Shown: positions 1 through 64,000 of the stretch, one piece after another | Layout: every line of letters begins with the position of its first letter | Position numbering within the stretch: the stretch's first letter is position 1 | Source of the DNA: Heterotrichella gracilis | Taxonomy: Eukaryota; Sar; Xanthophyceae; Tribonematales; Xanthonemataceae | Direction: 5' to 3' | Length of the DNA stretch: 64,000 bases | NCBI GenBank assembly: GCA_032358255.1 | Contig: JAULBX010002667.1 | Location: 80,383-144,382, forward strand | Made by a program: the position numbers and the translations under genes | The notes under the pieces: generated by a model | Seen by the model: only the letters and a program-made list of their open reading frames with translations | What the model was told of the DNA's origin: nothing | Databases searched by the model: none

Positions 1-287
1 AAACGAACAGGTGAGCTGCATTGGCGTAGTGTGGTGTAAGAAACCTGCGACCATAATACTGTAGGGCTTGAGTGGATTGCCTTGCGGCCTTTTGAATTGT
101 GTGCTGGCGATTCGCATTGCCCCCCATTGCCCTCTCCTTGCCAGGCTGCATTGGCCCTTTACGCCGCACTAGTCGCAGACGCATGCTAGCCCACCTCACA
201 CCCAGGGTACCACCCGCTTGTCTACCAATGCGTGCGCCCTCTTTCTGTGTCTCTCAGGCCCCGAGCCGAGCCAAGCAAGTCGTCACC

Positions 288-2627
288 ATGGCCATGCCAC
301 GCGTCACATTGTGCATCCTCGCCACCCTGGTCGCGTGCGTCACACTCGCCCAAGCAACCATCCAGACCCTCCCCGACACCTTTGTGGCGGGCACGCAGGG
401 TTCTCTAGAGGTCCCAATTGAGGAGGGGTGCGATGGGGAGTCGACCCGGCAGGTAAGCGTGCAACCATGGCTCCACGTGGCGGTTTTGACTGGCTTCCAT
501 GCCGGTTCGCATGGCACACGTGTCCGCAGTTCAACCCACAGTGGCACAGCCCTTGGGACCCTGCAACAAGCAGGTCCTTTCCCACCTTGCTTCTTAGTTT
601 GGTGTAGCTGCTCCACCTGGCGCATTCACCTGGCGCTGTCCTTCACCCAAGGTGTAATGGCATGCATTAGGGAATTAGCTTATGCATAGGCATGTAGTTG
701 ATGCGCACCTTGCCAAGGTGCCGACAATGCCAAGGCCAGTCAGTGTTGTGCCCTAGACTTGAGCATCCAACCCATCACGCAGAAATGGGTGGCAGAGGCT
801 ACCGGTTTCATAGCATGGCGTTTAGCGCCATGTCATTACGCCATGCAGGCCGACCCCCTAGGCTAGGGTTTGCCCAGCGCCACACCCTAAAGTAGTGTCT
901 ATCGCTCAACAAGACCACCACCACCAAACCCACTGCACCCACCACTCCCCCTCCACCACCCATCCACCAACTCCCTCTCCCAAATCCCCGCAGGTCATCA
1001 TCCAAATCCCCAGGAGCCTCGCCAACGTCGAGGCCCTGCCCATCCCGGGATGGGACGTTATCTACAACACACAAACCCTAGGGAAAACCCTAGCAGTGGA
1101 ATCAGTCATCTTCACTGCCGCTGCCGGCAATCAGCTGCGGGATGGGGCGACCATGCTCTTTGGATTGGTCTTTGATGTGCGTCCAACCGCTGAGCTGGGG
1201 CCACTGCCAGTCCCCGGGGGACTGGACGGAGCCCCCATGAGCAACGGCTGGCGCCCTGCTTACCTCCCCGTCACCCAGGTGCGCTTCATTCCTTTGAAGA
1301 AGAAGAACTTAAATAAATCGTTTGCAGATAAGGATTGAACAAAATTAACATAAATAAAAATACAAATTAAATGCCTGTTGCCCATGTGTGCCCATTCCTT
1401 TCCACTGTGTCCCACTTCAATCACCATTGCGACATTCCTATACATGCGCCATGCATTGGATCCGCAACCCGATCCCGCCAAACCATTCACTATTGTGCTT
1501 GACGCCATGCATTGGACCCCATACCCTGACCCCGATCCCGACTATTCGCACGTATGCGCACTACATAAATGCGCCCCCTGCACCTTCGAAACCCCTTGCC
1601 AGGATGTGCTCATGTGGCTGTGACCCCCCCACCCACCCCCGCTGCGCCGCCGCCCCCGCAGGTGTGCACCACCAAGCAGGTGTCCCACAGCGACATGTCA
1701 CCCCACAACATGGCGGGGATCCCCACGATCCCCACCGCCATCCCCGCCCCCCTCATCTTCATCCGGGAGCCCGGCTCCGCCCCAGCGCACGAGGCCCGGC
1801 ACATGCTGCGGGAGGGCCCTCCCGGGGAGGGACCCAAGTCACCCAAGCCCTCCCCCAAGCCTTCTTCGCCCAAGTCCTCGCCCAAGTCCCACTCCCCAGA
1901 GCCAGCTGAATCTCCAGAGAGCCACAGCTCTCCCAAGAGCCCCAAGAGCAGCGGCAAGTCGCCCAAATCCTCGCCCAAGTCCCATTCACCCGAGCCAGCT
2001 GAATCCCCTGAGAGCCACAGCTCGCCCAAGAGCCCCAAGAGCAGCGGCAAGTCACCCAAGCCAGACTCCTCCCCCAAGTCTTCACCCAAGTCCCATTCCC
2101 CTGAGTCACCTGAGAGCCACAGCTCGCCCAAGCAGAATGGCAAGTCACCCAAGCCCGATTCCTCCCCCAAGTCACCAAAGTCCCATTCCCCCGAGCCGGC
2201 TGAGTCACCCAAGAGCCACAGCTCGCCCAAGAGCAGTGGCAAGTCACCCAAGCCCGATTCCTCTCCTAAGTCACCCAAGTCCCATTCCCCCGAGTCGCCC
2301 GAGAGCCACAGCTCGCCCAAGAGCCCCAAGAGCAGCAGCAAGTCGCCCAAGCCCGATTCCTCCCCCAAATCACCCAAGTCCCATTCTCCTGAGCCAGCTG
2401 AGTCACCCGAGAGCCACAGCTCGCCCAAGAGCCCCAAGAGCAGCGGCAAGTCGCCCAAGCCTGATTCCTCCCCCAAATCACCCAAGTCGCATTCACCCGA
2501 GTCACCCGAGAGCCACAGCTCGCCCAAGAGCTCGCCCAAGAGCAGCGGCAAGTCTCCCAAATCCCCAAAGGCCGAGACTGAGAAATCACCCAAGGCAGGG
2601 GTCAGGAAGCTGAGGAAGGTGCTGTGA
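288..2627 (+). CDS. Secreted YcnI/DUF1775-like protein with long Ser-Pro-Lys repeat tail
   Basis: Three exons, 288-452, 994-1278 and 1662-2627, join in phase 0 to about 471 residues. Residues 1-23 form a signal peptide ending near LAQA. Residues 24 to about 165 resemble the bacterial YcnI (DUF1775) domain: a beta-rich start, EEGCDG at 46-50, IIQIPRSL, a PIPGW motif ending at 75, and a late Cys at 152. From about residue 208 to the end the protein is almost only S, P, K, E and H in seven repeat units. Bacterial YcnI proteins bind copper through the His at the mature N-terminus; here the mature end would be TIQTLP, so that ligand is absent. The tail looks like an extracellular, possibly hydroxyproline-glycosylated stalk. 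The family call is by motif order only. A cell-wall or surface role is inference. The start was chosen because it gives the signal peptide. Confidence 0.7.
1887..2560 (+). repeat. Coding minisatellite, seven SHSPE...SPK units
   Basis: Seven imperfect units of roughly 90-117 bases lie in the last exon of the YcnI-like gene. Each begins with KSHSPE, then PAESPESHSSPK or SPESHSSPK, then a KSSGKSPKPDSSPK-like segment. Units differ by in-frame gains and losses, so repeat number can probably vary without breaking the frame. The opposite strand is open over the same stretch only because of the repeat composition. Confidence 0.9.
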
Positions 2628-3663
2628 GCTTGACATGCGCTGCTGCAGAAAGAATTTTTTAAAGGATGGGAACGCAACAGGTGGAGTGCTTTGGCCTGAA
2701 TTTTGCTTTTGGACAGTCAGAAAATTTTGGGCTGGAAGATTTGTGGAACATAGAAGTGTGGAACTTTCGTGCTGTGAGGGGTGGACATTTATCATCCCAA
2801 CGTGCAACTCTTCAAAGCAGTGAAATTTGTTTAGCAAGAAAATACAGGTATAAGAATTCTATGGCTAGCCAGTGATAGTGTGCAACACGCCATGGCGCAT
2901 TTTACAGACCTTTGCATTAGCAGCCGATTTTCACGCTGGAGACTGTGACAGCCTGTGATGTGACACAATTCCTTTTTTTTGTTTTTGGCAGCAAAACTTG
3001 TTGAGCATAAATTTCAATTCAGTCCTGCCAATGATTGTTGCACCTGGTATAAAATTAAATGTTGCATGTCATGATCATCTGATGTGATTCGTTCATGTAC
3101 ATTTCCTTTAAAAAATCTGTTGTTATAATTTTCGCTGGCCATGCTTGCCTTTGTTGGATAGATAGCCTTGTGACACACTGTGCCATCGGGGCATTGCCAA
3201 CTGGTGGCACATTTTGAATACTCAAACCTGTAAAACACACACTTCGCCCTCAAGTTGGCTTGGAAGTTGTGGGCTTTACGGTAAAGTTTCCGAATCCCTG
3301 CAATTCAAGGCAAGCTGTACCTTGGGAATGCTGTGACGATGTTTCACAAGAACTGGCAACTGTCGCGAGCCTCAAAACGACTCGCACTGGAGCTGCAGCT
3401 TCAAGCAAGTTGTTGAAATGTTCACTCAAATAAAAAATATGTGCACGCATCACTACACGTGACCTGTGGCCACTATCCTAGGGCCTACTAGGTGCCTCGA
3501 GCAGGCGCTCACCCTGGTTTTTGTACCTGATTGAGCTTGTCAATGTCGTTGAGGGTTTGTTGCAATGGTGGCCCATGGCACTTGGCATTACCTCCCTTGG
3601 TGGTAATAGCATCCATTCAAAACAATGCGTCGCCCATACGGGGTACATGCCGCACCAGCCCCC
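2628..3663. other. Intergenic, no gene seen
   Basis: AT-richer sequence between the converging ends of the YcnI-like gene and the esterase-like gene. It should hold both 3' UTRs. I see no conserved coding stretch and no clear TGTAA or AATAAA polyadenylation motif near either stop. Confidence 0.6.
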
Positions 3664-6600
3664 TCATCCCCCCTCCTCCTCCCCTGCCTCCCGCCACACC
3701 CCCTCCAAGTGCAGCACCCCCCTCCTCCCCTCCTGCAGCAGCCGCACCAGCAGCCCGGTCCAAAGCTGGTAGGCGCTGGGATGGCAGTACCTGCGGGTTG
3801 GAGGGGAGAGCTGGGATAAGAAACAGAGAATAGTGCAAAGCAAAGCACCGTGCAGCAAATGGTGAAAATGGGCAAAAACAGTGCACGAGAATACACATGG
3901 CAGGTATGGTGACAGATACCGGTGTGGCATACGCACGTGCTCAGCTTGAAAACAATTACTGATGTTTTTACATCACATGTGTCCCCATCGTCATTGTGAT
4001 CAATATGCTGAAATTTCTGTGATTGATTCTCTATAGTTGCACCTGATGCAGTCCGATCCGCCCAGGTGGAATGCCCACAGGGGGTGCGTTGCGCGCCAGA
4101 TGCGCAGCACAGGGAGTGACAGCGCCTCCATGCGTGCACTGGCCAGGGTGTTGTGCCTGCCGGGGTGGGGCTTGGTGCCCAGGCGGGTGCAGTTGGCGTC
4201 GCCTGCGTGGGAGTTGCGAGGGGGAGTGAGGGGGGTCGTTCAGGGAGGGAAGTCGTTCGAGTGGTGTCGTGTGCAGGGTTGGTGTGTGTGTGTCTGTGTG
4301 AAAGCTTTGAGCTTGTAGGGGGCTGCTGTGCCCTATAGGGTACATTGATGCACCACCCATTTATCCTTTTTAGGGTTAACGGTGTTTATGCTGAGCACCA
4401 AGCAGGGCATCTATGTACAATTCTTGGGACAGGTACTACTATTTCAATTGGGGCTATGCTGTGCAACCGCTTTCGTCTTTGTATCAACCATAGCAACTCT
4501 GGTATTGCTTGGGCGGCATTTGCATCACATCATGTGGACACCCTCTCTCATCCCTCTTAACCAACGCCAGCAGCTCGCTGCCGTATGCCCCATACCCACA
4601 CTCTCAAGGTTTAACGGACCTTGGAACTTGTTGTGCAATCCAAAACCCTGAGCATACTTCTAACCACCCACCTTCGCCCGTGTACCACCCATGCCTGCTC
4701 TGGTAGTGCTGGGGAGGCGTCTCCATCCACATCATCTGTGGTAGCTGCTCCTTTTTCTCCTCAACAAACGCCAGGAGGTCGCTTATATCCCTGTCATATG
4801 CCTCCATGTGGGTGGGGGAATGTGAGTATGCACCCCCAAAATTGACCAGCATGATGTCGTTGTGCAGGGTGGATGAGTGGTCCAGGAGCGCGGGGAGGAA
4901 GGTGGAGACGAGCGTGCTGCCCCTGGCAAAGATGAGAGTGCATATCCTGCAACAGCAATAAATTATAATAAAATGATTTAATGTTTGTCACATAAATGTG
5001 TAATTCTTGCCAGGACCGACACAGATATGAGTGCTTACAGAAATGAGGGTACCCTGCAACAACATTAAGTGAAGTGCTTTTCCTTGCCTGGAGCAAAAGA
5101 TAGTGCATTTTAGTTCTGCTGCATGTTTTGCCAATGCTGTGGAGTGGTAAAGCACAGCGGGGAAAGGAGGTGGGAAGGAGGGTGCCGAACCCGCCAAAGG
5201 TGGGGGTGCATACACCGTGCCATAAACAAGAAAACCCTAAACCCTACAACTTTCTTTTGATCAAACGCTGTGACGAGACGTGGACACGAACAGGCAGGCA
5301 ACATGTGCAACTCTAAAACTACCTCAGGATTTTCCACTCACCGGGTATTCAAATACAGGGTGAGGCACAGGGGCGCCCGGTCGACCTCCGGAATGCTGCT
5401 ATCCTGCAAGATCTCTGCTAAAGCAGCAATCCCGAGGGGGGCCACACGGCGCAGAGAGGGTGCCAGGTCATGCATGAAGCACTCCACTGCCCGGTACAAG
5501 TGTCGCATGCTGGTATCACCCAGCAGCCACAGCGTGACACCCTACACAAGGGTCTTGGCGTTAGGGTGATAAGCTAGGGTCTGGCATCATGATGTGAAGC
5601 ACCCCAGTGCCCGGTACAGGTGTCGCCCAGCAGCGCGACACTCAACACAAAGGTTTGGAGCTAGGGTCTGGCATCATAGATAGGGTTTGGATTCAAAGAA
5701 ATCCTTGGAAGAAGTACTGAGGACTGCGAACTTTTTTCAACGGTCTAGGGATTAGAATACCGGTAATCCCACCCACCTGTGTCACATTCAGCAGGTCGCA
5801 CAGCACGTTGTCATCAAACTGAGATAGCCCCAATGGCCCCATACTTTCCCACTAATCCATGCAACGTCTCCCTTGAGGCAGTCACGCTGCACAGCTCTGC
5901 ATCCTCCACCTGGCAAACCTCACCCAGGTCTTTTCAAGACCCTCCCTTTTAGAGTATTTCCCACCCACCTGCGTCACATTGAGCAGGTCGCAGGGCATGA
6001 TGTCATCGAAATCCAGCCCCATGCTGGCCCCATACTTGCCCACCAGCCCATGCACCGCCTCCCTTGAGGCAGTCACGCTGCACAGCTCTGCGTCCGCCAC
6101 CTGGCACACCCCGCAGCAGGTGGGGTCGGAGGGTTGGCAGCCAGTGCATGCAGTGGCGGCCACATTGGCATATGATTGGTAGTCGAAGAGGGGAGGGTTC
6201 ACCCGGGTGTAGGGCTGGCGCCGGTACTCTGGGGGCGGGAAAGGGGGATTGTTGCCGAGTTTCACCAGGACAGGGTCTTGAAATAAAATTAAATGCATGG
6301 TTTTACCAAAGCAGTATCAAGGGTTTTGGATGGGTCATGTCCCTCTCAAAACCCATGCGCCATCCGTTTGTTGCATACCCCTGTCACCGCCACCACCTAT
6401 GCCCTGCCATGCGATGAAACACCTTACAGTTCTCATGCCCTTCATAAAACCCTATGCTAGGGTTCATGCACACCTTCGCTTTTGTTGCACACCCGCGCCA
6501 CTGCCACCAGCTGCGCTTGCCATGCTAGGGACGATGACTCCCCTTCGGGAGGTAATCGCATCTCCCCCCCTGATGCACCGCTGCTGCCCTCTTCACCCTC

Positions 6601-6855
6601 CCCCGCCCCGGCCTCGTGCTTTTTCCGGTTTAAATAAAACCCCTTGTGGTGTCCCCGGTGGCGCGATTTCTCCGACAGGGACCGGCCGCGGTCCCCAAGG
6701 TGTGCGGGGCGATGGGGATGGGGCTGCAAATGTGGGCCAATTCCCTCTCCCGGTTCTGCCTTGTATAGATCTCCCCTGGTGGCTGTGGTGGCAGAGAGGG
6801 CTAGTAGGAGGGAACACAGGGCGGTCCTGGGGGAGAGCTGCAGAAATACACACAT
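3664..6855 (-). CDS. Secreted PC-esterase (TBL/CASD1-type SGNH) family protein, catalytic residues altered
   Basis: Six exons (minus strand order 6855-6474, 6276-5969, 5541-5342, 4946-4672, 4202-4043, 3790-3664) join in consistent phase to 483 residues. The N-terminus is a signal peptide or signal anchor (hydrophobic LLLALSATTA). Block I is LLGDTSMRHLY (residues 236-246), block III-like text is LVNFGGAYSH, and METPPQHY (371-378) matches the region before the C-terminal Asp-His block. The last block reads SDCIRYCHPSAYQLW (from 438). Family members transfer or remove acetyl groups on glycans in the secretory path or wall. The usual GDS nucleophile is GDT here and the usual DxxH is D439-C-I-R442, so hydrolase activity is doubtful. 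The gene converges on its left neighbour. Three introns carry decayed exon copies. Confidence 0.72.
4500..4615 (-). repeat. Echo of esterase exon 4
   Basis: A diverged direct copy of part of exon 4 (roughly 4700-4820) in the following intron. Shared words include the ACATCATxTGTGG, CAACxAACGCCAG and GTATGCC/CATATGCC blocks in the same order. The copy has no open frame equal to the exon. Confidence 0.6.
5598..5665 (-). repeat. Echo of the acceptor end of esterase exon 3
   Basis: GAAGCACCCCAGTGCCCGGT at 5600 repeats the exon 3 text near 5480, followed by the same TGTCGC, CCCAGCAGC and ACACAAxGGT blocks and the same TAGGGTCTGGCATCAT intron tail. Short internal losses separate it from the exon. 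Confidence 0.75.
5777..5925 (-). pseudogene. Decayed duplicate of esterase exon 2 (pseudo-exon)
   Basis: About 150 bases closely match exon 2 from the CQVADAEL region to its donor. The copy keeps the CCCACCCACCTG donor context. It reads CQVEDAELCSVTASRE, then a small length change at the GASMGL position shifts the frame and brings a TGA, so it cannot replace exon 2 in frame. It lies directly downstream of the true exon and looks like a local tandem duplication. Confidence 0.85.
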
Positions 6856-8433
6856 GAAGGTATATTGAAAATAAACAAAATACAGTGCGTGCGGTCACGG
6901 TCCTTGCGAATTACAGGCGGCATGCTGGGAGCAGGGGCATCTCGGCAGCAGAGGTGTGCAGGCCATGCATGGGGTGGTGAGTAAGCTGCACACTCCAATG
7001 CACAGATGGGCAAACCAATATAGACCCCGTGCAGCTGGAAATACCCAGGAATAAACCATTGGTGCAATGTAGATAAAAGTAGTGTAACAAATGTGAAATA
7101 TCTCATGTATGTTATGCAGATAAATCAGCATTATCATTATGGATCTACCTTTTCAAGTGTCCATGGAGTGTTGCGTTGCCTCAGGGCAAGCCACATATGC
7201 ATGCATATACGAAATGCTTGCAGTCATAATGTCCACCATACTGTGCGTCACTAAGTGCAGCTAGTACACTAAGTCGCACCCAGATACGTCGCTTCTCCCG
7301 TGCCTTGACCATTGGCGCGCAACGCCTCACCCGGCGCCCATGGTGGAACCTCTCGTGGTCCTTGCGCGCAATTGCATGTACGTATTGCGCTGCAACTGCA
7401 GTGTTTACATAACCTGTCCCAGGCGGTGTTCGGTTGTTGACATCACCTATACGATGGTGTATCCGGTATTGATAGTGAACTGTACCGGGCGTGGGTTGCA
7501 AAGTGCTTCAGGGACTGGGTGGGTTGGCTTGGTTGCTAGGTATGGTGCAAGATGAATCGTTTGGGAGAAACTCACGGAGCTGTAAGTGGATAGTCGGAAA
7601 GGTGAGCCACAGGTGAGCCGTGTTTCAGACCAATACTCGTCGATCGCAGAGTCAAAGGTGCCTTTTTAACAACTCAACACCCATGCAAACACCCACACTG
7701 TTTGTTTTCGATATTGGAAATGATTTTGTTTTTTGGGACCACACACTTGTGCCAACAGCTATTTAGGCTGGTACATGCAACCTGTAAGCGAGCAGATAAG
7801 AAAAACTAATCAAAGACACTTGCGTTTTAGCTGCTTGGCGTGACTACAAGTTGTAGTACAAGTGGCGTTCCTCAGGTCAGCGTAGCCAAGGTAAGTCACG
7901 TGCATGCATTATAGTCACAACGTATTTGTGTGCGGGTCGCACGGCCATTTGTATCCTAGGTTGGCCGGTTGTAACGCGCCCATTCAATACAACCAAGGAG
8001 TAGTAAAGCACACTGGTGGGGCGTGGCTGGTCGTCGACATCTACACTGCATGCATGCATCACAATCCCCACAACCCTCAACATGCCTGGTTGAGGCGATA
8101 ACGGACCAGCCACACCCATCAGCTCAAAGCAAAACATCTGTTCTGCTTTATGTAATATGGCATGATTTTGTAACGGCGAAATCTGGGGAGCGCTTCTCAT
8201 CCCACCATCTCACTGGCGCCATGCACCCGAGGGACCACTGACCAGTGCTCTGGTTTATACGTCTACACTAAATTTTACACAGGGTGACACTGTGCGGCTC
8301 CAGCAGATGCCCCTGTACCACTCGATGTACCCTAAACCCTACGAGTTTTCTGCTCATTGCAGGCTTACTTCCTCCGCCCTGCCAGCTAGCTTCCCTTGGA
8401 TTACCCTAATCCTACACAGGGCGGCACTCTACC
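6856..8433. other. Divergent intergenic region, no gene seen
   Basis: Lies between the 5' ends of the esterase-like gene (-) and the lumenal protein gene (+), so it should carry both promoters. Short open frames occur on both strands, none with a recognisable family motif or intron pattern. Several TGCATGCAT palindromic words occur near 7195 and 8045. Confidence 0.55.
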
Positions 8434-10708
8434 ATGGTGGCTCCAGCAGCTGCCCTGCACCACTCCCCCTTCCAAGCCAACGTGGCGCAGCATAAGCAAA
8501 ACCCTAGGCTAGGGCGAGCGAGGCCAGCCTCACGGGCACAGCGGCAGGAGCAAAACCCTAGGCTAGGGCGTGCAAAGGCAGTGCAGAGGGAGGGTCAGCA
8601 AGGGAGGCATGGTATTGAGGGCATCTCCCGATCACAGCTGCTGCGACTGGCTGCCTCCACAGGTAAGGGTCTTGGGAAAAGCACGACAGAAATTCATTGC
8701 AACACAGATGCAGTTGGCGGGCACCAGCCCTCAACCGCCTGTGAGGCGCCCAGGGCTGGTGCCCTTCCCACGAATCCGGTATAATCATATTGTGTATGTT
8801 TTTGTTGGAAAGGCGGCCTTTACCGTTTTAATATTAAGGCTGTGCATCAAGTCTTTCATCGAGTCTGTTTGTGACATCATCCCCAGCCTCCCTGCTTCTC
8901 TCATCTCCGGCAGCCCCAGGCCCAATGCCACAAATTTCCTTTCCTTTACAATATCTAGTTCACGTTTTATAATATTTTCTCACTTGCATCCCCAGGCCTG
9001 CTGTCTTCTGCTGCTGTGGCCGTCCCCCAAGCAGTCTCCCCCCCACTGGCCCTGGCACAGTCACAGGAGCCAGCCCCACCACAGCTGAAGCCAGGGGAGG
9101 TAGGCCAACCCTCGGTTCTTTGTGCCCCACGTTTGCATTCTTTATTGGCCAGTACTATTTCAATGGTCATATGTAAATGACTTTTTTTAATCAATTTGTA
9201 ATGATGCATTGTATCAGTTTCTGTTGCACCACCTGTTCCAGGGGTGTAGCTTTGTTTGCTGGCGGCAGCCAGCTAATAGTGTCCAATCTACTTCACATTC
9301 GTAAATGCACAAATTCACAAAATGCGCAATACAACTAATTTGCACTGATGTGTCCCCCCAGGTGTACCTCCAGGCGCTGAACGGCAGCCAGCTGGGAGTT
9401 TCCATCTACCCCATCTTCTCATACAACGCCTCAGGGGGTGGGGGCAAGGGATGGGTCACTAACCTCCCCGCGAGCTCATCTGAAGAAACCCTAGACCCTA
9501 CCGAGGGCGAGGAGACCCTAAACCCTACTGAGACCGGTTCTCAGATCCTGAACATCACCTTTGATGCCGCCTCCCTATTCATCCCCCCTGTGGGCCCTGG
9601 CACCACCACCGTTGGGGGGGTACCCCTACCACCCCCCCTGCGGATCTCAATCGTCCCCACCAAATTGGAGGGCACTGTGGACCGAAGCACGGGTATTGTT
9701 GAGCTGGAATTCCTGGCGCAGTTCAACTTCACTGCTGGGCCGCTGTACAAGGTGGGTCAGGTGGCAAAACCCAAACCCTTATACCTAAACCCTCATTCCT
9801 ACATCGATCAGCTGTTGTACAAGGTGGGTCCAAAGGCAAAACCCTAGACCCTAACGCTCCCCGATGTCACCTGATGCAACCCCAGCCCCTCTCCGAGGGT
9901 AGGCCTCCCCCTCAGCATGTCCAACTCCCTCACCGCACCACGCCACGCCATGCCACACCACGCACCACATGCCACCCATGTGTCATGACGGCCCCTTGTT
10001 ATGTCCACCCGTTTCCCCACCACCCCACACCTCATCACAGCCCCCACACACCCGCCACACCACCCACCACCACCATTCGCATCCCATTCCATAATGCATC
10101 CCCCCCGCATCCCTCACCCACCAACCTCCCTCCCCACACGCAGGCCGCCCCCCTGATCGTGTCCACCCGCCTCACCACCGAGTCCTCATCCGGACCCTTG
10201 CGCAGCGGCACGGGCAGGAGGATGGATGCAGATGGATACGCAAAGTACGATTAGGGTTTAGGGTTTAGGGGTAGGGAGGGATGCACAAGTTTACGCATTG
10301 CATACACACGAGCATAATTGCTTTTTGGTGAAGTGGAGCTCCCAATGGGCTTAGGATCAAAGGTTGCGCTAACAGTAATGACTGGTGACGCCAGGCGATT
10401 GGGCACAAAATTGCGTGAATGGGCAAGTGTGCGAGCCACAAGTTGGGCGCCAAAATGCATCATTTCCTGCTGGCATTTGCCCACAGGACTTCAGTATGTC
10501 CACACAAGTTAACAGTGTATGTGAATAAATTTGAAAAGTCCAGTTCCTGGCATCTGCTGCAGCTGGCATTTGACCCCCGCTCCCGTGTCTGTGCAGGCTG
10601 GTGGGCGTGGCGCGCGTGCCCCTCACCGACGACGCCTTCTTGAATAACTTCCTCATGCTCCCCACGGATGCGCTGGCGGTGCTTGAGTCAAGGCTGCTGT
10701 TTGGATGA
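8434..10708 (+). CDS. Thylakoid-lumen targeted protein of unknown function
   Basis: Five exons (8434-8662, 8996-9099, 9362-9751, 10144-10244, 10597-10708) join in phase to 311 residues. Residues 1-64 are rich in Arg, Ala and Gln with almost no acid, as in a chloroplast transit peptide. They are followed by SRSQLLRLAASTG and a hydrophobic stretch ending PPLALA (about 97), a lumen signal with an A-x-A cleavage site assembled across intron 1. The mature part has SIYPIFSYNASGGGG and GWV near its start, several acidic ETLxPTE turns, a beta-rich middle (LRISIVPTKLEGTVD, VELEFLAQFNF) and a C-terminus with VARVPLTDDAF. I do not recognise the family. Location is well supported, function is not. Introns and exon 3 contain telomere-like words. 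Confidence 0.72.
9800..9848 (+). repeat. Echo of the lumenal gene exon 3 donor
   Basis: The exon 3 end (CTGTACAAG then GTGGGTC and GGCAAAACCC) recurs about 70 bases downstream as TTGTACAAGGTGGGTCC plus AAGGCAAAACCCTAGACCC. It offers a second GT donor in the same sequence context. Confidence 0.75.
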
Positions 10709-10844
10709 GGGGCTTGGCGGGGTGCTAGTAAGTGGACCATCATCGGTGTGACTGGGTGTCTGAATCAGTTCTGGATCATGGTTTTGGTTACTTACCAGGC
10801 AAGGATGACATCGTAGTATTTAGTGTTGGGGAATTGAATGACTT

Positions 10845-10925
10845 TGCATGCTCCCCACGTATGCACTGGCCCAGGGGGTTAATTGCAGTGCTAGGGGACA
10901 GACTGTTGCTTAGATGAGGGGCGAG
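10845..10925 (+). repeat. Echo of the terminal exon of the lumenal gene
   Basis: CATGCTCCCCACGTATGCACTGG, then a GTGCTAGGGGACAGACTGTTG...GATGAGGGGC segment, parallels the last exon (CATGCTCCCCACGGATGCGCTGGCGGTGCTTGAG...GATGAGGGGC). A shorter, weaker third copy occurs near 11048-11110. The copies lie downstream of the stop and are not open in the matching frame. Confidence 0.65.
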
Positions 10926-11622
10926 TGGGCATCAAACGTTGTGACTCAGATTATTACCTGAGGGGGGACCATCGTGACATGCCAAGCCAGGTATCTTTTT
11001 GTGTCTTCAAATTTGAAATTTGAAGTCAGTGGCTCAGTATTATCGTGCTCCCCAGTTACCCTCAGTGTATGCGCTGGCAGTGCCGCGTGGGGCATAGTGT
11101 GCGCTGGCAATGCAGCGTGAAGCAAGGCGTTGGGCAAGGTCCTTGCTGGAGCTTGGACAAATATAGTTGTAGGTCGTCCTCAACAATGGATGATGCATAT
11201 TGTATTGGAAACCGCATGATGACATTGCATGCAGCATATGGGTATCTATAATGTAAACATTTGACATGGCATGCATGTCATGTCAACCATTATGGAAGGA
11301 CTACCTATTCTGGTGGCCTCATAATGTTTGCTGTGGACCGCATGCAGGATATTGATATCCATGATGCGAACTTTTATATCTTTCACATGACCTTGCTGAG
11401 AATCGTGAATTATCCACCCGTGAATTGGCCCGGCCCGGGATCAGCAGTACTGTCAGTGCACTCACCCAGTCTGGGCTGCAATAGCAAGAGTGCTACAAGG
11501 GTGCCACATTCACCTATTAGGATGTTAGTAACAGATAGGTAATTGTCTTGCCATTATGGTACGATACCCAGTCTTGCACATGGTCAACCTATGGGAATTT
11601 TGCAAACGACATGCATGCGACA

Positions 11623-13043
11623 TTAATCATTGCTGTCTCCCTTGCTGGGCTTGGAGTATGCCTGCTTCAGCAACCAGGCCTTGGCAGAGGCATACTCCGC
11701 AAATTGCGCAGCAGAGTCTGGTGGGTCCATCAGCTGCCCATCCTCAACCGAAAACAACTGGCTGATAGCAATTAAAGATGGGTGGAAGTCTACCTGCTGC
11801 ATCATGTACCTCCCGTACGCGCCTTGCAAGGCAACTTTTGGACCGGGAGGCTCAGGCAACATAATAGCCAGATTGGCACCACTGCGCCTGTATACATAGG
11901 ATAAGACAGGGTTGCAGCAGAGGCAGCGCAGGTCTGGGTGCATCTGGTGGGGCATGGGAAGCTCAAAGCTGGGCGGGCGTCTGCGGTAATCACAGTCAAG
12001 GCCCGTCAACACCAGCCGCGTCAGATTGGGCATGGCTGGAATGGTGAACACTTCATTTTCCTTGTTGGATGTGACCCCAAGCTCCTCCAGGTGTGTGAGC
12101 CTTGACACTATGGCGGCCATGTCGCTGATGGGGAAGCTCAGCACCAGTAGCTTGCGCAGGTTGGGCAGTGGGGCGAGGGCGGGCAGGAGAGCTGGGAAAA
12201 GCCCCATCACCTCCTTCTGCAGGAACTCATTTCCATCTACAGTCCCGCGCAGCTGGAGGTCTACCAGCGAGGAGGGAAGACAGCTGCCTGGGAACTGCAC
12301 ATGGGCGATGCCGATTGTCATCAAGGTGAGGCTGGTAAGGGAAGTCAGCTGGGAGAGGTTGGCTGGGACTGAGCAAGGCCCAAAGGAGAACAGGTCAACA
12401 CGCAGCGCTGCAAGTTGGGCAGGCTGCGCACTGTCTTGTCAGTTGGCATAAACCATGCAGTGAGTAGGGTGACGCTGGGCAGGTAGAGAAGCGCCCCTGC
12501 CGCCTCCCTGGCGCTACTTCTAATTTCCAGCTCCTTCAGTTGTGTGAGGGTTTTGAGCTGGGTGAAGCTGCCAAACGATTGCGCGCTGTGATCGACTGCT
12601 TTTAATTCCAGGCGAGTGAGGCGAGTCAGAGCACAGAGCTGCCTGCAAGTGTCTGCAGCGTTGATTGGATCTGGTGATAGTCGCAGACTTGCAAATGACT
12701 GCAGCACCGCTGGATTCACGGCAGCCAGCAGATGTTGACAAACTTGGGTCTGCCAGTTGTAGCCCCATCCCAAGTTTAGTTTGCTGGTGCCCGACAGCCT
12801 GTTCCGCAACCAAGCAAGGAGGTCCTGCTGACTTACTAGGTCTAAGCTGGGCCTTGCCCCTAGGATGATGGTATCCCACACGGCGCTGGGCCCTTGCAGC
12901 AGGTCCCGCCACTTGGAACACACCAGGGAGAGCTTAGCTGTTTTTCCAGTGTTGGTCCAGGGCAGCTGGTTGACCTTCACGAAGATGTTGATGAGGCAGT
13001 CGTCCGGCAGGTCATGTATGTGCAGGGTGTTGCTGCGCGCCAT
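11623..13043 (-). pseudogene. F-box/LRR protein copy with a one-base frameshift
   Basis: Single exon starting MARSNTLHIHDLPDDCL (ATG at 13043) and ending KPSKGDSND. It matches the plus-strand paralogue at 14285 over its full length: an F-box in the first 55 residues (LPDDCLINIFVKVNQL, LVCSKWRDLLQGPSAVW), then leucine-rich repeats (LTQLKELEI, LPNLRKLLVLSFPIS, LTHLEELGV). Such proteins bring substrates to SCF ubiquitin ligases. Near 12385-12405 one base is missing relative to the paralogue: after LPNLQRCVL the frame shifts and stops about 15 codons later, while the sequence keeps matching in the next frame (FGPCSVPAN). The span of 1421 bases is one short of a multiple of three. Recent pseudogene or a sequence error are both possible. 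Confidence 0.8.
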
Positions 13044-14284
13044 GTCGCACCCAGCTGTGATATGCACTGCAAAACAGTAGTGTACAGTCACTAGTAGAGC
13101 CTCTTTGGACCCTCTTTGGACACGGCGGGGTAAACCTGAAAGTAACTGCTGAAGAGGAAACAAAGCGCTAGAACAGGGCGAGGAAGACCACTGTGACACG
13201 CCTATGTGTGACTGCAGAATTCTACTGCAAAAGCACGATGTGGGCGATATTGGGTAAGAGCTATAGCTCAAACCCAGTAGCACCCACGTCGCATTTTTCC
13301 GTTGTTAGCAGTGTGTAGCTTGTTTGACTTGCTCCTTGGGTCTTGACAAGTTGTCACAAGTCAGATGCCATCAGCAATCCGGTATATATCTAGATGCATC
13401 GCAGAGTATGGCTTACTCACCTCAGCGTTGTGCGTTTGGTATATTTTTAGCTTGTCACAACATTGTCTGAGTATTAACTGCGGGTGAAACTGCTTCCAGG
13501 GCTTCTACGTCGGTTGCATGCATGAGACTTCAAATCTCTGAACCTTACCCTGCTGCTGCTGCTGACTCTGCCAGCGTTCGTTTAGGTTTCCTCGATAAAC
13601 TGCGCTGGCTTCTACTGTTCTGCCACCTGACGTGCAAGCCGTGTTTTGTGCGTATTTTTGACGTGCCGCCCGGGTTTAGGTTTGTTTCCAATGCATGCGT
13701 ATGGCAAAAATGCATGCATGCGTATTACATGGACAACGATAAGTTGGGTAGACCAGTTGATGCACGACACAGAAACCACAGACGCAAAGTTAAGGGATAA
13801 CTTTGTTGGAGGACTTACACTAACAAGATACTTTGCGCTACGGTATTATTTGTGTGATTTTGGGGGGGAAATAAATAAGCTTCACTCAGGAGGGACACCC
13901 GGAACACCCAGAGAAAGGCATGAAGCGAAGCCTAGAAGTTGCCACCACGTTAGACTCTTAAACTGGCGCACATATCCTGAGGTGGGTTGTACGGTTTCAG
14001 CCGAGCCCTGCAAGCTCATGCATAACCCAACCTGGGCTACTGTCAAGAGTGTGTTGCGGATCACTTCAAAGCTGACCTCAAGCTACTTATGCCTGTGTCA
14101 GGAACAATTCTACACCCAATTGCAGGTGGGTGTTTTGAAGCTTTGCTCTCCTACCGCATTTCCCCTCTTTACAGTGCCTTTTCATCGCTGTCAATGCATG
14201 CATATGCGTGCCCGAGGAGGCTCTACAGCTCACTACTAAGTGTACACTACGTGTATTGCAGTGCCCATCAGAGCTGGGTGCGAC
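13044..14284. promoter_or_regulatory. Shared upstream region of the F-box/LRR pair
   Basis: Head-to-head interval of about 1.24 kb. Just before each ATG both genes have the same text: a TTGCAG acceptor, then TGCxxATCAxAGCTGGGTGCGACATGG, which suggests a 5' UTR intron in both. The rest holds short open frames without family motifs. Confidence 0.5.
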
Positions 14285-15694
14285 ATGGCTTGCAGCAACA
14301 CCCTGCACATACACGACCTGCCGGATGGCTGCCTCACCAACATCTTTGTGAAGGTCAACCAGCTTTATCGTGGAGACCCTGCCCCAACAGCCCGGCTGGC
14401 CCTGGTGTGTTCCAAGTGGCGGGACCTGCTGCAAGGCCCCAGCGCCGTGTGGAAAACCATCAACCTCAAACCCCTCAGCAGATATGCAGGTCATCCTGCG
14501 AGACTGCAGGAGCTCTTTGCGTGGTTGCAGAACAGGCTACCCGTCACCAACAAGTTCACCATGGGATGGAACCACAGGGAAAGCCCCCAGGTTTGGCAGC
14601 AGCTTCTGGCTGCCCTGAACCCAGCTGTGCTGCAGTCACTTGAAAAGCTGGTGCTGGTGCACACAGCCAGCGTCGCAGACGTTTGCAAGCAGGTATGCGC
14701 CCTGACTAGCCTCACTCGATTGCGGCTAGCCGCTGACTCCAGCACAAATGCTTTTGGCAGCTTCACCCAGCTGTCCACCCTCACACAGCTGAAGGAGCTG
14801 GATCTCACTACTTGGGAGCAAGAACACCCCTTCACGCCGCACCTTCCCTACCTGCCCAGCGTCACCCGCCTCACTGCTACTTTCATGCCAGCCGAAGAGA
14901 CAGTTCGCAGCCTGCCCAACTTGCAGCGCTGCGTGTTGGAGATGGGTCGCTGTGGGCCCTGCTCGGTCCCAGCCAACATGACCCGGCTGACTTCCCTCCT
15001 CAGCCTCACTATAGAGACAGATGATGACACCCCTGTGCGGTTCCCAGGCAACTGTTTGCCTTCCTCGCTGGTAGAGCTCCAGCTGGTTGGAATCTATGTA
15101 GGACACGACCTTCCAGAGGATGCGGGTGAGCATCCTCCAACACTGCTGCCGTCCCTCGCCCCGCTGCCCAACCTGCGCAAGCTGCTGGTGCTGAGCTTCC
15201 CCATCAGCGACATGGCCGCCATGGTGTCAAGGCTCACACACCTGGAGGAGCTTGGGGTCACGCACACCCCGGAGGTGGATGAAGTGCTCACCATTCCAGC
15301 CATGCCCAACCTGACAGAGCTTGTGTTGACGGGTCTTGAATCCCATCCGCCCAGATTCATGCTTTCCATGCCTCACCAGATGCATCCAGACCTGCGCTGC
15401 CACTGCTGGGATCTTGCAGTATGGTCACCCGATGAGGCCTGCCTGGGCTTTTTTCTGCCCGATTTGGAGGATACAGGCCCAAAAGTCACCCTGCAGGGCA
15501 CTTGTGGCAAGTACACAATGCAGCAGGTGGAGTTTAAAATCAATTTCAGCTTTTGTCAGGATTTTTCACCAGAGGATAGGCACTTGGGTGACACAGCAGA
15601 CATTGCTGCACAGGCTGCGGAGTACGCCTCTGCCAAGGCCTGGTTGCTGAAACAGGCATTTGTCAGGCCCGCGGAGGTACGCAATGACAAATGA
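14285..15694 (+). CDS. F-box/leucine-rich repeat protein
   Basis: An intact single exon of 469 residues. An F-box occupies about residues 6-55 (LHIHDLPDGCLTNIFVKVNQL, then LALVCSKWRDLLQGPSAVW). The rest is built of irregular LRRs with LxxLxxL patterns (LTSLTRLRLAA, LTQLKELDL, LPNLQRCVL, LTSLLSLTI, LPNLRKLLVLSF, LTHLEELGV, MPNLTELVL), ending with an acidic, Ala-rich tail shared with the paralogue. Known role of the class: substrate receptor of an SCF E3 ubiquitin ligase, the F-box binding Skp1 and the LRRs the target. The start is the first Met after a conserved acceptor, although the frame is open a little further upstream. Target and pathway cannot be read from sequence. Confidence 0.85.
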   Translation: MACSNTLHIHDLPDGCLTNIFVKVNQLYRGDPAPTARLALVCSKWRDLLQGPSAVWKTINLKPLSRYAGHPARLQELFAWLQNRLPVTNKFTMGWNHRESPQVWQQLLAALNPAVLQSLEKLVLVHTASVADVCKQVCALTSLTRLRLAADSSTNAFGSFTQLSTLTQLKELDLTTWEQEHPFTPHLPYLPSVTRLTATFMPAEETVRSLPNLQRCVLEMGRCGPCSVPANMTRLTSLLSLTIETDDDTPVRFPGNCLPSSLVELQLVGIYVGHDLPEDAGEHPPTLLPSLAPLPNLRKLLVLSFPISDMAAMVSRLTHLEELGVTHTPEVDEVLTIPAMPNLTELVLTGLESHPPRFMLSMPHQMHPDLRCHCWDLAVWSPDEACLGFFLPDLEDTGPKVTLQGTCGKYTMQQVEFKINFSFCQDFSPEDRHLGDTADIAAQAAEYASAKAWLLKQAFVRPAEVRNDK

Positions 15695-16604
15695 TGTCAA
15701 TGATATGGTTTGGATTGTTTCACCGCTCGTTAATGTTTATTGGACCCAATTTGCTGCAGCCAATTTCTGAACAGCCGTGTACATTGTGATAGCGAGTGAA
15801 ATCGGCGTTGGTACCAATTACACTCAGATATTTTAAAGCGTGGGGTGGTAATTAATTACCACCACACAATTGTGATGGGCCTCTCCCGCTGGATGCGACT
15901 CAGTGAGACGACAAGCCATTTGCAGATGGCATGCCAACTTAAAGGCTTGGGAGGATGTATGTAAGAGTGCCACACGGTTACCGGTGTCAAATTTACATTT
16001 CTCTGTTTCTAACAAAAAAATAGAAAGGACATCCGGCTGTGGACTGCCGCAGTGTGGCACTGACCCGAGCCTCGGATGGTAAAGTCAGTGCCTGTCAGAG
16101 AAGCTAGAAAAGAAAAGAAAAAACGGCTTTATCTACTGTCACAGTGTCCGTTGGCGCGGGGGCGTAGCTCTCAAATTATACCAAGTTGGACCTCTGGATA
16201 ATTTAGCCAGGAAGAAGCCAAGGCTCCTTACAAGCATCAATGGCAGCACAGCAGAATAACTCTACGCATTCATGATTCAATCGTAAGTAACCCAATAGCA
16301 TTTGTAAGATTACTGCATGTCAGTAAAACCATCCGTCAGAGAAATGATGGGTGCAGAACCTTTTACTAACTCAGCTTCCCTACGGGCTTGATTTGCTTGG
16401 AACTTAGTGTTGGTTTGTCAAATCCAACAACAAATTAATCATGAATGATCATCATCCCAATCTGGCAAATAAATGGGGCATGCGAGGATAGGAGCTCCTC
16501 CTCACTAGTGCATGGCATGAGACTACTACTGGGTGGCCCACCCCTGCGGCTCTTTCTGTATCTGTCATCATTGATCATCCCTGCAGCTGACGATCCCCAC
16601 AACC
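15695..16604. other. Intergenic, no gene seen
   Basis: Between the converging F-box gene and AAA+ gene. AT-rich, with a short AAAAG run near 16107. No coding signal or clear polyadenylation motif was recognised. Confidence 0.6.
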
Positions 16605-22640
<6,036 letters not shown>

Positions 22641-23653
22641 CTACAAAGGGTGAAGACGGGTGTGGGTGTGGAGGCCGGTGTTGGGCAAAGCGCTCAAAAC
22701 TAACAACATTGTCCCGACTCATTTTCCAGTAGAGCAGAGCAGGTCGTTCTGTGTGCTGGGTTGGAAAGGGTGGGAGGCAGATCCATATGCATGCGAACTT
22801 GACCCTGAGCAGGATGTCGAATACTTTGGTAAGCAAACCGCAAGCGAGCAGACAATAGGCCAAAGAAGTGCCTTGCACATGCTTCGGACATCCGGTTCGA
22901 CCGAGAAGAGTGGCATGCAGGGCGTTAACCTTCCCCATTGGACCAGTGTGCACTGACTTACAGGGAGGTCTTCCCTTGCGTGCCAACCTCGGCGACGGTT
23001 TGACCTGCCGTCATTATGGGAGAGGGGGTGTAGAGATCGAAACTCTCGAGACGACTATGCGGAATCCAGACGGTTGCAACTATTGTCTTTGGCACCCAAT
23101 GTCACATGCCGGCACTGAGTTGCAAGCAAGGAATGACAGTAAACACGGCTTGACAGCAGTCATGTTATGCTTTGGAAAGTCAGTGAAGCACTGGCTATAT
23201 TGCTTTGCGAGTTTGGGAAGGCATGCTGTGCATTTGAGCCACGCTGCACCCTGCCTTGTTGCTCGAGCTCGATCGACTCCCTGCACCGTGGCCCATCAGA
23301 GGACCACAGGTTCGCTTTGGCGCCCTTTTTCACATCCCGGGACAAGTCAAGTGGGGACCATTACAATCCCAAAACGGTTATCGCATTTTCTGTTCAAAAA
23401 TGGTTTCAAAGTGGTCGTGTGCCCAAACGGTTTGTGATGGTTGGTCGGTTTAGGGCGCACTGGCTATTCTCTCACACCTTTAATGCTAGCCTGCAGCCGC
23501 TATCTGTAGCAATTCCTTCACGGCTGCGTGGTTACTTGAAGTTGCTCTCGGTGGTTTCCTTGTACGACAGCTGGGCATAGCCCCACACCCCATATAACCC
23601 ACACCCACCAGGCCTGCCCCCCACCCACCCTCTCTCCACCCGCCACGAATGGC
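22641..23653. promoter_or_regulatory. Divergent region between AAA+ and DNA ligase I genes
   Basis: About 1 kb between two head-to-head genes, expected to hold both promoters and the unresolved first coding bases of the AAA+ gene. The minus-strand Met at about 22722 (MSRDNVVSF) is in a different frame from the next exon, so an unseen short exon or a different start is needed. No TATA box is convincing. Confidence 0.45.
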
Positions 23654-26600
23654 ATGTTGGTTCGCCTGGTGGCGAACGTGTTCCGTGGTAGACTGCTGCT
23701 TCAGCCTCGCACGCACAGCACGCATGGCATCCTGACACAAAGGCAGCGCGTGCTTGGACGAGGCCTACAGTGGCCACACCCACCGATGAAGCAAAGCAAC
23801 CTATCACGGTTCTTCACGAAACCTGCCGCTACTGGTGGCAATGCTGGCGAGGCTGGGGCATCAACCTCAAAGACTGAGGTGCCTGCACCTGCCAAGAACG
23901 CCTTTGACGTGTTGAAGGAGCGAAAGGTACGGTTGCTAACTTCCCTGGTTGTTGGTGACGTATTTGTGGGTGATTTTTTGAAAGGTTGTCAGCAATATCG
24001 AGGTGGTGCAATTGTGTGGGCTATGGGTCGTGGGTATGCAACTCGTGCTCTATATGCATGCATGTGCCATATGCCCACCTGCCAATAAATGGGTCTGCTG
24101 CCAACCCAGTTGCACTATATGTTCCTCGTCTCCTTAAAATGTGCAGCTAAGCAATTAACGCACCAACCTGGGATCTGGGTGCCCCCCCTATTTTCCAGCA
24201 TGTCCCATGCCATAGCTGCTGCAGTGGTACTCGTGTCCGTCCTACTGTGAGAATTGTGTGTGCCGCAATACCATACCTGTGTTAGTGCTACATTTGGGAT
24301 CTTTATGCTTGGTGTGCGGAATAGACTGTTAGCTGTATGTTGTTATCATGCTTGCACCGGTAGTGGCCATCAGCCCACTAAAAACTCACAGATGTGGGGC
24401 ATTGGCTCCACGCCTTGGGTTTGCAACGGTCGAGATTTTTATACATAAAAGGAAACTGCAACTATTATTGAACACATCATGAGCTGGTAATGCCCGTAAA
24501 TAGTATGGGTATTGAAATAGTAAGGACCCCTGCAGCAATTCGGTTGACGCACGGGTCAACCATGGGGCGGGGATTCCCAGCGCTGAAGAGGATTTTGCGA
24601 CCAGTGGGGTGCATGCTGGCTTTTCAACCCCTTGCTGTACCTCCCTCCTCCCCTTTAAATTTGCACCCTTGTCGTCCTCATTGCGCCAGACACCCTGCAA
24701 CCTCAAACTTCTCCACGTATCCCCCTTGCAGCAGAACAAGGAGGGCCCTGCCAAAGCGACAGCCTCCCCTGCCCCTGGCACCAAAGGAGCCGCAGGCACG
24801 CGGAAAAGGCTGCAGAAAAAAGGCGCAGATGTGGGCAAGGCCGATGCTGCCGCAAGCGCTGCACCTGGGTTGGAGGACCTGGATGATGCGGCTGAGGAGC
24901 CCACAGCGGCATCGGCCAATGAGAATGCGCCGGCTCGGGTGGTCGCCATGATGGTGCGTTGCATTGACGCCTAAATCCAGCCTAAATCCTAAACTCTAAT
25001 CAAGCCTAAATTAATGCTAAACCTTCATCCATATCATCGCTTGATGAGGAACCGCCAGCTGTGGTATATGCCATCCTGTTGAGTTAAAATGATGCTAAAG
25101 CTCAAACCCTAACGAGAACGGGTTAGCTGCGGTGCTCAATTTTTGGACCCTCGAGCTTAAATCCCACAGAAGCTTGTATGGTACTGGCAGCAAATGACAC
25201 CCCTGGTTCTTCCTGGCACAAACTTATCTAATAATGAATAACAGAATAATGATGAAAATAGTAATCAGTGTTTGCCCCGCAGGAGTCGGATGATGATGCC
25301 TCCCCTGCTCCTGCGCCCCGCAAACGCAAGTCCCCTCCGCGGGCCAAGGCTTCCTCCAAGGGGGGCGAGCCCACTGCGTCGGGGTCGAGCGGGGAGGAGT
25401 GGGGGGCTGCAGGGAAGAGGTCCAAAGGGGAGGAAGCAGGTGCGGGGGACGGGCTTGACGTGGCGTTTGGGATGGTTTGTGCTGCATGGCATGTGGGTAT
25501 TATGGTGCATGCATTGTCCACCCACATGGCTTGTAATGACCACCAACACACATTGCATGTGGGTCTCATGGTGCATGCATTGTCCGCCCACATGGCTTGC
25601 ATTGACCGCATGGTGTGTGGGTCTCACTGCGCACCCTGCACTTGCCACCTGGCATACACCCACAGACCGCCACCTGGCATGGCAATGCATGCATGCATGG
25701 AGTCAATGGCATTGACCGCCAAATGGCATGCGCTGACGGCTCACATGGCAAATGGGGCTCATTTGTGCAAATGCACCCGACCCTCACATGGCATGGCACA
25801 TGCAGACTCTGGCGATGCGTCCGACCTGGAAGGGGTGGTAGAAGACAAGGAGGAGAAGGTGGTGAAAGCCAAGAAGGGCAAGGCTGCAGGCAAGAAATCA
25901 GAGAAGAAGGCGCTTCTGGCGGGTGTCAAGGATGCTAAGGTGGGTAGTACCTTCTTGGGAAACTCTGTCCAGGGTACTTGTAATCTTGTACTTGAAAGCA
26001 GACAAGTTGATTTTGGTCAGCACATGGATGCCGTGTATGTAGGCCCTCTTGGAAAACCCCTATGCAATGTGTTTGAAACCTTGAAAGAGGCTGTTCTGGG
26101 GCAGCATGGCGCTAAAGTTGGCAGCACCTTATGGAAAAACCCTGTGCATAGAGCTTGAAAGCCTGTTTAAAATTATTTCCTCCCCATGCAGGTGGAGGGT
26201 GTCGGCCTGGGTGCCCTCAAGGCCGCCGCCCAGCACGCCTCCTTCGACCTCTCACAGATTGCCACGTGGCAGCCAGGCACCCCCGTGCCCTTCTCCTTCC
26301 TGGCAAACACGTTCGAGGCGATTGCGGAGGAATCCAAGCGTTTGATCATCACCAATCTGCTGATTAATGCGTTTCGGGCGATCACCGCACACACGCCCGA
26401 GGATTTGCTGCCCACTGTGTATCTGTGCACGAATCGGGTGGCGCCGGCGCACGAGGGGGTGGAGCTGGGGATTGGGGATTCCACGCTCATCAAGGTGGGG
26501 ACTGGGTTTTGTATTCCGGGCCAGGAATTGAGCTGGGGATTGGCGTGGTATGTGAGTGTCCCAGGGTGTTATTATTTGTGTTGGGTTGGGGACTAAGGGT

Positions 26601-29600
26601 GCGACATTTGTCATGATGGGGATTGAGGTGGGGATGCCTCAGTCATCAAGAGGATTGAGCATATGGTAACTATACTGGAAGGGCCGAAATGCATCATGTG
26701 TTTTCCCCTTCAATGTCTGTCATCAGCAGTACTTTGTGGCATTGTTCATCGTCATCATGTGATACCCTCCCCCCCCCACCCCACCCCCCGCATCCACCCA
26801 TCACATGGCCTCACAACCCACACACCCTTTCAGGCACTGGCCACCGCTACCGGCCGCAAGGAGAGCGTAATAAAGAAGGAGTATGAGGAGGAGGGGGACC
26901 TGGGGGTGGTGGCTGTCACATCCAGGGGCAAGCAGAGGACAATGTTCACGCCCGCGCCTCTGACGATACGGGGGGTAAGCAGCAAAACCCTAAACTCTAA
27001 GCAGGGAATCCCTATACTGAGCCAGGACAGTTTTTATGCTGGACCGAGCACATGCCTGGTATATGCTGCCCTTACTGGCGATGTGTGTGTGCCATGTGGT
27101 TGTGTAAGCTTTCTCAGTCATGCGGTTGGAGAACTTGCCACGGGGAGACATCACCATATCTGTGCCATGACTGACCTGCAACCACCCCACCGCCCCACCA
27201 CCCACCAACCCCTATAACCCCCTCAGGTGTTCAAGACATTTGGTGACATTGCCAAATGCGAGGGGTCCGGCAGCCAGGAGCGCAAGAAGGCCCTCATCGG
27301 CAAGCTGCTGGTGGCTGCGCATCAGGGGGAGGCGGGCTACATCATGCGCGCGCTGCAGGTGAGGGCTAGGGTATGGGTCATGTAAGGGTTTTGGTGAGGG
27401 TTTTGCTAGCGGCAGCAGGGCTGTACGGGTATGTATGTGGGCACCACAGAGGGTTGGGTTATGGATAAACTTTTTGAATTCTTTGCTTCCTTTTGTGGGT
27501 TACATTAACAGTCAAAACAAAAGGTATGCAAGGTGGCAATGGCTTACCCTTTTATTTGTGGACTATAAAACTGGATTCACCCCCATTCCTCTGATCCGGC
27601 TCATACCCAAACCCCTCCGCCACCCTGCAGGGCAATCTGCGCATTGGCCTGGCTGAACAAACATTGTTTGGTATTCCTTTTTTGCTCCAAGTTGGATATA
27701 ACAATCATATTTCCCCCCCATTGTTGATTCTTAAATTGTCCCGCCCCCTTGCAGGGCAAGCTGCGCATCGGCCTGGCCGAGCAAACGGTGCTGACAGCGC
27801 TGGCACACTCTGTGCTGCTACAGATTGGGAGCAAGGCGTACAAGGGGGATGAGTAAGTCAATGCGACCCCAACCCAAACTCTAGACCCTTAATTCTTCAT
27901 GCCGTGTACCTAGTCCTAGACCCAGTTCCAAATCTAGTACCAGTGACTCATGGGGTAGTGCTGGCTTTCAGGATTAAGGATGTCAAGGGGTTGCTATGGG
28001 GTCACTTTTCTGTACAAGCAGCGGCGGTGATTGCTGCTGCATGCCTTCCGGGGATTGGGACTCGCTCAGAAGGGGATGATGCAAGGGTTGAAACAAACAC
28101 CATCCCTCACCCCAATATTTAGCTAAATACTTCTCTAAACATCAAGCATGAGCCGGAATTGAGGAAGGGTGGTAAAAACAATTGCTTCTACAGGCTGGCC
28201 AACCACCTTGAGGAGTCCTCCCAGCGGGTGAAGGCAGCCTTCAGCGCCTGCCCCTCCTACGACGTCATGATCCCCGCCATGCTGCACCACCCCTTGGATG
28301 AGCTGGCGCAGCATGTGCACTTCATGGCGGGGGTGCCGGTGAAGCCCATGCTGGCAAAGCCCACCTGTGGGGTCAGCGAGGTGCGCGGGGTGGAACCCTA
28401 GGGTAGGGTTTGATACCCAGCTTGCTTGCCCCTTTTGTGCACATCGTAGCTGTGAAATTTTTGCAGCAGAGTTTTTGAAAATAGCCCATGTTGCACCCCT
28501 GTTATTGTTCGCCTGTTGTATCCCCCCCTGTGCAGGTCCTTGACAAGTTCACCGACCTGGAGTTCACGTGTGAATACAAGTATGACGGGGAGCGGGCGCA
28601 GATTCACGTGCTGGAGGGGGGGAAGGTCAAGGTGGGTGAGCAGGGAAGGGGAGTAGGCCTTCGGAGGTCCATGGATTAGGACAAGGATTAGGGTTATGGT
28701 GCAGATGCACGTGCTGGAAGGGGGAAGGTCAAGGTGGGTTAGCAGGGGAGGGAAGGGTGCTAGGGTACCATTTAGGGGCCCAGGGTGGCATGCGAAATAA
28801 CCTTCCTGATTCTCGTCACAGTGGCTTGGGTGTTCAGCGATGTGTGGCTCAGGTTCCCGGTGGCATGTCAAGGCTTTCTACTATAATCTAGCCCAGAGGC
28901 TCACGTGATCTGGGATTCCTTGTGAGCCGACTCCCCTCCAACGCTAAACCCTAAACCCTAAACCGTACCTAGGTAGGGCTTGCCGAAGACACGCACGACA
29001 CACTTTTGCAGTTTCATTGCCATACCTGTCCCCTTTCCTGTCAAAATTCCCCCATCCACCCCACCCCCACCCCCACCTCCCGCAGATCTACAGCCGCAAC
29101 AGCGAGGACAACACCAGCAAGTACCCCGACCTTGCTGCGCTGGTGCCGGGGCTGCTCAAGGAGGGGGTGCGGGATGTGGTGCTGGACTGCGAGGCGGTGG
29201 CGTACAACAGGGAGGATGGAAAGATCCTGCCATTCCAGGTAGGGTTTTTCACTAGGGATTTGTTAGGGTTTGGTATGAGGGGTGTGGTGCTGGACTGCGA
29301 GGCGGTGGCGTACAACAGGGAGGATGGAAAGATCCTGCCATTCCAGGTAGGGTTTTCACTAGGGATTTGTTAGGGTTTGGTATGAGGGATGTGGTGCTGG
29401 ACTGCAAGGCAATGGCATACAAGAGGGCAAGGGCCCTACCAGGTGCAGAGTTGATTATTTGGTATTTATTATGATTTTGGCGTGGAGGACATCAAGGTGC
29501 AGATACACATCCAGTTTACTTTCATGTTGAAAATAATGCATTTAGTGTTTTATGAGATATTATAATATAAGTATATTTTTAACTCCAAAGTGAAATCCCA

Positions 29601-31977
29601 GCACCAAAATCCCAGCAACCCCCCTCTGTGCAGGTCCTGAGCACCCGCGCCCGCAAGGACGTGCGCGTGGAAGACATCAAGGTGCAGGTGTGCCTCTACG
29701 CCTTCGACTGCCTATACCTCAATGGGGAGGAGCTCATGCAGCGGCCGCTCACTGAGCGAAGGGCGGCGCTGCACGCTGCCATCAACCCTAAGGAGGGTGA
29801 GATGCAGATAGCCACAGCCAAGGTGGGTTGTGGGGGCTGGGAGGAGGTTTTTTAAAATCCTAAACCCTATGCATTCATTGGAGGCCCTAAACCCTATGCA
29901 TTGGGCTGTTTGCACCTCAACACGCGAGAGCTCATTGGCTGACGCAGCACAGGGCGGCGCTGCATGCTGCCATCAATCCCAAGGAGGGGGAGATGCAGAT
30001 AGCCACGACGGAGATGAGTTGCAAGGTTTAGGGCACCCTATCACAGATTTAGCCCAAATGCTCACGTGAAGTGTCCACCCGCCAGGCTTCATAAGGCAGT
30101 TCCTGGAAGAATCTAGTGCCCAATAGTGCTGGGGCATGACTTTAAATTTCCTAGACTTCACGTACAAACCTACGTGTTCCTACTCCCCACCACTGCACCC
30201 CTCTCCCCTCCCCTCTCACCCCCCGCCCCACCCCCCACCCCTTGCAGGTCTCCCGGGAGCTGGAGGAGCTGCAGCAATTCCTGGACGAATCAGTGACTGC
30301 GGGTACCGAGGGCCTAATTGTGAAAACCCTAGACTCCACCTACGAACCCTCACGCCGCTCCGTGAACTGGCTGAAGCTGAAGAAGGACTACCTGGATGGG
30401 GTGGGGGACACCTTTGACGTGGTGGTGGTGGGCGCGTGGTATGGCAAGGGGAAGCGAGCAGGTGTGTGCAGAAGGGTGGGGAGGAAATCGTGGGTGGAAA
30501 GGTGTACTCAGGCTGGCTGGTTCGCCTGACTCTGGTTGTGGTGGGCGCGTGGTACGGTAAGGGGATGCGGGCAGGTGAGTGAGTGCAGTGTGGTCATTCC
30601 AGACTCATAAATCCCCCGCCACTGCCTATGTCTTACCAACATTGGTAAATTACGCCGTGCATTCCTATCCAGCACTAACACTCACCAAAACCCCCACCTT
30701 GGAAACAGGCAAGGGCAAGCGGTTCCAGACCTGTCCTTTGCCACAAAATTGCGCACCCCTCAAAACCCTACTCTACCCTAACCCCTCTAAAACCCAACCC
30801 CTCAAAACCCTACTCTACCCTAACCCCCCCCGTCTCGGGCACTCACCCTAGCCAAAACACCCTCCACCCCCCCAGGCGGCTTTGGCTCCTACCTGCTTGC
30901 TGTGTACGATGGCGAGGGGGAGCGGTTCCAGACCATCAGCAAGATTGGCACTGGGTTCAGCGAGGAGCTGCTGGTGAGCCTGAGTGAGAGACTCAAGGAG
31001 CACATCATACCGGGGCCAAGGGCGTACTACAGGTGAGGGCGCGGTGCGGTGGGGTTGCTATCACCATGTGTGTAGATCTGACTCGTGGCGGGATGGGTGG
31101 GCCATGCCCTCTCCTCCTCTCCCCCTGGGTCAACTTTGCACCCACCCCACCCCCCACCACACGCACACACACCTGCACCCACATTTTTATCTCAAACACA
31201 TTTTTTACATAAATATATCAATTTTAATTTTAATTTTAATAAGTTTAGAGCGCTACTACCCCCCTCCTCACCCTCCAACCCCTATCCCTCGCAGCTATGG
31301 GGAGACGCTCACCCCCGACGTGTGGTTCGCCCCCAAGGTGGTGTGGGAGGTGAAGGCCGCTGACCTCAGCATCAGCCCAGTGCACAGGGCAGCAGAGGGG
31401 ATGGTGGATCCAAGCAAGGTGAGGGTGGGCGGGGATGGAGGGGGCAATGGCGGTGGGTGCCAGTGGGGGTGGGATGTGAAGGCGGTTTGCATACAATATC
31501 CCCTCCCCCAGGCTCCTTCTAAGGGTGGTGCAGAAGGTGGGACTCCCCGCCCGCCGCCTTCAGGTGGGCGGGGGCTGGGGTTGGCGCTCAGTTGCATGGT
31601 AACGGGCGCGGAGCATGTACAACTTTGGTGGCATGCCCCCCTTGACGAGGGGGGTGACGCCAGCCCTCACATGGTTGTGGCACCTGTCCACGCAGGACAT
31701 ATGCACCCCCCGCCTGGTCTGCGTGCATGCGTGACGACAAATCCTCGCCAACCACCACCTTAGCACTATACCCCTACTCACCATCTCCAGCCCACCCACA
31801 CCCACACCACTCCCACCCCACCCGCAGGGCATCTCCATCCGCTTCCCCCGCCTGGTGCGCGTGCGTGATGACAAGTCCCCAGAGGATGCAACCAGCGCGG
31901 AGCAGGTGGCAGAGATGTACAGGCGACAGGCGGTGATGCAGCAGGGGGGCCCGGCTGCCGCAGTGGATGAGGACTAG
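23654..31977 (+). CDS. LIG1: DNA ligase I, ATP-dependent, with leader and PIP box
   Basis: Sixteen exons (23654-23926, 24732-24953, 25283-25439, 25806-25939, 26192-26494, 26834-26974, 27227-27358, 27755-27852, 28194-28380, 28536-28631, 29086-29238, 29634-29822, 30248-30461, 30876-31032, 31295-31418, 31828-31977) join in phase to 909 residues, near the 919 of human LIG1. Nucleotidyltransferase motif I is EYKYDGER with the adenylated lysine at about 564; motif III is [12 protein letters not shown] is EGLIVKTL, V is NWLKLKKDY. The DNA-binding domain precedes it and an OB-fold follows. The first 44 residues are Arg-rich without acids, like a mitochondrial presequence; Met45 starts [10 protein letters not shown], a PIP box (Q47, L50, F53, F54) for PCNA. 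It seals Okazaki fragments and repair nicks. A start ATG at 23649 overlaps in another frame. Confidence 0.95.
25488..25790 (+). repeat. CATG-rich tandem repeat in ligase intron 3
   Basis: At least two well-matched units of about 70 bases (GTGGGTxxxATGGTGCATGCATTGTCCxCCCACATGGCTTG) followed by shorter, looser units with ACATGGC and GCATGCA words. The stretch fills most of the intron before exon 4. Confidence 0.85.
26612..26655 (+). repeat. Echo of ligase exon 5 donor end
   Basis: GGGGATTGAGGTGGGGAT, then a TCATCAAG, resembles the exon 5 end (GAGCTGGGGATTGGGGATTCC...CTCATCAAG). It is diverged and followed by AGGATTG rather than a GT donor. Confidence 0.5.
27615..27665 (+). repeat. Echo of ligase exon 8 acceptor end
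   Basis: CCCTGCAGGGCAATCTGCGC, then ATTGGCCTGGCTGAACAAAC, precedes and mirrors the true exon 8 start (CTTGCAGGGCAAGCTGCGC, ATCGGCCTGGCCGAGCAAAC) 129 bases downstream. It encodes [11 protein letters not shown] in frame after a usable AG and then diverges. Confidence 0.9.
28695..28750 (+). repeat. Echo of ligase exon 10 donor end
   Basis: CAGATGCACGTGCTGGAAGG, then GGGAAGGTCAAGGTGGGTTAGCAGGG, copies the end of exon 10 and its donor (CAGATTCACGTGCTGGAGGG, GGTCAAGGTGGGTGAGCAGGG) about 100 bases upstream. It keeps an AAG/GTGGGT junction. Confidence 0.9.
29272..29425 (+). repeat. Two echoes of ligase exon 11 donor end
   Basis: The block encoding [21 protein letters not shown] plus donor GTAGGGTTT is repeated almost perfectly at 29281-29360. 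A third, decayed start (GATGTGGTGCTGGACTGCAA) follows at about 29387-29425. The first copy is open and identical in protein over 20 residues. It duplicates the motif III region of the catalytic domain inside the intron. Confidence 0.95.
29940..30030 (+). repeat. Echo of ligase exon 12 donor end
   Basis: GGGCGGCGCTGCATGCTGCC, then ATCAATCCCAAGGAGGGGGA and GATGCAGATAGCCAC, copies exon 12 text at 29761-29815. The donor AAG/GTGGGTTG is changed to a GAGATGAGTTGCAAG form. Confidence 0.9.
30535..30735 (+). repeat. Echoes of ligase exon 13 end and exon 14 start
   Basis: GTGGTGGGCGCGTGGTACGG, then TAAGGGGATGCGGGCAGGTGAGTG (30538-30582), copies the exon 13 donor end. At about 30708-30738 the text GCAAGGGCAAGCGGTTCCAG, then ACCTGT, resembles the exon 14 segment GCGAGGGGGAGCGGTTCCAG, ACCATC. 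The intron therefore carries copies of both flanking exons. Confidence 0.75.
30762..30832 (+). repeat. Telomere-like CCCTA-rich tandem repeat
   Basis: A segment CTCAAAACCCTACTCTACCC followed by TAACCCC occurs twice with a short spacer, in ligase intron 13. It is a local duplication of degenerate CCCTAAA words. Confidence 0.8.
31690..31748 (+). repeat. Echo of ligase exon 16 acceptor end
   Basis: CACGCAGGACATATGCACCC, then CCCGCCTGGTCTGCGTGCATGCGTGACGACAAATCC, mirrors the true acceptor and exon 16 start (CCCGCAGGGCATCTCCATCC, CCCCGCCTGGTGCGCGTGCGTGATGACAAGTCC) about 135 bases downstream. Confidence 0.8.
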
Positions 31978-33336
31978 CTTTTGGGTGTTTCTGTTGGTTT
32001 CTGTTTTAGTGGTGCGGGTAGGCGCCAGCGCCGGGAGGGTATTTACAGGCAACACTGCGGTATTATAGATGCAGGGAAAGCACGAATGCAGACAATTCAG
32101 CTTGATGTATCACCTGAGGGGTGCTCAGATGAGGAAATAGATGCGGGTACACAAGGGGAGGTGGGTGGTGAGCCCTTTGAATGGCGCTTGTGCTCAGCGG
32201 GGGGATGTTGCGGAGACCCAGTGATCCCAAGCTTGCACCACCAACATACCTGATAGTTCCACGCACATGCCTGCTGCAAGGCCATAGTGCCCTTTGTAAG
32301 TATAGGTCCGACCCGGTCGACATATTCATGATACACAGGCTGCTAGACAGAGCTTGGTGCACCAATGGGTGCAAGCGGTTGCTCCAGGTGTTGCTATTCT
32401 GGCTGGAGGAAGTAAATAAACAAACGATAAGCTACCGTGCTATTACTGCTGCACCCATATGCATAAAGACTGTGGTATCATTCACACCAGCTAGCTTCTC
32501 ACAGGCTACAGCCTGTGGGGCTAGCCAGGCTGCTTGGGGGCAATTTTCTCGATGGACCCCTACAATTCTGCACGGTGGGAACTCACGTTGCTCGACGGTT
32601 TGGCGATACAAGGTTGGATGGTGGGGGTCGTGTGTGTTGGTCCTAAGCGAGGCGTCCTTGGCATTTTCGTACCCCTGCTTCTCACACAGGAGAGGGTTAC
32701 CAAACCAGCACCAAACCCTCGAGTGCACCTCGTGTGGGAATGTGTGGAGGCGAAACGACGGTCGTGCGCAATCAGATTCTGCAACGTTTGCGGACGAGCG
32801 CACCGAACGGAATGATGAAAGTCACGCTGGAGGTTTGCGCGCTCACCATTCGCCCACGACTGCGTCAGGCAGGGGAGTTGCAGCTGACAAAATATCTGGC
32901 TGCTTCTGAGCCAGGGAAGTCCCTTATGTAAGCCGTTCTGCTGTTTAGCAAACCGCTCGCGGCGTGGAGAGTGGGGTTAGCAAAGCACGCTCAGGGTTAC
33001 GGTAGCATAACTCGGCGCCTCTAGCACTTGCTGCTTCACAAACCCAACACATAAAGAGCAACAGAATACATAGTATTGCAAAGCGAACCAAGTTGCCTAC
33101 GACCTGCTACGCCGTAGTTCCCATCGCAACCCATCCATGTGGTCGTCCCTCCTGCCGATTTGAAACCAACAGCCCAGCTTGAAACCCGCTACCAGCCACT
33201 TTCAACTCCAGTTGGTGCCAACCGGCAAGCATATCACCTTACTCGTCCAAGCGAGTGCGGGAAAGGGTTGTACTCTCCCCGATTTGTTGCCATCTCCAAC
33301 AATCCACAGCCCATCGTACAGCAACTGTGGCCCGCC
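31978..33336. other. Intergenic, no supported gene
   Basis: Between the ligase stop and the PP2C-like start. A fairly long plus-strand open frame at 32181-32909 has no recognised motif and no splice pattern, and other frames are open nearby. The final 200 bases upstream of 33337 stay open in the frame of the next gene, so its start could lie further upstream via an unseen exon. Confidence 0.5.
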
Positions 33337-35589
33337 ATGTTGAAGGGCAGCCGACGGGTCATCAAGGCCGCCTTCAGCGCGCCTTTGAAGGCAGTCAGGC
33401 GCACCCGGTCCGATGAGCCCATCGCAAAGCAAGCTGGGCCAAGCGAGGAGGTGTATGTGGGCAGCACTGCGTTCAGAACAGCAGACACCCTAACGCACAC
33501 CTTTGACAACGCACCCGTCGCCAGTGTGTCATCCTCTGTGGCTGGGTACCAAGCTATGGACCCTTATGCGGACGATTACAGCGTTCAGGTGAGGAAGGAG
33601 CCCTCGATTGTGACTGTTTGGCGTGACATGTGCCCCATCGGCGCCCCTCCCGCAGTGCCTGCATCGCTTGACATGCCATCTGTGTACAGCCTCGGATTGT
33701 GTCACGGATCGAGCCTTGGTACCTCACCATGCACGGTGCAGCACGTCTCTACGCCTACTCCGACCTGATGTTGTGGTTCAATTAGCGTCATGTGGTCGTG
33801 GTCGCATGTTCTGGGCGTTCACGTGCTGGTGTAGCTAAGACGCAGTGGCTGCTTTGACGACCACAGTAACGGGTTACCTAACGCACGTTTTTGGCAATGC
33901 ATCGGGCACCACGCACATCGGCTTCATCCCTGCGTCCTAGCGACCCTTGCTATTGGCATTCACACACTTTTCCAGTCTTAGGTTCTGCCATTTTTTTCTC
34001 GAAGGTTCTGTCAACCCCCGCACAGCATGCCATGCCATGCTTCGCATGCTGCACTGACCTCCCTCGTTTCCTCCCTCATTCCCGCTGACGCCACTCTTTC
34101 CCTCTTGTTCCACAGGTGGACAGCCGAGGCAAGCACCGGCACGTCTTCGCCCTCCTCCTGACCAACTCCAAAAAGAACCATTCTTTGAGCTTCCTGAAGC
34201 GCAACCTCTACAAGCAGCTGCTGCAAGAGGTGGACGCCTCGCCCAACAACATACCGGCGGCCCTGCACGCCGCGCTGGCCACCGTCGACGCGCGGTTCCG
34301 CGGCATCCACCACTTCAACGGCAGCGTGGTGGAGGGCATGTCGGTCTCAATGCTTTACTTCGACACTACCACCTCGCACCTGCACATGGCCCAGTACGGG
34401 AGCGGCACCCAGGGGGTGCTGGTGCCTGAGACAGGGAGGGAGGACGGGGCCGAGCTGGCGGCGGTGCTGCAGCGCCAGGTGGCGAGCTTCGGCGGGCGCC
34501 GCACCAACACCCCCCTGCTGGAGGTCACCACCTATGAGCTGACCAGGGACGTGGAGGCGGTGGTTCTGGGCTCAGCAGGACTCTGGTGAGTGGCAAACCC
34601 TTGCAGAACCCTAGCGCTTACCCTGTCCCAAGTTAGCACAAGCCCTCCGCTGCCTGCTTGCCCCGCCATCGGTCCACACACTGCACCCATATGCCAGCCA
34701 CGCGCTTACAAGACTCTTCCAGTCCTTGCTATCTATTTGCCCTTGTCACAACTTATGTGCTGTGCATTCAGTGTGCACACTGCCATTCCCCGCACGCTCT
34801 TTTAGTGGGTACATGCCTGGCCTGTGCAAACTTGTGTCAACCCAAAACCCTGACCAGTCAAAACCCCAAGCCAAAACCCTAACCAATGCCCTCTCCTTCC
34901 CCCGCAGGTCTGAGCTGTCCCCCTCCAAGGCCGCCCTCCGCATGCAGCACTACTTCGACACCACCCCCTGGGCCACCAGCGGCAACGCCGCCGCCCACCT
35001 GGTGCAGTTCGCCCTCCAGACCGTCAACCGCCGCACCACCCGCACCACCGACGCGCGCATGTCCAGCCTGCGGGACACCACCCACCTGCAAAGCCTGCTG
35101 GTCGGGGACCGCAGCAACTACCGCTACGCCGGTCGCCAGGTGCTGCGGCGGCGACGGGGCGACGTCCACAAGGACCTGACAGCCATCACCATCAAGCTAG
35201 AGTGGAGCCCCGAGGCCGCGCCATCCGCATCATCGGGCGGCGGCATGGCAATGTTCCGGCGGTCGCCCACGGGCTCCGCCCCGCTCCGCAGGCGTTGGTC
35301 CTCGGCATCCAGCATGCAATCCGCCAGCTTCGGCAAGAGCTCGGCTCTGGCGACATCGGCGGCGGCGTCGGTGGCTGCGCAGCGGCATTGGGACCTTGTG
35401 CGCATGCATGTGCGCGGGTTTGGGGCGGAGAGCCGCGCCGCCACGCTGCGCAAGTGGTGGGATGTGGCGGAGCAGCTGCGTCTGCAGGAGAGGCGGGCTG
35501 AGGCTGGGAAGGGTGGGGCGCCAGTGGGGCTGCCGCTGCCGGTGATCACCGCACCCACAGCCCAGATGCTTGCAGCCGCTGCCTTGTAG
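33337..35589 (+). CDS. PP2C-fold protein, probable pseudophosphatase
   Basis: Three exons (33337-33588, 34116-34585, 34908-35589) give 467 residues. The order of segments fits the PPM/PP2C fold: FALLLTNSKKNHSLSFLKRNL (95-115) at the place of FGVYDGHGG...; a GSVVEGMSVSMLYFD strand; MAQYGSGTQGVLV (175-187) in place of VGDSRAVL; VVLGSAGLW (233-241) in place of ASDGLWD; and KDLTAITIKL (329-338) matching the DNITVVVV strand. Active PP2Cs bind two metal ions with the Asps of DGHGG, SDG and DN; here only the last Asp (330) remains, so it is probably not a phosphatase and may bind or scaffold, as TAB1 does. The tail after 345 is Ser/Ala-rich and then Arg-rich helical. The N-terminus is basic (MLKGSRRVIKAAF). 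The start is the first in-frame Met. Confidence 0.72.
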
Positions 35590-36804
35590 GTGTGCTGACG
35601 GGCCGCCTATTTCGTATTCCATGTTGTTACTTGAGGTGTGTTCAGGCAGTTTTTGCAGTGTGCCTGTCACAGCCGCTCTGTTGATATGCCAGCCAAGTAG
35701 TTAAAACTCATTGTTACCCCTGTGTTCCGAGTTTGTGGGGGGAGAAGAAATTTTTTTTGTGCTGGTTTTATAGCTCCCCCAAAGTGTTTCTATACGTGCG
35801 AGTTTAAAGAGCATGTGAAGCTGCGGGTGGAATTAAAAACTTCGTTTTTGCTGCAAGTTTGCAAGTGTCAGTTCTGCTAGTATTCAGTAGTGACCTGGGC
35901 GGCCATTCGGTTCTTTATTTTCTGGCCATTGAAAATTTGCCAGTCTTTATTTAGGTAGGCAGTTCAACCAATTGAACAAAGGGTGACACAGCTGACACCT
36001 TTTTAGCAGTTGCATGACCTGCTGTGAATTTTACAGCATGTCGCCCTAGAGGTTAATATTGGACTGCGAGTTGTGATCAGTACTTGCCAGCAATAACTCG
36101 TGGCTTCCAACATTTGGTACTATTCTGGCCCACTCCGTTTGGCCGATGCTGTAACTCAGACCACAATCAAATTCTTGATACTGCAACTTCACCAGCTATC
36201 AGCCTTGGTTAATTATATTGGATGGCTTTTGGGGCAAACCCCCACAGGTCCCTGGTGGCACTGCGCCCTGCAATCTGACTGTTTGGTTGTTTGGTATATA
36301 GAACTGTGGTTGCAACCACTTGTACATATTCTTGGAGCTTTGATCAGGAGTGCAAGCAACAACTGGAGTGCCGCACATCAGTGATATAACCCGGCATAAA
36401 GAAATTGCAGTCCAGACTTATTAAGCCTGTGACTATGGCTTGCCTGTGACAGGGGTTGCTTGGCGACACCTACACCTGGTATGGCACATGGACAGATGCA
36501 GCGTGGGGAGGCCGAAACTTCACGACCTGACACCGTGCCCCGCTAATTAATCTCAACGGGTTGAGTTTGTTTATAACTGAATAGCCGTACCGTTGGAAAG
36601 CTTTGTGGGCAGTTAATGGTGCCCAAATGGGCCATGGCATGGTTCGAGTGAGCCGCGAACGTTGCAGCTCACGCGTTTCCCAGTTAATTGGGCGCCTTTC
36701 CGGCAAATTGACTGTACCAGGTCCATAGGTTGTACACGCCGCCAGCTGGCATCCACAAAGTGACCAGAGATTGCCACCTGGACACATGTCACTGGGATAT
36801 TTAA

Positions 36805-36826
36805 ATGCATGCAAATTTGCATGCAT
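36805..36826. repeat. Perfect 22-bp palindrome
   Basis: ATGCATGCAAA followed directly by its reverse complement TTTGCATGCAT. GCATGC words are common across the window, but this is the longest perfect one I saw. A regulatory or structural role is unknown. Confidence 0.9.
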
Positions 36827-38355
36827 GCATCAGTCTTAGTCCTTTGTGTGGCACCAAGCTCGAGCAAGCGGTGCCTTAAACGTGTGTGCTAGATTTCAGG
36901 TCATTTAAACCAGCAAATGCTGCTGCCGCCTCACCACCTTGCATCGTCGTCGTCGCCGCACATATGGTTTGACCAGCATGCTGCAGCATCGGCATTTCCT
37001 TGGTCCGCCCGTCTGACGCTGTGCTGGGCGCGGTTGTGCTGCCTTGCGCGAATCCACCTCGACTTTTAAGACACGTAACGTCTGCCTGTTGCCAACTGTG
37101 CCTGCGTTGGCTGTTAAAGCAGTGAAAAACCACTGCATGCATACTGGCAGGATTGGCCATGGTGTTCGTTGGAGATCAGCAACACTTGAAAACTGTATTC
37201 CCAACATGAATTCCTGCACTAAAAAACCCAGTACTTCAGTTCCTATTTTGTGCACTATTTGTTGATCTCGAGATGAATTTCGAAGAGGCAGTGAGCTGAG
37301 TCAGGGATGGCGATGAACTGACCGCCTGGCCATCCTAGCTGAGTTGGAGAGGAACGGGTTCTCTTGCACAGGACCAGCTGCTGATGGATTCATTCATATG
37401 CCAGTCGACATGTTGAATCTGAACGCCAAGACTCTTGGCAAGAGAACGGCCTTGGTCACAGCGTCCACCCTGGTAGCAAAAGGCAAGCATGATGTAGTGT
37501 GCGCCGGGCTGTAACCTCGTGACTGCACCCAGGTTCAAAACCCAAAAGCAGGGCGTGCATTGCATCCCGTACACTCCAACTGGGTCCACTGCGTTGCAAC
37601 AGATCCTGCACAGTGCGCATGTACTTTTGACCTCTTTGTGGCTACATGTTTGCACACTCCCTTGGTTGAAAGACGCCTGTCACTGCCCTTACAGGCGCAC
37701 TTGAAGGACACGAATTTGCCAACTTCCAGAACATCCTCCCAAGCATATTTGGCTGTTGGACCGGTAGGCAACCCATTGTGATCCTGTGCCCTGCACGAGA
37801 GTTGTTTCCTTTACTGCTGCCACACTAAACCCAGCAGAGCCCAACTAAAACTCACCCTACTGTCCACAGCCAGAAAACGGGCTTCTGAGGGCGATGCAGC
37901 TTTGGATGGAAAGAAGGCAACGTGGCTGGTTGTCGTTTGCAGGGATATGGCTAACTACATCATAGGCAACTGGCTGGCGTGTGTCCCATCGGAGTTGAAG
38001 CCCCTCACCATGGGTATTGAGTTTGTTGGCAGCATGGGATGTGGCTGCAAGTGTTTTCACATAACAGTAACAAACATTTCTTATATTTCTACCCAGTGCC
38101 TTGGGTGGTGAGGTGTTCCCTTTTGAACAAAGCCGCCCTGCACAGTCAGATTTCTTGGCGGGGCAGCAAAAAAATAAATAAACAAAGATCTACGCAGCCT
38201 GTCCTTGAACAGGCGCGTTGGTTAAGGAAGAGGATTGAGCGAAGAAAAGGGCATTGCCCTTCTGTCCACTGTTTCCCCTACCATATTAGTTGGGTGCACT
38301 CCCTTATGGTGTGGAAACACCACGAGTGCAGGGTGGCAGGTTAACCTACCCCCCG

Positions 38356-38745
38356 TCACGATGTGTGCTGGTTGTTGCAGTGCAATTTGAAGCAATATAT
38401 TTTGTGTAGCCATTTGACTGATGTGAAATGTATCTTGGTCAGTGTCTTTTCCGCATCTGATTTGGAAACCCCCAATTCCATGAGTTTAGTTAGATTATCC
38501 ACAAAAATGGTCCCTCCCACTCCAATCACAATGGTGTTTCTAGATAATACCATGTTATGTGTTCCAAGGGGTATCCAGCAACTTGATGTACATGTTGCAA
38601 ATGGTCATGTTGTTCTTGTGCCCTGATTTCTTGCCTTGTATTATCTGTATCAGCAGCATATTTAACTTCAATAATGTGGACTGTGCGGCATGGAATTGGT
38701 TGGGCCACGTCTGAGACTAAGAGGCCATCTGGTTTGAGGGAGCTT
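38356..38745 (-). pseudogene. Decayed transposon-like ORF with a PD-(D/E)XK-type motif
   Basis: The minus strand reads SSLKPDGLLVSDV, then TVHIIEVKYAADTDN and AQEQHDHLQHVH, and after a frame change IVIGVGGTIFVDNLTKLMEL. The KPDGLL / IIEVKY pair has the Asp and Glu-x-Lys spacing of a PD-(D/E)XK nuclease core. From memory, similar text occurs in dispersed, mobile-element-like ORFs of green algae; this was not checked. At least one frameshift near 38530-38555 and stops upstream (around 38790) show it is dead. Element type and ends were not found. Confidence 0.4.
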
Positions 38746-39565
38746 CTGATGGTGGGCGGTGCAGCAACCTCTTACTGGCACAGTCTTGTGGACAGTTGGT
38801 TTTTGCCCGAAACTCCGAGTACAAATGATTTGTACAAGCAAACCACTTTGCCCTTGAATGCGCGCATACAAGCACAGACCCTTGCTGGTATATGAAAGGA
38901 AGTTAGCGTGTTAAAATACAATTAGAGTACGTTCACAATGGATAGAAAGAAAGAATGGGAACGCACAGAGCTGTAGGTACAAGAGCGGCTTCCAAGTCAA
39001 GCACAATGTACTATGCATAGCCATTTGACCGCATTGCGGTATGTGAAACATCTTGCATGGGGTTATGTCATGGTATGTGAACAATAACTGTCAGCGTTCG
39101 GGAAACCCCTGGCGCAACTACAAAATGCTGAGCAACAATGGTTCAAGGGGTCAGAAATAAAAAGAGAAAAGTGGTTTTTTTCCTTTACTTTCTTTGAAGA
39201 TATATTCTTTTTTAAAGTCATAGCTTCCTTACCACCGCCAGCTCCGTGATGCATCACGGCCTCCAATGGAAAAAGAAATTAAAAGCAGTTTGCAAAGGAT
39301 TTGCCAGCTGTAAAAAAGCAAGAAAAACTAAAACGCCCCCACTGTGACACACAGCAGCACACCACAACTGACCACAAGTCAGCAATATTGACAAACGCTG
39401 TACATCACGACCACATGGCATCATGCCCCCGGTGGATGCAGCGTGGCACTGAGCAATCATGACACGCAATGTAACAGGGCCGCCCTGTTAATAGTATGCT
39501 GTTCACTTGTTGTCATTAATTTGACAGCTGAGGTCTGGGTGTCATGCGCCGGATGTCTGCCACTT

Positions 39566-42500
39566 CTATGCCCCCAAGCACATCATCAGTGTCTGTCCTG
39601 AGAGCAGGTTGACCCCAAAATGAGGGGCTGCTTTGGCTAGCTTCTTGCCCAGAGGGCACATTGCACAGCCCTTGGTGGGGTGGCAGCTGCCCAGGCAATC
39701 CAGGAACAGAGGGCAGCTGTTGCACTGAGTTACTGCATTGCCCTTGCCATCACTTGCCTTGGATCCAAAGAAGTCTTGTGCACAGCTGGTGCAGCCCTTG
39801 CCATCCACGCACTGTGCGCAGCCGGTGGGGCAGGGGGCGCAGGTGGTGGGTGTACCTGGCATCTTGTAGTACCCCTTGGGGCAGGTCTTGCAGCCCTGTC
39901 ATGCACAGGCATCATGTCAAATTGATGGCGTTTACTACGCAACCCTGCATGCATCCTAACACAATACTGTCTGGGATCTGATACTATCTTCCGTAGTATG
40001 TATTCCACAATCCACACATAACAGCAAAGGGTGCTACCAAGCTGCAAGGCCAATCAATGGTTGGACAGCGTACCTTGACAATATCGCAGTCGGTGCAGCC
40101 CACGCCTAGCACAGAGCACTTGGTGCAGGTGGGGGGATCATATCTGCTCGTGTTGGCTTTGTTGGTTGTTCTAGGGATGTGCACATATCCCTCAGGGCAT
40201 TTGCTGCAGCCCTTGCCATCCACACATCCCCGCGCGGTGCAATCCGCCGCTGTGGTGGTTGGTGACGCAGGGGACATGTTGCAGGGCAGGCACAAGGTGT
40301 GACTAGCGTCCCACCTGCAATTGCACATGCACGGAAATGGTTGGTATGCCTGCATTGCAATGTTGTGGCGTCATTATGGCGAGAAATTGCGAATATGGAT
40401 AAGTACTAGACAGGCTTGCAAGCTGACACCAATTTATATGTGTAATTTGCCCACATAATAATCCACCATATAGTACCGTACTCAAACCAGAAACATGTCC
40501 ATAGACATCGCATAGCATTTTAACCAGAGCCAGGGTTTATTGTTCAGTGCAGCGGCCTCCACACAGTCTGTTAATCCATTGTAATACAGTCACAACACCC
40601 AGCCAAGGCAGCCATGTGCACACAGCAGCAGGGAGCACTGCATGTTCAAGCACCGACACAAATACTTTGAGCACTCACTTGTAGTACCCTGGCTTGCAGG
40701 AAGTGCAGCCAATTGCCTGGGTGCAAGTAGCACAGCCATCTGTCTTTTGGTAGCCAGGGGGGAAAGCCAACCCATCAAGGTTGTCAGCTGAGAAGGTTCT
40801 GCATGTGGCGCATGATGAGTAGGTGCTCTGGACGTTCACTTGCCATGGCGAACCCTGGCCTGGAAGGAGGTAGTAGCCGGCCTGCAGCGGGGTTGGGAGT
40901 AGTTAGAGGTTGTTGGGTAGAGCTGTTAACATAGCCAGCAAGGTATGCTGCCTGGTTAATTGCTAGCATTCATAGCTGAGGTATGCATTCTAACAATTTG
41001 AGACAGCTCATGCAAGTGTTTTCCCTGATAGAATTTAAGCTTACCGTAGTAAGAAATACATTCCTATAAAGAAATAAGGAATTAACGTTGATACATGCTC
41101 AATCGCATTCGAATAAATGTTTATAGAATGTCCAGATAGCACACTTCTTGTTGTTCATAGATCACAGACCATCCTTGTACTTCAGATGGATTTAAATATA
41201 ATTACTCGGGTGTTCACTGCTGTTTGACTGTTACAATACACATTCCAATTGCCGGGTACATGCCATCGACTTGTAACCTTGTGTTCCTGCAATCTCATCA
41301 GCACTGGTGGATATCTCCGGATAAAATAATGGGTATGAACCCTTGCTACACTGCAGTGTATGCACACCTTGCATTTGAGGCACCCCTTGCCTGCTACACA
41401 AGCACCAACACAGCTGTCAGGGCACTGCACGCACACGTTGATACTGGTGCTGCCCTGTAGGTCTGGCTCCTGCACATTCACATGCAGCAGTCAGCCATTG
41501 ACCTATTGAAGGCACCTCGTCTGTTGAGTCAGTGTTGACACATTGGTTTGTTGCCGCAACCAACAGCCTTCAATGTGCGCATGTGCGTGCCGTGGCAGCC
41601 TTGCTTGCAAAATGAGCTTAATATTGTAGGTGGCAACTGCTACTAAACGACAGGCAGTGCGCAAAATTCTTACCATACTGGATTTACAGATACACAAGGT
41701 AGCTGCACCAGGCCAGGATGGCTGTGCGACCAGTGTGAATGCATCACAGGCATGAGCTGCATCGTACCTTTTTTAGGAAGTAGCCCCCCTTGCACGACGT
41801 GCACCCCTTGGCATCTGACTTCGCACAATTGAGGTTGGTGATAGCAATACAGCGCACAGTAAAGAGATCCTGATAATATTGTAGAAAATAGCTATAGTAA
41901 CTATTGCCTTGGGAAAGGTACCCCGGCTTGCAGGCTGTGCATCCCTTATTGTAGTCACAATTTGCGCAATTGGGGGGGCACGTTTCCAGGTGGACCGGAC
42001 CATATGGATAGTCTTCTTCCACCCAGAAGCACCCCTTGGGTGTCTCGTCTTCAGTCACGGATGTGCACTTGTAGCCATCGCAAGCAGAGCAGCAAGAGCC
42101 AAACTGCACATGGAGGCGGTTTGGTTTCAGTGACGATGAAGCATATGGGATGCCTTGCTAGTCTGCTGCATGTCCACTGCAAGCGCGCCGCATGTCTTGG
42201 TTGCAGCACTCATCATATTGGATGCCTTTGCTAGGCTGCTGAATCCCACTGCAATTACTCATTTATTTATATATTTCCTTATTCAATGCTTATTTACTTA
42301 TGTATCTATTCCATTGCAAGTGTGGGGGTCTTGGTTGCAGCACTCACCATATCTCTACAGTTGTAGCAGCCTGCTGGGGTGGTCCATTCCACGTCGTTTT
42401 CCCCACTGTCCTGGTAACTGAGTCCATGATGCTGTTCAGGTAGCCAAATCAGGCCCTTAGGGCATTTGAAGCAGCCTGTCCGGGCGTTCCAGTCATCGCA

Positions 42501-45500
42501 GCTGCTGCTGACGCAGATGCCCTGGGAGTGTTGGTAACCAGAGATGTAGGGGGTGGACAGGGAGTTGCCTTTGGCTTGAAAAAGCTTGCCGCCCGCCTTG
42601 CATGTTATGCAGCCCTTCTCTGGCTTGGCGGTTGCACACAGGCTGGTGTCAACCGCGCACGTCTTCAGGCCAGCCAGGGAGGGGTAGACCTGGCTAAAAT
42701 TGGCGGCAGTGGCTGAAAAGGAGTTGGCTGCATAAGAATGACAATGTGGGAGAGACTCGTCAGCTGAAGTGCACGTCAGGTAGACTCAACATTGCAACGT
42801 CTAGTGCTCTATAGAGATGGCACGAATTCTACCGAAGAGGTGCACACATGTTTGCTGGAGATGCAGCTCCCGTTTGGACACAAGGAGAAGGCATCTTGCA
42901 TGCATCAATCGATAGTGGCACTGATCTTACTAAATATGCAAATTTGGTGATGCAACTATGTGGTGGAAATCCATTGAATGACCATAAATGATGGTAACGT
43001 GGTGACTCACCTTTGTTGGGTGACCACGCTTCAAACAACGACAATGTATACAAATTCCTCAATTAAAAGTTTAAGTTGTTCCTCCCCATAATGACAAGCA
43101 GGTATCCTCACCTGGGCAGGTGCTGCTGCATCCAGTTTTCCAATTGCACTCCTTGCATCCCAGCACCTCCTGGCAGCTGCGGCACGCATGGGACCCTAGG
43201 AAATTCTTGACATCACGCACCAGCAGGAAGTTCTTCGGGCAGGAGGTGCAGCCCTTAATAGGGTCGCACTTGGCACACCTGTGGCAAAACCACACAATGG
43301 TAAATGAGACAGGACACCCTTGAGTGGGTCAACCTCAGGCCATCCAATACTGCAGCATTGAAAGCATTTGCCATATTCCTTGGTTGATCATGTGTCCATA
43401 CAACTTTGTATACAACTCTTCCTGCCCACCCTGTACAAGTCTTTTGCCCTGCAAACTGCAACAAAAAGCCACTCACCTGCCGTAGTCTGCACAGCTCTTG
43501 CACTGCGTGTTGGCCAGGTTGAGTGGCAGGCTGTGTGATGCCCCGCTTATCCTCATGCCTGCAGTGGGCTGGTACATCATGTAGCCCTGGTTGCATTGCG
43601 TACATGTTCCACTGGGGGCAACCCGCCTGTACAGGAGGAATTCGATCTATGTACTAAGCCTGCGCGCATCTCAATCCTGAATGCGTCCTAGGCACAACAG
43701 TCTCAACCCCTCCAGCAATACTCATGCTGGCCTAGCTTTGCAAGCAGTGCACTCAATCTACTCCTCAGTGGGTGCTGCGCTTGCAGTATGGCATAAATCA
43801 ATGGTGCGCACTCACTTGCAGGCTGCCTTGGTCGAGGGAAGCATGGAAAAGCAGGTACGTGTAGAGATGGGCACCTTAGGGTCCAAGCTGAACCCTAGGT
43901 ACTTGCCAGCAGGGCAGGAAGTACAGCCAACACTGTCCTTGCAAGCAGTAGCGCTGCAGCCCAGCTTGGAGCAGGGCATGCAGGAGAAACCTGGGCAAGG
44001 ATGTAACCATCATTAATGTATGCGAATAATTGCACTATCCTTGCACATACCGTCACTAACCACCATTGACACAAGTGTTTGACAACATGGTGCTGCAAGA
44101 AGGGACCACCACTACAGTATTATGATGGGGTATCAGCTAGCTGCACTTTCAAATCACTTCCAGTTAGTCTCAACAAGCTTTCATGGCTGCAGTTGCAATA
44201 TCGTATTCTGCCCTCCTTGCTTGTACTGCATGGCATTTGTAATAAAGTAAGTTTTGCATTTTTGCAACATTCTTCCAGTTTAAAGACAAATTAGCCCGGA
44301 TGGCATTTGTGCGACATTACAATTTCCTTCCACCCCCTGATACCTGTTGAGTAAGCAGTAAAGCTCCCTTTAGGCCCCATGGGTATGCTGTTGTTTGCCT
44401 GAAGGGCACGAGCGTTGTAGTAATATGCGTTTAGCACCCTGGAGGTCTCTGTAAATAGGGGGTCACAAGGGAAACATGAGAATGGGACAGTAGCGGCCAA
44501 GGGGCAGATGTGAGAGGAAGGACATGTCAAGCGTAATAGCGTTTTCAAGCGTAATAGCGTTTTCAGGCTTACACCAATAAAGAGGTGCCTGGTAAAGATG
44601 CACATGTGGCACTTTTGCTTGCGGGGCATGGGACAACAAAATGCACAGGCAGGACACCCTTTAAAGGTGCAGCATGTAAGCTAAATACACGCCCATGTTG
44701 CTACTGACAGTAACATCTATGACCTATAGCAATACATATACCTAGGTCATGTAACAGTTGTTAGCAAGGGGCTGTACACACATAGCTGGTTGCACACCTC
44801 TGTGCTGACTTGCAGGCATAAAATATACACAGATAGATAACACGCATGATAAATTTTGGTATTGAACACCCAGGTACGTGACACGCACGCACAGGGTATC
44901 CCTCTGTGGTTACCTGCAGGGCATGTGGCACAGCCCAGGAAGTCAACCGCTGTGGCGCACCCCAGGGATGCGGGCTTCACGCAGCGCTGCACCCGTGCGT
45001 TGACTAGACCAGGGGGAGCATTGGCGTCATAAATTGCGGGGATGAGCTCCTGCATGAGAATGTCCCCATCTGCGCATCGGCTGCAGCCAAGACCTGCAAG
45101 GGAACGGTAAATGATTGCAATCTTGGCTGCCGCTGATGCAAAATTGGTGGAATGGTAAGACATAGTGAGAGTGGGTGGGAGTAATTCCCATCTCTTTGCT
45201 AAAGCTATGTATTCACCCACTGGTGCTCAAATTTGAAGAATGGCTTTCTCTGAACACAAGTCAGTGGTGGTCCCTGTCTCGAGGCCTACGGGCTAGGCAC
45301 TCATTAAGGCCCATGTCACAACTACAATTCCGACGTCGACGTCTTTTAGGTCATGAGCGGATGGCCTGGGCAGGGTTTATGGGTGCGGTGCGCACCTGGC
45401 ATGCAACGTAAGTCGCTGGGGCAGTGCAAGTCCTTGCTGCAGCTGAAGCACTTGGACCACATCTCAGACGAAGCACCGTGCTTGTCAGTGCCGATCAGTG

Positions 45501-45978
45501 TGTACCCGGACTGGCACCTGCAGAGTACCAAGGGTTCAGGGGGTGCAGCAAGTCCCGGGGGTTAACCAATTGAAGGGGTGGTAATTGCCAAATTGGGTGA
45601 AGGTTATGTAACCAATCGGCCAGCACTAGTGCATCCTGCTATTTCTTGTTGGAACAGTGCTGGTGCCTGATGGTGTGCTGGATGATGCAACAGCAGGATA
45701 CTAATTCGCACATGCTGGATTGCATGCAAGTAAGTAAGCACTTCCTTGCACCCAAAGCTATGATAGGTTGCAGTGTAGTCGTCCAATGCACAGCCTTACT
45801 TGCCACAGATGCCATTGCTGCCTTTCAAGCACTCTGCACAGCCACCTCCCCCGGCTATGCAGGTGGCTGCAGCAAGGACCCTCCACCCTGCACCACCTTG
45901 AAGCCCATTTCCAGCATCTAGCTGAGCGTGGCCCACAATCAGGAGCAGCAGCAAGCCTGGATAATTGCAAGCAGACAT
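39566..45978 (-). CDS. CxxC-repeat secreted protein A (furin/GF-receptor-like Cys-rich repeats)
   Basis: Thirteen exons (45978-45800, 45517-45396, 45093-44914, 44448-44344, 43990-43816, 43626-43477, 43278-43112, 42727-42348, 42103-41768, 41469-41368, 40881-40679, 40314-40074, 39895-39566) join in phase to 889 residues. Exon 1 is a signal peptide (PGLLLLLIVGHA) followed by GGAGWRVLAAATC. The rest is a chain of short modules with CxxC and GCxxC pairs, e.g. GCTSCPAGKYLGF, GCTSCPKNFLL, CVDGKGCTSC, GCTACKPGYL. No transmembrane segment or GPI-like tail is visible at the C-terminus (MMCLGA), so it is probably secreted. It resembles growth-factor-receptor Cys-rich or furin-like repeats and, in composition, Giardia variant surface proteins; homology to either is not claimed. 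Exon 8 carries a segment different from B and C. The gene is head to head with B. Confidence 0.82.
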
Positions 45979-47643
45979 ATATTACTGGACATCCAATTAT
46001 GCAGCGATCAACGATGGAGCTTTGAAACCCATAGGCAACACGCTGGGACAGGGGCAGCATCCTGCAGCGGAGGTGTGGCAGAGCATGCGTGCCCATATTA
46101 TGCAAAAATAAGCGGTTTGCAAAAAGAAAGACAATCCAAGAAAATCTGTCCATATTAAAAGTAAAAAATGAATTGCCCATTTACTGCTAGTCTGCAGCAA
46201 GTCTTTGACTAAAAGCTGCCCTCCTTGACTAAACAGCACGCAACAACCAAAATTTAATTTGCCCTGTCCTCACACGCCTGCCGCAGAGATGCTACAATTT
46301 TTTCGTATCCGTACTTTTCCAAATCCCCAGTCCCCAACTGCAGTGTTTTCGCCCACTGCGGCTCATTTCTTGATGTCTATGCGTCAGCATAGAAATTCGC
46401 ATCACCTGCTACTAGTGTAGAGCTCCGCCTCCAGCCAGCTGTCATCTTGGCTAAAAGTCCTCTTTAGTGGGCGATTGTCAAACCTATTGTGGTAGATGTG
46501 TCGCGACGCTGCAGCAGCAAGCCAACCGGAGGAAACTTGCGAGTGGGCAGGCAATACATCCTGCGAGAAGTGCCGCATATGGCTGTAAGAGTCGCCTGCC
46601 TTCCCCTGCTAACCGCATGAGGTCATACGTAAAAGCACATGCATGCATGTAATGCATGCCATTGAGCAAGTTGTTTAAAATATATAAAGTACCATTCCTG
46701 CTATATGAGTGGTTAGAGGTAGAAAAAACGGCAATGACCTTTTCAGCGTCATGGAAGCGCCTGTTTAAGAGGGTCTGCCTTCTAGTGTTGACATCACAGT
46801 ACGTCGTTCAAACAGCGAATTCGAAGTGACGTCTCCGATATCGTATCTGTCGTCAGATACACGCAGTTGCAAGTTTGACACGGGGCGATAGGATCTTAGC
46901 AGCAAGCTTCATAATACCAGAGAACTGTGTATATTTAACCCAAGTTCATGCCAGTCGTGATTTTCTGTATAAAAGCTTCGGCCAAAGCTTTGTAGGCCTT
47001 GTGGCATCTGTGACATGCATGCATGCACTATCCTTGAATAGTCAGTCGACGGCTTGGCTTTTGGCCTGCTTGTCATCGTTCGTTCCATTTGGATGCACGT
47101 TTTCATCTGTCAAGTGCATTTTCACGGTTTAGGGGAGGTAGCCAGGTAGTGCAGGAGCCTTCAACTCCTGCCCTTTGGCATAGTGCAAGATTTGCGTTCA
47201 TACGCCCTACGCAGGAAGTAGACCGATGACAGCTGGCTGGAGGCGTAGCCATACACCAGGACTGGTACTGGTAGCAGGTGAGGCGTCCTTTTGATCCTCT
47301 GAAGCATACATAGAAACACTGCATTCTGCGCCACCGAAGGAGGCCCTTTTAAAGCTCCCCCCAATGTTGACCACCAGCCGTCGGTGCACGTGCTAGGGCC
47401 AAGGTGGCGCATATGTGTAAGTCCGCAGTGCGTTGTTGTTTACTCAGCGGTACCTTCCTACCGAGCTGGAAGCCTTTGCTAGGTCATGAAGGCCTAAGGT
47501 CACGGAGGGTTTCACTAGAATGGGCATTCGGAGGGACTGAAGTCACTTTTTCTTGCCAAATTAATATAGTTTTCACAACTCATGAGCTTGGCGTTGTTAG
47601 CCGCCGGCTGGTTGGTGAGATTTGACACAAATATGCCTGCCAG
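45979..47643. promoter_or_regulatory. Shared upstream region of Cys-rich pair A/B
   Basis: About 1.7 kb between divergent genes A and B. Much of it (about 46290-47300) matches 57540-58440 in the same order, for example TCGCCCACTG, GGGCGATTGTCAA, CCAGCCAGCTGTCATCTT and AGTAGACCGATGACAGCTG blocks. It should contain both promoters and probably a short 5' exon for each gene. Confidence 0.6.
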
Positions 47644-50600
47644 GCTTACTGCTGCTTCTGGTGGTTTGCCAAGCTCATCCGGATGCTGGAGTGGGGTTTG
47701 AGGTTGGCACAGGGCGGCGTGTGCTTGCTGCTACCACCTCCTGCGTGGCTGGAGGAGCTGGCTGTGCAGAATGCGCGCAAGACAATTACTTGAGCGATAT
47801 TGTTTGCGGCAAGTAGGGTTTTGCACTTCTTCACTGGGACTCCCAGTGGGAGGCTTGTATAGCTTGTACTGCAATCGGCCATGGGTCTACATACAAGCAC
47901 AGCAGTCAACATTCTGCTGACGAATCAAGGCAGTGTTACAACAAATACTTCGCTTTGAATGACGACTAGCAGATGAGAAAACAATTGTTGCTGTGACACC
48001 AGCTTTGGCATTACATCGCTTGCTTGAAGGGATTTGGCGCAGCCATGTCCTTGACTTACTTGACTTGCTGCGCTCACCGAATCCTTGTCTCCATTTCAAG
48101 ACAAGTAAAATGTGTCAAGGGATTTAAGGGAACAACTGTGCATTATCGTTGCTGTCCAGATAAAGTATACAAAAGGTCCAATCCTCCACATGCACAGGTG
48201 TCAGTCGGGGTACACACTGATCGGCGGCGGCTATCATGCTAAAGATGCTTATAATATGTGGTCCAAGTGCTTCAGCTGCAGCAAGGACCTGCATTGCCCA
48301 AGTGGAGCCTGCATGCCAGGTGCGCACCCTCAACTACATCCACCCCTGGCTTCCAACCAAGGGTGAAAAAGCAAAGAAAATTAAGCAACATGTCGACGGG
48401 GCGCTTCAAATCAATCAAATTTGCGTATGACCTGAACTACTTCAACGCTGCTCTTTGTGACATCCCCACTGGGGTGGGAATGTGAAGCAGTGATGGCCTG
48501 TGCTCATCTGGTTGTGTTTGTATTTGATCATCTGGTTGTATTGAGCATGTAGAAGCCCCAATTGCGTATGAAAGAAAGGGTTCACTCAACCTGCGCTTGA
48601 AAATCAGTGGTGAGCCATGTAGGGTTCCACTCACATGGATGCCCTGGTGTCTTGTCTTCTGTCTTTGAGCTGCAGCTGTACAGGTGCGGCCAAACCCTAC
48701 ACCCCCTTGGTGCATCCCTGTGAGCACACTTTGAAACTGCTCACAGCCCAGTTGCCCGGTCCCACCTCCTTGACAGGTATTGGCTGCAGCCGATGCACAG
48801 CCGGGAACATACTTATGGAGGAGGTCGTCCCTATTGGAGATGCTGATTCAAACACCGTGAAGGTGCAGCGCTGCGTGAACTCCAAATCCCTGGGATGCGC
48901 CATAGCGACTGATTTTCTGGGATGTGCCACATGCCCTAAAGGTGAGTGCAAATCAATGTGACTAATGTGACATACTGTGCAATTAATACTGTAAGCTCTC
49001 GGGTATATAATTCCTCTTGTGTATGTAATCACAGACCCTTGCATTGCTGGCTACAGAACTGATGTAGAACATGTTGACATGGATGCTAGGTCAACGTAGC
49101 AAATCTGCGCAGATTACAAAGATTGGCTTGTCGGGTTTTGTCGGCATCAAAATGGGCATGCATCTTTAGCAAGAACCAATAAAAGGAAATATCCTTTCCC
49201 TCAAGTGTGGGTCAATATGCGCCACTCGCTCCTGATATACTGAAGTACGTCCATTAGACCACCTGGCACCATGGGTAGCTATTAACATGGCATCCCCTTT
49301 ACGATCCCGGAGCCCTTGCCACAGGCACATCCCGGGTCATGGAGGCGTATTACCAAAATGTCCCCAATGCGAGACCGGAAGACATGCCCAGCATGGCGTT
49401 CTATACAACAGGTATGGGGGTATGAGAGGCATTGGGTAACTTGAAGTTGTACAAATGCTGTGCCATGCATGTGAATGCAAGCGCCACAAAGATGGATCAC
49501 TAGTGCTAGAAAAGAGTGGCAGCCATGGTGTGTGGGCTATCTTCACATAGATGTATGACATTGTTGTCATATGGACAAAGGTTTCATGTATTGTGGATTG
49601 CGGCTGTGCACCAATGCAGCACCAATATTGATGGGGAACCCAGACTGCCAGACATCACATGACGGCTCAATTCTTGCACAGGGTTTTCATGCTTGCCCTG
49701 CTCCAAGCTGGGATGTAGCGCTGCTGCCTGCAAGGACACAATTGGCTGCACCTCCTGTCCTGCTGGCAAGTACTTGGGGTTCAGTCAAAACCCTAAGGTG
49801 CCCATCTCCGTTCGGACCTGCGTCGCCACATCCCCCTCGATCAAGGCAAACTGCAAGTGAGAGCAAATCACTTACGTATTGTGTATCATGCTGCGGCACC
49901 CACGCATTGATTCAGTACGTCAAAAGGATTGCTGAAGGCTTGAGTCTGTTGTATTAAGGCTGCATTCAAAGTTTTGTACATGTGCTGGCCGGTAAGCAGT
50001 TTCTTGTTATTTTAATTTCTCATTGTTTCAGCAGATTCTTCTGTTTCTTCATTTTTATTCATTTATTATTCTAATGTCCTTATGTACAGGAAGTTGGCCT
50101 CTAGTGGAGCATGTGCTCAGTGCAAACCAGGCTACATGATGCATCAGCCCACCTCAGACCTGAACGACATGCCGAACAGCCTGCCACTCAACCTGGCCAA
50201 CATTCAGTGCAAGAGCTGCGCAAAATATGGCAGGTAAGTGGCGCTGTAATGCATGTGTGTAGGTGTGGCTTACTGGGCAGTACGGGCTGCGCCAGGCTGG
50301 ACGACATTATTGTAAGCACATGCCAGTGGGAATGTCACATGATGATCGTCACAGCCAGCTTGACAATGTGCACGTGCTGTGCAAAGTGTCATCTGTTCAC
50401 CACAAAAGTGAAAAGTGCTGCTGTTGCAACCCCTGGAAATGATTGTTGTGTATCTCATCCACAGTCGACCGTGATCGCTGCAATGCTTCAGGTTGACTTT
50501 TTTTAAGAGCTAGATTTTTGTATCAAACTGTTTGCTCAACACTTGTGTGGTGTTGCTGCAGTTGTGCTGAGTGCGACTCTTTGAAGGGATGCACCTCCTG

Positions 50601-53600
50601 CCCCAAGAACCTCCTGCTGCTGCGTGACCTCAACAATAACCTGGGGTCCCAGGTGTGCCGCAGCTGCCAGGAGGTGCTGGGATGCAAGGAGTGCAATGGC
50701 AAAACAGGCTGCACCAGCAAGTGCCCAGGTGAGGAAAACCTTTCATTTATGACAAGGAGGAACATCAGCTGCCCATGAAGAACATCACCGAAATAGAGTA
50801 TATATTGTTGTTCTGTTCTCATGGGAGGCATGTCATTAAATGAATCAACGCTAGTATGTTTCTCATGTTGTTGTTCTTGATAGGCGCAGTGTGCATAGAG
50901 TTATGATGACCTTGATTCAGGCCATTGAGTGGCATTCAATATATCTTAGTATTTCACGAGGCCAACCTTGAAACATGGCCCAGGCTGGTATTTAAATTTA
51001 TACATTGATAACTCGCCATCCCCCAGGATGGCATCATTTAGCACATCCATGATCACTGCAACATCTGCAATATATCACCTTGTGCACACATGCACATGCA
51101 AAGCGCCTTGCTGCTGTCTCATTGTCTAAAGAGACCTAACTCCTTTTCAAGGACATACCCCATACCTTTGAAATAAGCATAACATACATTGCAGATATGC
51201 CTGGGGTGCTGATTAGCTACTTTTTTTGTTGACACATGTCCAACCTCGTGCAGCCAACGCCTTTTCAGCCACCGTCGCCAATTCTGAATACTCTTCCCTG
51301 GCTGGCCTGAAGGCATGCGCGCCCCGCCCCATTGGCAACAGCCTGTGTGCAAAACCAAAACCAGAAACTGGCTGCACGGCATGCAAGGCGGGTAGCAAGC
51401 TGATTGACTACCACCCATCCACCCCATACATCTCTGGCTACCGAGGCACCCCCCAGAAAATGTGCAAGAGGTGCAATGGCTGTGCGACTTGCAACTCCAA
51501 AGGCTGTCTCACGTGCGCCAAGGGCTCCTACCTCAGGACCCTAGATGACAATGACAATGGCACACCGTCTACACCGTCCTGCAGCACCTGCAGTGGATTG
51601 GTGAGTGGTGCTTGGTGTTGGTATGTGGCTAAGAATGGTGGCAGGCTGGGTGGAATAATTGCCTGTGCATCCAGTGGCACTTGCAGTAAATGTGCATATG
51701 CTTAGCAAGGCACCGCAATTGCATCTTAGTTGCTGACACCACCCCCTTTTGTGTCCATGTGCAGTTTGGCAGTGGCTGCTCCACATGCAACGCCAATATT
51801 GGCTGCACATCCTTGCCACCCAAGGGGTACTACAAGGTGAAAGATGATGGCGGTTCGCTCCACATGCAAAAGTGCCCCTCCAACTGTGCCAAGTGCGAGT
51901 GCAACAAGGGGTGCACAGCCTGCAAGCCAGGGTACCTCTACCAAGGCGGGAGCAGTGATAGTAACTTTAACTCTGCTGCAAATGGGCACTGCATAGCTGT
52001 GTCCAGACTCAATTGCGCCAAGTCTGGTGCTAAGGGGTGCACATCATGCAAGAGGGGATACTTTTTAAAGAAGGTGCGATGCATGCCATGCACTGCGATG
52101 CGTGCATCCAAGCTGTTAGACCTGTCATTAGAGCAGGCAAATCCCTGGGTACCATCATGGCAACATTTCACAGAGCATGCCACCCTCAGCTTGCGATACC
52201 TCCCATGCGTATGGATTCAAGTGCAAGACTGCCAGTTACCGTGGCACGTGAAGCATCTGCAGATTTCCATAGCTCTGTTGACATCAGCATCCAATATGTC
52301 AACCAAGGTGCCTTCAAATGTTGACAATGCTGAATGATGCATGTGCATGCATGTCAATGGCTGACTGGTGCGCCCACTTGAGCGGGAGCCATACAAGCTA
52401 AAGCTAAAAGCTTTTACCGAAAGGGCAGCATCAGGAAATGCCTGCAGTGCCCGCTGGTTTATATTTGCAAGCACTGTGAGTCTGCCACGAGGTGCATATG
52501 CAAACACACAAGGCTCTTGTTAACAGCGTCTAATGCGTGAAATCTGTCCCGTATCCTTGGGTGCATCCCTGAATCTGACTGCTGTATGCGCACGTGCAGG
52601 AGCCATTCTACAAGGGCAGCATCAACGTGTGCGTACAGTGCCCTGCCGGCTGTGCCAGCGCTTGTGTGCCTGGCAAGGGGTGCCTCAAATGCAAGGTGTA
52701 CTATGCAGTGGTGGACAGGTCATGAGTCATGACCCACTGTGTTGCCTTTTGTCTCCCAGTGCTGGTCAGGTTTTTATGGGCATGGTTCATCATTAGCCTT
52801 ATCTGTATGTTGTTAAAATTGGATGACATGGGCAAAAAGCATGAATACGCCTGTTTACCAGAAAGTTGCTACGCATCTTGCAGGCCATGGAAATAAAGAA
52901 ATAAATAAGTGCAGGCCATGGCAGTTACCAATAAATTTGCATTGTCGATCGCATTGCAGGCCGGATACTATGCCAATCCAGACCAGGCTTCGCCATGGCA
53001 AGTGGACTACAGCAGCACTTATTCATCGTGCAACACATGCAAATCGTCGTCACAATTCTCATCTGACATGCTAGACAGTCTTGGAGGGTTGAATTTCCCC
53101 TCCGGCTTCCAAAAGACGGATGGCTGTGCCGCTTGCATCGAGGACAAGGGCTGCACTTCCTGCAAGCCAGGGTATTACAAGTGAGTGCGGCCAGTGAGAG
53201 CGTTTGGGCTTCAGCATGTAGTGTCAATGATCTGGTGTCACACATTTGGCTGGTGTGTGCGTGATTGTATTGGATGAACATGCTTAGTTTATGTGGAAAC
53301 ATTGCAATGAATGCACAGCTTCATGCTAGGGCTTTCTATGGTACAGCTGGCCAGCCTGTCCTTGACTTGTCAGATGCGGCCTTTATTGCCGGAAAGATAC
53401 TAGTGCTGCAATGCATGCGGTATGATATGAACCAATGTCCCGCACATGCAACTGTAGGTGGGCCTCATATTATACCCTGTGCCTTCCCTGCAACTCATCC
53501 CCTGATGCGCCAACCACCACAGCAGCAGACTGCGTGGCGCGAGGCTGTGTGGATGGCAAGGGTTGCAGCAAGTGCCCGCCGGGATACGTGAAAACCCCCA

Positions 53601-54335
53601 GAACCCCTAGCGACGGCTGCACCAAGTGCACTGTGAAAGGCATGGGCTGCACCAACTGCAATGCCAAGGTGTGTATCGCTGACCAATGATATGACCAGCA
53701 GCTTGGGGAAGCGATTTGCTGTTATGTATGGATACGATGGTCTGATTCTGACGTTTTTCAAAGTACGTGGATCCTAGATCCTCAACGCGTCACTAGTTCA
53801 TACTTTATTTCACATTGCGGGGTGAATTTCACTTCAGCGCTGAAATTGATAATAGGGAAGCTGTCACTGAATTGCTGAATATGGTTTCCCGGCTGGTTAA
53901 CCTGTATGCACCCCATGCTACGGTTGATCCCTTAGGCTTCATCTGCACTTGTAATGGGAATACTTTAAGCCCACTGCATGCAATTAACCCAAGGCCTATG
54001 CTTGCCAGGGCTGCAAGACCTGTCCCAAGGGGTACTACAAGATGCCAGGCACACCCACCACCTGCGCCCCCTGCCCCACCGGCTGCGCAACGTGCGTGGA
54101 TGGCAAGGGCTGCACCAGCTGTGCACCAGACTTCTTTGGATCATTGTTGGGCTGGGATGATAATGACAATGCAGAGACTCAGTGCAACAGCTGCCCTCTG
54201 TTCCTTGACTGCCAGGGCTGCCACCCCGCTAAAGGCTGCACTGCGTGCCCTCCGGGAAAGAAGCTAGATGCAGCCTATAACTACCAGCAAATTGCTGACC
54301 CGGGGCAATACGTGATGATGTGCGTGCCAGCATAG
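47644..54335 (+). CDS. CxxC-repeat secreted protein B
   Basis: Thirteen visible exons, matching gene A one for one: 47644-47812, 48198-48319, 48777-48941, 49325-49411, 49682-49856, 50090-50233, 50562-50728, 51254-51600, 51765-52073, 52600-52695, 52960-53180, 53458-53668, 54009-54335; about 846 residues from the first visible exon. All phases agree. Exon 1 encodes a hydrophobic core LLLLLVVCQA but has no in-frame ATG; an AG just before GCTTACTGCTG suggests the Met lies in a short upstream exon. Modules include CFSCSKDLHCPS, GCTSCPAGKYLGF, CRSCQEVLGCKECNGKTGC, CNGCATCNSKGCLTC, CPSNCAKCECNKGCTACKPGYL and CVDGKGCSKCPPGYV. It ends MMCVPA. No frame break was found. Role inferred: extracellular matrix, adhesion or surface coat; nothing in the sequence decides between them. 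Confidence 0.8.
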
Positions 54336-55148
54336 ATGGGGGCAGCAGTCTGCGCACAAATGCACGTGCGCAAACAAGGAGCGTTGTTTAACATGTATCG
54401 ATACTGGGGGAGTGCCTGCAACTACATCAGCAACGTTATCTACTCCCCATCCCATTCCCACCTCAACAACGTCTGAATTCTCCACCCGCTCACCAATTTT
54501 GCAGCATGCACTTCCGGCACGTTCCTTTGCTTCTGCTCTGAATTCTCCCCACTGGGTCCCCCACCCCACATGCCCCAATACATTTTGAACAATGCATCAG
54601 CTCCCACCTGCCAATGCTGACAAGCTTGTGGAGCGGTCACTTTTTTACAACTTTGTTTCCTTTTAAAATTTCCTTTCCGTTACGCGCAGGGATATACGGA
54701 CTGCCGCCTTGTAGAAATACTATGCTTGGCATTCAATTGCAAGTCATATCAAGCAACCCCTCGTTACAGCGCATTACAAAGCAAACATGAATAACAATTA
54801 TCTGTGCAACACAATTTATCTAATTATAGTGTTGAAGCGCTTCACCTGCAATCCACACTGTGGTCAGTACTTGGATTAATTAAGCAAATGCTATTTAATG
54901 TGTCAATATTCAAGTGTCAATGAGCACTTGTAACTGACTAATGGTGTAGGAAAAAATAAAAAAATGTGCCAATGGTAGTTCTAAAAAAATGCCAATGATA
55001 TTTTCTTGAAAAAATATTAACCGCTTTAAGCCGGTGTCATGATGGTTACGCTGCTGCAATTATCCCACAAAACCGCACCCTCGCCATGCTGCGGGAGGTC
55101 TAAACAAACTTTGCATTAGGCGTAGAAAAGCTAAGCATCCTCATGCCC
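54336..55148. other. Convergent intergenic region
   Basis: Between the stop of B and the broken 3' end of D. AT-rich from 54770 on, no coding signal. It is the likely junction of the two duplicated gene-pair units. Confidence 0.55.
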
Positions 55149-56901
55149 TCACCCCGCCACGCACATCATCAACGTCTGTCCTACAAGCTTATTCACACTT
55201 TCTGGGAGGTGAGTGGCTGCTTTGCTTAGCATACTGCCTATAGGCCACGCAGCCTTTGTTGGGGTGGCAGCTGCCCTGCTACTTAGGGTTGAGTGGGCAG
55301 CTGGCGCACTGGGTAACTGCGTTGCCCTTGCTATCGCTGCCCTTTGATGTAATGAAGTTGGATGCACAGCTGGTGCAGCCCTTGCCATCCACGCAATTTG
55401 CGCAGCCGGTTGGGCAGGGGGCGCAAGTGGTGGGTGTGCCTCGCATCTTGTAGGACCCCTTGGGACACATCTTGCAGCCCTGTCAAGCACAGGCGTCAAG
55501 TCATTTTTGTTGTGCTTGCTGGGTGCAGAATTTTGCATGCAGTCCACGACTGTCATGGATACCAGTTGGGCTGTATACTATGCGAGTACACATGGCATTG
55601 CAACCACTTCCAACTATATAGCAGGCAGTAATTATTGCAAAAACATAGGTCCCTAGCTATAGCAACACATTCCATGTAGGCATGACTTTGACCTCGGGAC
55701 CCTCTGGACACATGCTACTCAATAAAAAAAGAAAAACAAAGTATTAATTCCACCAGAATCGTTTCTTCAATTCTTTTCCGCCATTCTGCACAATTTTGCA
55801 CCATTGGATTTGCATTTTTTCTGTTCGCAGCGTTCTGCAACAGTTTCAACCCACGGGTATGAGAGAAGAAAGAAAGAATGAAAGGAAACGCCCACAGGTG
55901 ACAGACAGGCACAAAAGACACACACCTCCTTGCCAACCACCAAAACAACTTGAATCACAAGATATAGCCTCAAGCATAGCCTCGTCCAAAAATCAAGAGA
56001 CTTCAGTCAGAGTTCAGGAACGCATTTAAACAGTATGACTAAAGTAGGCTGCTGGGCCATTTACATGTGAGAATCGCGTACCTTGACGGCATCGCAGTTG
56101 ATGCAGATAATATCATGAGCGCTGAGCATTTGTACTTATATCATCGCAGTATAAAATTGTCATTCATAGTCAAATCACCAGCGCCCACAGAGCTCCACAC
56201 TGTGCCACAAGAACGGATTTTAATAATCATGGGTCACGAGATGGAATTTCGACCTTGAATTCATGGTGGCAGGAAGAGGTCACACCTGGCATGCAGCGCA
56301 GCTCGCTGGGGCAGTGCAGGTCCTTGCTGCAGCTGAAGCACTTGGACCATTTTTTGCTTGAAGCGCCGTGATAGTTGCAACGTCATGACGCCGATCAGTG
56401 TGTATCCAGACTGGCACCTGTGCATGAGGGTTGGGCCCTGGGTTCAATAGCGAACTTCGGTGCCAAGAAATTAGAGGACGCAGCAAGCCAGAAAATGGCT
56501 GTGCCAATGGCCATATTGCAGGCCCTGGGAGGTGATTACTTATTAATTACTCCGGGAGGCAATTATTTATTAATCACTTATTAATTACAACAATTAATTA
56601 ATTACATGCCCATCTGGGTTTCGATTCCAGATTAGTTGACACCTTTCTACATTTCTAGTGCGATATTGCAACAGCAGCAAATCCGCATTGGTGCTCATGC
56701 ATGACAGGTTGCAGTGCAGTCGTCCAGTGCACAGCCAAACATACTTGCTGCACGTGCCGCTGTCGGCTTTCATGCAATCTGCACAGCCAGCACCTCCGGC
56801 CTTGCAGACAGCGGCAGTGAGCATCCGCCGCCCTGCACCACCCTCAAGCCCCTCTCTAGCAGCCAGCTGAGCTTGACACACCGCCAGGAGCAGCAGCAAC
56901 C
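55149..56901 (-). pseudogene. Cys-rich pseudogene D, remnant of an A-like gene
   Basis: Only pieces of the 13-exon plan remain. Exon 1 (56901-56745) encodes LLLLLAVCQAQ and GGAGRRMLTAAVC. Exon 2 (56417 down to about 56286) starts CQSGYTLIG but a 19-base segment before the HGASS codons shifts the frame; the true frame then continues WSKCFSCSKDLHCPS. Exons 3-11 are missing. A scrap of exon 12 (CINCDAVK plus donor) lies near 56085-56110. Exon 13 (about 55495-55149) keeps GCKMCPKGSYK and CVDGKGCTSC, then has an in-frame TAG after CASCPLNPK and later another frame change before MMCVAG. It is head to head with C as A is with B. Confidence 0.85.
56525..56610. repeat. AT-rich TTATTAATTAC repeat
   Basis: Several overlapping copies of TTATTAATTAC and AATTATTTATTAATCAC within intron 1 of pseudogene D. 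Confidence 0.75.
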
Positions 56902-58795
56902 CTAGGCAAGGCAGCCTAGAGTGCCGCTGCAGTCACAAACCCGTGTGGGGTGTTTGTAGCTGCTCCCCACATTACGTTGACCTTTAATATATGTCACTGG
57001 ACAATGCATCGGTCAACAGTGCAGCTATATACTGGCATGTGAGCATCAGGGTGTACTACGTTGTTGTTTGCCCCATTCTGTCTGTCTAGAAGGCTGTTGG
57101 AGATTTGGATCAAATTTCCCTGCTGCTGCCCGAAGCTCGTCTGCTGCCTACCAAACCAGACGCTACCTCCTAGCCACCTCCTCGCCAACCCCAACTTTGC
57201 CACCCTCTTCTGAAGCCCACAGCCTATTACAGCCTCCAGCAAATAATCCCAGCCAATTGCCCCAAAATGTGCCTTCTCAGCCTCACATGTTGTCACACAC
57301 TGCTACCAGCCCCATTTTTGCTATTTCTGCCCACACTCAGCCCCCAACTGCTCATATCGCCAACAACCCCAACCCAAACCTAAACCCTAAACCCTAAACA
57401 GGCACAGACTTGATCAACCCTCCTTCTTTCCTCCCTGGGACGCTTATTATGGGGGCAGTCTTTGTGACGAGACTATGCTTTGTGTGGCGTTCCTGTTTTG
57501 CAAATCAATTGTCTTTCTAGACAGCGCGAGCTGGCCCGAAATATGTATCCGTGTATTTTGTAAACCCCAATCCCCAACTCCTAACTGCCATTGTTTTCGC
57601 CCACTGTGGCTCAATTCTTGTTGTCTATGCATCAGCATACAGGAGTACTTCACCTGCTCCCGATGTAGGGCTCCACCTGCAGCCAGCTGTCATCTTTGCT
57701 GGAAGTCCTCTCTAGTGGGCGATTGTCAACCCCATTGATAGGCCGCGAAGCTGCATGTGGCAAGCCAATCGGAGGAAAATTGCGGGCGGACAGGCAACAA
57801 GAGCCGCGATAACTGCCACAATACCTACAATTGTCACTTTGTCGGCCGCGGCCATATGCAAGTGGCAAAAGCATGCATGCCACTGAGTAGGTCTGAAACA
57901 ACCAAATATTGTTAGTGTACCAGTCCTGCTGATATGGTTGGTAGAACGCCCATCAACAACCATAACGCCATGCTTTTAAAGGGGCGTGCCATCGGTTGTT
58001 GACATAAAGTACGTCGTCCCGCCCCGCAGTGACGTCTCCGATATGGTATCTGACGACAGATACACGCAAGCACGGCTTGCCACGGGCCTAAAGGATCCTT
58101 GCAGCTATTGCAGCACGCTTCATACTAGAACTGTATACAACTCATCCAAATTCTAGCCAGTCGTGGATTTTATGGAAAGTTTCGGCCAAGCTGTATTGTG
58201 GCATGCATGCATGTTGTCTTCGCTATGCCTTTCTGCTTGTCATCGTTCCCTTTGGCTTCACGTTTTTATCTGTCAAGTGTAGATTCACAGCACTTATGCT
58301 ATTAAGCACAGTGCAAGGTTTGCGTTCAATGCCACCCAAGCACCGCAGCAAGAAGTAGACCGATGACAGCTGCCTGGAGGCGTAGCCCTATACCAGGACT
58401 GGTACTGGTAGCAGGTGAGGCGACCTTTTCACTCACTGAAGCATTCATAGGGGCACTGCGTCCTGCGTCATCGAAGCAGGCATTTCAAATTGTACCCAAC
58501 TTTGGCCACCTGCCATGGCACTAGATTAGCTGTACAGCTGTACGCGGTGGGGTGTCGGCATGGCCTGCCAGGACCAGGCGCATGGGGGACGGGGCAGGCG
58601 AGGGAGGGGCAGGCCCTGTGCGCGCATGCGGCTTGGGAGCGCCCCCTGTGTGGCCTTGGAGGGCTCAGGTGTAGGCGACTGGAGTTACCGAGTCACCTTC
58701 TTTGCCATACATGCCACTTTCACAACTCTTGCTATACACTGTCAGCCGGTAGCTGATTGGTTTTTTACCAAGTTTAACCCAAACATGCCTGCCAG
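56902..58795. promoter_or_regulatory. Shared upstream region of Cys-rich pair D/C
   Basis: Divergent interval matching the A/B interval over about 57540-58440. It also holds a Pro/Ser-rich plus-strand stretch at 57068-57397 ending in CCTAAACCCTAAACCCTAAAC, which has no partner in the A/B interval. The in-frame reading before the C signal peptide meets a TAG at about 58749, so the start codon must lie in an upstream exon. Confidence 0.6.
57375..57402. repeat. Interstitial plant-type telomere repeats
   Basis: Three consecutive CCTAAAC / CCCTAAA words. Similar short runs are at 10254-10272 (GGGTTTAGGGTTTAGGG) and 28944-28965 (CTAAACCCTAAACCCTAAACC). Confidence 0.85.
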
Positions 58796-61700
58796 GCTTT
58801 CTCCTGCTGGTGCGCCTGGCGGTGAGACAAGCTCAGCTGGATGCTGGAGAAGGCCTGGAGGGTGGCACAGGTCGGCGGGTGCTTGCTGCTACCGCCACCT
58901 GCAAGCCCGGAGGAGTTGGCTGTGAGGAATGCACGCAAGACAATTACTTGAGCGACATTGTTTGCGGCAAGTACGGCTTTGCACTGCTTCATTGGGAGGC
59001 TTGTACTGCAACCTGTCATGGGTCTACACAAGCACAACAGGCAAAAATCTGCTGACATCAAGCACATTTATAGAACGTAGTACCGGTCAATGATGACTAG
59101 GAACTGTTGAAAAAGCTGTACTGACACCAGCTTGGCCATGACCACCCCTGCATGTCCCCAAGGGTTTTGGCGCAGCCATTCATGTGACTTGCTACGCACT
59201 CTTGTCTCGTTGCCTGGACATGCTATACAAAGTATGCATAGGCCAAAACCCTCCACACACACAGGTGCCAGTCGGGGTACACACTGATCGGCGCTGGCTT
59301 CCATGCATACTATACTAATGATAAGTGGTCCAAGTGCTTCAGCTGCAGCAAGGACCTGCATTGCCCGAGTAAAGCCTGCATGCCAGGTGCGCCCCTAGCG
59401 CACCTAGCGCACCCTCATCTGCCTCGACCCCAGGCACTAAACCAATGGTATAAACGAATCTTTGAGCAACATGTTGAAAGGAGCTTGAAATCCTTCAAAA
59501 CCATTCTTGTAGCTTGTATGTTGCTCAGTGTGGCATACTCTGGGGGGTCATGAATCACTGATAAAAAAAAATGTGAAGCAGGTATGATCTTTGCTTTTCT
59601 CGTATATTGGCCACATTTGTTCTCATGTAAAAGCCCCAGCTACAAATGGAACAAAGATTTCTGACAAAAAGCTGAAATGACCTCGTATGCGTCTCTGGGT
59701 ATATTAGGTATGCCTCGTGTAAAAGCCCCAATTACGAATGAAAGTTTTTAGAAGGAATTATTTCGTCTGTGTCTTTCAAAGATAGTGGTGCGTCATAAAG
59801 GGTGTATATAATGCAAATGTGCTGGATGCGTCCCGGTGTTTTTATGCTGTGCAGTCACCCCCCTAGTGCACACTGTGAAGCTACTAATTGCCCAGTTGCT
59901 GGTCCCACCCCCCTGGCAGGTATTGGCTGCAGCCGATGTGCAGCTGGAAATATACTCATGGAGGAGATGGTCCCTATGGCCTTTAGGAATGCTGGTTCAA
60001 ACACCGTGAAGGTGCAGCGCTGCGTGGAGTCGAAGTCTTTGGGGTGCGCCACAGCGATTGACTTTCTGGGCTGTGCCACATGCCCTAAAGGTGAGAGAGA
60101 TGTAAATTGAGATGTGACCAACGTGACACTCTGTTAAACTAGTGCCGTAAGGTGTGCGTCACTGTACTTGCAACCCTCCAGTCATACCTCCTGTGTATAG
60201 AAGTACAGACCCTAGAAGACCTTGCATTGCTGGCCACAAAAAAGAACATGTGAGCATGGATGGTTCATTGCAACTCCGCACAGGGTAACTTATGAGGTTT
60301 TAGTCAAACTGCATGTGCATCTTCAGCGGGCACAACTGGATGGGCATTTAAGTTTGGACACATCCTTCTCAAGTGTGGGTCAATGACGCCACTCGCTCAG
60401 AATTCAATAGACTACCAACATGTGTGCATATGCATGTCATTCCCTTTGTGATCCGGGACCCCTTGTGCAGGCACATCCCGGGTCATGGAGGTGTATAACC
60501 AGGATGCATTGGATACGCTTGCATACGACATGCCCAGCATGGCGTTCTTTACCACAGGTATGAGAGGCATTGGGTAGTGTACAAAAACCGTGCCATGCAT
60601 GCACATACAAGCGCTGCAAAGATGGACCATTGAAAATAATGGAGCCTGCAACCATGATGTGTGTGCTAGCTGTGTATTGATAGTACGTCATTTTGACACA
60701 TGGACAAGGGTTCATCTATCTTGGTTGGTGGTGCACCAGTACTGATGGAGAACTCAAACTGCCACACATCACAAGATGGCTTGATTTTTGCTCAGGATTT
60801 TCATGCTTGCCCTGCTCCAAGCTGGGATGCAGCGCTGCTGCCTGCAAAGACACAATTGGATGCACCTCCTGCCCTGCTGGCAAGTACTTGGGGTTCAGCC
60901 AAAACCCTAAGGTGCCCATCTCTGTGCGGACCTGCGTTGCCACATCCCCCTCCACGAAGGCCCACTGCAAGTGAGTGCAAAGCAAATATGTATCATGTAT
61001 TATGATCATGGTGGGGCATTCACGCATTGCTTTAGTACATCAAATGAATTGCTGAAGAGTGGAGTCTGTTCTGCTTAGGCTGCATTAAAGTTTTAAACCC
61101 ACGCTGGCTTGTAATCAGCGTTTTTCTCAATTTTATTCATTGTATCTAGTAATGGTAGGGACTCGTGAGGGAATGACTAGCGTCCAAGGCTGGCTCTTTC
61201 TCATTCTGTCTCTTCGTCAACCAACGTCCTCATACTTGAGATGAGGAGCGTAGGTTTTCATTTATTCTAATGTACAGGAAGCTGGCCCCCAGTGGAGCAT
61301 GTGCTGAGTGCAAACCAGGCTACATGATGTATCAGCCCACCTCGGGCGTAGACGGCATGCCGTATAGCCTGCCACTCAACCTGGCCAACATTCAGTGCAA
61401 GAGCTGCTCAGGGTATGGCAGGTAAGTGGCACCTTGATGCGTGTGGAGTAGGTGTGGCTCACTGAGCAGTAGTTATTTTTAAGTGCACGTGCTGTGCAGA
61501 ATGTCGTCTTTTCACCACAAGTGTGAACAGTGGTGTTGTTGCAAGCCCTGCAAAGGTTGACTGTGTTTCTCATTCACAGTCTGCTGTGATCGCTGCAGTG
61601 CTACAGGTTGACAAATGCCTCTTCAGGTTTTTGTTTGCTCAACACTTTCTTGGTGTTGCCGCAGGTGTGCCAAGTGCGACTCTGCCAAGGGTTGTACCTC

Positions 61701-63657
61701 CTGCCCCAGAAACTTCTTGTTGCTGCCCGATAAGAACAACACCCTAGGGTCCCAGTTGTGCCGCAGCTGCCAGGAGGTGCTGGGATGCAAGGAGTGCAAT
61801 GGGAAAACAGGGTGCACAAGCAAGTGCCAAGGTGAGGAAAACTGAGGTCTTAATGGGATGAACATTACTGGCATGATATATAATTATGTTAGGTTGTCAT
61901 GTGAAATATATCGTTACTTCAAGGTCAGGTTGCGCAGCTATTTATCTTTTTATTTATATCATTAAGTTTCATTGTTATCCTATTTCCATAGTTATATATG
62001 GTTGTTGCAGTGTGCATGACGTATTGATGAGCTTGACTGATGCCATTGGCGGGCAATAGAATGGGTTGCATCAGCTGTGTGGGTAACGCGAAGTCCCCCA
62101 AGATGGCAACATTTAGCACATCACTGCATCTGCTGCTCTCTTTCATGGCAATATATCATCTTACGCATACGTGTACATCCAAGACGCCTTGCTTTTGTCT
62201 GGTTGTCTAAATGGAGCTTTTATAACACATAGTATGTGCCACATACCCTGATGCTGTGAATAAATAATAAGATGTGCCTGGGGTGCTGTTTAGCTAACTA
62301 CATGTTCTTATTATTCCATACTCGTGCAGCCAACTCCTTTTCAGCCACCACCGCCAATTCTGGGTACTCCTCTCTGACTGGCCTGAAGGCATGCGCTCTC
62401 CGCCCCAATGGCAACAGCCTGTGTGCAAAACCAAACCCGGAATTTGGCTGCACTGCATGCAAACCCGGTGGCAGGTTAATCGACTACCACCCATCCACTT
62501 CATACATCTCTGGCTACCGAGCCACCCCCCAGAAAACGTGCAAGAGGTGCAATGGCTGTGCGACTTGCAACTCCAATGGCTGCCTCACGTGCGCTAAGGG
62601 CTCCTACCTGGAAGATGGCAATAATGATGGTACACCGTCTTGCAGCACCTGCAGTGAGGTGCGAGATACTGCCGTGACTAGGAAGGTCCATTTAACATGA
62701 TGACAGGTTTCTTGTTGGCGACTAATTACTAAAAAGGGGCTCTAAATTTTGCGTTGTGGGCATTGACTTGGCACTCCTAGACAGCAAGGTTGGGGTAGCT
62801 GGGGTTGTTTTGCAAATGCACGATTTCTGTGATTATGATGAGCACATGGCATAAGTTTCTCACGCTGCTCTGCCTATATATTTGGCTGCTTTTCCTCCCA
62901 GTTAAATGTGAAATGTTGCATTGATTTCCATTTGCCTGATATTCCTGATTATATATATTTGTTTGTATGTACATCGCACACATATCTCGACACATAATGA
63001 CCTTTCATATTCTGTTATCTTGGTGACAGGATTATGTGCGTGCCAGGTTTGTGCATGGCGTGTGTAATGCCATGACCGTTTTGTTAAATGAACACTCCAT
63101 GCCTTAGTCATGCAAATTTGACAAGTCTGCACCAATGGCCGCTTTGGTACTGGAGACTAGCCAGTTTTATCTGGCCTCAAGCCTGCACCGTGTGGTGTAC
63201 GTACCTGGCTCGCCACCCGTGGGCGCTCCCTTTCTTTCTTTCTATCAGTACTCGGGATGCCTTTGTACCTCTGCATTCAATGCCCTTTGAAATGGACATG
63301 CAGCAGCCAAGGCATCCCAAACGCTTCATCATTGCTGACACATACCGCCCACTTTGTGTGCATGTACAGTTTGGCACTGGCTGCTTTGCCTGCAATGCCA
63401 ACTCTGGCTGTACATCCGTGACACCCAAGGGCTACTACAAGGCAAAAGGGTACGATGATGTGATGATCTTCCTCCAAAAGTGCCCCTCCAACTGCGTCAG
63501 GTGCGAGTACAACAAGGGGTGCACAGCGTGCAAGCCAGGGTACATCATTCAAGGCGGCAGTATTGGAAGTCGCTGCATTGCCATGTCCAGTCTCAACTGC
63601 GCCAAGTCTGGTGCCAAGGGGTGCACGACATGCAAGGGGGGATACTTCCTCAAGAAG
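58796..63657 (+). CDS. CxxC-repeat secreted protein C, 3' end outside the window
   Basis: Nine exons equivalent to exons 1-9 of A and B: 58796-58970, 59265-59386, 59920-60090, 60471-60557, 60796-60970, 61278-61421, 61665-61831, 62330-62658, 63370-63657. All are open with consistent phases. Exons 5-9 are very close to B at protein level (GFSCLPCSKLGCSAAACKD, CRSCQEVLGCKECNGKTGC); exon 4 differs most. Exon 9 ends YFLKK at a GTGCGA donor, and exons 10-13 would follow beyond 64000. As in B there is no in-frame ATG for the signal-peptide exon, and an AG precedes GCTTTCTCCTG. Likely an extracellular protein; function unknown. Confidence 0.8.
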
Positions 63658-63922
63658 GTGCGATGCATGCCATGCCGGTGGTGCCATGCATCCAAGCTGG
63701 TAAACCAGCCATTGAAAGCTGGCAAATCGTATACCATCAAAGCAATACTTTAGAGCAACAAGTCACTCACAGCATGCACTACCTCCAATGGGTTCAAGGG
63801 TTCAGGTGCAAGATTGCCAGTTGCCGTTAAATGTGGTGCATCTGCAGGCTGTCACCAAGTATTAACCCAGGATTAAGATAAGAACATGTGTAATTGCTAT
63901 GCCGCCTATGCACGCCTTTGGC

Positions 63923-64000
63923 GTTTCTTTTCTTTTCTTTTCTTTTCTTTTCTTTTCTTTTCTTTTCTTTTCTTTTCTTTTCTTTTCTTTTCTTTTCTTT
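63923..64000. repeat. TTTTC pentanucleotide microsatellite
   Basis: About 15 perfect units of TTTTC (CTTTT) run to the window edge, inside what should be intron 9 of gene C. Confidence 0.98.

Follow-up and report, generated by a model that had tools for sequence, protein, structure and literature searches.

Direct copies of exon edges in the introns of four Heterotrichella gracilis genes, probable scars of small local duplications

In a window of 64,000 nucleotides of the Heterotrichella gracilis genome (the window being the whole stretch of DNA that was analysed), the introns of four multi-exon genes carry copies of the edges of their own exons, and these echoes are real and far beyond chance. 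A first-pass annotation had claimed them in four genes; this is confirmed, with 21 copies in 15 of 34 introns, far above controls. Our main reading, to which we give a probability of about 0.7, is that small direct duplications have recurred locally in gene bodies and left the echoes as scars. Such a recurring process, also proposed in that annotation, is supported by the own-exon test, the tile scan, the list of events and the decay pattern that we now describe.

Exon-edge copies in four multi-exon genes

The gene models were built from open frames, GT-AG sites and phase, and none of the four coding sequences contains an internal stop:

3664..6840, minus strand: esterase-like gene, 6 modelled exons, start not found
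8434..10708, plus strand: "lumenal protein" gene (a name from the first-pass annotation), 5 exons, complete ORF
16605..22276, minus strand: AAA+ ATPase gene, 11 modelled exons, two AAA domains, model without start and 5' end
23654..31977, plus strand: DNA ligase I gene (LIG1), 16 modelled exons, three ATP-dependent DNA ligase domains matched

Together they provide 34 introns (11,954 bp). Neither the lumenal-type nor the esterase-like protein matches a Pfam family at E 0.01, and for these two models the support is the reading frame alone; the GDTSMR motif of the second is esterase-like. The modelled LIG1 protein, with all copies omitted, aligns with human LIG1 residues 283-901, a part that corresponds to introns 5-15, and there are no surplus residues at the echo sites of these introns. 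The echoes of LIG1 introns 5-15 therefore lie outside the mature coding sequence; intron 4 is upstream of the aligned part. A search with part of the LIG1 protein found no relative among viral contigs, while among genome contigs it found archaeal ligase loci, with no eukaryotic relative among the 80 retained of 125; these loci were left out of the analysis.

In the own-exon test each intron was compared with at most 200 nt of either flanking exon and scored against dinucleotide shuffles, with the reversed intron (antisense, 68 pairs) and non-adjacent exons (272 pairs) as controls. The first-pass annotation had asked how self-alignment would compare with shuffled exon-intron pairs: in the four genes, at z of at least 6, matches to the own exon are found in 16 of 68 sense pairs, against 0 of 68 antisense and 0 of 272 non-adjacent pairs. 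At z of at least 5 the counts are 16/68, 1/68 and 2/272, at z of at least 4 they are 18/68, 1/68 and 6/272, and 12 of the 34 introns reach z of at least 5. With reversed introns and non-adjacent exons so rarely matching, we rejected the idea that low complexity accounts for everything. Introner elements, similar sequences common to many unrelated introns, are another point of comparison: here the copies match their own flanking exon, and no non-adjacent pair of the 272 reaches z of 6, intron-versus-intron similarity having been covered by the self-BLAST of the window only.

A scan of 1988 tiles over 2.7-33 kb, independent of the gene models, gave the same picture. At a score of at least 20, 103 tiles had a nearby direct match, whereas 0.5 would be expected from distant sequence, and a single one had a nearby inverted match. 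Self-BLAST of the window likewise displayed a run of direct local repeats across 4.4-31.9 kb, where the sole local inverted match is a 70-bp palindrome (13229-13298). The copies are in direct orientation, and they match the adjacent exon only.

The youngest echo and its neighbours in LIG1 are as follows:

29168..29248, plus strand: end of LIG1 exon 11 with its donor, source of the youngest echo (108-bp unit)
29276..29427, plus strand: two copies of the LIG1 exon 11 end in intron 11 (tandem 108-bp array)
29480..29502, plus strand: 23-nt patch, 96% identical to LIG1 exon 12 (29665-29687), no detectable similarity beyond the patch
26088..26166, plus strand: donor echo of LIG1 exon 4 (25908-25989), seen in the tile scan only (own-exon z=-0.2)
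26617..26650, plus strand: weak donor echo of LIG1 exon 5 (26466-26494), z=4.1, donor lost
27617..27662, plus strand: acceptor echo of LIG1 exon 8 (27741-27786), 87%, AG retained
28663..28755, plus strand: donor echo of LIG1 exon 10 (28559-28653), GT retained
29894..30021, plus strand: donor echo of LIG1 exon 12 (29696-29830), donor mutated to AT
30096..30170, plus strand: acceptor-side echo of LIG1 exon 13 (30274-30348)
30527..30593, plus strand: donor echo of LIG1 exon 13 (30415-30479), GT retained
30708..30731, plus strand: 24-nt patch of LIG1 exon 14 (30911-30934), weaker, without matching surroundings
31681..31744, plus strand: acceptor echo of LIG1 exon 16 (31814-31878), AG retained with a 1-nt shift

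Those of the other three genes are:

4472..4593, minus strand: donor echo of esterase-like exon 4672-4807, donor lost
5142..5212, minus strand: acceptor-side echo of esterase-like exon 4875-4944
5576..5681, minus strand: acceptor echo of esterase-like exon 5457-5566, intron side copied too (~99-bp unit)
5767..5929, minus strand: donor echo of esterase-like exon 5959-6121, 83%, GT retained
6335..6425, minus strand: donor echo of the first modelled esterase-like exon (6433-6545), donor lost
9243..9300, plus strand: acceptor echo of lumenal-type exon 3 (9361-9418)
9811..9852, plus strand: donor echo of lumenal-type exon 3 (9739-9779), GT retained
9963..10044, plus strand: weaker acceptor echo of lumenal-type exon 4 (10119-10197), z=4.2
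21012..21136, minus strand: second donor echo of AAA+ modelled exon 2 (21337-21459), GT retained
21226..21285, minus strand: donor echo of AAA+ modelled exon 2 (21322-21379), GT retained

A near-perfect copy had been announced at 29281-29360, and it holds: 29276-29356 is 98% identical to 29168-29248. LIG1 intron 11 is indeed a tandem 108-bp array of 2.4 copies, with copies of the exon 11 end that are 97% identical over 71 coding nt and 87% over 45 coding nt, the first of which retains CAG/GTAGGG. If the second donor of this intron (29168-29346) were used, it would add 36 in-frame residues (ORF 28948-29373), and it is on this reading of the frame a candidate alternative 5' splice site.

The 21 catalogued copies take up 14% of all intron bases (1690 of 11,954) and 30% of those in echo-bearing introns; the other 19 of the 34 introns of the modelled genes have no accepted echo. 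In length 18 of the 21 measure 42-163 nt. They stand 72-325 bp from their source, with 17 of the 21 at offsets of 96-124 or 151-203 and 18 of the 21 at 104-325. In many events the copied segment comprises exon and intron bases across the junction, and in some exon bases only. As had been noticed, copies usually carry the splice site: of 12 donor copies, 8 have GT where the alignment calls for it (one shifted by 1 nt), and of 7 acceptor copies, 5 have AG (one exact, three shifted by 1-2 nt, esterase intron 2 by eye), a count that omits the third unit of LIG1 intron 11 and the two short patches. The catalogue takes in weak members, namely two that come from repeat scans only (LIG1 intron 4 and the donor copy of lumenal intron 3, which holds 13 nt of exon only and has an own-exon z of -0.2) and one at z=4.1 (LIG1 intron 5). 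Excluded from it were the downstream match of LIG1 intron 10 (z=3.8), second matches in LIG1 intron 15 and esterase intron 4, the second acceptor match of lumenal intron 3, upstream matches of AAA+ introns 1 and 5 (z below 4), a third match in AAA+ intron 2, a 53-bp repeat in AAA+ intron 4, and lumenal 9459-9507 against 9851-9899, which is telomere-like low complexity.

Decay, order and shape of the copies

With the two copies of LIG1 intron 11 split, the 21 catalogued copies give 22 alignments, whose identities go from 97% down to 72%. The claim of a range from near-perfect to barely visible was thus well founded, as identities extend from 97% to the detection limit: the copies are of different ages. 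This spread bears on the possibility that the echoes are an artefact of assembly, made of two haplotypes or misjoined reads, an explanation that a copy 97-98% identical to its exon might well evoke. Against it, however, stand the 22 identities distributed between 97% and 72% with a decay of the neutral type, and the fact that all four genes are affected, so that we regard it as extremely improbable.

Differences between exon and copy in the coding part fall on codon positions 1, 2 and 3 in the numbers 90, 50 and 111 (22 alignments), and 30 of the 33 gaps in the copy alignments shift the frame (hand count). The third position has a 44% share of coding differences, where approximately 45% is the rough estimate for a free copy beside a constrained exon. 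Copies keep neither reading frame nor coding constraint. Judged from the alignments, this pattern fits free decay beside a constrained exon, and the copies would not be maintained exons. Second-position differences are fewer than first-position ones (50 vs 90), which free decay does not obviously explain; some copies could once have been under coding constraint. One might go further and see in the copies functional alternative or regulatory exons, acting as decoy or poison exons or as alternative donors, and three features go in this direction: the frequent retention of splice sites (8 of 12 donors, 5 of 7 acceptors), the in-frame extension of LIG1 mentioned above, and this low second-position count. 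Yet frameshifting gaps, identities that reach the detection limit and a third-position share of 0.44, as in free decay, speak against it, and we find a functional role of this kind quite improbable.

The order of the copies is informative as well. In all five introns that hold copies of both flanking exons (LIG1 11, 12 and 13; lumenal 3; esterase 2), the copy of the upstream exon lies 5' of the copy of the downstream exon, as two separate junction duplications predict; two of these five (LIG1 11 and 13) depend on the short patches for their second copy. Duplication of a whole intron was rejected on account of this order. The first-pass annotation had brought up intron birth by tandem duplication of AGGT-containing exon sequence, known as the Rogers model, and direct duplications with AG/GT at the junction are plentiful here. 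But this model predicts the downstream-exon copy at the 5' end of the intron and the upstream-exon copy at its 3' end, the reverse of what is seen in 5 of 5 informative introns, and the copies carry extra splice sites inside introns; the suggestion is unsupported, and we rate it as very improbable for these genes. Repeated events in a single intron are attested by two donor copies in AAA+ intron 2 and by the array in LIG1 intron 11.

Is the copied segment a whole tandem unit? Copied length equals offset clearly in LIG1 intron 11, and the intron side of the acceptor copy of esterase intron 2 scores 22.2, against 21.5 expected of a tandem unit. A simulation of neutral decay covered 17 copies, leaving out the far AAA+ copy, the weak copy of LIG1 intron 5 and the two patches. 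In its stricter setting, where the copy took all the change, 13 of the 17 echoes fit a decayed whole tandem unit and four (LIG1 introns 7, 13 and 15; esterase intron 3) have too little intron-side similarity, with a combined p=0.0004. In the milder one, where the copy took three quarters of the change, 9 fit and 8 fail (combined p=1.5e-9). Similarity outside the aligned core is significant in 1 of 19 echoes, in a comparison where random intron draws could include the same intron. The missing intron-side similarity calls therefore either for other insertion and deletion turnover, or for many copies having been short displaced insertions from the start. On the strength of these alignments some echoes may be displaced insertions, and the plain tandem model misses some cases.

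Missing intron-side similarity points toward templated insertion, in which a polymerase engaged in break repair would copy a nearby exon edge, with a few intron bases, into an intronic break, leaving dispersed patches. The two patches of 23-24 nt without matching flanks, the 1 of 19 echoes with significant similarity outside the core and the 4 to 8 of 17 that fail the neutral tandem expectation all agree with it. Repair by templated insertion, however, should yield inverted copies too, and these are wanting: antisense matches number 0 of 68 at z of at least 6 and 1 of 68 at z of at least 5, with 1 inverted tile of 1988 at a score of at least 20. Furthermore, the copies in LIG1 intron 11 do form a tandem array, and esterase intron 2 is compatible with one. 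Templated insertion as the general source of the echoes is in our view rather unlikely, and on this point filled-in staggered breaks, or slippage, have the advantage, inverted copies being absent.

Coming back to recurrent local duplication, events might unfold as follows. A segment of very roughly 50-200 bp, often an exon end with the start of the intron or the reverse, would be duplicated beside its source; when it crosses a junction, the gene would acquire two donors or two acceptors. If the outermost splice pair were still used, the inner copy would be absorbed by the intron, the protein remaining unchanged while the intron becomes longer, and carriers using the inner splice site would be removed by selection. 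Use of the outer sites is probable, protein homology being the basis for this in LIG1, and it would keep the protein intact and place the copy inside the intron, which would grow. The intronic copy would then decay freely while the true exon stays constrained, which would generate the spectrum from fresh to barely visible. As for the molecular cause, the simplest would be staggered breaks that are filled in and joined, or else slippage, and on this other intron turnover or displaced insertion would be superimposed. That introns grow in this way had also been proposed, and it is a reasonable inference from the 14% of intron bases held by copies and from the greater length of echo-bearing introns (median 396 vs 326 bp, p=0.012), a difference to be read with caution, since a match has more room in a long intron.

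Junctions, other duplications and telomere-like motifs

The duplication process had been described as centred on exon-intron junctions. We simulated random tandem duplications, keeping those that were intronic or junction-spanning, ageing them by up to 0.6 substitutions per site and applying the same detection score: random placement predicts that 55% of detectable events span a junction. Observed junction events number approximately 18-22 and intron-internal ones 5-8, which gives p=0.11, 0.020 and 0.004 in three groupings made by hand. Recurrent direct duplication stands, while a special pull toward junctions is weakly supported, and survivorship could explain most of the excess. Local duplications also occur away from introns in the lumenal-type gene:

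8264..8323, plus strand: duplicate across the start-codon region (8402-8465)
8475..8581, plus strand: in-frame tandem duplication within coding exon 1, spacing 51-54 bp
10834..10922, plus strand: copy of the last exon with the stop region (10640-10713), located in the 3' flank, no splice junction

Moreover, an SPK-rich ORF (1833-2594) consists of an in-frame tandem array of ~99-bp units. As duplications are present at start and stop regions, in exon 1 and in this ORF, the process needs no splice sites.

The F-box, PP2C-like and Cys-rich genes had been set apart as free of echoes, which we could check in part, in the first and the last of these. The F-box-type genes (11603-13124 and 14207-15712) are in inverted orientation and 73% identical, one being a single long ORF and the other two overlapping ORFs; the one that was scanned has F-box matches slightly below Pfam cut-offs. 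The Cys-rich family (39545-63847) has several diverged copies and other repeats on both strands, ~62-81% identical, and the three ORFs scanned had no Pfam match at 0.01. Between the paralogues 46319-52262 and 57566-63847, 73% identical when ungapped, 15 insertions measure at least 20 nt, and 6 of these are well flanked; no local direct duplicate is among the 15, in a comparison made without exon models. Direct repeats are fewer in 38-63.9 kb, with 19 of 1695 tiles at a score of at least 19, versus 121 of 1988 in the gene region; the 12 local repeats listed for 33.5-64 kb are not assigned to exon or intron. There are hints here that the process favours certain genes, the Cys-rich comparison being blind to exon structure. 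The window ends in a perfect run of TTTCT (63924-64000, 15.4 copies).

Finally, telomere-like motifs abound in the introns of the four genes. Their top 8-mers are of this type, AAACCCTA/TAGGGTTT being found 26 times where 0.7 is expected (both orientations), and the heptamers AACCCTA/TAGGGTT 32 times where 2.4 is expected. The motif reaches 1.8-2.9 per kb in every one of the four genes. Elsewhere in the window it occurs at 1.1 per kb in positions 1-2700, at 0.8 in the PP2C-like stretch and at 0.38 in the Cys-rich part, and it is lacking from five other stretches that total ~11.4 kb. Matches to ACCCTA/TAGGGT gather in the first 80 nt of introns, with 22 of 47 in 23% of the length (p=0.0003). 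In coding exons the motif stands in frame at 8490-8570, 9485-9535 and 16940-16970 (8 exon matches), yielding peptides such as QNPRLG, ETLDPTE and QNPTLG. The motifs do not cluster at the edges of the echoes (p=0.57), and no link between the two was found. One may nevertheless imagine transcribed gene bodies that are repeatedly broken and repaired by fill-in, with two sorts of scars, local duplications and short TTTAGGG-type patches; we take this as an unlikely conjecture, with the strong concentration of patches in the four multi-exon genes of the window on one side and the absence of any tie to copy edges on the other. If it were true, the introns of such genes would be largely layered repair scars from their own exons.

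Known systems and the growth of introns

In the potato RdRp gene, a tandem genomic duplication spans an intron-exon boundary (Ma, Lan and Niu 2016, PMC4974935). There too a single exon-intron boundary lies within the duplicated segment, and splice signals are copied along with it; the potato case, however, is one event which made a new intron, whereas here copies are met in 15 introns and existing introns have apparently been enlarged. The Rogers or AGGT model of intron gain is itself tandem genomic duplication (PMC3443670, PMC4974935), and shares with our case local direct duplication with AG/GT sites, but here the copies stand in the reverse order in all 5 introns that hold both kinds, and no new intron is seen. 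In Daphnia, direct repeats inside introns were linked to staggered breaks and suggested to lengthen introns; of the new introns 61.1% (55/90) have them, of the established ones 16.2% (100/617) (PMC4202315). Repeats shared with one adjacent exon are 4-12 bp there, while 18 of our 21 copies measure 42-163 nt. Exon copies in introns, degenerate ones included, are a recognised class: full-exon duplications occur in about 4-7% of vertebrate genes, and partial or intronic matches are said to be more frequent (PMC12343006, PMC9013439). Exon sequence recurs in neighbouring introns in both situations, but these sources stress full exons. At the level of mechanism, fill-in of staggered breaks by CST-Pol alpha leads to small tandem duplications in mouse and human cells (PMC8355091). 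These are head-to-tail duplications arising from break repair, as those here may be, yet they are under 100 bp, when 18 of 21 offsets here are 104-325 bp.

In a literature search that left subscription papers mostly outside, none of the leading matches describes introns growing densely through copies of the exon edges beside them. What we describe is a dense variant of a known junction-spanning duplication process, with potato RdRp as its precedent.

The origin of intron sequence is an old question, long open because the source sequence is rarely identifiable (PMC4974935). In the echo-bearing introns of these genes approximately 30% of the bases can be traced to a neighbouring exon edge, over a range of ages, which suggests that repeated small duplications lengthen introns and that splicing hides them. 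Such a genome would allow one to measure the pace of intron growth by duplication; it would also give access to the way in which intact decoy splice sites are passed over by the spliceosome, and to the moment at which a copy turns into a new exon or a new intron.
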